Of a DNA stretch of 52,736 nucleotides, positions 1-52,736 are shown in pieces (within the stretch, counting starts at the first letter, position 1; each line of letters starts with the position of its first letter). The position numbers were made by a program, and so were the translations under genes. Where the stretch lies: contig NZ_MRCD01000066.1 in the NCBI RefSeq assembly GCF_001904745.1, positions 1-52,736 on the forward strand, written 5' to 3'. The notes beneath the pieces are model-generated. The model saw nothing but the letters and a program-made list of their open reading frames with translations. It was not told the DNA's origin and did not search any database. Source of the stretch: Calothrix sp. HK-06. GTDB lineage: Bacteria > Cyanobacteriota > Cyanobacteriia > Cyanobacteriales > Nostocaceae.

Positions 1-320
1 ACTACAGGCATCCTAGAACTTATCAAAGACGAGGTATATTTAGTATTGATGAACCAAGCCCTACAATTAGAAGTGTAAATCGACCTGTTCCCAAAAGTTA
101 TAGAGGGCATCCTGGAGATGCGGCGCCTATCAGTTCTAATTTACGTCCATTAACTACTATAGAACGAAGCTATATACAAACATTTCCTAAAGATTTTATT
201 TTTGATGAACAAAATCAATCAAAAACTGATTTAGAACAAATGATTGGTAATGCAGTACCAGTAAAATTAGCTGAATTTGTCGCCAGATGTCTGCTCCAAC
301 ACATAAAAGATAAACTGTAG
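1..320 (+). CDS. DNA (cytosine-5-)-methyltransferase, C-terminal 105 residues (cut by window edge)
   Basis: The frame is open from the first base (first full codon at 3) to TAG at 318-320. It encodes the end of a C5-cytosine DNA methyltransferase. The sequence shows EPSPTIRSVNRP, then RGHPGDA, then the motif-IX-like stretch RPLTTIERSYIQTFP, and the final motif X IGNAVPVKLAEFVA, which helps form the SAM pocket. The catalytic Pro-Cys motif and the target recognition domain lie outside the window, so specificity cannot be read. From memory the tail looks like the M.BanI/M.HgiCI group, which acts on GGYRCC; that set includes GGCGCC, the hexamer enriched here (inference). No partner restriction gene is visible within the window. 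The stop codon lies inside the first arm of a dispersed GTAGGTTGGGTT repeat. Confidence 0.9.
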   Translation, partial: YRHPRTYQRRGIFSIDEPSPTIRSVNRPVPKSYRGHPGDAAPISSNLRPLTTIERSYIQTFPKDFIFDEQNQSKTDLEQMIGNAVPVKLAEFVARCLLQHIKDKL

Positions 321-370
321 GTTGGGTTCCGGCTTTGCGTTCACGGAGTGTCCCGCAGGGAAACCCAACC
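319..370. repeat. Dispersed inverted repeat, GTTGGGTT/AACCCAAC family, copy 1
   Basis: The arm GGTTGGGTTCC (320-330) is matched by GGAAACCCAACC (359-370). The element fills the gap between the methyltransferase and the convergent SLH gene and could fold as a bidirectional hairpin, although no T-run follows. A second copy lies behind argB at 20652-20763. In both copies the TAG at the left edge is the stop codon of the upstream gene. Confidence 0.8.
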
Positions 371-385
371 CACAAGATGGTAAAT

Positions 386-2449
386 TTAACTGACGGCGAT
401 TACTACACCTGGACTTTCGTTGGCTAGTCTGTCAACGGCGCATACAGCATATTGTCCTGGTTCTACGGTGGCGAAGTTTGTGCCGCGACTTAGAACGCGC
501 TGTAGTGTCCAGTTATCTCCACTGCGTCTGTATAAAGTCCAAGAACGAATTTCGCGCGTATCTCCAGGTTGCCAAGACAGGCGCCGCGAAGCTACTTGAA
601 GTTGAGTTGGTGGAGATGGTGGGTTAGAATTACGCCAAGGCATGGTCGGCGCCAGTGCGGGGGTATTATATAGAGATTGTCGGAATTTATCGGCGATACC
701 TTGAACATTTTTGCTGATGACACTCAGACTAAAGAAGATGTTGCCTAGAGATAAATCGTTAACCAGGTTGCGGCTAATTTTTACCTGTTTTTCGATTTCT
801 TCATCTTTCCAAGCTTTGCCATCTTTGTCATCGAGTTTTCCAAGATTATTCCCTGCATAAACATGGCGTTGCTTTATATTAATTTCTGTCCACCATTTGA
901 GTAAAACAGGGTAACTTTGTTTAGTTTGGTCGGTAGGCCAGTACAGTTGTGGAGCGATATAATCTACCAAACCTTGTTCAACCCATTTCTTTGAGTCGGC
1001 ATAAAGTACAGCGAAAGCATCTAACCCAGTAATTCCTGCTGGTTGTCCAGGTCTATAAATACCAAAGGGACTAATACCAAATTTTACATTTGGTTTTGCT
1101 GCTCTAATTCCTTGTGATAACCGTAATACCATTTGATTGACGTTTTCACGGCGCCAATCTTCTAAACTTAAATTACCGCCTGCATTGCGATATGCTGCAT
1201 AAGTTTTATTATCTGGAAAACTTTGTCCTTCTATTGGGTAAGGATAAAAGTAGTCATCAAGGTGAATACCATCAACGTCGTAACGCTCTAGCACATCCAT
1301 AATTACATTGTACGCGCGGTCTTGCACTATTTTGGCGCCTGGATCCATCCATAGTTGGTTGTCCCATTGGTATACTACATCAGGGTTTGTAACAGCAAGA
1401 TGAGGACGGGCAAGATTACCTTGTCGAATTGAAGTTTTCGCGCGGTAAGGATTAAACCATGCGTGTAGTTCAATATTGCGTTTACGACATTCAGCAATAG
1501 CAAACTCTAATGGGTCATATCCGGGTGCTTGACCTTGTGTACCAGAGAACCAAGCGCTCCAAGGTTCTAACTGTGAACTGTAAGCTGCATCTCCTTCAGG
1601 ACGTACTTGAAATACAAGCGCGTTGAAATTTAATTGTTGAAGTCTGGTGATAATTTGTAGTAATTCAGCTTTTTGCTGGTCGGCAGATAACCCTGGTTTC
1701 GACGGAAAATCAATATTCCATACACACGTTAACCAGGCGCCGCGAAATTCACGACGATGACTCACACGAACTGTACCTGTTGGTGCTGGTGATGGAGTAG
1801 GGGTAGGAGTAGGGGTAGGACGTGGTGGGGTTGTAGTTTGTCGAGGTGAAACTAAAAAGTTGGAGGCAATTTTTGGAACTTCGCCAATGTACACTAAACC
1901 TTGATAGATAAACGCTGCTACATCAGCGCGAATTGCGGCTAAATTCGGATTGAGTAATCTTGTATTGGGGTGGCTTGATACTATTTCAGCACTAGTTGCT
2001 ATTGCTACCTGATTTCTTGCATACCCAGGAATTTGTACGGAATCTTCATAGATTTGCGGTAAGCTATTAAGTAAATCAGGTCTTATTTTTGACGCAATGT
2101 CTAAACCTGCAACTAGGGATAATAAAACTTCTAGACGCGAAATTCGGTTATCGGGGCGAAAACGATTATCAGGGAAACCGTTGAGAAAGCCTGTTTCAAA
2201 AGCTGTTTGAATTGCTGAGAAAGCCCAAGAATTTGCAGGTACATCTACAAAAGGTATGTATTGGCGCCTTTTCGGAATCTTGGTAAAGGCTTTAGTTATG
2301 ATTGCCGCATACTCTGCACGTGTGATTGAGTTATCAGGACGAAAGACACCGTTTTGTCCTGTAACTACACCACGTCGCAGCAATGGCTCGATAAATGGAC
2401 GTGCCCAGTGATTTTGAATATCAGAAAACGTTGTAGTATTAGATACCAT
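386..2449 (-). CDS. SLH-domain glycosyl-hydrolase-like protein (GHL10/DUF187 family)
   Basis: The protein has 687 residues. Three S-layer-homology units occupy about 8-57, 67-117 and 134-193 (first one FSDIQNHWARPFIEPLLRRG, with the following RPDNSITRAE). A Pro/Thr linker runs about 205-228, and a GHL10 TIM-barrel-type domain about 231-550 (EFRGAWLTCVWN; GIHLDDYFYP). A small beta-rich C-terminal domain follows. SLH units bind peptidoglycan-linked polymers or reach the outer membrane; GHL10 proteins are predicted to cleave glycans at the envelope. Substrate is unknown. No signal peptide is seen at the N-terminus, and an in-frame TAA sits two codons before the ATG, so the start is not simply mis-set upstream. 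It is convergent with the methyltransferase gene. Confidence 0.88.
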   Translation of the reverse strand: MVSNTTTFSDIQNHWARPFIEPLLRRGVVTGQNGVFRPDNSITRAEYAAIITKAFTKIPKRRQYIPFVDVPANSWAFSAIQTAFETGFLNGFPDNRFRPDNRISRLEVLLSLVAGLDIASKIRPDLLNSLPQIYEDSVQIPGYARNQVAIATSAEIVSSHPNTRLLNPNLAAIRADVAAFIYQGLVYIGEVPKIASNFLVSPRQTTTPPRPTPTPTPTPSPAPTGTVRVSHRREFRGAWLTCVWNIDFPSKPGLSADQQKAELLQIITRLQQLNFNALVFQVRPEGDAAYSSQLEPWSAWFSGTQGQAPGYDPLEFAIAECRKRNIELHAWFNPYRAKTSIRQGNLARPHLAVTNPDVVYQWDNQLWMDPGAKIVQDRAYNVIMDVLERYDVDGIHLDDYFYPYPIEGQSFPDNKTYAAYRNAGGNLSLEDWRRENVNQMVLRLSQGIRAAKPNVKFGISPFGIYRPGQPAGITGLDAFAVLYADSKKWVEQGLVDYIAPQLYWPTDQTKQSYPVLLKWWTEINIKQRHVYAGNNLGKLDDKDGKAWKDEEIEKQVKISRNLVNDLSLGNIFFSLSVISKNVQGIADKFRQSLYNTPALAPTMPWRNSNPPSPPTQLQVASRRLSWQPGDTREIRSWTLYRRSGDNWTLQRVLSRGTNFATVEPGQYAVCAVDRLANESPGVVIAVS

Positions 2450-2530
2450 TGTTTAACTTGTATATTCGGTTTACTGGGATAAATTGTAGACTGCTTTGTT
2501 ATTTTGGGCACAATAAAAAAGAGAAACCAT

Positions 2531-2597
2531 AGAAACCCGGTTTCTTGGTTGATGACTTGTAATGAAAACAATGATTTTGTATAGAAACCGGGTTTCT
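2531..2597. repeat. Twin-palindrome element (AGAAACCCGGTTTCT / AGAAACCGGGTTTCT), copy 1
   Basis: Two 15-bp palindromes, at 2531-2545 and 2583-2597, are exact reverse complements of each other and are separated by 37 bases. The spacer shares the pattern GTTGA...AACAATG...TTTTGT with the copy at 28409-28474. The element lies in the gap between two divergent genes. Confidence 0.85.
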
Positions 2598-2685
2598 GAA
2601 ACAATTTTGTATTTTTGCCTATCTTGGCTTTTAAGCTACAACTGTTTTCACCTGCAATTAGTTAAAGTTAATTGATTGATGAGTA

Positions 2686-3147
2686 ATGATTTTTAAAAGC
2701 GTGCGAAAGCGTAACTTATTTTACATTTTATTTACACTTGTTTTAATTGGTGTTATGGGTTTTTCGTATTTATCCGAAAAGTCGCCTGTTTTAGGGTGTC
2801 AATGGTGGGGTTTTTCTGATAATACTCCTAAATATTATGTGTATCCTGAAAAGCTAGTTGTTAAACCTTGGCATGGACAGCATCATGTATATGCTGTTTT
2901 TACGATTCCCGGTGGCTATCTTAATGATAAGCAGTTTACCCTCAATATTGAGGGTGATAAAACTTATTGTGGTATTCTTGCTTATGCTGGAACTACTGAA
3001 TTTGAAGGTGTTCGCGCGAAACCTGGATACTATTTGATGAAGGGTTTGTTAAATACTCGTATTGCTTTGTGGGTTATTTCTCAAGGTAAGGGTGATGAGT
3101 TGAAACAACCAACTAATTGGAAAGTTGGTTATTCCAAGATTAAATGA
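2686..3147 (+). CDS. Small membrane-anchored protein of unknown function
   Basis: The protein has 153 residues and is not recognised. The start ATG is followed by a basic stretch (MIFKSVRKRN) and a hydrophobic helix at about 11-29, which fits an uncleaved signal anchor or a cleaved signal peptide. The remaining 120 residues contain two cysteines (in LGCQWWG and KTYCGIL), many aromatic residues and alternating beta-strand-like segments, suggesting a small secreted beta domain, perhaps with a disulfide. It is convergent with the S9 peptidase gene, 15 bases away. It does not look like a shadow of another gene, and base usage matches the surroundings. Confidence 0.7.
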   Translation: MIFKSVRKRNLFYILFTLVLIGVMGFSYLSEKSPVLGCQWWGFSDNTPKYYVYPEKLVVKPWHGQHHVYAVFTIPGGYLNDKQFTLNIEGDKTYCGILAYAGTTEFEGVRAKPGYYLMKGLLNTRIALWVISQGKGDELKQPTNWKVGYSKIK

Positions 3148-3162
3148 TTTTGGTGTTTATTT

Positions 3163-5112
3163 TTACATAAGGTGTTCTTGGATGAACATGATTGTTGCGT
3201 AAAATTGAAAATCTATGTTTCTTTTTTTGCTGAAACCATGTCCTTCGTCTTTTGCCATGAGATACCAAACGGGGATGTTGTTTTTTCGTACAGTTGCTAC
3301 TATTTGTTCGGCTTCATTTAATGGTACACGCGGGTCGTTTTTTCCGTGAATTACAAAGAGTGGTTTTTTGATACGGCTGGCGTTATTTAATGGCGATATT
3401 TTTAAGAGAAATTCGCGCATTTTCGGGTCTCGTTCGTCTCCATATTCTACTCTTCGTAAGTCTCTTCTATAACCTTCGGTTCTTTCTAAGAATGTGACAA
3501 AGTTGGATATTCCTACTATGTTTATTGAAGCGCGTATTCTTTCAGGATAGTTGGTTGCTACTGCTAGTGACATGTAACCACCGTAACTTCCACCTGTTAC
3601 TAACACTCGGTCTTTATCTAGCTGAGGTTGTGTTAATATCCAGTCTAATAAGGCGCCTATATCTTTTACTGAGTCTTCACGTTTAAATCCGTTATCTAGT
3701 TGTAGAAATGTTTTTCCGTACCCTGATGAACCTCGGACGTTGGGAAATATTACTGTTACACCTAATTCATTTATTATGTAATTAAGGCGCCCTAAAAAGC
3801 CAGGACGTGATTGCCCTTCGGGACCTCCATGAATATCAATTATTACCGGACGTTTGCCTGTAAATTTCGATGGGGGACGATACATAAACCCAGAAATTGT
3901 TTTACCGTCAAAGCTTTTCCATCTAATTAATTGAGCATCGGTGAACTTGGCTGTGTTGATACCACCTGTTTCGCTTTCTGTCCAACGTTCTATTTTGTTA
4001 CTCCGAATATTTAATGAATATACATCGGCTGTGGAACGTGCAGAAACTAATGTAAATCCTAAGTCCTCGTTATTTTTATGCCAGTTCGTGCCTAGTACTT
4101 GTCCTACAGGTAAATTAGGTAAGGGTTTTTCTTTACGTGTTGCTGTATCAAGAAGGTGTAATACACTGGTGCCATCTTCATTTGTAACGAAAGCCAAGTT
4201 TTTACCGTCGTCGGAAAGGTCAATATCTTCTACATCCCATTTAATATTAGTAGTTAGGTAAGTTGGCTGCATTGTTGCTAGGTCAACATATGCCAATCTT
4301 TGAAACTCTGATTCTTTATCGGTAACGACGTACAAACCTTTACCATCTTTACTAAATATGGCGCCATCGTAGGAAATTTTTTCTTTACCACCTTTGGGTG
4401 TAATAAGTTTCTTTTCTCCAGATGCTGCATCTAATAGCCATAAGTAGCTTTCATTTACAGAAACGTATTCTAAAACGAGTATTTTACTATCATCTGGTGC
4501 CCAGTCTAATGAACCCCAACCACCACCTTCGACTTGAGTAATAAGTTTATCGGTTTTGGGGTCTAATGGGTCAATAATATAAAAATCATTATCTTTACCA
4601 GTACGGCGGGTGGAGGTGTAAATTATTCTGTCACCTTTATTTGACCATCTACCACCACTGTTTTTTGATTTCCCGTCAGTGAGTAATGTGACATCACCTG
4701 TCGCGAAGTCATAACGGTAGTTTTGACTAAACTCATTTCCGCCAATATCTTTACTGAAAACAAAATATTCGCCTTGTGTTGGTTGAAAGCTTCCTCCTGC
4801 TACACGCTCAGGAAAAAAAGTTAACTGCTTGCGAGTGCCAAGAGGAAATTTGACGAGATGTACTTGTGGGGTGTCGGCGAAGCGTGTAGATATCAGCATT
4901 TCACGCCTTTTGGGGTGCCAACTTGCTAAACTCGCAGCGCGAAAATTCGTATAACGTTCAACGTTTTGGGCAATACTAACAGGAATGGGTGGAATTCCTT
5001 CCACAACTAGATTATCACCCGGTGTAATAGTTTGAGTTTGAGCAACAGCCATAAAAGCAGGTAGTAACACTACTGCTAGAAGGGTAGCAAAGAATTTTGA
5101 AAAAAATCGCAT
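3163..5112 (-). CDS. S9-family (prolyl oligopeptidase-type) serine peptidase, secreted
   Basis: The protein has 649 residues. An N-terminal signal peptide (about 1-24, ending AVAQ) is followed by a beta-propeller of WD40-like/TolB-like repeats to about residue 390, then an alpha/beta hydrolase domain. The catalytic triad is visible: Ser509 in GGSYGG, Asp593 in GKNDPRVP and His625 in DEGHGF. Enzymes of this type cleave short peptides, often after Pro or dipeptide-wise; the propeller restricts access. The protein probably works in the periplasm. It stands alone, with no obvious operon partner, and the TPR gene upstream on the same strand is separated by a repeat. Family assignment is firm; exact peptide specificity is unknown. 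Confidence 0.92.
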   Translation of the reverse strand: MRFFSKFFATLLAVVLLPAFMAVAQTQTITPGDNLVVEGIPPIPVSIAQNVERYTNFRAASLASWHPKRREMLISTRFADTPQVHLVKFPLGTRKQLTFFPERVAGGSFQPTQGEYFVFSKDIGGNEFSQNYRYDFATGDVTLLTDGKSKNSGGRWSNKGDRIIYTSTRRTGKDNDFYIIDPLDPKTDKLITQVEGGGWGSLDWAPDDSKILVLEYVSVNESYLWLLDAASGEKKLITPKGGKEKISYDGAIFSKDGKGLYVVTDKESEFQRLAYVDLATMQPTYLTTNIKWDVEDIDLSDDGKNLAFVTNEDGTSVLHLLDTATRKEKPLPNLPVGQVLGTNWHKNNEDLGFTLVSARSTADVYSLNIRSNKIERWTESETGGINTAKFTDAQLIRWKSFDGKTISGFMYRPPSKFTGKRPVIIDIHGGPEGQSRPGFLGRLNYIINELGVTVIFPNVRGSSGYGKTFLQLDNGFKREDSVKDIGALLDWILTQPQLDKDRVLVTGGSYGGYMSLAVATNYPERIRASINIVGISNFVTFLERTEGYRRDLRRVEYGDERDPKMREFLLKISPLNNASRIKKPLFVIHGKNDPRVPLNEAEQIVATVRKNNIPVWYLMAKDEGHGFSKKRNIDFQFYATIMFIQEHLM

Positions 5113-5164
5113 TATACGGGTTATGTCATCACGGAACGGTCATTGTATAAAATACACTGGTTTT

Positions 5165-5221
5165 GGGGGCGGGTTTATAAAGTGTTAAAACATTTGTAGC
5201 ATATGGCTTAACCCGCCCCTA
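5165..5221. repeat. Dispersed inverted repeat, GTAGGGGCGGGTT family, copy 1
   Basis: GGGGGCGGGTTTA (5165-5177) is matched by TAACCCGCCCCT (5209-5220) across about 30 bases. A related copy lies at 9003-9060. Read on the minus strand, the TAG of GGTAGGGGCGGGTT is the stop codon of the TPR gene (5219-5221), so the repeat abuts or overlaps the gene end. Confidence 0.85.
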
Positions 5222-6496
5222 CCGTCTATCACGTTCAATATCACTAATCACTTTTTCCATGTACCAATCTTCTGACATACCTGGATAATAATACTTAGCG
5301 TCTTCTATCAACCTTTCGGCAATTTCCCAGTAACCGCCTACAAGCCTTAATAATTTTTGACGAAGTATAGTAGATTGAGGTTTGTTTAAATTTTGACTCG
5401 GTACAGTTATTTTATTTAAGCTGTCCAAGACTTGTTGATAATTTTTCCAATCTTCTTTTTCACAAAATATACTCGCAGCTTTTTGATAATCATTAATTGC
5501 TTGCTGCATTTCTTCAATATGGGTGTATGCTAAACCACGATTATAGTAAGCGTGAGCATCTTCGGGGTCAAGTTGTAAAGCTTTAGTATAGTCTTGAACG
5601 GCGCCGTAGTGATTGCCCATGCTTCGGTAAGCGTTACCTCTGGCGATAAAAAGCATCGCATTATCTGGTTCTAATTCCAAAGCTTTGTTAAAATCAGCAA
5701 TGGCGCCAGTATTATCTCCGAGTTGTAATCTAGCTTTACCTCGGTTACGGTAGACAATGGCGTCTTGAAAGTTATATTTTAAAGCTTGATTAAAATCAGC
5801 AATGGCATCTATATACCTTTCTTGCTTGCAGCGTATCACACCTCTACAGCAATAAGCCTTACCATCTTGCGGGTCTACTTGAAAAACCCAATTCAAACTT
5901 TCGAGCGCTTCTCTTATATCTCCTTGTTCGGCTTTTTCGATTAATTGTTTAAAGTAATCACCTTCGTACATGATTACAGGTGATGCACTCGTTGATGGCT
6001 TAATGCTTACAACCTGCTGTAGTTGAGGTTTCGGTTGAAGTTGCTTAATTTTCTCCATGCACAACCGACAATTTTCTGCGTCTTTCTGCACTATATATAA
6101 TTCTGCCGCTTTTTTGAAGCTGACAATGGCGCCGTGAACATCTCCTGATTTTCGTAGCAGGGTACCGCGTAAGTTATGCGCTGCCGCATAATTGTAGTCA
6201 AGACGAATGGCGCGTTCAATATCATCAATGGCACTCGGCAAATTTTTTAGTACCATCCGCGCTAATGCCCGACTGTAATATGCTTGAATTAAGTTTGAAT
6301 CTAGCTTCAAAGCTTCGGTATAGTCTGAAACGGCGCGTAATACTTCACCCAAATCATAATAAGCCAAGCCACGCTGCAAGTAGGCTTCAGCAAAATAAGG
6401 ATTTACCTCTAGTTCCGCTGTAAAATCTACGATGGCGCCTGTGTAGTCATGAAGTTTAGCTTTTTCCAATCCCCGGTTGAAGTTTTCTTGAGTCAT
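5219..6496 (-). CDS. Tetratricopeptide-repeat protein
   Basis: The protein has 425 residues built mostly of TPR helices. About three to four repeats lie in 1-130 and about five in 185-345; typical units contain AYYNRGLAYTHIEEMQQAIN and ALELEPDNAMLFIARGNAYR. The C-terminal 60 residues lack repeats. No signal peptide or membrane helix is seen, so it is probably cytoplasmic. TPR arrays mediate protein-protein contacts; the partner is unknown. It lies upstream of the S9 peptidase on the same strand but is separated by an inverted repeat, which argues against tight co-transcription. The methyltransferase gene upstream is 42 bases away and may share a promoter. Confidence 0.9.
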   Translation of the reverse strand: MTQENFNRGLEKAKLHDYTGAIVDFTAELEVNPYFAEAYLQRGLAYYDLGEVLRAVSDYTEALKLDSNLIQAYYSRALARMVLKNLPSAIDDIERAIRLDYNYAAAHNLRGTLLRKSGDVHGAIVSFKKAAELYIVQKDAENCRLCMEKIKQLQPKPQLQQVVSIKPSTSASPVIMYEGDYFKQLIEKAEQGDIREALESLNWVFQVDPQDGKAYCCRGVIRCKQERYIDAIADFNQALKYNFQDAIVYRNRGKARLQLGDNTGAIADFNKALELEPDNAMLFIARGNAYRSMGNHYGAVQDYTKALQLDPEDAHAYYNRGLAYTHIEEMQQAINDYQKAASIFCEKEDWKNYQQVLDSLNKITVPSQNLNKPQSTILRQKLLRLVGGYWEIAERLIEDAKYYYPGMSEDWYMEKVISDIERDRR

Positions 6497-6538
6497 GGCT
6501 GTGGCATAAAAAATTTTGGATTAATATATCCTAGCCTA

Positions 6539-7429
6539 TTAGTATAAACGCTTGGCAATACACATGATTGATTGTGCTGAAGAAGATGCATCTGGATTCA
6601 TACCAGATAGCTTTTGACTCAAACGCATTCGCCAAGAAGATTTACCTAATTGACCATTCAGAACTTCGGCGCCCAAGTCATGGTTGTGTGGATAGAGCTT
6701 TACGTCAAAACCTAGCGGGTTGAGTATTTGATAATAAAGTTCTGGTGTAATGCCATCACCCGGTCTTTGGTTATGAATTTCGGTTTTGTGACGCGCGGTT
6801 CGTTTGTCAAACGCTATGTAATGCTTGTAGCGCATTAATCTATAAAGTGGGAAACGAATATTCCGTAAGAATAACCCCAAGCCTTTAAAATTCCAAGCTG
6901 TTACCTGTGGGTCTTGGTCGGTAAATAAAATGCCACCAGGACGCACGATTCTTGCGGCTTCCGCCAAAACTTTACCCATGTCGTTACAATGATGAATTGT
7001 TGCATTTGCTACAACTACATCAGCAAATCCATTTATAAAAGGTAAATTGTGAGCATCGGCTAAAATTGGCACATAACCAACTTCTTGTGCCATCTCTAAT
7101 GCACCATGCGAAACATCAACACCAATTAATAACTTTGGTGAACCTCCTAATGTTGCGTAAACGTTCCCAGGCCCACAACCGATATCAACGACGATTTTAT
7201 GATCCCAACTACCCATCGCCATCATCCATCTATCATGGAATGATTGGCTGCGGTGACTTTGTAAGAAGTATTCTTTTCCCCATTGCGGATGACCGAAAAA
7301 ATAGCTATTAGCTATCATTCCTGGTGTAAATACAGGTATTTTACAACTTGGAATGTTACCCGTCCAATCTACATCAACACTTTCGCTGAGATATGGTGCT
7401 AGAATATCTTTCAAAGAAGTTATCATCAT
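6539..7429 (-). CDS. Class I SAM-dependent methyltransferase
   Basis: The protein has 296 residues. The SAM-binding core is clear: motif I VVDIGCGPGNV at 80-90, the acidic end of strand 2 at Asp105 (GVDVS), motif II-like LADAHNLPF around 123-131, NATIHHC near 142-148, and RPGGIL around 163-168. The layout matches UbiE/Methyltransf_11-type small-molecule methyltransferases. The N-terminal 70 residues and the C-terminal 100 residues lack known motifs and may set substrate choice. The substrate cannot be inferred. It lies just upstream of the TPR gene on the same strand (42-base gap). Confidence 0.88.
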   Translation of the reverse strand: MMITSLKDILAPYLSESVDVDWTGNIPSCKIPVFTPGMIANSYFFGHPQWGKEYFLQSHRSQSFHDRWMMAMGSWDHKIVVDIGCGPGNVYATLGGSPKLLIGVDVSHGALEMAQEVGYVPILADAHNLPFINGFADVVVANATIHHCNDMGKVLAEAARIVRPGGILFTDQDPQVTAWNFKGLGLFLRNIRFPLYRLMRYKHYIAFDKRTARHKTEIHNQRPGDGITPELYYQILNPLGFDVKLYPHNHDLGAEVLNGQLGKSSWRMRLSQKLSGMNPDASSSAQSIMCIAKRLY

Positions 7430-7751
7430 TTTAATTTAATTAATAAAAGAGAAAAAACTGTTTATAATTCTCTTCACGCCAAAAAAGCTTTTTACGACTT
7501 AAACCTAAATATTATTACTTCCACGCTAAGTATCTTTTCTAGCAGAAATATCAGTATCAGGAATTATCTAACAAATTCATCGTTAATTATTGTATTTTTT
7601 TTGTAAAAAATAAAAAAATATAATTATTTTTACTAATGTTCATATCATTAACTTTGAGGGTAGAAATATTAGCAATGGATGATTAACGAATATAACAAAT
7701 GAGTTATCCGTTACATCCGTTGCATCCATTGCAAGACGACAGTATAATTAT
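7430..7751. other. Intergenic stretch holding an ATCCGTTAC repeat
   Basis: About 320 AT-rich bases separate the methyltransferase start from the PhyH relic. The only structure seen is the inverted repeat described at 7672-7732. The stretch next to 7429 should hold the promoter of the methyltransferase gene, but no clear -35/-10 pair stands out. Confidence 0.5.
7672..7732. repeat. ATCCGTTAC-type repeat with inverted ends, copy 1
   Basis: GCAATGGATG (7672-7681) is the reverse complement of CATCCATTGC (7723-7732). Tandem-like 9-mers (ATCCGTTAC, ATCCGTTGC, ATCCATTGC) fill the right half. Related copies lie at 29991-30063 and 34264-34370. Confidence 0.8.
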
Positions 7752-8219
7752 TTACAACATTGATTTAAGATAGTGAAGTTCGATTAAATCGTGCTGCATT
7801 CCATAATCCTTACTAGCAAACTCAACCTGTAACATTAAGCGAGGTTCAGTTACTGGTGCGCTTCCTTTATGATAACCGAACGTATCTTCGGCAAATCCCC
7901 AACCGCGCGAACCTGTAATTGAAACTATATTTTCTTTTCCATAGTAATCTATCAAATCTTGCTCAGTCGCGCGCCCTCGCAATAGCTGATACAAAAGTTT
8001 CTTTCGATTATGGCTACCCAGTATATATACATGTAGACCACTATTCAAATCAACATCGGTTATATAGAAGAAAAACTTCAGAAATTTATAGTCATCAAGG
8101 TCGCAGTGAAAAACTTGTGCAGCTTTTGACTGTTCAAAAAAAGTTGAATTACTAGGGAAACTCCGAAAAAGCGAGTTTGATATATGTAATGGTTTCTTTT
8201 TAAGGTATTTTGCTGCAAT
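7752..8219 (-). pseudogene. 5'-truncated phytanoyl-CoA dioxygenase (PhyH)-like gene
   Basis: An open frame runs from 8219 (just after an in-frame TAA at 8220-8222) to the stop at 7752, about 155 residues without an ATG near the front. It reads as the C-terminal half of a PhyH-type Fe(II)/2-oxoglutarate dioxygenase. The metal site HxD is present in VFHCDLDDYKFLKFF, the distal His in EDTFGYHKG, and the 2-oxoglutarate Arg in PRLMLQVEF. The usual N-terminal 100 or more residues are absent; immediately upstream is the AIM24-like gene. A TTG at 8046-8048 would give only 98 residues and would lose the HxD motif. The simplest reading is a relic created by deletion. A rare start (ATT/TTG) making a short protein cannot be excluded. 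Confidence 0.75.
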
Positions 8220-8249
8220 TTACTGTAAAAAAACGTCATTTTGCAATTT

Positions 8250-8990
8250 TCAACTAATACCCATTCCATCTGTTTCAGATACTAATAGGCGCCCCCCTGA
8301 ATGGTTATTTACAGTGTAAGTCCACACATAGCCTTCACCACCGCCTTTGCCAAAGTATCCTAACTTCGAGTATTCTTCCTTTATCCCATTTGTAAAGCCT
8401 TTAACCATATCATAATCAGCGATTAAAACTTCGTCTTTTCTAAGCTCTATTACTTTTGCTGGCGCCAATGTTCCTGTAACAACTTTCGCATTTTGTCCTG
8501 GTAATGCTTTAATTGCAATTCTCCATCTGCCATCTACTGAACCTGCCATTTGGCGCCAATTTAACTTTTTGGCACCTAGTACCACATTATCAGAGCAAAA
8601 TTGGAATATACCATCATCAAATTCCCATTGCTCATCGTCTGTAATATCAATTGCAGTGTAGTCTAAAAAATAACCTTTCTGTTTTGGCTCAAGTTTGATT
8701 ATGCCTGTACCGCGATAAACGGGCGCATTATAATCAATCTCGGTCATTAATGATACCCAAATATCTTTAAGGCGATTATCGGTTTTGTAAACTCCGTAGC
8801 TCAATTTACCTAAACAACTGTGCATGGCGCCTTTTTGAACCACTACACCCGAATTTTCAAGTTTTATTTCTAATTGCTGGACAAAGGGAATATTTTTAGT
8901 GGGATGATAATACTTGTTTGTTTCTTTGTTGATATTGTTTTGTAGATACCACAAATCGGTTGGTTCTAAAATTTTTACAGAATGTAACAT
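8250..8990 (-). CDS. AIM24-family-like protein
   Basis: The protein has 246 residues with no signal peptide or membrane helix. The pattern fits the AIM24/TIGR00266 beta-fold: VVVQKGAMHSCLGKL near the front, then YRGTGIIKLEPKQKG, a glycine-rich GYFGKGGGEGYVWTY in the C-terminal part, and many short beta strands. AIM24 proteins have no agreed biochemical role. The mitochondrial member affects membrane organisation, and bacterial ones are often near membrane or stress genes. The stop codon lies about 30 bases upstream of the truncated PhyH frame. The start ATG is preceded by the GTAGGGGC-type repeat. I am fairly but not fully sure of the family. Confidence 0.6.
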   Translation of the reverse strand: MLHSVKILEPTDLWYLQNNINKETNKYYHPTKNIPFVQQLEIKLENSGVVVQKGAMHSCLGKLSYGVYKTDNRLKDIWVSLMTEIDYNAPVYRGTGIIKLEPKQKGYFLDYTAIDITDDEQWEFDDGIFQFCSDNVVLGAKKLNWRQMAGSVDGRWRIAIKALPGQNAKVVTGTLAPAKVIELRKDEVLIADYDMVKGFTNGIKEEYSKLGYFGKGGGEGYVWTYTVNNHSGGRLLVSETDGMGIS

Positions 8991-9002
8991 ACGTTATAGT
9001 AA

Positions 9003-9060
9003 GGGCGGGTTTAGGATGATTTTGAATTCAGTTTGAGCATATTTGTTAACCTGCCCCTAC
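9003..9060. repeat. Dispersed inverted repeat, GTAGGGGCGGGTT family, copy 2
   Basis: GGGCGGGTTTA (9003-9013) faces TTAACCTGCCCCTAC (9046-9060). It sits between the divergent AIM24-like and sfsA genes and therefore overlaps their promoter region. Any start codon for sfsA placed at 9043 would lie inside the repeat. Confidence 0.8.
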
Positions 9061-9069
9061 TATAATCCA

Positions 9070-9798
9070 ATGACTGATGATTATTTATACCGCTATCCAC
9101 CTTTATACTCTGGAATTTTCGTAAAACGCTACAAGCGATTTTTTGCGGATGTCGAACTTGCTTCAGGAGAAGTAGTCACTGCACACTGTCCCAATACTGG
9201 CCCGATGACGGGAGTATCAACACCAGGTAGTGCGGTTATGCTGTCGAAAAGCGACAATGAAGCACGCAAGTTAGCTTATACCCTGGAACTTATACAGGTC
9301 AACGATAATGAACCAACTTGGGTGGGCATTAATACTGTTTTACCCAATCGAATTATAAAGCTTGCCCTCACACAGCATTTATTTCCATCCCTTGGAAATT
9401 ACACTTTTATTAAAAGTGAAGTACCTTACGGAATTGACAAAAAGAGTCGTATTGATTTTTTGTTGACGGGGAATGATATAGAGTTACCTGTTTATGTTGA
9501 AGTCAAAAATACAACTTTGGCATCGGGTCGGTTAGCGCTGTTTCCTGATACAGAGACTACACGTGGACAAAAGCATTTGCGGGAGTTAACGGCTTTGTTA
9601 CCTCACAGTCGTGCGGTAATGCTTTATTTTATTAACCGAGCAGATTGTACTGAGTTTGCTCCAGGTGACAGCACTGACCCTGTATATGGTAAGTTGCTGA
9701 GAAATGCTTTTGCTATGGGTGTTGAAATATTACCTTGTAGATTTGAAATTACCCCCATTGGTGTTCGCTATTTAGGTTTGGCGCCATGTGTAATGTAA
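9070..9798 (+). CDS. sfsA: SfsA family protein (DNA/RNA nuclease-like)
   Basis: The protein has 242 residues from the ATG at 9070. A TTG at 9043 would add nine residues but lies inside the repeat, so ATG is preferred. SfsA landmarks are present: ANTGPMTG-like CPNTGPMTG near the front, DFLL with VEVKN (PD-(D/E)xK-type core), and the signature FPDTETTRGQKHLREL. The protein was named for sugar fermentation stimulation in E. coli; the fold is nuclease-like and binds DNA, but its physiological role is unsettled. It is convergent with ndhD. Length matches the family (about 230-250). Confidence 0.93.
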   Translation: MTDDYLYRYPPLYSGIFVKRYKRFFADVELASGEVVTAHCPNTGPMTGVSTPGSAVMLSKSDNEARKLAYTLELIQVNDNEPTWVGINTVLPNRIIKLALTQHLFPSLGNYTFIKSEVPYGIDKKSRIDFLLTGNDIELPVYVEVKNTTLASGRLALFPDTETTRGQKHLRELTALLPHSRAVMLYFINRADCTEFAPGDSTDPVYGKLLRNAFAMGVEILPCRFEITPIGVRYLGLAPCVM

Positions 9799-9879
9799 CA
9801 CGCAAAAAAAAAGCAGGCGCTTTCTACAGACGACTGCTAGTAAGGATTCAGAGGTAGAGGTTAACACAAACTGGTATAT

Positions 9880-11565
9880 CTATTTAAAAGTTCCTAAAAC
9901 AGTTGCAGTTTCTGTTTCTGAGATTGTAGGAGCTAATAACCCTTGAGCATAGATACCAGGATTGCTGTTTGCTATTTGCGTATAAGAGGAGCGTATTTGA
10001 GTATTAATTGCAACAGTTTTTGCATCGTACATTTTCATCGTAAATCTAGGATACAAACCGATACCGATAATCAGTACTAGGAAGCTAGCAGCAATAAATA
10101 CTTCGCGGGCGCTAGCATCGCGGTAAACTGATTTGGTAGGAAGAACGCAGTCGGTACCGAAACAAACTACATCTTCTGTTTCTAAAGCTTGTAAACCACT
10201 GCTTCCTATTTCGCATTGCAGTACGGCGCCGTTACCATAAAATACCTGTTTGAGCAACGATAATAGGTAAATTGGGGTAAGAATTACGCCAACAGCAGCT
10301 AGGAAAACGGTTACTGTACAGAATGTTGAACTGTAAATGTCACTGCTTGTCAGACCAACAAACACCGCGAGTTCGCTAGCAAAACCACTCATTCCTGGTA
10401 ACGCTAACGAAGCCATTGCGCCAATTGTAAACAGGGCAAATACTTTTGGCATTACCTGCCCAACACCACCCATTTCTTCCATTGCCATTGTGTGGGTTCG
10501 GTCGTAAGTTACACCAGCTAAGAAGAATAATACTGCTGCTATTAAACCGTGGGAAATCATTTGTAGCATGGCGCCATTGATTCCCAGGTCAGTAAACGAG
10601 GCGATACCTAGCAACACAAAACCCATGTGGGATACTGATGAATACGCCAACCGACGCTTCATGTTCTTTTGAGCCAACGAATTTAAGGCGCCGTAGATAA
10701 TATTGATGACACCAAGTATTGCTAAAACTGGAGCGAAATATATATGAGCATCACCAAGAAGCTCCATATTGATCCGAATCAACCCGTATCCACCCATTTT
10801 AAGGAGTACACCCGCTAAAATCATTGATACAGGAGCAGAAGCTTCACCGTGAGCATCAGGTAGCCAAGTATGTAACGGGAAAATTGCTAGCTTGACGCCA
10901 AATGCAATCAGTAACCCAGCATACAAAAAAAGTTCTAAACCAATTGGATAATCTTTTAAAGCGAGTGCAGCAATATCGAAAGTTAAATCGCCACCACCGT
11001 AAAGCCCCATTCCAAGAGCCGCTACAAGAATAAATATAGATGCTGCTGCTGTATATAGTATGAATTTTGTTGCTGCATAGCGACGTTTCTGTCCACCCCA
11101 AATCGAAACCAGTAAGTAAACGGGTACCAACTCGACTTCCCACATGATGAAGAACAGTAGCAAGTCTTGCGCCACGAACACGCCTATCTGCGCCGAATAT
11201 AGAACCAGCATCAGCGCATAAAATAAACGTGGGCGCCTGTCCACCTGCCATGCAGAGAAAATAGCGAGTGTCGTTACAAACCCAGCCAACAGTACCAGGG
11301 GAACTGACAATCCATCTACAGAAACCGCCCAATTTAGACCTATCTGGGGTACCCAGGCATAATTCTCCGCAAGCTGAAATTTCGCACTAGTTGCATCGTA
11401 GTGCTTCCAAAATGCATAGCACATCAGTACTAGGTCGGCGATACCTACTCCTAAAGCGTACCACCGCACTTGCTTGCCATCTTTATCAGGTAAAAACGGA
11501 ATTGCAAACGAAGCAACTAGTGGTAAGAAGATGATCGCGGTTAGCCAGGGAAAATGTTCCGCCAT
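9880..11565 (-). CDS. ndhD: NAD(P)H-quinone oxidoreductase (NDH-1) chain 4
   Basis: The protein has 561 residues and about 14 membrane helices. It is a proton-pumping antiporter-like subunit of the thylakoid NDH-1 complex, which takes electrons from ferredoxin to plastoquinone in respiration and cyclic flow. Family landmarks: [20 protein letters not shown] with the key Glu, [18 protein letters not shown] with the broken helix Lys, and [18 protein letters not shown]. Near residue 455-480 is a hydrophilic insert with Cys ([14 protein letters not shown]), which I recall from Nostocales NdhD proteins. ndhF is not seen beside it within the window. Whether it is NdhD1 (respiratory) or NdhD2 cannot be settled from motifs alone. 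Confidence 0.95.
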
Positions 11566-12843
11566 GTCAATAAGAAAAAATACTCATTTTTGTTATGAGG
11601 TTATTTTACTAAACTTTGTAAAGTTTTGTGCATAAGTCTTCACCATAGTTATGCATAACACTAACTTATAGTGCAGATTTGCCAAAATCTGATATGCTAT
11701 TTTAGTATTATTGTTAATCTTCATAAAACTTTATATTTTGTAATACCAAGTCGATATACTCAGGACTGCAAATCGTATTGTCATGAAAATCTGACAATTG
11801 GGAAATCTCAGTATATAGATAGTAATTCGGTTGGAAGTATTAAGTAGACAGGGAAAAGCGTTCTTCTCAGTATAATAGTTCTAATAAATACAACGGGCTA
11901 CCGTCGCAAAAAAAGGTATTGCATTAACTGCTGTGAATAGCTGCTGTAGATAGAATTTGCATGGTATGAGGTGTGTGAGGTGAGTATTTTTCTGGGTTCA
12001 CTATGCATTTTTGTATCAAGTGGGTTAATATTGTTAGTCCTGAGTGTCAAACTTGTTTTGAATTGATAAAATACGTTGTGTACAATAAGAACAGTTTGTC
12101 AAGTCTCACAGGGTTGACATTTCAGTAGCACGTCCTCGTGCGATTAAAATTAAATAAGCTAGAGTTAAATTAATTAGCGACGTATAGCTAATTCTTACTG
12201 TACGCCCGCAGAATTTTTGCTGCTGGTTGTCTTAATTTCAAGCGGAGCCACTTGATTAGAATATTGGCTTGTTATCTAAAAGAACGGTGATTGCGGCATC
12301 AAACTTGCTCCCTATCACTTGTCTATAGGAAAAGGCGCCTTGAAGTATAGATGCTAGTTAAGGCATTTATGTTTTGTCTAGGGTCTAAGTATCGAGTTTT
12401 CTGCCTTCTAGCAAGAAAATGCTTGTTACGTCCCCTTATTTGTTCTGCTGTATCCCGTAGCGAGTTAGGAGTGAGTAGTAGTTACCGTTGGGATGTGTTT
12501 TCACCCGTATTTCATTCAAAAATATGCTGCAAGTTGTGTAATGCAAAACTTTTAGAAATAGTTTTTGGTAACAAAAGCACTTATGAGAACGCGAGTCTTA
12601 CCAAATAATTGAGGTTTTGGCAAATCCGTGCTAACTTTCCCTGCATTTTGACGTGCCTCTTAAAAGAAAGTAACAACAATTTTTTAGTGGTTCTAGTTAA
12701 TATTTGGGTAAAGTTCAAGTGTACGGTTGCCGCTCGAAATTTCTATTTGATATAACAGGCTTTTGTTGATTTAAGTTCCTTCACGGATATTACACAAAAT
12801 AAGTGCAATTTTTGTGAAACAGGCTACAATCTAAAAAGTCTTG

Positions 12844-12886
12844 ACAAAAAAATATCTTCATCTGATTAGTAAAGATGTTTTTTTGT
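12844..12886. terminator. AT-rich hairpin, terminator-like, upstream of sigA
   Basis: ACAAAAAAATATCTT (12844-12858) pairs with AAGATGTTTTTTTGT (12872-12886) over a 13-base loop, with a single T·G wobble. Reading rightward, the 3' arm is itself a T-run, as in some intrinsic terminators. The stem is AT-rich, so it is weak. A TTGACA box overlaps the left arm. Confidence 0.4.
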
Positions 12887-13210
12887 AAGGTGTAATTTAG
12901 GTTGAAGGTCTGTAACAGGTAATTCAATCGCAACTGCATGTTGCGGAAGCAACATAAGAGTGTTTTTCACTTAATAAACAATGCCAAACTCAATGCTACT
13001 TCTCAAAGAAAGGCTCAATCTATGAGTATTTAATCGGCAGTAGTTAGTGGAGTGCGTGCAGTATGTATTGAAAACCCTTTTGAAGCATTCTTGCTGTAGG
13101 GTAAGTTTCGGAAATGTGTTCGCATATTTTTTTAGAATGAAATATGTAACATGTCTGAACATTTTTTAGCTAAATTAGTCATTACCCTAGTTGTAGGGAT
13201 GATATTCAAA

Positions 13211-13228
13211 GCTCGCTCTCACGCGAGC
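13211..13228. promoter_or_regulatory. GC-rich hairpin in the sigA leader
   Basis: GCTCGC (13211-13216) pairs with GCGAGC (13223-13228) over a six-base loop, ending about 33 bases before the AAGGAG ribosome-binding site. It could act in the mRNA leader or as a protein-binding palindrome. No function is shown. Confidence 0.4.
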
Positions 13229-13282
13229 AACTGCAATTTTGTCTTGAGTAATTGATTCTGCAAGGAGCATGAGGAACGCGGC

Positions 13283-14455
13283 ATGAACCAGGCTAATAAC
13301 GTACTCGAAAATATATTTCAGCCTGATCTAGTAGTCACAAATCAGCCTGATTTCGAGTTAGAGGAACTCTTAATAGATGATGAAGAGGACTTGCTACTTG
13401 GCGATGATGGCGAAATCGATGATTTTCTAGAACCGACATCTGATGAGGACGACGCAAAGTCTGGAAAAGCCGCTAAATCGCGTCGTCGGGCACAGTCCAA
13501 GAAGAAGCATTACACCGAAGATTCGATCCGTCTTTACTTACAAGAAATCGGTCGAATTCGTTTGCTTCGTGCGGATGAAGAAATCGAATTAGCGCGTAAA
13601 ATTGCTGATTTGCTCGAATTGGAAAGAATTCGAGAAAAATTGTCCCAGCAATTAGACCGTGACCCCAGAGATAGCGAGTGGGCTGAGGCTGTGCAATTAA
13701 CATTACCACAATTCCGCTATCGTTTGCACATCGGGCGCCGGGCAAAAGATAAAATGGTGCAGTCCAACCTGCGTCTTGTGGTTTCAATTGCCAAGAAGTA
13801 TATGAATCGTGGGCTGTCTTTCCAAGATTTGATACAAGAAGGAAGTCTTGGTTTGATTCGCGCGGCTGAGAAATTTGACCATGAAAAAGGTTACAAATTC
13901 TCAACTTATGCGACATGGTGGATTCGTCAAGCTATTACACGCGCAATTGCCGACCAATCACGTACTATTCGTTTACCAGTCCACCTTTACGAAACTATTT
14001 CGCGTATAAAGAAAACAACCAAGTTACTTTCTCAAGAAATGGGTCGCAAACCTACCGAGGAAGAAATTGCTACCCGTATGGAGATGACTATTGAGAAGTT
14101 AAGGTTTATTGCTAAGTCAGCGCAATTACCTATATCGTTAGAAACTCCTATCGGTAAGGAAGAAGATTCTCGATTAGGCGACTTTATTGAATCGGATGGT
14201 GAAACACCCGAAGACCAAGTCTCTAAGAATTTGTTGCGCGAAGACCTCGAAAAAGTTCTTGATAGTCTTAGCCCTCGTGAACGTGATGTACTGCGTTTAC
14301 GATATGGACTAGATGACGGTCGCATGAAAACTTTAGAAGAAATTGGACAAATCTTTAACGTCACACGCGAACGAATTCGTCAAATTGAAGCTAAAGCACT
14401 TCGTAAGTTGCGCCATCCTAACCGCAATAGCGTTTTGAAAGAGTATATTCGTTAA
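13283..14455 (+). CDS. sigA: RNA polymerase principal sigma factor (group 1, SigA/RpoD)
   Basis: The protein has 390 residues. It has an acidic N-terminal region (about 20-60), region 1.2 ([16 protein letters not shown]), region 2 with the -10-binding helix ([20 protein letters not shown]), region 3, and region 4 with the -35-reading helix-turn-helix ([20 protein letters not shown]). Length and sequence match the vegetative sigma factor of cyanobacteria, which directs transcription of housekeeping genes. The start ATG follows GAGG by eight bases, with AAGGAG further up. A five-codon upstream frame starting at 13269 ends in TGA overlapping the sigA ATG (ATGA). Group 2 sigma factors are similar, but the acidic N-terminus and overall length favour SigA. 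Confidence 0.95.
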
Positions 14456-14480
14456 AGCATATTTTCAAGTGTCTCTCTTA

Positions 14481-14549
14481 TGTCATGCTGAACGTAGTGA
14501 AGCATCTGTATAGTTCAACTTTAGATTCTTCGCTGCGCTCAGAATGACA
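14481..14549. repeat. Dispersed inverted repeat (TGTCATGCTGAACG...CGCTCAGAATGACA), copy 1
   Basis: The left arm TGTCATGCTGAACGTAGTGA and right arm TTCGCTGCGCTCAGAATGACA-type end pair imperfectly around a short, variable centre. A close copy lies at 35959-36033. Similar elements are widespread in bacterial genomes. Here it lies just behind sigA. Confidence 0.85.
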
Positions 14550-14750
14550 AGTAAAAGCTGGGCGCATTATAGACAAGTTAAAGCTTCTAGTAAACTTCTT
14601 AATTAGTTTCATAATATGAACCTGGATGTTTTCTGACTTCCAGGTTTTGATTTTTATGTCTAATTTGTATATAAAAAAATTAATCAAAAAGTTAAGTAAT
14701 GTAAATTTAAATTGATTTATGTAAAGAAGATTATATAGAAATATAAAAAG

Positions 14751-14780
14751 CCTGGGAGGATAAGCACTTATCCTCCCAGG
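14751..14780 (-). terminator. Strong intrinsic terminator of the HLIP gene
   Basis: A perfect 14-bp stem (CCTGGGAGGATAAG with CTTATCCTCCCAGG) closes on a 2-base loop. On the minus strand it is followed by CTTTTTATATTT, a typical U-run. It lies about 50 bases after the stop codon of the HLIP gene; rightward reading from sigA could also stop here. Confidence 0.85.
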
Positions 14781-14827
14781 TTATATAACATCTATAGGGT
14801 ATCAATTCAAGACAGTTATATTTGAAC

Positions 14828-15013
14828 TTAAAGAATGCCCCAGAAGTGTAAAAAGCCTTTGCCAGAAAAAATTTCAATTAAAGCTGCTGCTAAAAAACCA
14901 ATCATTGCTAAACGACCATTCCAAATTTCTGCTTGTGGAGTAAATCCCCAGCGCCAAGCATTACGGTCTTGCATTACTGGTGCGTTAATATTGGTTGCTG
15001 TTGTATTTTGCAT
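14828..15013 (-). CDS. High-light-inducible protein (HLIP/Scp, one-helix chlorophyll-binding)
   Basis: The protein has 61 residues. It carries the chlorophyll a/b-binding signature with ExxNxR: Glu29, Asn32 and Arg34 in AEIWNGRLAMIGFLAAALIE, in one membrane helix. HLIPs sit in thylakoids, bind chlorophyll and carotenoid, and protect photosystem II assembly complexes under excess light. The start ATG is preceded by GGAG at proper spacing. A candidate HLR1 element for the response regulator RpaB lies 38-55 bases upstream, and a strong terminator follows, so it should be a single-gene transcript. Family assignment is firm; the exact paralogue is not known. Confidence 0.95.
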   Translation of the reverse strand: MQNTTATNINAPVMQDRNAWRWGFTPQAEIWNGRLAMIGFLAAALIEIFSGKGFLHFWGIL

Positions 15014-15050
15014 GATTAGTACTCCAAACTGGAATTAAAGCTTAAGGTCT

Positions 15051-15068
15051 TATGTAAATAAATATAAC
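15051..15068 (-). promoter_or_regulatory. Candidate HLR1 (RpaB-binding) element
   Basis: On the minus strand the bases read GTTATATT-TA-TTTACATA. The HLR1 consensus is two (G/T)TTACA(T/A)(T/A) half-sites separated by two bases; this matches with one mismatch (T for C in the first half-site). HLR1 is known upstream of hli genes, where RpaB controls high-light induction. Confidence 0.5.
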
Positions 15069-15259
15069 AAATATTTTCTTTTCTGTTACAGACCTTTAAT
15101 AAAATCATACCTGGGGCAGAATGTGATAAAAATTACTGATAGATTTTTTATAGTTTAAGTATAAGGAGACACAAAAATTGCATGATGTAGAGACTACAAC
15201 ATGCATATCAAATTGATAAATTTTCGGTTAGTTTAATTTTTGGATATTCCTTGGAGCAA

Positions 15260-17767
15260 TTAGGGTTGTGGTATTTCAACGACTGAAATTATTTTCTCGT
15301 CACGATTTAGTTGGAGGATACTTTCACCCGTACTATCGCGGTTTGAAAGCTTAACAGTATCAATTGCCACACGGACTAATCGCTGTTGGTTGGTAATAAG
15401 CGCTACTTCCCCTCGTGGTGTTGCATTTGTAATTCCGGCTAAAGCATCAGTTTTACTTGTAAATTTACAGGATTGAGTGCCAATATCACCTCGGTTAGCT
15501 AGTCGTAAATTCGAGAGTGAAATTTGTTTGGCATAACCCATTTGAGTTACCAGCAATATATTAGTGGAATTTTTCGCGCTCACGAAACCTGCCATTGTTT
15601 CGTTCAAACGTAGACGCATTGCTTGTACACCCATTGCGGTGCGTCCCATTATTGCTAATTGTTCGTCATTTATTGCAAATCTTAACAGGCGCCCACCAGA
15701 AGAAGCCAGTACAACAGAGGCACCAGGATTTATAAACTGTGTAGATAGCAGTTCATCCGAGTCTTTAAGTTTGGTGATTGTAATACCGCGACGTGATAAG
15801 TTATTAAACTCCATCAACGATAATCGTTTAATACGTCCTTGCTTAGTCAAGAGAATCATTTCATCGTTTTGGGAATTCTCTGGCTGCATGAACCGAGTGA
15901 TAATTGCTTCGGTTGCACCTTGAGCGGTGTTACTAAGTAAAGTAATTAATGGAGTTCCACGAGTATTATTGCGTCCGGTTGAAACTGGAATATCACCAAC
16001 TCGTATTGGATAAACTTTGGCGCCACTAGTAATGATAAGTAATTCCTTCTCGGTATTAGTATCTACCGTTTGAAGAATAAAATCGTTTTCAGATAAATTA
16101 TTATCGCCCTTAGGTTTCTTCCCGTTGGGTTGGGAACGTCGAACATAACCGCGATGAGTCAGTTCGAGTATTGTTTCCTCGCTCTTAACTTCTGGTTTTG
16201 AAGTTGGATTTGATTTTGTGTCGTCGTCAGAATTTTTCTTTGCTCCCTTCGGTGGCTCAAACTTCCCTTCAGCAGCGATACGAGTTCGACGCTCGTCACC
16301 AAACTTTTTCTTCAAAGATCGAAAATCTTTTTTCAGAGATTTTAGTAACTCCTTGCGGTCACCTAACAATCGTTGAAGATTAGTAATTTGCTCTCTAAGT
16401 TCGTTAAACTCTTGCTCAAGATTTTGTCGTTCTAAACCAGTTAGGCGCCTTAACGGCATAGCAAGTATGGCATCAGCTTGAACTTCGGTCAACTCTAACC
16501 GACTGGCAATTTGAACTTTTGCCGTGCTGCCATCAGGCGCCTGTCGCAATATACTAATAAGTTCATCCAAATTTGATAAAGCTTTGAGTAAACCTTCTAC
16601 CAAATGCGAGCGATTTTGTGCCTTGCCCAATTCATAAGTATAGCGACGTACTAAGGTTTGCTCGCGGAAACGTAAAAACTCCAGCAATAAATTACGTAAA
16701 CTCAACTGCCTTGGCTGACCGTCAACCAAAGCGAGCAAAATGGCGCCGAAGTTACTTTGTAAAGCACTTTGATGATATAAAGCTTGAAGAATTTCATGTG
16801 GGTTAATGTCACGTTTGAGTTCAATAACAACCCGCATCCCATCCCGGTCACTTTCATCACGGATATCAGAAATGCCATTTATCCGTCCTTGGTTAACAAG
16901 TTCGGCAATTTTTTCAATCCAACCCGCTTTATTTACCTGATAAGGTAACTCAGTTACAATAATCGCTGTTTTACGCTTCGTTCCTTTAGTTGCTGCGATT
17001 TCTTCAATTGTAGCAATTCCACGTAAAACAATACTACCCCGACCCGTAGTATAAGCCTCGCGAATTCCTGAATCACCAACAATTTCACCACCCGTTGGAA
17101 AATCGGGCCCAGGTATTAATTCAAACAGTTTGCTATCAGGTAATTCTGGATTATCAATGAGGGCAACCAACCCATCGACTATTTCATTTAAATTATGCGG
17201 GGGTATATTCGTCGCCATCCCCACAGCAATACCCGCACAACCATTGAGGATTAAAAATGGTAACTGCGCTGGTAAAACAGTTGGTTCTTGCTGCGAATTA
17301 TCAAAGTTGCCAATAAACTCAACTGTTTCTTCTCCAATTTCGGTCAACATTCCCTCATGACCAAGGGAAGCAAGACGAGTTTCTGTGTACCGCATTGCTG
17401 CTGGAGGGTCGTTATCGACGCTACCAAAATTACCGTGACCTGCGAGTAAAGGATAACGACTAGAAAAATCTTGTACCAAACGAACTAATGCATCATAAAC
17501 CGATTGGTCGCCATGTGGGTGATATTTACCGAGAACGTCGCCGACTACGCGCGCGCATTTTCGGTAGGGTCGGTCAGGTGTAAGTCCTAATTCATGCATC
17601 GCGTATAAAATGCGACGATGAACAGGCTTTAAACCATCGCGGACATCGGGTAACGCTCGCCCGACAATCACACTCATGGCATATTCAAGATAAGACCGTT
17701 GCATCTCGGTGTGCAAGGCTGTGGTGATTACCTGTCCCCCTGAGAGAAGGTTTAACTGTTTTGCCAT
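15260..17767 (-). CDS. Type IIA DNA topoisomerase subunit A (GyrA/ParC-type)
   Basis: The protein has 835 residues. The breakage-reunion domain is intact: active-site Tyr127 in [10 protein letters not shown], and the quinolone region [10 protein letters not shown] at 83-92. A coiled-coil tower (about 430-480) and a C-terminal beta-pinwheel (about 540-830) follow. The canonical GyrA box QRRGGKG is not found where it should be, after [10 protein letters not shown]; the stretch reads [10 protein letters not shown]. The Ser83 position of E. coli GyrA is Gln88 here. Both points suggest a ParC-like or diverged second subunit rather than the supercoiling GyrA, but cyanobacterial pinwheels vary. It is a single gene; no subunit B gene is beside it. 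Confidence 0.9.
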
Positions 17768-18017
17768 GAGTTTTTACCTGATATCTATCTAATCTATACA
17801 AACAAAGTTTTAGTTTTTGAACACATCCGGTGCCTGTCGTTTAATGCGTAAGCATTCGCAGTTAAGGCAGCACATCGAAACACAATTTTGATACAAGACA
17901 GGATAAAAAACAGTAGTATTATCCTTGATGATAGAGAAACGTATGGATTAATAAACAAGGAGACGTATAACTGAAAAGTCAGGTAGTCATCCCCTTCACC
18001 CTACAAGTTAAATTCGC

Positions 18018-18425
18018 ATGAAAACTGTATTGATTGTCGAAGACGATCTGATTAACGCTCGCGTTTTTTCCAAGATTTTGACCAAGCGGGGCGGCTTAGA
18101 CGTCAAACACACGGAAAATGTGGAAGAGGTAATGAAAATTGCCCAATCAGGAGATGCCGACATTATTCTGATGGATGTTTCGCTATCTCGAAGTGTTTAC
18201 CAGGGTAAGTCTGTTGATGGTATCAAAATTACACAAATGTTGAAATCCGACCCACAAACTTCGTCTTTACCAATTATTTTGGTAACGGCACATGCTATGG
18301 AAGGTGACCGTGAGAATTTCCTTAAGCAGAGTGGTGCAGATGGCTACATTTCTAAGCCTGTCGTTGACCATCAACAGTTTGTAGACCAAATAGTGGCACT
18401 CTTACCCAAAGATGATAATGCTTGA
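18018..18425 (+). CDS. CheY/DivK-like single-domain response regulator
   Basis: The protein has 135 residues consisting of one receiver domain. The acidic pocket is Glu8-Asp9-Asp10 (VEDD), the phosphorylated Asp is Asp53 (LMDVSL), the switch Thr is Thr90 (LVTAH), and the conserved Lys is Lys113 (SKP). A short extra loop (SRSVYQGKSVDG) follows Asp53. With no output domain it should act by binding partners, as DivK or CheY do. No histidine kinase gene is adjacent, so the partner is unknown. It is divergent from the topoisomerase gene. Confidence 0.93.
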   Translation: MKTVLIVEDDLINARVFSKILTKRGGLDVKHTENVEEVMKIAQSGDADIILMDVSLSRSVYQGKSVDGIKITQMLKSDPQTSSLPIILVTAHAMEGDRENFLKQSGADGYISKPVVDHQQFVDQIVALLPKDDNA

Positions 18426-18622
18426 AAACCTTGCGCTTGAAAAGGAAAACCCTCTCAAAAGCAACAAATCTTACAAGCCGTGTTAGAACTATCCCAAAAT
18501 ATCACCTTTTAACAACAGTAGCTTGACTTTTATGAGTCGAGCTATTGCTTTTTATTCTTTACAATATATATGTACTGTATTGTGCGTAATCTTGCAATAG
18601 GGAATTTAAAATTTGGAGAGGG

Positions 18623-18653
18623 TTGTAGGACAGGCAAGGCGCCTATCCTACAA
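18623..18653. terminator. Inverted repeat behind the secreted TPR gene
   Basis: TTGTAGGA (18623-18630) pairs with TCCTACAA (18646-18653); a GGCGCC site sits in the loop. It lies one base after the stop of the TPR gene on the minus strand. It may be a repeat copy or a hairpin terminator; there is no T-run. Confidence 0.5.
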
Positions 18654-18654
18654 T

Positions 18655-19557
18655 TTACTGTGGTCTTTGTTGTCTCGATGACTGACTTTCGCGTTGTTCG
18701 ATAGCTGCTTGAACACCAGGTAACTCGATGAATTTTTTCGTGTCAGCTAGTAAGCGTGTACCCCAGAGGTTTTGCTTTAAAAATTCTAGATCAGCATAAC
18801 GGTTATCGATACGAATTGCTTGTACTCCAAGTGCAAGCGCTTGTTGTCGGTCTCCTTTAGCGTGCAATGCAACAGCTAATGCAAGTAAAGGTTCAGCAGC
18901 TTGTTTATCGAGTGACACAGCAGTTTGCCATTGCTTAATGGCGCCATTTGCATCACCTTGTTCGTACTTAATTAAACCAATATTGTTAATTGCAGGCCAG
19001 AATTTTTTATTTTGAGCAACTGCTTTATTGTATTGGGCTATGGCATCAGGCAATTTTCCAAGCATGTAAAAAGCATTGCCCAAGTCAAATAGTCCTTCAG
19101 GGTCATTTGGTTTTAATTTTAAACCTGAAGAGTAAAATCCGGCAGCTTCTTGATATTTTTGTTGTTGAAAGTGGACAGAACCCAAAGCAAACTGAACGTC
19201 AGCATTCTTAGGATTGAGTCCCTGAGCCTTTTTTAAAGAACTGATGGCATTATTATAATCTTTCGTTTGTAAATACAACCCGCCCAAAAGGAACCACACT
19301 TTATCGTTTTTCGGTGCGAGTTGCGATGCCAAGCGCGCGCGTGGTAAAGCAAGCTCATATTGCTGAAACTGTCCCAACGAAGCTGCTTCTTGAGCTAGAG
19401 ATAACCCTTGTTTTTCAAGCTTCGCTGCATCCAGTTGCAATGTATGGGGTATCAAAGCTTGTGCATTTGCACTCGAAGGCAAACACCATAAGCTACAAAC
19501 CACTAGAAGAGAAATTAAACCAGTTTTTTTAGGCACACTACCGCCTCTTTTTACCAT
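18655..19557 (-). CDS. Secreted tetratricopeptide-repeat protein
   Basis: The protein has 300 residues. An N-terminal signal peptide (basic MVKRGG, hydrophobic core LISLLVVCSLWCL, small residues SSANAQA) ends near 33. About five to six TPR units follow (about 65-245), for example ALPRARLASQLAPKNDKVWF and AISSLKKAQGLNPKNADVQF. The C-terminal tail is Gln/Ser/Arg-rich. It should be a periplasmic or thylakoid-lumen scaffold; no enzymatic motif is seen. It is divergent from argB with a 200-base gap and has no operon partner on its strand. Confidence 0.88.
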   Translation of the reverse strand: MVKRGGSVPKKTGLISLLVVCSLWCLPSSANAQALIPHTLQLDAAKLEKQGLSLAQEAASLGQFQQYELALPRARLASQLAPKNDKVWFLLGGLYLQTKDYNNAISSLKKAQGLNPKNADVQFALGSVHFQQQKYQEAAGFYSSGLKLKPNDPEGLFDLGNAFYMLGKLPDAIAQYNKAVAQNKKFWPAINNIGLIKYEQGDANGAIKQWQTAVSLDKQAAEPLLALAVALHAKGDRQQALALGVQAIRIDNRYADLEFLKQNLWGTRLLADTKKFIELPGVQAAIEQRESQSSRQQRPQ

Positions 19558-19761
19558 AAAATCAAAACAATCTTCAGCTAGCTTAAACTATCTACGGGTT
19601 TGACGACAGCAAAATTTTATCTTCATTGGCGCCTTTTTACCCTCTATAACTATCGTTTTTTACAAATTTTAAACACTTAAGTGTAGGTTTGATACCGTCT
19701 TGTGAGAAATTGTTGAAAGTGTAAAACTTTCATAAACTCATTCAAAATATAGCTCCTCCCA

Positions 19762-20655
19762 ATGGTTAACGATACCGAATATATCAAACAAGCCGAAGCA
19801 ACCCGCGTTAGAGTACTTAGCGAAGCATTACCTTACATCCAGCAATTCGCAGGTCGCACCGTAGTTGTCAAATACGGTGGTGCAGCAATGAAAGACAGCG
19901 AACTCAAGGATACAGTAATTCGTGACATAGTTTTTCTCTCTTGTGTGGGTTTACGTCCCATCGTCGTTCACGGTGGTGGACCAGAAATAAATAGCTGGTT
20001 AAACAAGCTCGGTATCGAAGCACAGTTTAAAAATGGGTTACGTGTTACCGACGCACCAACAATGGATGTTGTCGAGATGGTATTAGTCGGACGAGTTAAC
20101 AAAGAAATTGTTGCTTTAATTAATCAAGCGGGTGGAAAAGCTGTGGGACTATGCGGCAAAGACGGTAACTTAATCAAAGCTCGTCCTCAAGGTCAAGAAG
20201 GAATTGGTTTTGTTGGAGATGTGAGTGGTATTGACGTTACAATACTTAACACATTAGTTGAGAATGGTTATATTCCAGTTGTATCCAGCGTTGCTGCTGA
20301 TGAAACTGGGCAATCATACAATATCAACGCGGATACCGTCGCCGGAGAAATAGCTGCTGCGCTTAACGCCGAAAAATTAATATTACTAACCGACACACGC
20401 GGAATACTCGAAAATTATAAAGACCCATCAACGCTAATTGCCAAACTTGATATTCAAGAAGCGCGCGACTTAATTGGAACAGGAGTAGTAGCGGGTGGAA
20501 TGATACCTAAAGTTAATTGTTGTGTTCGTTCACTTGCCCAAGGAGTCAAAGCAGCGCACATCCTAGACGGTCGCATACCCCATTCCCTACTTCTCGAAAT
20601 TTTTACCGACGTTGGTATTGGCACAATGCTCGTAGGGTCACATTTTACACAGTAG
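19762..20655 (+). CDS. argB: Acetylglutamate kinase
   Basis: The protein has 297 residues and catalyses the second step of arginine synthesis, phosphorylating N-acetyl-L-glutamate with ATP. The amino-acid-kinase fold shows [10 protein letters not shown] (Lys37, Gly39-40), [10 protein letters not shown], the NAG-binding GLRVTD region, [12 protein letters not shown], and Lys in [10 protein letters not shown]. The N-terminal extra helix (residues 5-30) is typical of hexameric, arginine-inhibited enzymes, which in cyanobacteria are relieved by PII protein under nitrogen sufficiency. The gene stands alone. Its stop codon TAG (20653-20655) lies inside the left end of a dispersed repeat. Confidence 0.97.
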
Positions 20656-20763
20656 GTTAGGGAGCCACCTCCGTGGGGAGAGTGGCGTTGGAGGAACGGA
20701 ACCCAACAATCGACGAATATTTATGTTGTGTTGGGTTCCCCACTCGCGCTCCACCCAACCTAC
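20652..20763. repeat. Dispersed nested inverted repeat, GTAGGTTGGGTT family, copy 2
   Basis: GTAGGTTAGGG at the left end pairs with CACCCAACCTAC (20752-20763), and an inner pair GGAACCCAAC / GTTGGGTTCC (about 20697-20706 and 20738-20747) is nested within. The argB stop codon is in the left arm. The right end lies four bases from the stop of the convergent gene at 20767. Confidence 0.85.
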
Positions 20764-20766
20764 AAT

Positions 20767-21252
20767 CTACGGGAATCTATAAATAAACGTAGAGCCTTTT
20801 CTAGGCTGGCGCCGATAATTAGGATTATTAATTATTGTTGGGTTGATAATAGTCGAGTTCCGAATATTAGGGTTTATCAACACTGGATTAACCAAGGTCG
20901 AGTCATTGACATACTGCCTAATATGTGGGCGCCTGTTGTATACCCTAACTTTCGGAAACAAAATGTTATTACTAGGATTGTTAGGGAATAAACTATTCGT
21001 GGGATTTTGGTCAAATAAATTGGTCTTGGGTGGAAATAAACTGCGTCCCCCAATTGGGCTTACAGGGTAAGAAGTAACATGGGGGTAAGCGTAATTATCG
21101 TATGTAGTGGTGCGTTGGTAAATAATTGTTGATTGGGCAAATGATGGAGACGCTACAGCTAATGTGGCACCAATCCCTAATGTTAAATTTAGTAAATGCG
21201 ATGCGTGGGCGCCTCTACATCGTGTTTTTTTCAAATCAACCAACGTAAACAT
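20767..21252 (-). CDS. Secreted Asn/Pro-rich small protein of unknown function
   Basis: The protein has 161 residues from the ATG at 21252, preceded by AGGAG at good spacing; an in-frame extension to 21372 exists but would bury the signal peptide. After a basic start, a hydrophobic helix and ASPSFAQ cleavage site, the mature part is rich in Asn, Pro, Ile and Tyr. Its C-terminal half has degenerate repeats such as NPVLINPNIRNSTIINP followed by TIINNPNY. No catalytic motif is seen. It is probably exported and may be structural. It lies in tandem with the pentapeptide-like gene (about 160 bases apart). Confidence 0.65.
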   Translation of the reverse strand: MFTLVDLKKTRCRGAHASHLLNLTLGIGATLAVASPSFAQSTIIYQRTTTYDNYAYPHVTSYPVSPIGGRSLFPPKTNLFDQNPTNSLFPNNPSNNILFPKVRVYNRRPHIRQYVNDSTLVNPVLINPNIRNSTIINPTIINNPNYRRQPRKGSTFIYRFP

Positions 21253-21400
21253 ACGATCTAACTCCTGCCTACTCTGTTGAGGAAATTTATATACCAATAT
21301 TTTATCGATTAGCTCCCAGATTTTATCTTGGGTTTCATAGGATGTTATTTGCTGCCTAGTTTGTTGCGCCAATGCTCTGCCTTTGTTGCCAATTTTCCAC

Positions 21401-21415
21401 AGAAACCAGGTTTCT
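21401..21415. repeat. Single AGAAACCAGGTTTCT palindrome
   Basis: This 15-bp palindrome is related to the twin palindromes at 2531-2597 and 28409-28474, but is a single unit. It lies immediately behind the stop of the pentapeptide-like gene (minus strand). Confidence 0.7.
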
Positions 21416-23626
21416 TTACTTCAAATAAATTAATAAATTTAGTCCTGGAATTGTGCGCGATAATGTCCATAAGAGTAGAGTTATATAAAGTACTCCTAAA
21501 CTCCATTGGAACCATGCCAAGCTTGATATAATTCCTGGGAGACATTCATCGCGTAAACGAATATCATTAAAGCCTAATCGCATTAAATTATTTAGGCTAA
21601 AGTCGTAATAATTGAGCCAATTCCAGCGTTTGTCCCATAATATGGGCATGTATCTTTCGCGAAATGATGGGTTTCTTGGTATTACGGGCAGGCGCCCAAT
21701 TAACAAACGCAGCTGACGTAATGTGCCATCTTCGGTAAAATAGGATACGTCCATTTTGTTATGAAAACGCCCTATTTGGTAAAGTCTGGCTAGTAGTATT
21801 AAAGGTATAGGTAAAATTATTAATACTAAACACCCTAATGTAAACCAAGGTTGTTCGGCGTTGCGAAAAATAGCAAGTAATCCGATAGATGTGAATATAC
21901 AATAGGATGTTAATATCCAGCTTGTTTCATAACAAGTTGGAACTATTGGAACTGGACGCAGGCGCCTATATTTATCGATAAGCCAATATAATAATCCAAA
22001 GTAGGCTATTGCAATGGCACCAACACCAAATACTAACCAAACTTGTGTACCGTAACCTGATAGTAATAACAACACGGCAATAAATAACCAACTCCACGCT
22101 GTTAATAACCATCCACCAAGTAATAAAGGTTCATCGACGATTATTTGGTCACGTATTGTAATATATGTCTCAAAATCTATTTCGGGTAATTCTAGCAACT
22201 CGCTTTGGTTCCGAAATTGTTCTTGTTGACGACGGTTAATAATTGCTTTTATTTGAAGTTGTGTTAAGCCTAGGCTTTTTAATTTTTCTGTAGAGGCTTT
22301 ATTTATATTTGTACCAAATAATCGCCGACTCAATTCTATAAACCGTAATTGTTGCTTAGTATATTCAAGCTGGTTAATGTCGCTAATTTGCTGCAACGAG
22401 CGGAAATTTTGCATTAAATTCCGCAATACGTTTTGATTTCCTTGTAAAGATGACACATAAAGCATTTTCCCTATTTCACCAGGATTTCCTAAAATTTTGG
22501 CGCTATTCGAGTTAAACGCTAATCCTGATACGTTTAAATAAGCATTTCTGGCAAAAATAGCATCACTGAAGTCAGCTATATTAAGAATACTGGCGCCTCT
22601 TAGTGTCACAGGTTGGTTAAATCTAGCTTCGCGAAACGTTACAGCTTGCTCGAATGCTGCTTCGGTTAGTAAAAGGAATTCATTAAAATCTGCTGCGGTA
22701 AACTGTACCTGACCGAGAAAGCGAACCTGAGAGAAATCAGCATTCCCTGCAAAGCGTGCGCGGTTAAACCTTACTAAAGAGCGAAAAATAGCATCTTTAA
22801 AGTTAGCGTTAAGAGAAAAACTACTATCTTGAAAATAAGCAGCTTCCTGGAATTGCGCTTGCTTTAAGTCTACTTTGTTAAAGAATATACTATTTATTAG
22901 CTGAATATCTTTACGAAAACTAGCATTAGAAAAGCTGACGGTACTACCAAACCGAGCTTCTGTAAAATTTACAGATTGGTTAAAAACGGCGCCAAGGGCA
23001 TCAATCGGTTGAAGAAAAAATGTATTGGCAAACTGAACGGCACCATTAAATCGCGTCTGCTGCATAATGAGTACCGAGCGAAAAACGCTCTCTACAGTAG
23101 ATATATTTGGTTCTTGACGTAATAACGATCGACAATCTTTTGCACTTGGGAATCCTATACTCAGTGATTTTAAACATACCTCGCGTAGCTGCTGTAGCTG
23201 TTCTTGTTCAATCGGAGTAAAAGTTGGAGAAATTGCTTGGGGGTAAATTGTGGTTCGCAGTCCCAAGTCACTACCGATAAAATCACCTTGAATTAATGAG
23301 TTGCTTAAATCTAAACCGAATGGTTTGGCGCCTGTTTTTTGTATTTCTTTTCGTAGCGTTTGATAAAATTCATCACGAAAAGCTGCATTATCTGGTCGCA
23401 AATCTATCGTCATTTGCCGTAAATCTACGGTGGGATTACCTTCGCGTAAAATTAGGTTATGAACTCGCTGTTGCAGAATTTCTGAAGTTAGCGGAGTGCG
23501 TTCTAATTGCGATTGAGCTTGAGAAGTAGGTATATAAAATAACCCAATAAACCAGAAAGTTGCGGTAAGCGCGCTGGCTAATAATATTGTTATTACGGGA
23601 TGCTGGACTTTTGTGTAGTTACTCAA
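21416..23626 (-). CDS. Pentapeptide-like repeat / helix-hairpin-helix / multi-helix membrane protein
   Basis: The protein has 736 residues. A signal-type helix (about 10-35) is followed by a soluble region with pentapeptide-like repeats (about 190-360, units such as ANFKDAIFRSLVRFNRARFA). A helix-hairpin-helix module resembling the ComEA C-terminus follows (439-486: NINKASTEKLKSLGLTQLQI ... ELLELPEID). Next come at least four or five membrane helices (about 500-555, 567-615, 700-725). The right-handed repeat helix would be extracytoplasmic. The HhH module normally binds DNA, but in this setting it may serve another purpose. No known family with this exact order comes to mind, so function is open. 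The stop codon is followed directly by a 15-bp palindrome. Confidence 0.8.
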   Translation of the reverse strand: MSNYTKVQHPVITILLASALTATFWFIGLFYIPTSQAQSQLERTPLTSEILQQRVHNLILREGNPTVDLRQMTIDLRPDNAAFRDEFYQTLRKEIQKTGAKPFGLDLSNSLIQGDFIGSDLGLRTTIYPQAISPTFTPIEQEQLQQLREVCLKSLSIGFPSAKDCRSLLRQEPNISTVESVFRSVLIMQQTRFNGAVQFANTFFLQPIDALGAVFNQSVNFTEARFGSTVSFSNASFRKDIQLINSIFFNKVDLKQAQFQEAAYFQDSSFSLNANFKDAIFRSLVRFNRARFAGNADFSQVRFLGQVQFTAADFNEFLLLTEAAFEQAVTFREARFNQPVTLRGASILNIADFSDAIFARNAYLNVSGLAFNSNSAKILGNPGEIGKMLYVSSLQGNQNVLRNLMQNFRSLQQISDINQLEYTKQQLRFIELSRRLFGTNINKASTEKLKSLGLTQLQIKAIINRRQQEQFRNQSELLELPEIDFETYITIRDQIIVDEPLLLGGWLLTAWSWLFIAVLLLLSGYGTQVWLVFGVGAIAIAYFGLLYWLIDKYRRLRPVPIVPTCYETSWILTSYCIFTSIGLLAIFRNAEQPWFTLGCLVLIILPIPLILLARLYQIGRFHNKMDVSYFTEDGTLRQLRLLIGRLPVIPRNPSFRERYMPILWDKRWNWLNYYDFSLNNLMRLGFNDIRLRDECLPGIISSLAWFQWSLGVLYITLLLWTLSRTIPGLNLLIYLK

Positions 23627-23642
23627 ATGCGATGCTAATCTT

Positions 23643-24641
23643 CTATGATTCGGTCAGTAGGATAATTTTACCTGTGATTGACCCTGTTTCGAGTAACTCA
23701 TGAGCTTTTGCTGCTTCAAATAATTTAAATTGATGACGCGCGTCAATTTTAAGCTTACCTTCGTCTATCCAAGTTGCACATTGTTCTAATATTTCGGCTT
23801 GATGCTGCTGCGCTTCTATCATTCCTTGTAACATTGGTGTGAGCATCAACTCTAAACCAATACGCAGGTTGCGGTTACGCGCGACTTTCCATACTGTATT
23901 TTTATCAGGTTCCAAAATTGTCACTACGTCACCATATACTCGTACCGCTGGAAAAGATTTTTGTAGAGTTTCTCCACCAACAGTGTCAAACGCAATATCT
24001 ACTCCTTCACCGTTTGTCCAGTCTAATACTGCTTTGACAAAATCGCTTTGCTTATAATCTATTGCTAAATCGGCGCCGAGTTCAGTAGTGTAACGTGCTT
24101 TTTCTGGTGAGCTTATTGTAGTGCAAACGCTGGCGCCTTTGAGTTTTGCTAGCTGTATCGCCACATGTCCAACACCTCCAGCACCAGCATGAACTAGTAC
24201 TCGTTCATTTGGCGAAAGTCTTCCTCGTTCATATAAAGCTTCCCAAGCTGTAATTAATACTAAAGGCGCCGCAGCAGCTTCTGCAAAGCTAGTATATTTA
24301 GGTTTACGCGCAGCAAAGCGTTCGTCTACTGTTGTATATTCTGCGTAGTTACCTTGCTGTCCACCTAACCCACCATTGCAAAAATATACCTCATCACCCA
24401 CACGAAACTTAGTTACGTTGGCGCCTACTTCTTCAACAACACCCGCACCATCACAACCAAGAACCGCAGGCATTTTATCAGGAAAAAAAGTACCGCGACC
24501 CCTAAGCTTAGTATCAATAGGGTTAACACCAGCAGCTTTTAACTTAACTAACAGTTCTCTACTACCTGGACAAGGTAATGGTAAATCTTGTAATTGCAGC
24601 ACATCAGGATTACCAGGTGCAGTCATCACAACAGCTTTCAT
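23643..24641 (-). CDS. Zinc-independent medium-chain dehydrogenase / quinone oxidoreductase-like
   Basis: The protein has 332 residues from ATG at 24641, preceded by GGAGGAAATT; a longer frame to 24680 lacks a good ribosome site. It has a GroES-like N-terminal domain (MKAVVMTAPGNPDVLQL; AGVNPIDTKLRG) and a Rossmann domain with the NADPH motif HAGAGGVGHVAIQLAK. The catalytic zinc ligands of alcohol dehydrogenases are not in place, which fits quinone oxidoreductase/enone reductase members. Such enzymes reduce quinones or reactive enals with NADPH. The substrate is unknown. It is in tandem with the pentapeptide-like gene (17-base gap), so co-transcription is possible. Confidence 0.9.
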   Translation of the reverse strand: MKAVVMTAPGNPDVLQLQDLPLPCPGSRELLVKLKAAGVNPIDTKLRGRGTFFPDKMPAVLGCDGAGVVEEVGANVTKFRVGDEVYFCNGGLGGQQGNYAEYTTVDERFAARKPKYTSFAEAAAAPLVLITAWEALYERGRLSPNERVLVHAGAGGVGHVAIQLAKLKGASVCTTISSPEKARYTTELGADLAIDYKQSDFVKAVLDWTNGEGVDIAFDTVGGETLQKSFPAVRVYGDVVTILEPDKNTVWKVARNRNLRIGLELMLTPMLQGMIEAQQHQAEILEQCATWIDEGKLKIDARHQFKLFEAAKAHELLETGSITGKIILLTES

Positions 24642-24789
24642 AATTTCCTCCAAGATGCACACAACATGTAACTTTACCACAGCCTAAAGGCGCCTATGCA
24701 GTCATCAATCCAACGATAAAAAATATTTTGCTTCTTTTCCGAAACCAAGCTAAGAGCAATGGTAGTACTAATTAAGTTAAACAAAACTA

Positions 24790-24861
24790 TACTGAACTTC
24801 TATATGTAATTTTGGGGACTTACCCCACAAAAGCCCAGCTTTAATTGACTGGGCTTTTTGT
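24790..24861 (+). ncRNA. Possible small RNA ending in an intrinsic terminator
   Basis: A TATACT box (about 24788-24793) is followed by a small hairpin (GGGGACTTACCCC around 24814-24826) and then by the terminator AAGCCCAG...CTGGGCTTTTT. A terminator here serves no rightward gene, since no gene precedes it on that strand, hence the suggestion. No known sRNA motif was recognised; the Yfr1 core ACUCCUCACAC is absent. Confidence 0.3.
24831..24861 (+). terminator. Intrinsic terminator-like hairpin
   Basis: AAGCCCAG (24831-24838) pairs with CTGGGCTT (24849-24856) over a 10-base loop and is followed by TTTG. It has A's on the other side, so it could work in both directions. Confidence 0.7.
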
Positions 24862-25073
24862 ATGCTATTTATCACAATGAATTATATTACGAAATGTAAC
24901 AATATTGGTTGAAGAAGGCATAATAAAGCTTGGCGCCTACTTACTTAAGTACGTTGTTTTATCTGGTAACGGTTCTACCTATGATTATCGAGTAAAAGAA
25001 TGTCGATTTTCTAACTGTAAGGCTTTAGAATTCTTAATGAATTTTAAATTTTATATTTGAAGTAGGGCGTTTC

Positions 25074-26408
25074 ATGAGCATCAAGAGCGAATCTAAAGCG
25101 AAGTTTCGAGAGTTAGTTAACCCAAAGTCAGCAAAAATACTTATAGCTGTTGCTTTAAGCTTGCCTGTTTTTGTACTAACTTATGTATTACTTATACAAC
25201 CTTTGGGACGTTTAGCGCTTGCTCCACAACAATGTCAGCTAAAAAAGTGGAATTTACCTCAAGCTGCAAAACAAGTTAAAAGTCAACCAAATATATCAAA
25301 ACGGCGCCCTGTACTTGTAGCTAGACCACATGTTACTTGTTGCGAGGGTGATGCTTCGTGTTTAGATAATCAAATTTGGGGTGAAAACGAACCTATTAAA
25401 GACCAAAAAGGTTTAATAGCGTCGATAGACCAAAGTTTAAAGTACTTACAATCTCCGCAAGCTCAAGTTGCATATCAAAATTATCCAGTAGCTGGTATTA
25501 CTCGCGCTCGTGTAATAGCTAGCTTACAAAGGTTTCGACAGTTGGTACAAATTAGTAAATCAGCCAAACAACTTAATGCTGCAATAAGAAATGAGTTTGT
25601 GCTTTACCAGTCGATAGGTCACGATAAAAAGGGAGGGGTACTGTTTACTTCGTATTATGAACCTATATATGAAGCTAGTCGTATACGTACCGCTGAATTT
25701 CGTTATCCTATTTATCGTGAACCACCCGACTTAGACTCTTGGGCTAGACCTCATCCTAAACGTGTTGACTTAGAAGGTGCAGATGGTTTGCAAGCTTCTA
25801 AAAGTAAATTGCGAGGATTAGAAATATTTTGGTTCCGTGACCGTCTTGAACCTTACATGATGCAAATTCAAGGTTCCGCGAGACTTCATCTTACCGATGG
25901 TACTGAGACTACAGTGGGTTACGCTGCCAGCATTGCTCAAAATTATAAAAGCATTGGTAAAGCACTTGCTGACGATGGAAAATTACCCTTGGAGGGTATG
26001 ACGATGCCTAAAATTTTGGATTATTTTCATAAATATCCGCAGGAATTAAATGTTTATATTCCGCGTGACCCTAGTTTTGTATTCTTTAGGGAAAATCATG
26101 GTGTTACTGCAACTGGTTCCACTCAAGCAACTCTTACAACCGACCGTTCGATTGCTACTGATAAATCACTTATGCCACCAGGCGCCTTGGCATTAATTCG
26201 TGCATACCTTCCTTTTCCTAATACCCAAGGTCAAATAGAACACCGTGTTGTTAGTCGCTATGTACTTGACCAAGATGCAGGTGGCGCCATTAAAGGTGCT
26301 GGCAGAGTTGATTACTTTGTTGGTGCAGGAAAGGTTGCAGCCGAACGTGCGGGTGTTACTGTTGGTCACGGACAACTATTTTATTTAATGCTTAAACCAA
26401 AAAGTTAG
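25074..26408 (+). CDS. mltA: Membrane-bound lytic murein transglycosylase A
   Basis: The protein has 444 residues. A membrane helix or signal (about 22-47) is followed by the MltA barrel (GVLFTSYYEPIYEAS; EIFWFRDRLEPYMMQIQGSA) and the C-terminal 3D domain with the catalytic-type aspartates (SRYVLDQDAGGAIKGAGRVDYFVGAG). MltA cleaves the glycan strand of peptidoglycan non-hydrolytically, leaving 1,6-anhydro-MurNAc ends, and assists wall growth and recycling. The anchor appears to be a transmembrane segment rather than a lipobox. It stands alone; the gene downstream is a PIN protein after a 380-base gap. Confidence 0.93.
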   Translation: MSIKSESKAKFRELVNPKSAKILIAVALSLPVFVLTYVLLIQPLGRLALAPQQCQLKKWNLPQAAKQVKSQPNISKRRPVLVARPHVTCCEGDASCLDNQIWGENEPIKDQKGLIASIDQSLKYLQSPQAQVAYQNYPVAGITRARVIASLQRFRQLVQISKSAKQLNAAIRNEFVLYQSIGHDKKGGVLFTSYYEPIYEASRIRTAEFRYPIYREPPDLDSWARPHPKRVDLEGADGLQASKSKLRGLEIFWFRDRLEPYMMQIQGSARLHLTDGTETTVGYAASIAQNYKSIGKALADDGKLPLEGMTMPKILDYFHKYPQELNVYIPRDPSFVFFRENHGVTATGSTQATLTTDRSIATDKSLMPPGALALIRAYLPFPNTQGQIEHRVVSRYVLDQDAGGAIKGAGRVDYFVGAGKVAAERAGVTVGHGQLFYLMLKPKS

Positions 26409-26786
26409 GTAAAAAATCAAACATTGTTTGTACTATAAAAAAATATATGATATATTTCTTCACATTTTTTTTGATATTCAACTGCATAAAAACTTGAATT
26501 AAACATAATTATTATTGCGAGTTTCGGAACTGATGGAAATATGCTTCGTCGTTTCAAGTAACAGCGGTAACGTGTGAAGTGATTACTGTGTATCAGATTG
26601 ACAAAAGCCGATAAATATGTAGATGCTTGGATATGAAATAGTAACCCTTTAGTGGGCGCCAATCTGAAATAAGTTCTTTTGGATTTGTATATAACTTACA
26701 TGTAGGAATGTAGGAAAGCATTGAGAAATATCAATGCTTCTATAGACATAATAAACGTATTTGTTTTTCAATCGGGGGATTTAACT
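26409..26786. other. Intergenic region, nothing recognised
   Basis: This AT-rich stretch between mltA and the PIN gene has one GGCGCC site at 26655. An 81-codon minus-strand frame (26417-26662) has no family features and is probably not a gene. A ribosome-binding stretch (GGGGGA at about 26774-26779) precedes the PIN start. Confidence 0.5.
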
Positions 26787-27263
26787 GTGATTGGGATATT
26801 GGTTGATGCTGATTTAATACTCGAATTACTAATGAACAGAAACCAGCTATTAGAAGATATTAGTGAATTATTTGACCAAGCGCAACCCTTGATAAAAATG
26901 TATGTTACAGATTTTGGATGGGAGAAAATATGCGCTTATGCAAACAGATTCCAGAATTCACACATAGCTCAACTTGTGATTGATTGGTTGAAAGAAAAAG
27001 TTGACGTTTGTACAGTTGATAAAAATGTCCTTCAGCAAGCACGTTTATCACCTATTCAAGATTTTGAGTCAGCAGTGGAATATGCGTGTGCCATGTATCA
27101 AGAATTCTACGCAGTTGTGACTCATCGCTATCAAGATTTTGTGACGGCGCCGGAGCAATTTCTAATTTGGTCTGTGGCTGACTTGCAAACTCGTACATCG
27201 CTTGAAGCACAATTTCAAGCGACGACTGTTAATTTCAGCAAAACCGAAAGGTATTCTTGTTGA
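26787..27263 (+). CDS. PIN-domain protein
   Basis: The protein has 158 residues when started at GTG 26787, which follows GGGGGA at good spacing; the longer frame from 26721 starts with TTG and adds residues without homology to the fold. PIN features: Asp7 in ILVDADLILELL, Glu13, the DFESAVEYACA block with Asp92 and Glu98, and Asp117 in THRYQDF. These acidic residues bind Mg/Mn for ribonuclease activity in VapC-like toxins. No antitoxin gene is adjacent, so it may be an orphan or serve in another role. Cyanobacteria carry many stand-alone PIN proteins of this type. Confidence 0.75.
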   Translation: MIGILVDADLILELLMNRNQLLEDISELFDQAQPLIKMYVTDFGWEKICAYANRFQNSHIAQLVIDWLKEKVDVCTVDKNVLQQARLSPIQDFESAVEYACAMYQEFYAVVTHRYQDFVTAPEQFLIWSVADLQTRTSLEAQFQATTVNFSKTERYSC

Positions 27264-27291
27264 TGGTAATGGAGTAATTTGTGGGGTAAAT

Positions 27292-27350
27292 GTGAACCGT
27301 GGTTCACAAAGTTATTTGAAATTGGGACGGGCAGGGATGCCCATCCCACA
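27292..27350. repeat. Two hairpins between convergent genes
   Basis: GTGAACCGTGGTTCAC (27292-27307) is a perfect palindrome. GGGACGGGCAGGGATGCC and its partner CATCCCA follow at about 27324-27348. The second unit has a relative in reverse orientation at 27975-28004 (GGGCATCCCTGTCCGCCCC). They lie between the PIN gene and the secreted-protein gene and could stop transcription from both sides. Confidence 0.6.
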
Positions 27351-27401
27351 AGATAATGTTATTCATCTTACAAAATAATGGTAAATTTGGATACTTAACT
27401 T

Positions 27402-27890
27402 TTATTGGATGTCCAAATCTAGAGTATAGTTTAATGTGCCACTGCCGCTAGTTTGTTGCGAAATGTTATTGCCTGAACCTTGTATTTCTACGCTGACCGC
27501 AGCAGTTGATGGTGAATATTGTGCTGAAATTTCAATTTTTTGCTGACCGACAGATAAATAAGGTGATAAATCTAGCTTACTACTGCTGTCATTCAAACGC
27601 TGTACAACTTTACCATTAATGGATATTTCACCTTGCAACCGTGCGCTAGGGGCATTTATTTTTAGAATTTGAGGTTGTTTTAAATTTGCAGCACTTAGAC
27701 TTAAACTATTCCTTTGGACAGATGCAGAATTTGATTGTGTACTTGCATTAGTAGATGTGAATGTTTGGGTGGCGCCACTATCGCTTGATGCTTCAAAATT
27801 AATTTGACTATAAGATAAGTTGTTAGTTAATGCAGCTGTAAGACTGATAATAGACCCAACGCAAAGCGCATAAAGAATTAGGTTTTGCAT
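27402..27890 (-). CDS. Small secreted protein, Ser/Asn/Gln-rich
   Basis: The protein has 162 residues and is not recognised. It begins with a signal-type segment (MQNLILYALCVGSIISLTAA). A Ser/Asn/Thr-rich stretch (residues 28-70) is followed by a beta-rich domain (INAPSARLQGEISINGKVVQ, LSPYLSVGQQKIEISAQYSP), and a Gln/Ser/Gly-rich tail ends in TLDLDIQ. No catalytic motif is seen. It is the last of four small secreted-protein genes in a row on the minus strand. The middle domain resembles a small immunoglobulin-like or PEGA-like beta sandwich, but this is only an impression. Confidence 0.7.
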   Translation of the reverse strand: MQNLILYALCVGSIISLTAALTNNLSYSQINFEASSDSGATQTFTSTNASTQSNSASVQRNSLSLSAANLKQPQILKINAPSARLQGEISINGKVVQRLNDSSSKLDLSPYLSVGQQKIEISAQYSPSTAAVSVEIQGSGNNISQQTSGSGTLNYTLDLDIQ

Positions 27891-28012
27891 ATTTTTATAC
27901 CAATTGTTATAAGTAAGTTATAAATATATAAACAAAATAGAAAACTTATTTTACGGGCTAAATATTTAATTTCTTGTGGAGCGGGCATCCCTGTCCGCCC
28001 CTAGTATGAAAC

Positions 28013-28381
28013 TTAGAATTCTGGATAAGCTGGCACATCAACTTGTATTTGTACTGGCACTTTAATCGCTGGCATATTAATTCCAGTCGGATTACTACCA
28101 CCGTTGACGTATTGATAACTATCGCGGTTTTGATTTACTGAGTCGATATTTGTGTATAATTGAACACCAATAGTTGTGACACTGTTGTTGTAGCAATTTT
28201 TGCTAGCTTGCTGGTCAACATTGTTATTTTGGTTGGCAACAGTACCTCTACCATGAATTGCCACTTGTACACCAACATCTGTAAGAACGCATACAGCGCT
28301 AGCTTTGTTAGTTATACCAGGAATGAAGGTTGAGATAGCTGAAAATGAAAGCACGCTAAGTGCAATTAATTTTAGTTTCAT
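28013..28381 (-). CDS. Small secreted Asn/Gln-rich protein
   Basis: The protein has 122 residues. A signal peptide (MKLKLIALSVLSFSAIST...) ends near NKASA. The mature part has two cysteines (CVLTDVGV and SKNCYNN), many Asn and Gln (VANQNNNVDQQASKNCYNNS), and ends with a Pro/Val-rich tail (MPAIKVPVQIQVDVPAYPEF). The Asn/Gln spacing is faintly reminiscent of curlin repeats, but no real repeat array is present. No function is assigned. Its neighbour upstream is separated by the twin-palindrome repeat. Confidence 0.72.
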   Translation of the reverse strand: MKLKLIALSVLSFSAISTFIPGITNKASAVCVLTDVGVQVAIHGRGTVANQNNNVDQQASKNCYNNSVTTIGVQLYTNIDSVNQNRDSYQYVNGGSNPTGINMPAIKVPVQIQVDVPAYPEF

Positions 28382-28408
28382 GATTTATTTGCTTTAGGAC
28401 TTACGCTA

Positions 28409-28474
28409 AGAAACCGGGTTTCTTCGTTGAAATGTGTGATAACAATGGCGCTTTTGTGTAGAAACCCGGTTTCT
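28409..28474. repeat. Twin-palindrome element, copy 2
   Basis: AGAAACCGGGTTTCT (28409-28423) and its reverse complement AGAAACCCGGTTTCT (28460-28474) flank 36 bases that resemble the spacer of copy 1. It lies between two of the secreted-protein genes. Confidence 0.85.
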
Positions 28475-28478
28475 AGAA

Positions 28479-28805
28479 TTACTTACAGACGGTTGTAGTA
28501 TTACTCGTATAAATTTGATTACCACCTCTTGTAGAGTTCCTGCGCTGTGTAACATTACGGCATTTCATGTGATTATTGCCTCTGAAAACACGCATCCGAC
28601 GATTTCTATTGATATTTTGATTTGCAGCAGGATTGACAATTACTCGTGGTACTGGCGCCGTTCTAATAAAAATGCCCCCATTTTCATCAAGCACCATGTG
28701 AACGTTACTTGTTTGAATATCTAGGTCACCAGCAGTTGCGATTCCGGCAGGTAATGCAACCATTGCAGTCAAGAACAGCGAAAACATTAATTTTTGGACA
28801 GGCAT
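28479..28805 (-). CDS. Small secreted basic Asn/Arg-rich protein
   Basis: The protein has 108 residues from ATG 28805, which has GAGG nine bases upstream; a TTG at 28820 would add five residues. A signal peptide (MPVQKLMFSLFLTAMVALPA) ends near IATAG. The mature part is rich in Asn and Arg (NQNINRNRRMRVFRGNNH), with two cysteines (MKCRNVT and the final TTTVCK). No known domain is seen. It belongs to the run of four small secreted proteins, and its C-terminal Cys pair could form a disulfide. Confidence 0.7.
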   Translation of the reverse strand: MPVQKLMFSLFLTAMVALPAGIATAGDLDIQTSNVHMVLDENGGIFIRTAPVPRVIVNPAANQNINRNRRMRVFRGNNHMKCRNVTQRRNSTRGGNQIYTSNTTTVCK

Positions 28806-28835
28806 GGCGTTCATCCTCAACTTAGTAATTAGTTT

Positions 28836-28893
28836 TGAGTGCTGAGTGCTGAGTGCTGAGTGCTGAGTATTAAATTAACTCAGCACTCAGCAC
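28836..28893. repeat. Short tandem heptamer repeat (TGAGTGC)n with inverted arm
   Basis: TGAGTGC is repeated about 4.7 times (28836-28868), followed by ACTCAGCACTCAGCAC (28878-28893), which is its reverse complement. Such heptameric tandem repeats are known in heterocystous cyanobacteria. It lies in the leader of the 28479-28805 gene. Confidence 0.9.
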
Positions 28894-29059
28894 TTCTCTT
28901 GCTATAATTTGAGCAGCAGCTAGAAAACCGAAGGTGTAGACTTTATTCTTCATCATTTTTTCTAGACCTAATTAGTTGTGTGTTACTGGTTTCGAGTTGT
29001 TCAACAACTCGATTAACCAGATTTTTAAAAGATTATTAAATTTATTTCTAATTTTTCAC

Positions 29060-29401
29060 TTAACGGAAATAAGGCAAAGAACAGTTAGCGTTTTGACTCT
29101 GCCTGGTTCCTGTCGAATTAGAAACACCGCTAATATTGCCGAAGCCTACATTTCCATTACTAATACCTGTGTTTGCAGCGTTACCTTGGATTTGATTACC
29201 TCTAGCACAGAATGGATTGCTGTTTTTACCTTGGTACTGGTCTGTGTAAGTGCTGCTATCGATACCAGTAACGTTTCTTGAACCGACGTTGCCAGTTGTA
29301 ATTTGAATGTTAGAATTATTACCTTGAATTTGGTCTGCAAATGCCGCAGGCGCCATTGCAAGAGTAACTAATAACCCTAAAGCAAATGATTTTTTCAACA
29401 T
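29060..29401 (-). CDS. Small secreted Asn/Gln/Gly-rich protein with two imperfect repeats
   Basis: The protein has 113 residues. The signal peptide MLKKSFALGLLVTLAMAPAA-FA is typical. The mature part contains two imperfect repeats of about 40 residues: one with QIQGNNSNIQITTGNVGSRN and one with QIQGNAANTGISNGNVGFGN, each followed by a G(I/V)xxS segment. Two cysteines are present (PFCARG and NANCSL). Such Asn/Gln-rich repeats might form a beta-solenoid or amyloid-like strand, but this is speculation. A good promoter (TTGACA-17-TAAAGT) lies 126-154 bases upstream. Confidence 0.75.
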   Translation of the reverse strand: MLKKSFALGLLVTLAMAPAAFADQIQGNNSNIQITTGNVGSRNVTGIDSSTYTDQYQGKNSNPFCARGNQIQGNAANTGISNGNVGFGNISGVSNSTGTRQSQNANCSLPYFR

Positions 29402-29526
29402 AATTCGTTACTCCATTTACTGTCTTTGATTAACTTATAAGCTCTTTAACTTAAAATATTGGGTGCTAAAGCTTAAAAAAAAGATGACTCGCCTAATTAC
29501 ATAAAGTTGTATCTCTATACCTAGAT

Positions 29527-29555
29527 ACTTTAACTAAAGATTTTAAGGGTGTCAA
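29527..29555 (-). promoter_or_regulatory. Sigma-70-type promoter for the secreted-protein run
   Basis: On the minus strand TTGACA (29555-29550) is followed after exactly 17 bases by TAAAGT (29532-29527). It would start a transcript about 119 bases ahead of the 29060-29401 gene. The divergent XRE gene begins about 80 bases to the right, so the regulator could bind here (inference). Confidence 0.6.
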
Positions 29556-29633
29556 GGTCTTGGTTAAAAAATCTGGGCGTAATTTTTTTTTGGTGTTACG
29601 ATAAACCACTATAAGTTAGACCGTCGGAGTGCT

Positions 29634-29987
29634 GTGACTGTGAAACGGAAAGCGAAACCAAGGATAGCAATATTACGTGAAAGAGCTGGTTTGACCCAGT
29701 TAGAGTTATCACGTCTAGTCGGTGTCACCGAAAGTACCATTCAAAATTGGGAAAGCGGAAGAACTGGCTCTGATCATATTGAACGTATAGTAAAGTTTTG
29801 TAAGGCTCTTGGCTGCCAGGTAGAGGATTTAATTGAGTATGTAAGCGACTCCGAAGAAGAGAAACTAGGCAAACCGAGTTCTTTGAGTGACATCCGCACT
29901 CTTTTGGGAACAGAACAGCCTATAGGCGCCGGCGCCGATACTTCTAAGCAAGCAAATGCTGTTGAGGAAATAGGGGTTAGGGAATAA
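29634..29987 (+). CDS. XRE-family helix-turn-helix regulator
   Basis: The protein has 117 residues with GTG start at 29634 (GGAG four bases before) or GTG at 29640 (better spacing). The Cro/C1-type HTH spans about 10-65: LRERAGLTQLELSRLVGVTE then STIQNWESGR, and a following helix ALGCQVEDLIEYV. The tail is acidic and flexible (SDSEEEKLGK) and contains IGAGADTS, encoded by two back-to-back GGCGCC hexamers. It probably binds DNA as a dimer. It is divergent from the run of secreted-protein genes, and a 9-mer repeat begins four bases after its stop. Confidence 0.88.
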   Translation: MTVKRKAKPRIAILRERAGLTQLELSRLVGVTESTIQNWESGRTGSDHIERIVKFCKALGCQVEDLIEYVSDSEEEKLGKPSSLSDIRTLLGTEQPIGAGADTSKQANAVEEIGVRE

Positions 29988-29990
29988 GCT

Positions 29991-30063
29991 AACGGATGAT
30001 AAACGGATGTAACGGATGGTTGATTTTAAATAACTTATCCGTTACATCTGTTGTATCCGTTGC
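29991..30063. repeat. ATCCGTTAC-type repeat with inverted ends, copy 2
   Basis: Left part: three AACGGATG units (29991-30028 approx.); right part: TTATCCGTTACATCTGTTGT then ATCCGTTGC. The right arm is the 3' coding end and stop codon of the polysaccharide deacetylase gene on the minus strand. Confidence 0.85.
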
Positions 30064-30721
30064 TAAGATTATCGATAGTGACGAATTCGTAACCCTGTTC
30101 TAATAACTTGGGTATTAAAGCTGCTGTAGTTTCGGCGACATCTTCACCACCGAAGTAGCCATCGTGCAAAACTATGATGGAACCATTTTGAACTTGGTTT
30201 AATACTCGTTGAGTTACTGTGTTAACACCCGGTCGTACCCAGTCTTCTGGTACAACGCTCCACATAACCGGACGGTAGTCCCACTTTTTCAACAGTTTTA
30301 AAGTGTTGGGGGTGAAGAACCCATTTGGGGGTCTGACATCGCGGATAAGTTGTGCGGGTATATTACAGGCACTTTCAATAGCTGCTTGAGTTTTTTCTAA
30401 GCTGCCTTTAAGTTCTTGCGGCGAGAGCATAGGAAAATTTCGGTGGTCGTAACCGTGTAAACCTATCCAGTGGTTACGATCATGTACCATTTTGGCTATT
30501 TGCGGTGCCTGTTGTACACATACACCTAACCAAAAGAAACTAGCGGGAATTTTGTAATGGTCTAGTACCTCTATTAATTGGGGTGTGTGATGACGGTGGG
30601 GACCATCATCAAAGGTTAGAGCGATTTTTTTACAGTTTGTGTTTCCTGTCCATAGACAGTTTGGAAAACTAGGTTGGAGAACACGGTAAATTAAGGGAAA
30701 TAAAGGTGCAAATTGCAACAT
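30035..30721 (-). CDS. Polysaccharide deacetylase (NodB homology, CE4)
   Basis: The protein has 228 residues from ATG 30721; a TTG at 30742 would add seven residues. NodB motifs are present (numbering of the longer frame): TFDDGP at 43-48 with catalytic Asp45 and metal Asp46, the metal-binding His pair in HGYDH at 96-100, and RPPNG near 117. These enzymes remove acetyl groups from N-acetylglucosamine polymers such as peptidoglycan or exopolysaccharide. No signal peptide is clear; the N-terminus has a hydrophobic segment FAPLFPLIYRVL. The last eight codons and the stop are made of a dispersed repeat (tail GYNRCNG), so the native C-terminus may have been replaced. Confidence 0.9.
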   Translation of the reverse strand: MLQFAPLFPLIYRVLQPSFPNCLWTGNTNCKKIALTFDDGPHRHHTPQLIEVLDHYKIPASFFWLGVCVQQAPQIAKMVHDRNHWIGLHGYDHRNFPMLSPQELKGSLEKTQAAIESACNIPAQLIRDVRPPNGFFTPNTLKLLKKWDYRPVMWSVVPEDWVRPGVNTVTQRVLNQVQNGSIIVLHDGYFGGEDVAETTAALIPKLLEQGYEFVTIDNLSNGYNRCNG

Positions 30722-30821
30722 TGAGTCCAAATTAAAAAGCAAGCCTATTAAAACTCTAGCAAAATTTTATGTCATGAGTATAGTTCGTATTTCAGTACAT
30801 TTAGGGTAAGATTTCCAACGT

Positions 30822-30862
30822 TGTAGAGACACGATAAATCGCGTCTTTACCGCGTCTCTACA
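30822..30862. repeat. TGTAGAGAC...GTCTCTACA inverted repeat, copy 1
   Basis: TGTAGAGAC (30822-30830) pairs with GTCTCTACA (30854-30862). The centre repeats the motif once more (GCGTC). Relatives lie at 40336-40365 and 49233-49258. It is in the upstream region of the P-type ATPase gene. Confidence 0.75.
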
Positions 30863-30985
30863 TATAGGGGTATTTGGGTTTTAATAAGTTATTTAAAGAT
30901 AATCCTGATGAGGTAGAAAATGTTTAATTTTATGCAGTAGGATAAAAGACTCTGAGTAAGTTAGTATTTTTCACAACTGCATGAA

Positions 30986-33900
30986 ATGAATAAAAGCTGT
31001 AACATCTCCCGGCGCCGTCAAATTCCTATCGTTAAGGAAGTACATACGGCGGTGAGCGGGAGGGCTAGGTATAAAGTAAATGGTCTTCAGGGTTCGGATA
31101 CTCTTAAGAAATACCTAGAGTTGAGATTGGCAGAAAACAACGATATATGTTGTGTTTCTGCCAACCCGGTCACAGGAAATATGCTGGTAGTTTATAAACC
31201 AGCACGCAGTTCGTCGGGTCTTGCATCGCTGATTGAAAGTCTGGTTTTTGATTACCAAAAGCAAAACAGAAATTCTGTAAATTTGGTAACAAAAAACAAG
31301 CACCAAGCTAAGAGAAAAGCAAAAAAAACACGCGAGATTATCGGAACAAAAGCGCAATCGGTTGCACCTTGGCATTTACGTTCTGTAGAGACTGTAATTG
31401 ATGAGTTGCAAACGTCAAATGTATTAGGACTATCAAGTGATTCTGCTGCTCGCAAACTGAAGAAATACGGCTTAAACACCCTACCGCAAGCAAAACCGCG
31501 TTCGGGGTTAAGCATGTTTGTTGACCAGTTTAAATCACTACCAGTAGGACTTTTAGCAGTAGCGGCAGGAGTGTCAGTTGCTACAGGTGGTTTGCTTGAT
31601 GCTGCTGTCATTATGGGGGTCGTAGTAATCAATGCGGGGATTGGGTATGCTACTGAGAGCAATTCTGAAAAAATAATTCGTTCGCTTCAAAATGTAGTTA
31701 AGCCAACGGCAGCAGTTATTCGCGACGGTAATAGTGTTGAAATTAGCGCTACTGAAATTGTCCTCGGCGATATTATAGTTCTCAAGCCTGGTAGCTATGT
31801 ACCATCGGACGCACGCTTAATTGAGGCAGAGCGTTTGAGTATTGATGAGTCGGCGTTAACGGGTGAAAGTATGCCTGTTAGTAAGTCTACTGTAGCGCTT
31901 GAGGATGAGAATGTAGCTTTGGGCGACCGGGTAAACATGGTTTACATGGGTACTTTGGTGACAGGGGGACAAGGAAAAGCGGTAGTTGTCGCCACAGGTA
32001 AATATAGCGAGATGGGTAAAATTCAGGCGATGCTTGGTGAAGCTTCGACACCTGAAACCCCGATGGAAAAACAACTCGACCAAGCAGGAAGTCAACTTGT
32101 TGTAATTAGCGGCGCCATTTGTGCTGTTGTATTTGGTATTGGTTTGTTGCGTGGTAACAGTGTGCTGCAAATGCTTAAGTCAACAATTTCGTTGGCTGTA
32201 GCAGCAGTACCAGAAGGACTACCAACGGTAGCAACTACTACGTTAGCGCTTGGTATTGCTAACATGCGGAAGCACAACGTATTAATCCGGCGCCTTGATG
32301 CAGTGGAAACGTTGGGTTCGGTACAGACTATCTGTATGGACAAGACTGGTACTATTACAGCTAACCGCATGACGGTTGTTGAGTTGTGTGCTGATGGACG
32401 ATATATTGATGTTGCGGACGACAAGTTACGCTCAGGGGATGAGTCTATCAATCCTTATAGCAATGAGCAAGTGCTGAAGTTAATGCATGTCTTAGTACTT
32501 TGCAACGAAAGCATTATTGAAGAAAAGGAAAAGGTTAAAGAGAAAAAGGAAAACAAAGAACACAATTACACAGTAAAAGGTTCTTCAACAGAAAATGCGC
32601 TTATCGACTTAGCAATAAATGCTGGGGTGAATGTAAATAGTCTGCGCGAAAATTATCCGTTGCAGAAAATTAGTCACCGTTCGCAAGCGCGTAACTACAT
32701 GGTGACGCTACATAATACTCCTGACAACAATCAAAAACTCGTTGCAGTTAAAGGTAGTCCATCCGAAGTATTAGCGCTATGTAATCATCAACTCAAAAAC
32801 GGTCAGCAAATACCTTTAACTGATGCTGATAGACAGTTAATTGAGAACGATAACGAGGACATGGCAGGTAAAGCACTGCGTGTTCTTGGAGTTGCTTATT
32901 TAATTCAAGATTCGGATGAAATTAACACTGAAAGTGAATTAATTTGGTTGGGACTTGTGGGAATGGCAGACCCCATCCGTAAAGGTGTTAAGGAATTGAT
33001 GGGAGATTTCCACTCTGCTGGTATCAACACCGTAATGATTACTGGGGATCAAAGTCCAACAGCTTATGCGATTGGCAAAGAATTAAATCTTAGCCAAGGC
33101 AAACAGCTAGAAATTCTTGACTCAACCCACCTCGAAAAAGTTGACCCAGAAGTTGTTAAAGGACTGTGCGACCGAGTAAATGTTTTTGCACGTATTAGTC
33201 CTGCGAACAAATTGCAAATCGTCCAAGCACAGCAAAGCACAGGTAAAATAGTAGCAATGACCGGGGATGGAATAAACGATGCTCCCGCGCTCAAAGCTGC
33301 TAACGTTGGTATTGCAATGGGACATAGTGGTACCGATGTTGCCCGTGAAGTCGCGGATATTATCCTCGAAGACGACAACCTCGAAACCATGATTATAGCC
33401 GTTAGTCATGGACGTACAATTTACAACAACATTCGTAAATCTGTTCACTTTCTACTATCAACCAACACCAGTGAAATCATGGTGATGCTTGCCGCTACTG
33501 CTGCTGGTATTGGTGAACCAATGACAGCCATGCAGTTACTATGGTTGAACTTAGTAACAGATATCTTCCCAGCGCTCGGACTTGCTATGGAAGCTCCTGA
33601 ACCAGATGTATTACTGGCGCCACCGCGTGACCCATCTGAACCAATTATCAAAAATTCCGACTTCCGACGCATTGTTGGCGAATCCGCGATAATGTCAGCA
33701 AGTGCTTTAGGCGCCTATGGTTATGCTATTAGCCGTTATGGTATAGGAGCTACTGCCAGCACCATCGGCTTTATGAGCTTGACAATGGCACAGCTAATGT
33801 ACGCGCTCAGTTGCCGTTCGCAAACCCACAGCATATTTAGCGGTAAGAAATTACCACAAAACAAATATCTAAATATTGCCTTGGGTGGTTCGTTCGCGCT

Positions 33901-34168
33901 ACAAATCGCCGCTGCAACCGTACCTGGACTCAAAGGATTGTTGCAAATCGCACCGATTAACCTAGTAGATATGGTGGTTATTGGTGCCAGTGCAGTGCTT
34001 CCGTTCTTGGTTAATGAGGGTCGTAAAGAATTGGTATCACGTAATCGCAAAGACGACGGCAAATATATTACAATTCTGCCCGATAGCGAAGACAAATCCA
34101 ATTACACATACATACCTACCAAAGAACACGAGTTACAACCAGCAGTTATCACTGTACCTGCTGTGTAA
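30986..34168 (+). CDS. P-type cation-transporting ATPase (P2-like) with degenerate HMA-type N-terminus
   Basis: The protein has 1060 residues. The P-type core is complete: TGES at 292-295, transmembrane motif PEGLP at 409-413 (as in P2 Ca/Na pumps rather than CPC-type heavy-metal pumps), phosphorylated Asp452 in DKTGT, and hinge GDGINDAP at 760-767. Ten membrane helices are plausible; helix 6 has WLNLVTDIFPALGLA. The first 80 residues resemble a heavy-metal-associated fold but lack CxxC. A very basic linker (KNKHQAKRKAKKTRE) follows. A Lys/Glu-rich stretch (EEKEKVKEKKENKEH) interrupts the nucleotide-binding domain. It probably exports a cation (Ca, Mn or other); the ion cannot be fixed from sequence. 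Confidence 0.92.
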   Translation: MNKSCNISRRRQIPIVKEVHTAVSGRARYKVNGLQGSDTLKKYLELRLAENNDICCVSANPVTGNMLVVYKPARSSSGLASLIESLVFDYQKQNRNSVNLVTKNKHQAKRKAKKTREIIGTKAQSVAPWHLRSVETVIDELQTSNVLGLSSDSAARKLKKYGLNTLPQAKPRSGLSMFVDQFKSLPVGLLAVAAGVSVATGGLLDAAVIMGVVVINAGIGYATESNSEKIIRSLQNVVKPTAAVIRDGNSVEISATEIVLGDIIVLKPGSYVPSDARLIEAERLSIDESALTGESMPVSKSTVALEDENVALGDRVNMVYMGTLVTGGQGKAVVVATGKYSEMGKIQAMLGEASTPETPMEKQLDQAGSQLVVISGAICAVVFGIGLLRGNSVLQMLKSTISLAVAAVPEGLPTVATTTLALGIANMRKHNVLIRRLDAVETLGSVQTICMDKTGTITANRMTVVELCADGRYIDVADDKLRSGDESINPYSNEQVLKLMHVLVLCNESIIEEKEKVKEKKENKEHNYTVKGSSTENALIDLAINAGVNVNSLRENYPLQKISHRSQARNYMVTLHNTPDNNQKLVAVKGSPSEVLALCNHQLKNGQQIPLTDADRQLIENDNEDMAGKALRVLGVAYLIQDSDEINTESELIWLGLVGMADPIRKGVKELMGDFHSAGINTVMITGDQSPTAYAIGKELNLSQGKQLEILDSTHLEKVDPEVVKGLCDRVNVFARISPANKLQIVQAQQSTGKIVAMTGDGINDAPALKAANVGIAMGHSGTDVAREVADIILEDDNLETMIIAVSHGRTIYNNIRKSVHFLLSTNTSEIMVMLAATAAGIGEPMTAMQLLWLNLVTDIFPALGLAMEAPEPDVLLAPPRDPSEPIIKNSDFRRIVGESAIMSASALGAYGYAISRYGIGATASTIGFMSLTMAQLMYALSCRSQTHSIFSGKKLPQNKYLNIALGGSFALQIAAATVPGLKGLLQIAPINLVDMVVIGASAVLPFLVNEGRKELVSRNRKDDGKYITILPDSEDKSNYTYIPTKEHELQPAVITVPAV

Positions 34169-34263
34169 CATTACTCGCTAATTAATCATTCGTACCCAGG
34201 CATTTGCTTGGGTACAATCGTATTTATATGTAGCATATCTGTCTCAGATGTGCAGTCAAAATT

Positions 34264-34370
34264 GGTAACGGATGTAGCGGATGTAACGGATGAATTATTC
34301 AAACAGCAACTTTTTTTACAGGCGCCTCTAAAACTAATCAACTATCCGCTACATCCGTTGTATCCGTTGC
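34264..34370. repeat. ATCCGTTAC-type repeat with inverted ends, copy 3
   Basis: Left part GTAACGGATGTAGCGGATGT with more units; right part CTATCCGCTACATCCGTTGT and ATCCGTTGC. The right arm encodes the last residues (ATDTTDVADS) and the stop codon of the SDR gene on the minus strand. A GGCGCC (34321) lies in the centre. Confidence 0.85.
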
Positions 34371-35054
34371 TAGGGGATTCAATTGTGTAAGATTAATTTC
34401 TGATATACACGATGCGTGCGAAAGTTTTAAACAACAATCAATAACACATATTAAATCGCTTAATGGTATAGGAACTTGAGCGGAAAAAGCACTACTTGCG
34501 ATATCATTTAAAACTTCAGGTGTCGCAACATTTCCAGGATTAATTACTGTAAAACCAATACCAGTATTAGTAAGTTCAATCTGTAACGCTTGCGCGGCGC
34601 CACGTAATCCAAATTTAGAAGCTGTATTTGCTACTTCTCTTGATGCTTGATTATCTAATCCAGACAGCGAACCGATAAAAATTACCTTTGGTGCCTGAGA
34701 TTTTTTCAAAGACAATATTAATCCTTTTGTGAGTTTAACAGGTGCTATAAGATTTACAGCAATTACATGGTCAATTTCTTCATAACTACTATTTATAAAA
34801 TTATAATTACTTGTAAAGGCGCCTTTTTCCCAAGTACCTCCAAGAAACAACAGCGCATCTAAAGGACTACTCTCAAAAGCTGCAACAACTTTTTCAATTC
34901 CTTCCTGCTTTGCAATATCTGCTTCAATCCACTTTCCATATTTTGATGGATTTCTCGAAACACACACCAGGTTCTCTACTTTGTCGTGGAAGTACTCAGC
35001 AACCGCAAGACCTATCCCACGACTACCACCAACAATCAGCATATTTTCAGCCAT
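34338..35054 (-). CDS. Short-chain dehydrogenase/reductase-like protein lacking the catalytic Tyr
   Basis: The protein has 238 residues with a Rossmann fold: nucleotide motif GGSRGIG at 9-15, Asn101 (AVNLIAP), Ser129/131 (FIGSLSG) and Lys147. In classical SDRs the active site is YxxxK; here the position four before Lys147 is Asn143 (VANTASKFG), a single-base change from Tyr (AAT for TAT). It is therefore either non-catalytic or uses a different mechanism. The C-terminal ten residues come from a dispersed repeat. It is convergent with the P-type ATPase. It could be a decaying gene, or an SDR-like regulator. Confidence 0.82.
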   Translation of the reverse strand: MAENMLIVGGSRGIGLAVAEYFHDKVENLVCVSRNPSKYGKWIEADIAKQEGIEKVVAAFESSPLDALLFLGGTWEKGAFTSNYNFINSSYEEIDHVIAVNLIAPVKLTKGLILSLKKSQAPKVIFIGSLSGLDNQASREVANTASKFGLRGAAQALQIELTNTGIGFTVINPGNVATPEVLNDIASSAFSAQVPIPLSDLICVIDCCLKLSHASCISEINLTQLNPLATDTTDVADS

Positions 35055-35196
35055 AAGCGTAGATTTTACTTCGTGTTTTCAATATTTTCAACATTCGACC
35101 TTTTTGATTTTTAGCTCGTATAGTAAATATTACTCAATAAAGCCTTACGTAGTGGGTATTGTATTATAGAAATGAACTTAAAAATTAAAGTTTATT

Positions 35197-35487
35197 ATGA
35201 AACAAAACGAAGCGTTAAGTTTACTTAAAAGCCAGCAAATAAAACTAAAAGATTTTAGTGTAAAATCTTTGATTTTGTTTGGTTCTGTTGCACGAGATGA
35301 GGCAACTTCTGAAAGTGATGTTGATTTGCTGGTAGAATTTGAGAAGCCTGTAGGCTTATTCACTTTTGTGGATTTACAAATATATTTGGAAACACTTCTT
35401 GGTTGTAGCGTCGATTTAGGGACACCTGACTCTCTTAAATCTTATTTGCGTGAAACAGTAATGGGGGAAGCTGTACGTGTCTTCTAG
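35197..35487 (+). CDS. mntA: MntA-type nucleotidyltransferase antitoxin
   Basis: The protein has 96 residues. It carries the minimal nucleotidyltransferase signature GSxAR-x-SDxDL: Gly29-Ser30 in LFGSVARDEA and Asp41/Asp43 in ESDVDLLVEF. In the MntA-HepT system this enzyme transfers AMP to a Tyr of the toxin and neutralises it. Its end overlaps the next gene by 11 bases, a usual arrangement for the pair, and indicates translational coupling. Length and order (antitoxin first) match the family. Confidence 0.88.
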   Translation: MKQNEALSLLKSQQIKLKDFSVKSLILFGSVARDEATSESDVDLLVEFEKPVGLFTFVDLQIYLETLLGCSVDLGTPDSLKSYLRETVMGEAVRVF

Positions 35488-35824
35488 AAAGCTAAAACAG
35501 AGGATTCAAGATATTTTAGAGATTGGTGCTGAGATTGGGGTGTTTACTCAAGGTATGAGTTTTACTGATTTTGAAGAAGATACAAAAACAGTAAGAGCAG
35601 TTCTTTATAATATGGCTGTTATCGGTGAGGCAGCAGCAAGTTTAATGCCAGAAGTTGAAGTCGCTTATCCAGAAATACCTTGGGTTAAAATTCGAGCGAT
35701 GCGGAATATAGTTATTCACAAGTATTTTCGGGTAAATTTAGAAATTATTTGGCAAACAATTCAAACAAACTTACCACCACTATTAATACAGTTACAGGAA
35801 TTAGAATCAAGACTTAGCGATTAA
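35477..35824 (+). CDS. hepT: HepT-type HEPN ribonuclease toxin
   Basis: The protein has 115 residues with GTG start inside the mntA end. It belongs to the HEPN/DUF86 group: the motif RX4HXY is present as Arg76-NIVI-His81-Lys-Tyr83. The Arg and His are the ribonuclease active site; the Tyr is the residue modified by MntA. Helical throughout, likely acting as a dimer. Together with mntA it forms a complete type VII-like toxin-antitoxin unit. No phage or transposon genes are adjacent. Confidence 0.9.
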   Translation: MSSRKLKQRIQDILEIGAEIGVFTQGMSFTDFEEDTKTVRAVLYNMAVIGEAAASLMPEVEVAYPEIPWVKIRAMRNIVIHKYFRVNLEIIWQTIQTNLPPLLIQLQELESRLSD

Positions 35825-35958
35825 TTGTTACATATGACAAATTATTTCAGCTTGAAAACTCTTGAAGTAAGTTAATTCGTTTGAAAAATAATTATTTGTT
35901 GTAAACAGTAAGTTTTTTAAGGGCGCCTTTAAAAGTATATTGAAAAGTATCTACTCAT

Positions 35959-36033
35959 TGTCATGCTGAACGTAGTGAAGCATCTCGTTATTCATTGAAA
36001 TTTTTAAGATTCTTCGCTTCGCTCAGAATGACA
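35959..36033. repeat. Dispersed inverted repeat (TGTCATGCTGAACG...CGCTCAGAATGACA), copy 2
   Basis: This is a close copy of 14481-14549: TGTCATGCTGAACGTAGTGA on the left and TTCGCTTCGCTCAGAATGAC on the right. It lies between hepT and the convergent TolC-like gene. Confidence 0.88.
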
Positions 36034-36063
36034 AACGCTTTCTTCGCTATCAATATTAATTTA

Positions 36064-37629
36064 TTAGGTTTTAGCAGAGACGGAACGCTGTAGATTTGCA
36101 AACGCGCGGTTGTAATCTAAGATAGCAGTGATGCGATTACCTTGTGCGCGTGTGAGGTCGTTTTCTGCTGCGATAACGTCGGTTTGAGTACCAACACCAG
36201 CTTGAAACCGTAAACGTGCGAGTCGTAGTGCTTCAACAGCTTGGTCTACTGCTCCTGTTGCGGTTTGCACGTTGTCTAAATTTGATTGTAATTGGGCATA
36301 GTATTGTTCGACTTCAAAGCGTATTTGGTTACGTTGGTTTGCAAAGTTGCTTTCTGCTATGGCAATATTAGCTTTTGCTTGTGCTGCTTGCGCTCTTGCT
36401 GCTCCTCCATCAAATAAGTTCCAATTCGCACGTACACCTACTGAGTATCCATCTGCGGCGCCTACATTGTCGTTGTACTGGTCTAATACGTCGTAACTAG
36501 CAACTAGTGCAACTTGTGGGCCAAGTTGTCCTAAAGCAAATTTACGTCGTTGCTCACCTATATTACGTTCTGCTAAACGCTGCTGTAGCTCAGGTCTGTT
36601 TTGAAACGCTTGGATTATTGTTTGTTCTAGTTTTTGGTTCCATAACCCCGCTATTTCTACTCGGTCGGCAGTGGTTATATTGAGCGTTTGCGGTATGTTT
36701 AGTAGTGCAACTAATTGCCGCTGTGATATTTGCTGTCTAGCACGCGCGTTTGCTAAATCTTGTTGAGCATTGGCAAAGTTTACCTGCGAACGCAGTACGT
36801 CAAACCTTGTACCAACACCCGCACGTTCAAGTGCTTGAGCATCACGTAAACTCGCGCTTGCGTTTTCTGTTGCTGCACTACTAATACGAACTTGTTCGTC
36901 AGCAGCTTGTAAATCGTAGTAACGACTAGTTACTTGCAGCTTAATTTCTTGATACCGCGTTTCTACACTCAACTCGTCAATTCTTAGCTGTTCTTCTGAT
37001 TGACGAATGCTTGCTGCTCTGCGACCTGAAGTATAAATGTTGTAATTAACTTCGGCTCTGCCGTTAAAAGCAGTTCTCGCTTTATCGCTACCTGGAGGTG
37101 CCACACCTGAGTCTACAGAAAGTTGGTCACTAGCAGATTTACTGTTTGTAATGCTGCCGTTTATACCGATGGTCGGATACAGTGCAGCTTGCGACTCTCG
37201 TAGTGATGCTCGACTGCGTTCAAGTTCGAGCAGTGAGGTTTGCAATTGGGGATTATTTCGACGTGCGATTTCGAGTGCTTGAGTCAGCGTTATTGCTTGG
37301 TTTTGTCGAATTTGAACTTCTTCTGCCTTGCTTGGAAACAGTAGCTCAGGAGGTGATGCAGGGAGAGGAGGGGTAGAGGAAGTAGGGAGGGTGTCAGGAG
37401 AGGAGGGAGTAGGAGACAGAGAAACGATTCCTCCTAGTTTTGCTGCTTCTTGTGCGATAGGTTTGACTACTTTTTTTTCGAGTTTTATATTATCCCTATC
37501 TATTTCCCCAACTTTACTTTTTTGTGCTGTTACAGTTTTAGCTTCAGCATTTTTAATTGATGTGGGGAACAAAAAAGCTAAGGCAATCGCAACCCAAGAA
37601 GAATGCAGCAGAAATCGGTATAGATTCAT
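36064..37629 (-). CDS. TolC-family outer membrane efflux protein
   Basis: The protein has 521 residues. A signal peptide (about 1-30) is followed by a Pro/Ser-rich linker (SPTPSSPDTLPTSSTPPLP) and two homologous outer-membrane-efflux units (about 110-300 and 315-515). The second unit shows ANWNLFDGGAARAQAAQAKA and LARLRFQAGVGTQTDVI. TolC proteins form trimeric channels through the outer membrane for ABC or RND exporters. In Anabaena the TolC-like HgdD exports heterocyst glycolipids, so a role in envelope export would fit the neighbouring cluster (inference). No membrane fusion protein or pump gene is adjacent. Confidence 0.92.
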   Translation of the reverse strand: MNLYRFLLHSSWVAIALAFLFPTSIKNAEAKTVTAQKSKVGEIDRDNIKLEKKVVKPIAQEAAKLGGIVSLSPTPSSPDTLPTSSTPPLPASPPELLFPSKAEEVQIRQNQAITLTQALEIARRNNPQLQTSLLELERSRASLRESQAALYPTIGINGSITNSKSASDQLSVDSGVAPPGSDKARTAFNGRAEVNYNIYTSGRRAASIRQSEEQLRIDELSVETRYQEIKLQVTSRYYDLQAADEQVRISSAATENASASLRDAQALERAGVGTRFDVLRSQVNFANAQQDLANARARQQISQRQLVALLNIPQTLNITTADRVEIAGLWNQKLEQTIIQAFQNRPELQQRLAERNIGEQRRKFALGQLGPQVALVASYDVLDQYNDNVGAADGYSVGVRANWNLFDGGAARAQAAQAKANIAIAESNFANQRNQIRFEVEQYYAQLQSNLDNVQTATGAVDQAVEALRLARLRFQAGVGTQTDVIAAENDLTRAQGNRITAILDYNRAFANLQRSVSAKT

Positions 37630-38122
37630 AGACGGTGCGTGTTGGGTGTATCAGCAATATGTGGAGAACTTACGGAAACTAACTTCAAGGTGTAGCGACA
37701 TTTGAAGTCAGTCTAGTTGCTGGTTTATAATGATGCACATTTATAAGCGAAATAAACTATAAGCTAATCTCAAAATGGCTTTGTTAACTGTTAGCTGCTA
37801 ACTATTAGGCATCGCACCTTAATGTCAACTATTAGCTGTTTATAAATATTCTATTAAGACATTTAATTTAAAGACTAGGTGTTATATATATAAATTTTTT
37901 GTAAAACCAAAGTAAAAATCCTAGCTTTTTGTTAAGTTACGTACAAACGTCTCGTTCATAAAATCAATTTATTAATGCCAAAATAAGAATTTGTAATTTT
38001 TTTTACGTTTTATTAACTAGATGTTTTATAAATGCAAAGAAATCATTGATTTAGAAGTATAAAAAGCTACCTACGATTGATATTTATTAAATATTTCACT
38101 ACATGGTAAATCAATTAAGACA
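37630..38122. other. Intergenic region between divergent genes
   Basis: These 490 bases are AT-rich and should hold the promoters of both the TolC-like gene and the beta-propeller gene. No strong promoter, riboswitch or repeat was recognised. Many short direct repeats of TTAGCTG/TTAACTG type occur around 37780-37840. Confidence 0.5.
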
Positions 38123-40330
38123 ATGATTAGAATTCAAAGCTATCGAAATTTAAGAGTGATCAGATGGTTGTTCGGTTTTATTGGCGCCTTAATTGCAACA
38201 GCGCTAATAGCAGTTTATTGGGTGGCCGATGGAGTTCAAGCTAATTCCTACAAAACATCTTGGATAGGCAATACTTTTGGTGGTGGCGAAAAGTGGGTGC
38301 AAAACCAAGTTATCGACATGTACGTAGCTCCAGATGGTACAGTTTTTACCAATAGTCCTTGGGATGAAGGAGGTAGGGAAGCTGGAGTTTATAAAAATGG
38401 TGATGCCATAGCAAGAGCAGCAGATTTACATGGGTGGGAACGATTTGGTGGAATTGCTGTCACCGCAGATCAAAAGTATATGTACGTGTCAATGCTACAA
38501 GGACATGTAGATGGCAAAGGAAATGATTACCCTCCTGCTAAAACAAGCTGGTTTTGTGTGCGACGTTTTGATTTATCTGGAAAACCTGCACCTTTTGCTG
38601 GGGGCAATGGTTGGGATAAAAGCATGTTGATAGTCAGCGATAAAAACGAAGTCTCTGGATTAGCAACTATTGGTTCGGAATTGTATGTAGCAGTACGCGA
38701 TGAAAATATCGTGCGCGTTTATAATACAAAAACACTCAAAGAGATTCGTAACTTCTCAGTTCCAAATCCTAAAAAAATTGCGGTTGATAAACATAACACA
38801 TTGTGGATTATTCAAAATCAAAAGGATGGTGATTCTGCTCAAATATCACATTATACAAAATCTGGAAATCGCTTACCGCAAGTAATAAATAATGTACCTG
38901 GCGCCAACGCGATTGCAGTAGACAATCAAAATAGGTTATTAGTGGCTGACAACGGTAAAAATCAGCAAATTTTAATCTATAACATTAAAAATCAACCAAC
39001 CCAAGTTGGTACATTTGGTTTAAAAGGTGGTATTTACGCAGGAAAACCTGGTGAAGTTGGCAATTTAAAGCTTTATGGAATTACTGGAATTGGTGTAGAC
39101 GCAAAGGGTAATATCTATGTCAATAGCAGCGGTTTTAACAAAGGTGAGAATACACAAAAAATCAAAACTGGTACTGATATCAGAAAATTTTCTCCATCGG
39201 GCACTATGCAGTGGCAGGTTGTCGGTCTACCTTTCGTAGATAACGCTGATGCTGACCCCAAATTCGATGGTGTACATGTGTACACAATACATGATCATTA
39301 CGTTATGGACTACGGCAAAGCGACTGGAAAACAATGGACTTATAAAGGATATACTTTTAATCCCTTCAAATACCCTGACGATATACGCTTGCGTGTTGCC
39401 CACGGGTCAGTATTTGTCCGTCGTATTCAAGGTCAACTTTTTATGTATTTTACAGACATGTTTGGTGGGTTTCTCCATGCATATCGTTTTAATTCTGCTA
39501 CAGATGGCGAAATTGCAATTCCATCCGTAATGTTTCAGGGAACACCTGTGAATCAAGAGGAAAAAGTAAAGCCAGATAGTTGGCCCTCTAACCAACCACA
39601 AGCTGGAGATTGGATATGGCAAGATAAAAACGGTAACGGCGCCTTTGATCAAGGTGAGTTTGATGGTGGTAAGCGTGACTATCCTTATCAAGGTGGATGG
39701 TGGGTAGATAGTAAAGGTGATGTGTGGAAAACTTTACGAATACTTGAAGGAATTCGCCATTTTCCTTTACAAGGTATTGATAGCAAAGGGAATCCTATCT
39801 ACACTTACAGTTCGATGAAGAAAATTGCCACTCCAGAACAAATTAAAGATATTCGTCGGATTGAGTATTTTCCAGAAACCGATACAATGTATTTATCTGG
39901 CTTCACAGAAAGATATCCTGCTGCTTACGACGATGGTAGAGCATTCGGAAGTGAAATTTTCCGCTATGATAATTGGAGTAAAGGAAACCGTAAAGAACGT
40001 TGGCGAATTCCTGTTCCTTATGATGCTAAAGCTAACCCTGAAGTTCTCACCGCTTCAATGGATATAGCTGGAGATTATGTATTTATCGTAACAGTGAGAA
40101 CCGCTGAAGTCTATGTTTACAATAAAACGACTGGAGCTTTCGTTACCAAGTTTAGACCAGGTAAAGAAGTTGCAAACGAGAGTGGTTGGATTGATATTCC
40201 CTATGGTATTAGGGCATTTCGTCGTGCGAATGGTGAGTACTTGGTATTTGTTGAAGAGGATTGGAAAGCCAAGGTAATTTTGTATAAATTGCCGAAGAAA
40301 ATTCCAGCTTTGACCACTTCTCAAAATTAA
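38123..40330 (+). CDS. Membrane-anchored beta-propeller protein with EF-hand loop
   Basis: The protein has 735 residues. A basic N-terminus (MIRIQSYRNLRVIRWLFG) and a membrane helix at about 15-36 form a signal anchor. The rest is made of NHL/beta-propeller-type repeats (for example AVDKHNTLWII, AVDNQNRLLVADNGKNQQIL, GVDAKGNIYVNSSG). At 501-512 is a complete EF-hand loop: DKNGNGAFDQGE, with ligands at positions 1, 3, 5, 7, 9 and 12, so calcium binding is likely. The protein would face the periplasm or outside. No enzyme motif is seen. It lies tail-to-tail with the polysaccharide cluster and could act in binding or processing the polymer, but this is only position-based. Confidence 0.72.
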   Translation: MIRIQSYRNLRVIRWLFGFIGALIATALIAVYWVADGVQANSYKTSWIGNTFGGGEKWVQNQVIDMYVAPDGTVFTNSPWDEGGREAGVYKNGDAIARAADLHGWERFGGIAVTADQKYMYVSMLQGHVDGKGNDYPPAKTSWFCVRRFDLSGKPAPFAGGNGWDKSMLIVSDKNEVSGLATIGSELYVAVRDENIVRVYNTKTLKEIRNFSVPNPKKIAVDKHNTLWIIQNQKDGDSAQISHYTKSGNRLPQVINNVPGANAIAVDNQNRLLVADNGKNQQILIYNIKNQPTQVGTFGLKGGIYAGKPGEVGNLKLYGITGIGVDAKGNIYVNSSGFNKGENTQKIKTGTDIRKFSPSGTMQWQVVGLPFVDNADADPKFDGVHVYTIHDHYVMDYGKATGKQWTYKGYTFNPFKYPDDIRLRVAHGSVFVRRIQGQLFMYFTDMFGGFLHAYRFNSATDGEIAIPSVMFQGTPVNQEEKVKPDSWPSNQPQAGDWIWQDKNGNGAFDQGEFDGGKRDYPYQGGWWVDSKGDVWKTLRILEGIRHFPLQGIDSKGNPIYTYSSMKKIATPEQIKDIRRIEYFPETDTMYLSGFTERYPAAYDDGRAFGSEIFRYDNWSKGNRKERWRIPVPYDAKANPEVLTASMDIAGDYVFIVTVRTAEVYVYNKTTGAFVTKFRPGKEVANESGWIDIPYGIRAFRRANGEYLVFVEEDWKAKVILYKLPKKIPALTTSQN

Positions 40331-40335
40331 AATTT

Positions 40336-40365
40336 TGTAGAGACTTTACATGTAACGTCTCTACA
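40336..40365. terminator. TGTAGAGAC...GTCTCTACA hairpin between convergent genes (copy 2)
   Basis: TGTAGAGAC (40336-40344) pairs with GTCTCTACA (40357-40365). It lies five bases behind the beta-propeller gene and ten bases from the end of the convergent polymerase-like gene. It may act as a two-way terminator and belongs to a dispersed family. Confidence 0.65.
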
Positions 40366-40375
40366 TTGAACGTTT

Positions 40376-41806
40376 TTACAAGGCGCCACTACTTCTTTGC
40401 TGGTTGTAATATTTTTTTGCAGCTACTGTATGTGCTAAAAATCCCCATAGTATCATACCAGATAAACCTAACATTGCACTACCAAGTATCATTTGAGAAA
40501 ATATAGCTAGACTAACTGAGCGACTTGCACTTGCAAAAGCATCACTGCGAATTACAGGAGTTGTGAAAATATCATACAAGATAATAAAGATTGCTCCTAA
40601 ATAAAAAACGGCGCCAAACCAACCGATTGCAAAAAATGTGTCGAGAATACCACTATCGAGTACAATACTTACAAACTTACCGTCCTTGTCGATTATCCAA
40701 GTACCACCAATGCCGTTACCTAATGGTGAAGATAAAGCTAAACTTAATTTGCGGTCGTAACTTTCTGAACGGTCTCTGTAGCTTTGGTCTTTATCCAAAT
40801 TTGTAACAGTTTCTAAACGGTCAGAAATTATCTTGGAGAAAGGCTCAATCATTGTTAACGGAACAACGCACAGCATTAAAACTATTATTGTTATAAAGAG
40901 GCGCATTTGTAATTTTGGTTTAAGATTTGTTAACAATGTAAGCAATCCTACTACCCATCCTCCCCAAGACGAACGGACAACCGTAAGTAAAAATGATAAA
41001 TAACCTACAGATGAGGAAACAATACCAAGCGGGTGTTGCTGATTCAACAGTAACAAAAGCCCTGCCATCAAAGCATTTGCAAATGGACCTGGTGAATGCA
41101 TTGTACCCCATATTCTGAGTTTGAATGGTTCTGGACTTCCGGCTGTAGTAAATTTCTCTCCGATTAACCATAATTTATCCCACTCTGGCGCCACAATAAA
41201 TTGGAAAATTCCATAAATACTCGTGATTAATACGCACCATAAAAACACTTTCTCTATATTCTGGCGAAATTCTGGATATTTCCGCCAGTTCACGAATATG
41301 TGAAAGCCAAATAGAACAGGTGCTAACCAGTCAAGCGCTGTGCGTAAAACAATAACCTTGTCGTAATTAACCAAGCCTATTGCAATACCATACAAAACTG
41401 TGAAAATACTTATAATGAATGGCAACCCACCCTGTGTTCGCAACGTTCTTGGTAGATATTGTATAAATGTTATACCAGTAATTAATGTTACTAAAAATGG
41501 CGAGAGTAAAATCAACTTTTGTTGGTCTAAACCCACTCGATAATCAATTAGGCGCCGTATTAAAGCGATAAGAAACCACTGCCACCACGTAAAGCTTAAA
41601 TATAAACAAGGATATTTAAAGTATAGAAAAAGACCTACAGCCAACGACGCAAATGGAAACATTAAACGTAGAAGGCTAGGAGCGGCAAAATAGCAAGCAA
41701 CTGATGCCAATACGAGCATCAAAATTGCTAACCATCCAAAGAATGATGACTGTGTAGAGGATTTATCTGGAGCAGGGTAGGGTGAAACAAATATAGGGTT
41801 AGTCAT
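40376..41806 (-). CDS. O-antigen ligase/polymerase-like membrane protein (Wzy_C type)
   Basis: The protein has 476 residues and about 10-12 membrane helices. A Wzy_C-type region is seen around the periplasmic loop with conserved Arg and Trp (TVVRSSWGGWVVGLLTLLTN). Proteins of this type join lipid-linked oligosaccharide units (polymerase) or attach chains to an acceptor (ligase). It is the last gene of the leftward run and overlaps the preceding glycosyltransferase by four bases (ATGA), showing tight coupling. In Anabaena a similar protein lies at the end of the HEP island (from memory). Confidence 0.85.
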   Translation of the reverse strand: MTNPIFVSPYPAPDKSSTQSSFFGWLAILMLVLASVACYFAAPSLLRLMFPFASLAVGLFLYFKYPCLYLSFTWWQWFLIALIRRLIDYRVGLDQQKLILLSPFLVTLITGITFIQYLPRTLRTQGGLPFIISIFTVLYGIAIGLVNYDKVIVLRTALDWLAPVLFGFHIFVNWRKYPEFRQNIEKVFLWCVLITSIYGIFQFIVAPEWDKLWLIGEKFTTAGSPEPFKLRIWGTMHSPGPFANALMAGLLLLLNQQHPLGIVSSSVGYLSFLLTVVRSSWGGWVVGLLTLLTNLKPKLQMRLFITIIVLMLCVVPLTMIEPFSKIISDRLETVTNLDKDQSYRDRSESYDRKLSLALSSPLGNGIGGTWIIDKDGKFVSIVLDSGILDTFFAIGWFGAVFYLGAIFIILYDIFTTPVIRSDAFASASRSVSLAIFSQMILGSAMLGLSGMILWGFLAHTVAAKKYYNQQRSSGAL

Positions 41807-42804
41807 TCTGTTTCTCCAGATGTGAGTGTTTGGATATAAGCAACTTTAGAAAGTCGGTGTTTGCCTTCTTGCCATGTTTGCCATGTTTGCCATGCTTGCC
41901 AACGTCCACTCATTGCAGCCAACAACTTTTGTTGGGCAATAACACCTTCTTTGGGTAAAAACCTTAAGTACTGAACCAAGCCGTATGCTAGACGTGTACC
42001 CACTAGCACAGCCCAAAGCAGAAATATTAGTCTTTTTACTGCTGATAAATAATCGAGCAATATCAAAGTTTCGTTATATACCGCATTAGTACAGGCTATA
42101 AAGTTAAAACTTTGACGTTGGTCTTCATCGTGTCGTTCACCAAGATAGTGGTCAATTGAAACCAAAGGGTCGTATATTAGCTTCCATCCAGCTTTACTTA
42201 TTGCCAAACTAAACCCTAAGTCATTGTGAACTTGGGCACCTGTACCCCTTAAGCGCGAATCAAAACGTAAATTTCCAATCGCGCTACGTCTGTAACTCAT
42301 GTTGGCGCCTTTAAGAACATCGACACAACGCGCTTCTCCTTCACCAACATGATGGTTTCCTACGACGCGACCTGTCCATTGCACTTTACCTACAACTTTA
42401 CTCGCTCCTGGATGTTTTGCCGCATCTTGTAGGGTTGTGCCGATATATACCCAATCACGTCCACCGACACCACCAACACGCTCATCTAACAAGAAATGCT
42501 TTTCAATACGTGCTAACCATTCGGTATGAGGAGCAGCATCATCATCAGTAATGGCAATAATATCTCCTCGTGCTATATCCAGTCCTGCATTCAATGCAGC
42601 AACTTGCCCAGGTACTTTAACTGTTACAGTCTGCAAGGGCAAGGGCGCAAAGTCGTATCCTTTCAAAAAATTCCAAGTTTGACTGTCGCTGTCACGGATA
42701 ATTACCAAAACTTCATCTGGTTTTCGAGTTTGGAGTTTAAGAGCATCAAGACAGCGCATTAAGTCTTGCGAACGTTGATAGGTCGGAACAACTACAGTAA
42801 TCAC
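41803..42804 (-). CDS. Family 2 glycosyltransferase
   Basis: The protein has 333 residues. GT-A fold: MITVVVPTYQRSQDL at the start, metal-binding Asp87-Asp88-Asp89 (AITDDDAAPH), and a later helix pair that may associate with membrane (LIFLLWAVLVGTRLAYGL). It would add a sugar from a nucleotide donor to the growing repeat unit. The gene overlaps both neighbours by four bases. Near the C-terminus a 9-bp tandem repeat encodes WQAWQTWQTWQ (about 296-306), which is not expected in this family and seems a local expansion. Confidence 0.9.
   Translation of the reverse strand: MITVVVPTYQRSQDLMRCLDALKLQTRKPDEVLVIIRDSDSQTWNFLKGYDFAPLPLQTVTVKVPGQVAALNAGLDIARGDIIAITDDDAAPHTEWLARIEKHFLLDERVGGVGGRDWVYIGTTLQDAAKHPGASKVVGKVQWTGRVVGNHHVGEGEARCVDVLKGANMSYRRSAIGNLRFDSRLRGTGAQVHNDLGFSLAISKAGWKLIYDPLVSIDHYLGERHDEDQRQSFNFIACTNAVYNETLILLDYLSAVKRLIFLLWAVLVGTRLAYGLVQYLRFLPKEGVIAQQKLLAAMSGRWQAWQTWQTWQEGKHRLSKVAYIQTLTSGETE
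41871..41900. repeat. 9-bp tandem repeat inside a glycosyltransferase gene
   Basis: GCCATGTTT is repeated at 41871, 41880 and (as GCCATGCTT) 41889, with a partial unit after it. In the minus-strand coding frame it reads W-Q-A/T repeats. Reading frame is kept because the unit is a multiple of three. Confidence 0.9.
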
Positions 42805-43670
42805 AATACTTCTCCTGTTTTAGCAGCGCTTATGCTATAGCTAGCAACGGGTTTAACTTGAGCAGTTGAAGGTTCGCGATACACACTTGTAGGTGGATGT
42901 AGAACGCGATCTATATTTTGCATTTCCCAAAGCTTGGCATAACGAACATACTCGTTAGTGGCTTGTAACATTGCGTGGATTAACCCTCGTGTACCAAGGA
43001 AAATTCCACCTCTGGCAATATAGCACCACAAAAATCGTAGAATTGGTCTAAGAAAAATGATTAACCCAGTGGCACGGTAGTTACTTTCGTTTAACACTTC
43101 TGCTTCGACTGTGGCATAACGGTTGCCAACAGGGATATACTCATCCATTACATAACCGCGCCAGTGAAGTAAAACACCTTTGAGCAAAATTGGTTTGCTG
43201 GAATATATAATCCCTTCATGAACCTTCATACTCATGTCATAGGCACTGTATTGTTTGTTGTATATACGTACAAAGCCACTTATATTTTTTCTTCTAGACA
43301 TATTGGGTAATAAAAGCCCTAAAAAGTCCCCACGTCGGTCTAGAGAAAAAACATCTTGCCCATTAGGAGAAATCATTGCTTTTTGAATTGATTCTGCTAA
43401 TTCTGGAGTGACAATTTCATCAGCTTCGACGAAAAATACCCAATCATTTTTAGCTATACTGGTGGCTTTATTACGTTGTCCAGGCCATCCCAACCATTCT
43501 TGTACGTATACTTTGGCGCCTAATGAACTAGCAATTTCTCTTGTTTTATCAGTACTACCTGAGTCCATTACTAAAACTTCGTTAGCCCATTGTACACTTT
43601 TAATACAACGCTCAATTAAAGCTTCTTCATTTTTTGCTAAAATAATAACTGTTAAAGGTGTCATAACCAT
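42801..43670 (-). CDS. Family 2 glycosyltransferase, WaaE/KdtX-like
   Basis: The protein has 289 residues. The start LTVIILAKNEEALIERCIKS, MDSGSTDKTREIA, and the acidic motif VEADE (81-85, in place of the common LDADE) are those of WaaE/KdtX-like transferases that add glucose or heptose-type branches to envelope glycans. The C-terminal half (ATVEAEVLNESNYRATGLII, then FLRPILRFLWCYI) has a hydrophobic segment. The gene overlaps the downstream one by four bases. Donor and acceptor are unknown. Confidence 0.9.
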   Translation of the reverse strand: MVMTPLTVIILAKNEEALIERCIKSVQWANEVLVMDSGSTDKTREIASSLGAKVYVQEWLGWPGQRNKATSIAKNDWVFFVEADEIVTPELAESIQKAMISPNGQDVFSLDRRGDFLGLLLPNMSRRKNISGFVRIYNKQYSAYDMSMKVHEGIIYSSKPILLKGVLLHWRGYVMDEYIPVGNRYATVEAEVLNESNYRATGLIIFLRPILRFLWCYIARGGIFLGTRGLIHAMLQATNEYVRYAKLWEMQNIDRVLHPPTSVYREPSTAQVKPVASYSISAAKTGEVL

Positions 43671-43725
43671 ATTTCCCCTAATTATTTTTGTACTGTTTTT
43701 TATACTAAATATTATATTTTAGCTA

Positions 43726-44712
43726 CTATGATACTTTTAGCAAACGATTTGCTAATGGTTGTGGTGTAAAACTTATACCGAGTACGGCTAAAGTACGTAA
43801 ATTGAATTTCTGTCCACTTAACGCACGCCAAAGGTAAGCGCGTGCTTGCTCTACTTGTTGACTTCGCATCAAACCAATTCCCAAAGTTGTATTAGCATGG
43901 AGCCACTTTCGTTTGAAAAATGAGTGAAACTCAGCCAGATTTTGGTCTTGAAGAAATTTCCCGTAACAAAAAATTTCCGACTTGGCTTTACGAATTTTTG
44001 CTTCTAAGCTACGACCCCCGCTTTGCATCGTGTCTGTTTGCTCGTGTTCGCGATACCGGGTTAGACGTTCGGGGTAATAGTATGCTCCCTGACCAGTACG
44101 ACAACATATATAAGATAGATATACATCCCACATTCCTGCAATGTCGTTTGTAAACTCATCCCAATCTACAATATCTCTTCTAATTACTGCGGCAATTGCA
44201 GGTGATACCGACTGATTAACAAGTGCATGTAAAGCAAAGGGTTGATATACTCCTTGCTTTAGCTGGTCACGCTTATAAGCGCGCGTACAATTTTCTGTGG
44301 AAGCAATATCGAGAGTACCAGAAGCATTCATCATATAGTGGTCGCAGAAAGCTAGCGCTAAATTAGAATTTTCTTCGAGCAGAGGAACTAGTTTTGCTAA
44401 ATAATCTGGTTCCCACATATCGTCATCAAGTAAACTCGCGACGTATTTACCACGTGCGTACTTGAAAGTCTGAATTGTATTTACCAGCATTCCCAAATTA
44501 CTGGAGTTACGATAATAACGAATTCTAGGGTCGTTGAATGACTCGACGATTGCTTGAGGGTCTTGTGGACTACAGTTGTCAGAGACAATTATTTCAATAT
44601 TGCGATATGTTTGATTGACGGCACTTGTTAGCGCTTGCTTTAGATATTCTGGTCGATTATAAGTGGGAGTAATTACGCTAACTAAAGGTTGTTGATGTGA
44701 GTTTTCCAGCAT
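43726..44712 (-). CDS. Family 2 glycosyltransferase
   Basis: The protein has 328 residues with a GT-A domain: VSVITPTYNRPEYLKQAL, SDNCSPQDPQ and the DxD-type motif LLDDDMW (94-100). The C-terminal 100 residues are helical (QQVEQARAYLWRALSGQKFN), similar to transferases with a TPR-like tail. It is part of the leftward polysaccharide run, 55 bases upstream of the WaaE-like gene. Sugar specificity is unknown. Confidence 0.9.
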   Translation of the reverse strand: MLENSHQQPLVSVITPTYNRPEYLKQALTSAVNQTYRNIEIIVSDNCSPQDPQAIVESFNDPRIRYYRNSSNLGMLVNTIQTFKYARGKYVASLLDDDMWEPDYLAKLVPLLEENSNLALAFCDHYMMNASGTLDIASTENCTRAYKRDQLKQGVYQPFALHALVNQSVSPAIAAVIRRDIVDWDEFTNDIAGMWDVYLSYICCRTGQGAYYYPERLTRYREHEQTDTMQSGGRSLEAKIRKAKSEIFCYGKFLQDQNLAEFHSFFKRKWLHANTTLGIGLMRSQQVEQARAYLWRALSGQKFNLRTLAVLGISFTPQPLANRLLKVS

Positions 44713-44730
44713 TTTAATTTTAATCCTAAA

Positions 44731-45888
44731 TTATTCATATTTATGAACAGCAAGGTTATGTTCAGTATAATTATTTGCATAAGGATGACCAACACTTTTT
44801 AGAAAACGTGTAGCAGTAGCAACTGGGCTGTAATGTTCTAGTGCCCAAAGTTTTCCTTGTATCGATACTTTTTCTAGTATTTCTGGTTCATCTCGAATTC
44901 GAGATATGCTTTTGTCTATATTATCTAAATCAATACCTATGTAATGGCGCCAGTTTTCTGGCATTACTGGTAATTGACACCCATATTTCTCAAAATCAAC
45001 GTGAAATGTTGCACAACCACTAGCTAATGATTCCCATAATCGCCAGCTATCCCACTGAATAATGCGATTTGACTGCAAGCCAAATCGACTATAAATAGCT
45101 TTGAAAATACGGGAAATTTTGCTGGCTGAGTCTTTAGGAAATGCGGGCACGAAAAAACCACCAAAGGCGGCACATGCAGCAGAATTTTGTAACCTTTGAT
45201 AATAAGATGGAGAATGTCGTCCTCCTGTGCGGTGCCACTGCCAATAGTCGTAGGCATTTGTAGGAGGATTGTTATCAATAAATTTATCTAAAGATATAAA
45301 CTCTTCGATTTGACCAAGCACTTTTTTATCAACTGTTTTTCTGACTGAGTGAGCAAATTGTTTGTGTCTATAGTTTACTAATAATGTATTTTGTCTTTCA
45401 GGAAAGTTGCGATTATTGCTAGTAGCTTCGATGATTCGGTCTGATAGCCCAAAAGCCCAAGGATATACATTGGATGGAAATTTGAGTTTACTGTTGAAAT
45501 GAGCTTTGAAGATAAAATCAGCTTTTCGATATTCGGGTTTCAATGAGAAAGTAACACATCCATCGCAATCTTCAATCTGTACTGTAGTATATTGGCGATT
45601 TGGATGAAATAATTTTTCTGGTGTAGTTGCTTTGTCATGAAATACATCACCAAATATGACTATTGAACAATCATCTGGCCCAATATCAGGATTGTTACAG
45701 AATAAATATTGCTCTGAGTCAGGAGCTAGGCGCCAATACGAATTATTTGCATAAATTTCTAAACCAAGTGCTTTTAGCCCTTCTGCTAAAGCTATTAATA
45801 AGTGTGGATAACCCACAGGCTCACAATGACTAGATACATCTTGGTTAGAACCAATGTAAAAATAAACTTTTTGATGACGATTTGACAT
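44731..45888 (-). CDS. Putative GT-B-like glycosyltransferase, poorly characterised
   Basis: The protein has 385 residues. No standard motif is strong, but the C-terminal half has the look of a GT-B donor domain (RLWESLASGCATFHVDFEKY; then WALEHYSPVATATRFL), as in the glycosyltransferase-1-like group PF13524. The N-terminal half has a Rossmann-like beginning (KVYFYIGSNQDVSSHCEP) and a Cys pair in EDCDGCVTF. Position, between the HepA-like exporter and GT2 genes, supports a role in polysaccharide assembly. It is the least recognisable gene of the run. Confidence 0.6.
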   Translation of the reverse strand: MSNRHQKVYFYIGSNQDVSSHCEPVGYPHLLIALAEGLKALGLEIYANNSYWRLAPDSEQYLFCNNPDIGPDDCSIVIFGDVFHDKATTPEKLFHPNRQYTTVQIEDCDGCVTFSLKPEYRKADFIFKAHFNSKLKFPSNVYPWAFGLSDRIIEATSNNRNFPERQNTLLVNYRHKQFAHSVRKTVDKKVLGQIEEFISLDKFIDNNPPTNAYDYWQWHRTGGRHSPSYYQRLQNSAACAAFGGFFVPAFPKDSASKISRIFKAIYSRFGLQSNRIIQWDSWRLWESLASGCATFHVDFEKYGCQLPVMPENWRHYIGIDLDNIDKSISRIRDEPEILEKVSIQGKLWALEHYSPVATATRFLKSVGHPYANNYTEHNLAVHKYE

Positions 45889-45909
45889 ATATTACTAAAA
45901 ATTATCAAA

Positions 45910-47829
45910 TTAACTGCTCGTACCTATCTCATGCTGCATTTTATGATATTTCCATAAGGCACCTTGCTGCTCAAGCAATTCTTGATATCGTCCTTGCTCC
46001 ACAATACGTCCTTTTTCCATAACCACAACTTTATCTGAAGAAGCAATTGTTGAAAGTCGATGGGCAATGGCAATTACAGTTCGACCTACAGAAAGCTGTT
46101 CTAAAGATTCTTGAATAAGTCGTTCGGAAACAGCATCTAATGCACTCGTGGCTTCATCTAATATCAAAATCTCTGGGTCACGTAACAATGCACGCGCAAT
46201 TGCGAGACGTTGCCGTTGTCCTCCAGATATATTTACACCTCTGTCTCCTAATTGAGTATCAAAACCTTGAGGCATTTTCTCAATGAATTCTAATGCATTT
46301 GCCTGTCGAGCAGCTTCTTTAATTTGTGTTTCAGTTGCATTGAGTGTTCCATATGCAATATTCTCCCAAACGGTTGCGTTAAAAATAAATGTATCTTGAC
46401 TAACTACAGCAATTTTGCTACGCAGTGAGTTAATTTCAAATAATCGTACATCAATTCCATCAATAAAAAGCTGACCCTCGGTTGGGTCATAGAAGCGCGG
46501 GATCAAATCGGCTAATGTCGTTTTACCTGCACCCGAACCTCCTACTAATGCCGTTGTCTTTCCTCGTTCGATGGATAATTTAATATTATGCAATACTCGA
46601 TTTTCTGAATCGTAGCCAAAATCTACAGAAACAAAATCAATAGAATGCTTTAATCCTTTAAACTCAATAGAACCATTTTGAAAATAAACTTTATCATCTG
46701 TTCTAATTAAGTTCTTTACAGTTTCTGTTGTACCGTGCAAAGTACTTAAATATGCTAGTGTTCCATTGATATCTTGAACATTAGGAACTAGACGCGCTAA
46801 TACAAATAAAAATCCAAGTAAAGCAGAAACTGGAATAATTCCTGGTACAACAAATTGTGTGTAGCCTAAAATAATTAGTCCAACCAAAACAGTACTAGCA
46901 ACCCCATCAGCAACAGGTTTAACCATCGACCAAGCAAGGGTAATTTTTTTGCCAGCATCAACTACATCATCACTGGTTTTATAAAAGCGTTTGCGCTCAA
47001 GGTTGTGAGTTGCAAATGCATGAACAGTCCGAATTCCATTTATAAACTCTACTGCCCTTGATGTAAACCTACCACTGGCAGCAGATGTTTCAAAACTTAA
47101 CTCTCTAACACGGCGATTCATCGTTGATAAGCCAACCGCAATTAAGCTAAATAAAAATATTGAAGTAATTGTCATTTGCCACGATATCAACAATATTGAC
47201 ATTGCGTATATTGCTAATGTCATGGCTCTAGTCATTAGAAATGAAGCGCTGCTAAAGCCATTTCTAATTTTTTCAATTTCTGTGGTAAGTATATTAATTA
47301 GTTCCCCAGAACGGGTTTTACTAAAATAGCCTAGTGGAAATGATTGCAACTGCTCAAAAATTTGTTTACGTAAGCGGTCAGCAAGCATTAACTGTGAGAA
47401 TTCAGTATATATTGCTGTTAAGTAGTTAAACCCTGCTCGCATCCAAGTACTTAATGCAATTAGTATACATATTCTAATTAATCTGTTAGTTGGCGATTCG
47501 TGGAGTCCTAAAATTAAGTCGTCAAACCATCCTAGCCCAGTTTGTAACGGTTGAGAGTTTGGCAATAATGTTTGTAAAAAAGATATAAGTAATCCAATCC
47601 CTAACCCTTCCATTAATGCCGCACAAAAAGAACAAACTACGGCTAAAATAGCTATTTTACGAAAGTGCTTAAACTCACGCAATATTAAATAGTTATTTTG
47701 CCAAAATTTACTAGCTTTAAACCAAATCTTTAACTTAGCTTGCTTTGATTTAGATGCTTGATTATTCATAAATTTAATAATTATTCCCAAAATTAGATGC
47801 ACTATCCTATTTGGATGCAAGATTTTCAT
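45910..47829 (-). CDS. hepA: ABC exporter (permease-ATPase fusion), HepA-like
   Basis: The protein has 639 residues from 47829; the ATG at 47769 (619 residues) is also possible. Six membrane helices (about 55-340) precede a nucleotide-binding domain: Walker A GGSGAGKTT near 428-440, signature NISGGQRQR near 531, Walker B ILILDEATSALD near 553, and AHRLS. The first segment (LREFKHFRKIAIL ... ALMEGLGIGLLISFLQTLLP) closely resembles Anabaena HepA, the exporter needed for the heterocyst envelope polysaccharide layer (from memory). It follows the HepC-like gene by about 45 bases, as in the HEP island. A general lipid-linked sugar exporter is the alternative. Confidence 0.85.
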   Translation of the reverse strand: MKILHPNRIVHLILGIIIKFMNNQASKSKQAKLKIWFKASKFWQNNYLILREFKHFRKIAILAVVCSFCAALMEGLGIGLLISFLQTLLPNSQPLQTGLGWFDDLILGLHESPTNRLIRICILIALSTWMRAGFNYLTAIYTEFSQLMLADRLRKQIFEQLQSFPLGYFSKTRSGELINILTTEIEKIRNGFSSASFLMTRAMTLAIYAMSILLISWQMTITSIFLFSLIAVGLSTMNRRVRELSFETSAASGRFTSRAVEFINGIRTVHAFATHNLERKRFYKTSDDVVDAGKKITLAWSMVKPVADGVASTVLVGLIILGYTQFVVPGIIPVSALLGFLFVLARLVPNVQDINGTLAYLSTLHGTTETVKNLIRTDDKVYFQNGSIEFKGLKHSIDFVSVDFGYDSENRVLHNIKLSIERGKTTALVGGSGAGKTTLADLIPRFYDPTEGQLFIDGIDVRLFEINSLRSKIAVVSQDTFIFNATVWENIAYGTLNATETQIKEAARQANALEFIEKMPQGFDTQLGDRGVNISGGQRQRLAIARALLRDPEILILDEATSALDAVSERLIQESLEQLSVGRTVIAIAHRLSTIASSDKVVVMEKGRIVEQGRYQELLEQQGALWKYHKMQHEIGTSS

Positions 47830-47874
47830 AAATTACATCAAGGTAATAGTTTACACTAAATACCTTGATTTTAG

Positions 47875-48687
47875 CTATAGAGGTTGGCTATCTAAATGCA
47901 GTAGTTTTGAGTCTGATGCGGTTAGCCACAAACTTGCAACTCCTGGAGTTTTGTTGAGTTGCTTTAATTTTTCTGGATTGAATTTAACGGCATCTTCTAA
48001 CTTAATACACTGGCGCCCAAACAGATTAATTTCACCACGCAATACGTTTAACAATAGCGGTGTGTTATCTAATCCGTATTTACGCATCCACTTACCAATC
48101 AATGTATAATTTATGTCTAATTGATTAAGTAAATTATTTTGGTAACTGAAATCGTTGATTAAACTTTTATTGATAGCAGTTGTGCGGAACCTAACGACTT
48201 GAAATAATTTGCCTCGCTTCCCGACATACCACTCACGTGTAAATAAGGAACCAGGTGAATAAATACGCATTAATATAGTTAGTCCTAATGCAACCGGACT
48301 CAATACCATTAAAATAATGAACGCGACAATCCAGTTAAGAATAACTTGACACCATTCCCAAGCGTTTTGCTTTGGTGTTTCAACTGATGGGATACTTAAG
48401 TATATAGATTTGCCTGCGGCACTCGTTGCATCCGCCCAGAATTTGACTTTTGAAAAACCCAGTTCTGGGTCTATCAATACTAAATTTGCAGGGGAGTGTT
48501 CAAGACACTCAATTAAAGATTCTTTGTTATCTGTCGCTGGCAAGTAAGGTTGCTTTTGTTGTCCAACAGGTCTAACTAGTAACTTACCACGGCGCCAAGT
48601 AAGTGTGCAGTAAGGTGAGTTATTCTGTTGCTCAAGACTAGCTTCGGTGAAACTATTTTCTAAATTCCGAATAGTAGATATTGTCAT
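47875..48687 (-). CDS. hepC: HepC-like sugar transferase (undecaprenyl-phosphate glycosyl-1-phosphate transferase family)
   Basis: The protein has 270 residues when started at ATG 48687; a TTG at 48765 would give 296 residues. A variable N-terminal part (about 1-105) is followed by a membrane hairpin (WCQVILNWIVAFIILMVLSP) and the bacterial-sugar-transferase catalytic domain (ILMRIYSPGSLFTREWYVGK, RKYGLDNTPLLLNVLRGEIN, LFGRQ). These enzymes start lipid-linked polysaccharide by placing the first sugar phosphate on undecaprenyl phosphate. Gene order with the ABC exporter resembles hepC-hepA of Anabaena. In place of the family's usual DELPQ-type motif it has LDNTPL, so catalytic competence deserves attention. 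Confidence 0.78.
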   Translation of the reverse strand: MTISTIRNLENSFTEASLEQQNNSPYCTLTWRRGKLLVRPVGQQKQPYLPATDNKESLIECLEHSPANLVLIDPELGFSKVKFWADATSAAGKSIYLSIPSVETPKQNAWEWCQVILNWIVAFIILMVLSPVALGLTILMRIYSPGSLFTREWYVGKRGKLFQVVRFRTTAINKSLINDFSYQNNLLNQLDINYTLIGKWMRKYGLDNTPLLLNVLRGEINLFGRQCIKLEDAVKFNPEKLKQLNKTPGVASLWLTASDSKLLHLDSQPL

Positions 48688-49289
48688 AACGATTTTTTTA
48701 ATCGTGGTAGGTTGTTGTGATAAGGCAAGTGGTGCTAACGAGACACCAGTTGCAGAAGAGTGCAAACTGAGAAACTACCAAAAACCACAGGTGCTAAAGT
48801 GGGAGATGATTAAAACAACCTCTTAGAACCACATTATTAAGGCATTTTATAAATAGATATATATCGAATAAGTATGTATAAAATGCGAATATAAAAATTT
48901 CAGATAATTACAGTCAGTCCGCTCTTAGTTTTTTCTTTAGTAGATTTAATCTCTAGCATATAATAATCCGTAAAGATAACTAGATCACAAATCAATTCTT
49001 CATTTATTCTTTAAATATATAGGGGCTTTTTGCCTTATTTATTAAGCTAAGATGAACTCTTTTTTCGCTTCATTATTTTTATTTAAGTAATTCTATTATT
49101 CTAGCACAGCAAAATAATATTACCATTGAAATGTTAGTTGCCTATATAGCAATTTAAGTAGATATTTACAATGCTATATCAAATATCTAGTTTTCAGTTT
49201 GTTTAATTATTGAAGGAATTTTTATAAAATAATAGAGACTAAACATGTTTAGTCTCTACATTTATACAAAATATTTTGTTTGTTTTTGT
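48688..49289. other. Region between the HepC-like and Wzc-like genes
   Basis: This 600-base AT-rich stretch should contain the promoter and leader of the HepC-HepA-glycosyltransferase run. A perfect GTA-N8-TAC NtcA site was not found. A 26-base palindrome lies at 49233-49258. No other structure was recognised. Confidence 0.5.
49233..49258. terminator. Perfect palindrome TAGAGACTAAAC-AT-GTTTAGTCTCTA
   Basis: The two arms are exact reverse complements and belong to the TAGAGAC family seen at 30822 and 40336. It lies about 30 bases behind the Wzc-like gene stop on the minus strand and could act as its terminator, followed by an AT-rich run. Confidence 0.6.
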
Positions 49290-51536
49290 TTAACTATCTT
49301 CGCCCGGTTTCAAAGCTAGACGCTGCTGTTGTTGAGTGGCATATGGAATGTATGTAGCTGCGTTACTCGATACGCCATTTGCGACAACCCCAATTAAATT
49401 CAATCTGTTCAACATTGCTGTTGCTTGGGTAAGCTGGGTACGAGTGACTCGACCGATACTTGCTACCATAACGGTGCTGCGGCAGGCAGAACCAGCTAGT
49501 AAAGCATCGACTAACCCTAAAACTGGTGGTGCGTCAACAAGTATTAAGTCGTAGTTTGCCTCAAATGCTGCCATTAATTGTTTCATTCGAGGTGAACTCA
49601 AAAGGTGAGCTGGGTCTGCTGGCGCCGGACCTGCGGTTAAAATATCAATGTACGATGAACCTGATGTTTGGATGCTGATTTGCGATGGTAAATCTACGTC
49701 GCTTGCAAGTAAACTTGAAAGTCCCTGCTCGTTGGGTAAATTGAGCTGTTTGTGTAATGTCGGCTCGCGCAAATTCGCATCTATTAATAATACTCGTTTG
49801 TGCAAACGCGCGGCGCTCATTGCCAAGCCTAATGACAGTGCTGACTTTCCATCATCGGGTAACGCGGAAGTTACCATCAATGATTTGAGTGCTGCAACAG
49901 TGTTCAAAAGTTCGATATTCTTGAATATTAAATCTAACGATTCCCAACGTGGAGGTGATTGTAATACTTGAATTGTCCAAGGTGACAAAACTTCTGGTTT
50001 GCCAAAGGGCAGTTTAATAACAGATTCTCTGTTCTTAGCTGGTGGAAGCTTGGGTGTTGTACCTAATAAAGGTAAAGCAATTTGTTTTTCTAATTCGGCT
50101 GTTGTATGTACCGAATCATCAGAAGCTTCACGAACTGCTGCCGCAATTCCTCCTAAAATTAATCCTACAACTCCACCCAACAATAAATTTTGTTTCATGA
50201 ACGGGCCCATAAAGGCGCCTAGTTGTGGTTTTTCTACTACTTTCCAGTCAAATTGACCTTTATCAAGCTCTTGCCGCACTTGCTGTTCGGCTTTTAATAG
50301 TTGGTTATAACGTTCACGGTTCAGTTGTACCAGGGGTTGCAAACGGTTGTATTCAGCTAAAAGTGCTGGGAACCGCTTTAAATCGTTACGTAATTGCTGC
50401 TCTTTTTCACCAAGGCTTTGATAACGCGCTTGTAAACCTAGTATATCCGTTTGAGATTCAACTAATTTAGATGCTAAGTTTAGGTCTATTTGACTGTCGT
50501 TACCTTGAGAGCGAAGATTTTGTGGGTCAAGGTTAACTGCGCTTGCGTTTCCTCCTAAAGTTGAGCCAACCTCTTGCTGTAAAAGCTGCTGTTGTTGCTG
50601 CCTTTGCTCGATTAGTTTTTTAACACTTGGTGCTTCGTCTGTATATACTAATCGTTCTTTTGCAAGTGCTAAATCAGTTTTTTGAATTTCGTTTAGCATT
50701 GCTTGATAACGAGTAGACTGACTCAACCGTGCAGAAACAAGGGCGTTTTGAGGTGTCCGTTTGAGTTGTTCTTGCAAAGACTCGTAACGCGCAACAGCTT
50801 CTTGATACTGCGCGCGAATGTTACGCCCGTCTTGTTGAATACTTGTTAAAGATTGTTCTAGGGTTTTAACTTCAGATTCTGGGTCAGTCAAATTTTGAGT
50901 TTTGCGGAACCTTAAAAGCCTGCTTTCCGAATCAGCTAGCTCTTTACGAACTTTTTCTAACTGTTCGTTGATTACTTTTAAACCTCTTTTCAAACGGTCT
51001 TTTTGCTGCTCTTTATTATAATCAAGATAAACTTTTTGCAGCACTTCTAAAACGCGCTGTGTTTTAATTTTATCTTGATCAGTGTATTCTATTTGAAAAA
51101 TCTTCGTGGCAAGGTTATCATCTTTTTCCTTGACTTGAGAAAGCACTAAAGCTTTTCTAATATCACCAATAGTAATACCTGGATATTCACGGTCTAATTC
51201 TTTCACAGCTTTTTCAATATGCTCTGAATTTCGCATCAAATTAAGCTGTGTTGCAGTGTCTACCTGAACACTGGGGTCTGTAAATTGATTTTCTTGTGTT
51301 TGTGCGCCACCACCTTGTGGCGTTTTTCCTTGATAGTTTGGTTCCACCAAAAATTGCATCGAACTTTTATAAGTAGGTGATGCGTTTTTGGTGATAAAAG
51401 CAGTAATGGCTAGCGATGATAAAAACACCGCTAAAAACCAAGGAAGTCTACGGATTAAAACTGCCAACAATTGCCCATATCCTGGGTCATTGTCGGGAGG
51501 TGAATTGAAAATTGGATTAACTGTGGTCTGTATCAC
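49290..51536 (-). CDS. Polysaccharide co-polymerase / tyrosine autokinase (Wzc-like)
   Basis: The protein has 748 residues with GTG start preceded by GAGGGGAAG. The N-terminal Wzz domain (helix about 30-50; second helix about 445-465) flanks a long coiled coil (about 190-420, Gln-rich RQQQQQLLQQEV). The cytoplasmic BY-kinase part has Walker A PDDGKS (about 559-564), Walker A' VLLIDANLREP and Walker B LILVDAPPVLG. It sets chain length and controls polymer export. The usual C-terminal Tyr cluster is thin: only two tyrosines in the last 25 residues (ATYIPYATQQQQRLALKPG). It lies upstream of the HepC-like gene on the same strand. Confidence 0.92.
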   Translation of the reverse strand: MIQTTVNPIFNSPPDNDPGYGQLLAVLIRRLPWFLAVFLSSLAITAFITKNASPTYKSSMQFLVEPNYQGKTPQGGGAQTQENQFTDPSVQVDTATQLNLMRNSEHIEKAVKELDREYPGITIGDIRKALVLSQVKEKDDNLATKIFQIEYTDQDKIKTQRVLEVLQKVYLDYNKEQQKDRLKRGLKVINEQLEKVRKELADSESRLLRFRKTQNLTDPESEVKTLEQSLTSIQQDGRNIRAQYQEAVARYESLQEQLKRTPQNALVSARLSQSTRYQAMLNEIQKTDLALAKERLVYTDEAPSVKKLIEQRQQQQQLLQQEVGSTLGGNASAVNLDPQNLRSQGNDSQIDLNLASKLVESQTDILGLQARYQSLGEKEQQLRNDLKRFPALLAEYNRLQPLVQLNRERYNQLLKAEQQVRQELDKGQFDWKVVEKPQLGAFMGPFMKQNLLLGGVVGLILGGIAAAVREASDDSVHTTAELEKQIALPLLGTTPKLPPAKNRESVIKLPFGKPEVLSPWTIQVLQSPPRWESLDLIFKNIELLNTVAALKSLMVTSALPDDGKSALSLGLAMSAARLHKRVLLIDANLREPTLHKQLNLPNEQGLSSLLASDVDLPSQISIQTSGSSYIDILTAGPAPADPAHLLSSPRMKQLMAAFEANYDLILVDAPPVLGLVDALLAGSACRSTVMVASIGRVTRTQLTQATAMLNRLNLIGVVANGVSSNAATYIPYATQQQQRLALKPGEDS

Positions 51537-51564
51537 GTTTGCTTCCCCTCAGCGAACAAATCAA

Positions 51565-52668
51565 TTAAATACAATTAGATAATTGATACGAACATGCTTG
51601 GTCGATAACTTTTTCGACCTTGCTAAAAAACGCTTGTTCTGAAAAATTAGACACCGCGTGTTCACGGATATCTTCGTAGTCCCAATAGATTTCCCTGGAT
51701 TCTAAAAGCGCTGTTTGTAAGGACTCTGGCGTTTGCCGTTTAAAGAATACACCTGTTTTACCTGGTACTTGAGTATCTAATACTCCACCAGCACCAAAAG
51801 CAATTACAGGAGTTCCGCTAGCATTCGCTTCGACTGGAACTAATCCATAATCCTCTAATGCTGCAACGATAACCGATTTTGCGTTGGCAAACAACTGAGT
51901 GCGTTGTAAATCGGTAACGTGTCCGACAAACTCAATATTCGAGAGCGCTTTCGATTTTAACCTCTCCCGCTCTGGACCGTTGCCTGATATCAACAGGCGC
52001 CACCCTAACCAGTTAAAAGCTTCGACTATTATATCAAGGCGCTTGTAGCTAATCATCCTGGCTGAAGCAAGATAGTAATCATCTTTACTATTTGAGAACA
52101 GAAACTTGCCTGTGTCGATTGGATAATTGATGACTATTGCTCTTTTTCCGTAGATGCTTTGAATTCGACGAGCTACTACACTCGAATTAGCTATATAAAG
52201 GTCAGGTTCTTGTGCGTATGTCAAGTCAACACGACGCATCATGTCAAAAATTTGTTCGATTATTGGGGCAAAGTACCGATAGTCACCATACTCACGTAAG
52301 TAAGTTTCGGTATCCCACAAAAATCTGGTGACGTTATGGCAAAAGCAAACATGACGCGCTCCAGGCCTTTTACGAACTGCTTTTGCAAAACTTGTACTAC
52401 TACTAATAATTAAGTCGTATGCTTCTAAATCTAAAGAACGAAATGCTGGGAAATATAAAGGCGCCATAAGTCGAAAGTATTTAGTGGCACCGGGAATATT
52501 TTGTAAAAAAGTCGTGTTAACAACTCTAGAACCCAGGTCTATCGTTTGTTCGCGGTCGTATACAGAAGTAAAAATATCGGCTTCTGGATAGCGTTTACAC
52601 AGTAACTCAAACACACGCTCTGCCCCACCGCACTGAGTTAAGTAGTCATGGACAAGAGCAATTTTCAT
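51565..52668 (-). CDS. Family 4 glycosyltransferase (GT-B)
   Basis: The protein has 367 residues from ATG 52668 (AGGGAA nine bases before); an extension to 52707 lacks a ribosome site. GT-B features: MKIALVHDYLTQCGGAERVF at the front, a linker, donor domain VGHVTDLQRTQLFANAKSVI and the E-x7-E type motif ALEDYGLVPVEANASGTPVI. It would transfer a hexose from a nucleotide sugar to the lipid-linked chain. Upstream of the Wzc-like gene by about 28 bases, so probably one transcript. It resembles the HepB kind of transferase, but I am not sure. Confidence 0.88.
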   Translation of the reverse strand: MKIALVHDYLTQCGGAERVFELLCKRYPEADIFTSVYDREQTIDLGSRVVNTTFLQNIPGATKYFRLMAPLYFPAFRSLDLEAYDLIISSSTSFAKAVRKRPGARHVCFCHNVTRFLWDTETYLREYGDYRYFAPIIEQIFDMMRRVDLTYAQEPDLYIANSSVVARRIQSIYGKRAIVINYPIDTGKFLFSNSKDDYYLASARMISYKRLDIIVEAFNWLGWRLLISGNGPERERLKSKALSNIEFVGHVTDLQRTQLFANAKSVIVAALEDYGLVPVEANASGTPVIAFGAGGVLDTQVPGKTGVFFKRQTPESLQTALLESREIYWDYEDIREHAVSNFSEQAFFSKVEKVIDQACSYQLSNCI

Positions 52669-52736
52669 AATTTTTCCCTGATATTTGAAGCTATCGAGCG
52701 CGAACAACTAAAACGCGCTCCGGAGTAACCATTTAA

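What the first reader, a model, noticed from the sequence alone, without database searches (positions are those of the whole stretch)
1..52736. GGCGCC replaces the usual HIP1 octamer as the over-represented palindrome
By eye I count about 85 GGCGCC sites, one per roughly 620 bases, spread over genes and intergenic DNA. At an assumed 40% GC about 3-4 would be expected by chance. GCGATCGC, the common cyanobacterial HIP1, was not found. Flanking bases vary, so the core is the hexamer. Two sites are back to back at 29925-29936. Alternate highly iterated palindromes have been described in cyanobacteria and tied to DNA methyltransferases. Fixed motifs at this density may serve as methylation, repair or recombination marks.
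Basis: partly seen in the sequence, partly recalled or inferred. Interest (0 to 1): 0.7.

Follow-up and report, generated by a model that had tools for sequence, protein, structure and literature searches.

The report
Calothrix genus-wide GGCGCC palindrome replaces HIP1
A whole genus of filamentous cyanobacteria has dropped the usual repeated DNA word of its relatives and instead keeps a different six-letter word about every 600 bases, apparently as a methylated site that evolution protects letter by letter.

Summary
In detail: 85 GGCGCC and 0 GCGATCGC in the window, 15,449 GGCGCC in the 9.99-Mb genome. GGCGCC as an alternate HIP is already published for Calothrix PCC 7103 (Elhai 2015, PMC4390886), a congener of the window's genome.

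New here: (1) it is a genus trait: 7 of 7 genomes carry 1.15-1.71 sites/kb and almost no HIP1; the other 210 family genomes carry at most 0.11/kb. (2) Sites are protected base by base: in close pairs, third codon positions inside sites diverge 2.6- to 13-fold less than the same codons elsewhere, while flanking bases evolve normally. (3) The window's left end carries the C-terminal part of a C5-methyltransferase found at the same place in all seven genomes, without the HindVP endonuclease that lies beside 19 of 31 relatives outside the genus; family target GRCGYC. (4) Sites break mainly at the central CG, where M.BsaHI methylates.

Best reading: a domesticated restriction methyltransferase marks GG(5mC)GCC, and selection or site-directed restoration keeps the sites. 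Methylation, reader and function are untested.

The parts
1..52736 (.). 85 GGCGCC sites spread over genes and intergenic DNA (palindromic, no strand); first at 122, last at 52460
   Evidence: all positions listed
29925..29936. two GGCGCC sites back to back. Pairs this close are rare: 0 pairs at 6-11 b spacing where 25.9 were expected in the six stretches (which did not include this window)
3..317 (+). C-terminal 105 residues of a GRCGYC-type C5-cytosine methyltransferase (called gM1 here), cut off by the contig end. A matching N-terminal piece lies at the end of contig C29 (45-305, minus strand), where its last residues before the contig end depart from the relatives; whether the gene is whole in this genome is not known. 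Intact at the same place in the 6 other genomes of the genus
386..2449 (-). gene next to gM1 (687 aa; only weak NCBIfam matches), the right-hand neighbour in the window
9880..11565 (-). NAD(P)H-quinone oxidoreductase subunit 4: cyanobacterial host marker
13283..14455 (+). RpoD/SigA of cyanobacterial type: host marker; near the start of the stretch (13000-32000) searched across the genus
15260..17767 (-). DNA gyrase subunit A, within the stretch searched across the genus

Best explanation
GGCGCC is the genome-wide alternate HIP of one GTDB genus, called Calothrix here after its record titles (PCC 7103, PCC 7716, NIES-4105, Dulcicalothrix PCC 7102, two MAGs and the window's genome). Shown: it occurs at 1.15-1.71 per kb in all seven genomes, HIP1 is nearly gone, the six bases are protected from substitution even where changes would be silent, and the usual way of breaking is C to T (or G to A) at the central CG. 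Shown: a C5-methyltransferase of the BsaHI/HindV (GRCGYC) family sits at one conserved place in all seven, with no HindVP endonuclease gene near it in the six named loci. Inferred: this domesticated enzyme methylates GG(5mC)GCC; the methylated site is read by an unknown factor that took over what HIP1 does elsewhere (strand marking for repair, or chromosome organisation); and loss of sites is slightly harmful, so selection or site-directed restoration keeps them while 5mC deamination keeps breaking some into GGTGCC.
For: Genus trait: 7 of 7 g1 genomes with 7,475-20,380 sites (about 1,150-1,711/Mb) against at most 111/Mb in 210 other genomes of the family; HIP1 31-163 per g1 genome, 0.6 to 4 times its reversed control of 37-75. 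Conservation of the hexamer between orthologous stretches: 0.855 at 94.4% identity (rank 2 of 1,998), 0.76-0.79 at 87% and 0.65-0.67 at 82% (rank 1 of 1,102-1,577), against 0.74, 0.47 and 0.33 for all hexamers. Codon-matched third positions, close pairs: C6 11/438 against 262/1323 background; C5 2/159 against 226/1536; G1 2 of 169 against 25.9 expected; G2 0 of 158 against 22.5; C3 37/442 against 243/1112; G4 12/174 against 360/1540 (Fisher P 6e-8 to 6e-23 for C6, C3, G4, C5, treating pairs that share one reference genome as independent). Third positions 1-40 b away diverge normally, 0.113-0.125 against 0.045 inside. Non-ORF sites are conserved more than other non-ORF hexamers (105 of 127 against 0.696). 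Exit route: 168 of 229 single-base differences are GGTGCC/GGCACC. Methyltransferase: PF00145; same place in all seven; recognition-region residues nearly identical to enzymes beside RE_HindVP (PF09519, E 9e-157 and 2e-154 for the two partners tested); M.BsaHI methylates the central C of GRCGYC (PMC2413257, passages). A resident plasmid stretch has 53 sites in 45 kb.
Against: No methylation data. The predicted target GRCGYC is wider than the motif: GACGTC and GGCGTC/GACGCC are depleted (O/E 0.08-0.37). In other NGCGCN contexts C-to-T at the central CG is as frequent (8.6%) as in GGCGCC (8.8%), so hypermutability of C3 is seen only relative to the other, protected positions; weaker constraint at C3 would look the same. 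Against the most distant genome (82%) all in-site third positions together differ little from flanks (0.306 against 0.339-0.371) and G1 changes in 14 of 44 against 21.5 expected. Such an enzyme is not enough: 48 intact carriers in the family outside the genus have at most 43 GGCGCC/Mb, and 12 of 31 gM1-type loci outside the genus also show no HindVP partner within about 1.5 kb, so lack of a partner is not special to the genus. A second C5-methylase of the size and score of L012 is listed in all seven genomes and is not excluded as the relevant enzyme. No regular spacing beyond 100 b. Selection and very fast biased restoration are not separated.
Confidence: 0.57

Rival explanations
1. Mutational by-product (Elhai's GmeC-dependent mismatch-repair ratchet): repair that reads G-5mC preserves new mutations creating GG(5mC)GCC, so sites pile up without any function of their own.
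For: Explains why only the GG..CC member of GRCGYC is abundant; one-off words other than GGTGCC are depleted (O/E 0.23-0.81 at first order), as fast conversion would give; GGTGCC variants are nearly always young (tip gains 26, tip losses 0).
Against: Gain bias alone predicts normal loss rates, yet silent positions inside sites change 2.6- to 13-fold less than codon-matched ones in close pairs and flanks are normal; very fast restoration could still mimic this. The model saturates at about 1 kb, but site pairs show no repulsion from 100 to 3,200 b (observed/expected 1.00-1.07). The second enzyme copy that the model says may have been critical is not seen in PCC 7102 or in the MAG C42_A2020_038 (no second match of 50% identity or more listed), which carry 19,393 and 7,475 sites. 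Elhai's statements that exceptional HIPs are sporadic and do not persist fail for this genus.
Confidence: 0.22
2. Biased DNA uptake or recombination drive: fragments with GGCGCC are taken up or recombined preferentially, as with uptake sequences of Haemophilus and Neisseria.
For: Density, base-precise homogeneity and Poisson-like spacing are compatible with a molecular drive (PMC1939737, passages).
Against: The motif is a bare palindromic hexamer with no clear extended consensus; no competence data; the link with loss of HIP1 and with a methyltransferase is not explained.
Confidence: 0.07
3. Binding site of a nucleoid or replication protein that reads GGCGCC regardless of methylation.
For: All six bases are protected in close pairs, in genes and, as whole hexamers, outside them, and sites are spread evenly (no empty 5-kb bin in 80, for each of two genomes).
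Against: Does not explain the C-to-T exit route at the base methylated by M.BsaHI nor the conserved methyltransferase.
Confidence: 0.1
4. Composition, codon usage or Gly-Ala content produces the excess.
For: Commonest frame is GGC|GCC, Gly-Ala (253 of 476 in-frame sites in the 400-kb PCC 7103 stretch).
Against: About 22-fold excess over a first-order Markov background, all three frames and non-ORF DNA affected, codon-matched conservation, absence in 210 related genomes.
Confidence: 0.01

Closest known systems
GGCGCC alternate HIP of Calothrix PCC 7103 (Elhai 2015, PMC4390886)
   Same: Same motif, same density class, HIP1 lost, GRCGYC-type methyltransferase present; PCC 7103 is genome G297 here and lies in the same genus as the window's genome.
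   Different: Elhai had one genome plus 19 kb of strain D253 and called exceptional HIPs sporadic and not persisting in clades; here it is found in 7 of 7 genomes of the genus, with sites conserved across about 18% divergence and base-precise at silent sites in close pairs.
HIP1 (GCGATCGC)
   Same: GC-rich palindrome about once per kb, linked to solitary methyltransferases; Xu et al. 2018 argued selection for it (seen only as cited in PMC6604393, passages; the paper itself is not held).
   Different: Different sequence; HIP1 is near background in the whole genus.
BsaHI / HgiDI / HindV restriction-modification family (GRCGYC)
   Same: gM1 is a C5-methylase with nearly the same recognition-region residues as relatives beside RE_HindVP; a 54%-identical plasmid enzyme is annotated hindVM.
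   Different: No HindVP match in the six named loci of the genus, about 21 kb each, and the genomes are full of the site, which is absent from all 12 loci that do have a HindVP match.
DNA uptake sequences of Pasteurellaceae and Neisseriaceae
   Same: Thousands of copies of one short word, homogeneous in sequence.
   Different: Those are longer and not palindromes (PMC1939737, passages); no link to a methyltransferase is known to me (recalled).

Membership tests
Highly iterated palindromes (HIP class of Elhai 2015) | short GC-rich palindrome, about 1,000-2,000 per Mb, extreme outlier against background | tested here: met
   about 1,550 per Mb in G000; top 6-mer ratio in the window; outlier in the family
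Highly iterated palindromes (HIP class of Elhai 2015) | HIP1 low or nearly absent when an alternate HIP is present | tested here: met
   GCGATCGC 31-163 per g1 genome, 0.6 to 4 times its reversed control
Highly iterated palindromes (HIP class of Elhai 2015) | a methyltransferase able to recognise the site is encoded | tested here: met
   by homology only: gM1, BsaHI/HindV type
Highly iterated palindromes (HIP class of Elhai 2015) | sites are methylated in the cell | not testable with these tools
   no methylation reads
HIP1 | sequence GCGATCGC over-represented | tested here: not met
   0 in window, 88 in genome against 66 for the reversed control
BsaHI/HindV-type GRCGYC C5-methyltransferase | C5-methylase domain | tested here: met
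   PF00145 E 5.9e-66 for the PCC 7103 copy
BsaHI/HindV-type GRCGYC C5-methyltransferase | recognition-region residues of the family | tested here: met
   alignment of 6 gM1, 4 HindVP-linked copies from L188, L196, L204, L207 and 8 further relatives; M.BsaHI itself was not aligned
BsaHI/HindV-type restriction-modification system | partner endonuclease (RE_HindVP) beside the methylase | tested here: not met
   none in 6 of 6 named g1 loci of about 21 kb; partner ORF in 0 of 7 g1 loci but 19 of 31 gM1-type loci outside the genus, flanks about 1.5 kb
BsaHI/HindV-type GRCGYC C5-methyltransferase | methylates the central C of GRCGYC | tested here: inconclusive
   substitution pattern agrees but a context control does not single out C3
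DNA uptake sequence | biased uptake of DNA carrying the word | not testable with these tools
   none

The most novel reading that the evidence does not exclude
A whole genus switched its genome-wide epigenetic word: a restriction methyltransferase parted from its endonuclease, became a core gene, and a site that is rare in related genomes became a mark present 7,000-20,000 times per genome and kept by selection at every base. HIP-type sites would then be functional marks whose sequence is interchangeable, set by whichever resident methyltransferase takes over when HIP1 is lost.
Probability: 0.42. Interest if true: 0.8.

Novelty: new member of a known kind. Interest (0 to 1): 0.58.

Why it matters
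What HIP1 is for has been open since the 1990s (recalled), partly because almost every cyanobacterium has it. A genus that replaced it, with one conserved methyltransferase as the suspect, gives a natural swap experiment: delete one gene in Calothrix PCC 7103 or PCC 7716 and ask whether methylation, mutation rate or chromosome structure changes. The silent-site conservation argues that this alternate HIP is maintained and not a sporadic accident, as had been suggested.

Tried and rejected
Avoidance as a test of specificity: carriers of intact gM1-type enzymes outside the genus (48) against non-carriers (153), with 9 broken or fragmentary carriers set aside; overall GGCGCC is lower in carriers (P 0.004), but the reversed word CCGCGG is too (P 0.0002), and within genera the difference is not significant (P 0.15). 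Inconclusive.

Independent replicates: among 36 order genomes picked mostly for high GGCGCC I first took G059 and G136 as replicates. Sequence showed G136's top palindrome to be GCCGGC, not GGCGCC, so it was dropped; G059 remains a weak one (GGCGCC top palindrome, O/E 3.1 in 33 kb at 54% GC; 9,489 sites against 304-343 in the three congeners searched). In the order sample of 243, 45 genomes carry a full-length gM1-type enzyme (2 of them with a stop; counted by hand from the E-value-sorted, capped list); 42 keep HIP1 (518 copies or more) and have at most 215 GGCGCC; 3 have lost HIP1 and 2 of the 3 are GGCGCC-rich, one being the window's own genome. Of 7 HIP1-poor genomes (150 copies or fewer) without such an enzyme none exceeds 0.26 GGCGCC/kb.

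Family f9 looked like a second GGCGCC lineage (G170 0.53/kb, G008 0.40/kb); the 14 f9 genomes searched keep HIP1 (2,362-15,293 copies) and show no gM1-type enzyme, so moderate GGCGCC excess can occur without one. Its cause was not examined.

Very-short-patch repair at C3 alone: rejected as the sole cause because positions 1, 2, 5 and 6 are protected more than 3 and 4. Reading tip losses against gains (36 against 0 clear and 14 ambiguous) as a net decline: not accepted, because some control words also show more losses than gains under the same rule (GCAGCA 22:10, AAGCTT 15:4), although others are balanced (CAAGCT 10:8, TTGCAA 7:7). Regular spacing: none beyond 100 b; the deficit of close pairs (0.30 at 12-25 b, 0.62 at 25-50 b, 0.84 at 50-100 b) may be hairpin avoidance, since CGCGCG shows it too.

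Not tested: vsr, mutH-like or GATC/CGATCG methylase genes in the genus; long-period (10-90 kb) periodicity; HindVP elsewhere in the genus's genomes; whether the HindVP partners found are active (PMC2413257, passages, reports that HindVP itself showed no cutting in vitro).
Full report
Observation. The window (39.3% GC) holds exactly 85 GGCGCC and no GCGATCGC. The whole genome G000 (9.99 Mb, 243 contigs) holds 15,449, and GCGATCGC is at background (88 against 66 for the reversed control). Against a first-order background with the sites masked, GGCGCC is about 22-fold over-represented in 453 kb. NCBIfam hits (NDH-1 subunit 4, cyanobacterial RpoD, GyrA) show a cyanobacterium.

Prior knowledge. Elhai 2015 (PMC4390886; abstract and passages, outline, the first part of section 3.4 and sections 3.5 and 2.5.3) reported GGCGCC as the alternate HIP of Calothrix PCC 7103 and of 19 kb of strain D253, noted two GRCGYC-type methyltransferases in PCC 7103, called exceptional HIPs sporadic and non-persisting, and proposed that they are by-products of G-5mC-dependent mismatch repair.

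A genus trait. In 217 genomes of the family, all 7 of the genus carry 7,475-20,380 GGCGCC; the other 210 carry at most 1,053 (111 per Mb). HIP1 is 31-163 copies in the genus, 0.6 to 4 times the reversed control; elsewhere it is above 1,000 copies except in four genomes (G411 30, G423 535, G420 574, G413 990). Of these four, G420 carries a gM1-type enzyme and has a single GGCGCC. Other strains named Calothrix that fall in other GTDB genera (C. elsteri, CSU_2_0, C. rhizosoleniae) have HIP1 and no GGCGCC in their loci. A 45-kb stretch of a NIES-4105 plasmid has 53 sites.

Maintenance. Orthologous stretches were aligned: about 567 kb of close pairs (PCC 7103 against four others, so not independent; 94.4% identity), 127 kb against NIES-4105 (87%) and about 80 kb against C42_A2020_038 (82%), the last two against both PCC 7103 and PCC 7716. 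GGCGCC was conserved in 0.855, 0.76-0.79 and 0.65-0.67 of cases; all hexamers in 0.743, 0.47 and 0.33; it ranked second, first and first. At third codon positions with the first two bases conserved, in-site positions of close pairs changed far less than the same codons elsewhere: C6 11/438 against 262/1323, C5 2/159 against 226/1536, G1 2/169 against 25.9 expected, G2 0/158 against 22.5, C3 37/442 against 243/1112, G4 12/174 against 360/1540. Third positions 1 to 40 b away are normal, so this is not a cold region. Against the most distant genome the protection is weaker: C6 32/128 against 246/395, G1 14/44 against 21.5 expected, and all in-site third positions together 0.306 against 0.339-0.371 in the flanks.

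How sites break. In close pairs 168 of 229 single-base differences, with 46 multiple ones set aside, are GGCGCC against GGTGCC/GGCACC; the share of sites in that state is 5-10% at all three divergences. In four-way alignments 28 of 44 single-genome losses are of this kind, and with NIES-4105 as outgroup 26 of 36 tip losses. This fits 5mC at C3 with removal of the broken form. A caution: the same transition is equally common in other NGCGCN words (8.6%), so what is special is that C3 is less protected than positions 1, 2, 5 and 6, through higher mutation or weaker constraint.

Methyltransferase. G000 has ten C5-methylase matches. One, at window 3-317, is the C-terminal end of a gene cut by the contig edge; the gene is intact in the six other genomes, between a gene of about 391 aa and the gene corresponding to window 386-2449. 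In G000 its two pieces lie at two contig ends and its integrity is unknown. Outside the genus, 48 family genomes have intact relatives of at least 55% identity. Of 31 gM1-type loci outside the genus with about 1.5-kb flanks, 19 have a neighbouring ORF family whose two tested members match RE_HindVP; the other 12 do not, so a missing partner is not unique to the genus. None of the 7 genus loci has one, nor do six of six named loci of about 21 kb. The recognition region is nearly identical in solitary and linked enzymes. M.BsaHI, of the same family as HindV, recognises GRCGYC and methylates its central C (PMC2413257, passages). RIMS-seq lists 5mC at GRCGYC in Haemophilus influenzae Rd, the source of HindV, with a footnote about the detection threshold (PMC8565308, passages). 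Of the 25 named loci, the 12 with a HindVP match (one of them partial) contain no GGCGCC; the 7 without a match outside the genus have 0-10, none clearly above the expectation from GC. Other enzymes remain possible: a C5-methylase match of the size and score of L012 (370-398 aa) is listed in each of the seven genomes but was not aligned.

One copy suffices. PCC 7102 and C42_A2020_038 show no second match of 50% identity or more yet have 19,393 and 7,475 sites, so a second copy, which Elhai thought may have been critical, does not seem to be required.

Mechanism and doubt. I favour a methylated site maintained because its loss is slightly harmful. Selection and very fast directed restoration look alike in these data. 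Sites are placed like a Poisson process beyond 100 b, which speaks against a mark whose value depends on distance to the next one. I found no paper in the held library reporting the genus-wide distribution or silent-site conservation of GGCGCC; Xu et al. 2018, which argues selection for HIP1, was seen only as a citation and is not held.

Noticed in passing
window and L019-L038: GATC (O/E 0.11) and GGCC (0.15) are strongly avoided, and several 6-mer palindromes are absent from these 453 kb (CCATGG, TTCGAA, GAGCTC, GTGCAC, CGTACG, CGGCCG, CCGCGG).
   Followed up: no
L019-L038 plus window; G297 stretch: CGCGCG (6-fold) and GCGCGC (3-fold) are over-represented besides GGCGCC, in varied contexts; close pairs of CGCGCG are also rare.
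   Followed up: partly
L226, L228, L152 (G136, another family of the order): This genome lacks HIP1 (81 copies) and has GCCGGC as its top palindrome (O/E 5.3 in 36 kb), resembling the rCCGGy HIP that Elhai reported for Oscillatoria PCC 10802.
   Followed up: partly
G059 (L225, L227): One member of a genus has 9,489 GGCGCC where three congeners have 304-343, lacks HIP1 and alone of the four shows a gM1-type enzyme (53% identical): possible recent independent switch.
   Followed up: partly
L011 and L013 (G000 contig C60): Two further gM1-type methylase genes lie in tandem (83% and 63% identical to gM1); beside them an ORF matching DpdA (PF23859, E 6.6e-10).
   Followed up: no
L077:1656-2960 (PCC 7103), also near gM1 in G000 and G296: A 661-aa C5-methylase plus a 435-aa neighbour (no significant Pfam, NCBIfam or PADLOC match) is inserted near gM1 in some of the genomes only: possibly a restriction-modification pair.
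   Followed up: no
G423 (10.7 Mb, family f1): HIP1 is low (535 copies) and GGCGCC is only 326; its own over-represented word, if any, is unknown.
   Followed up: no
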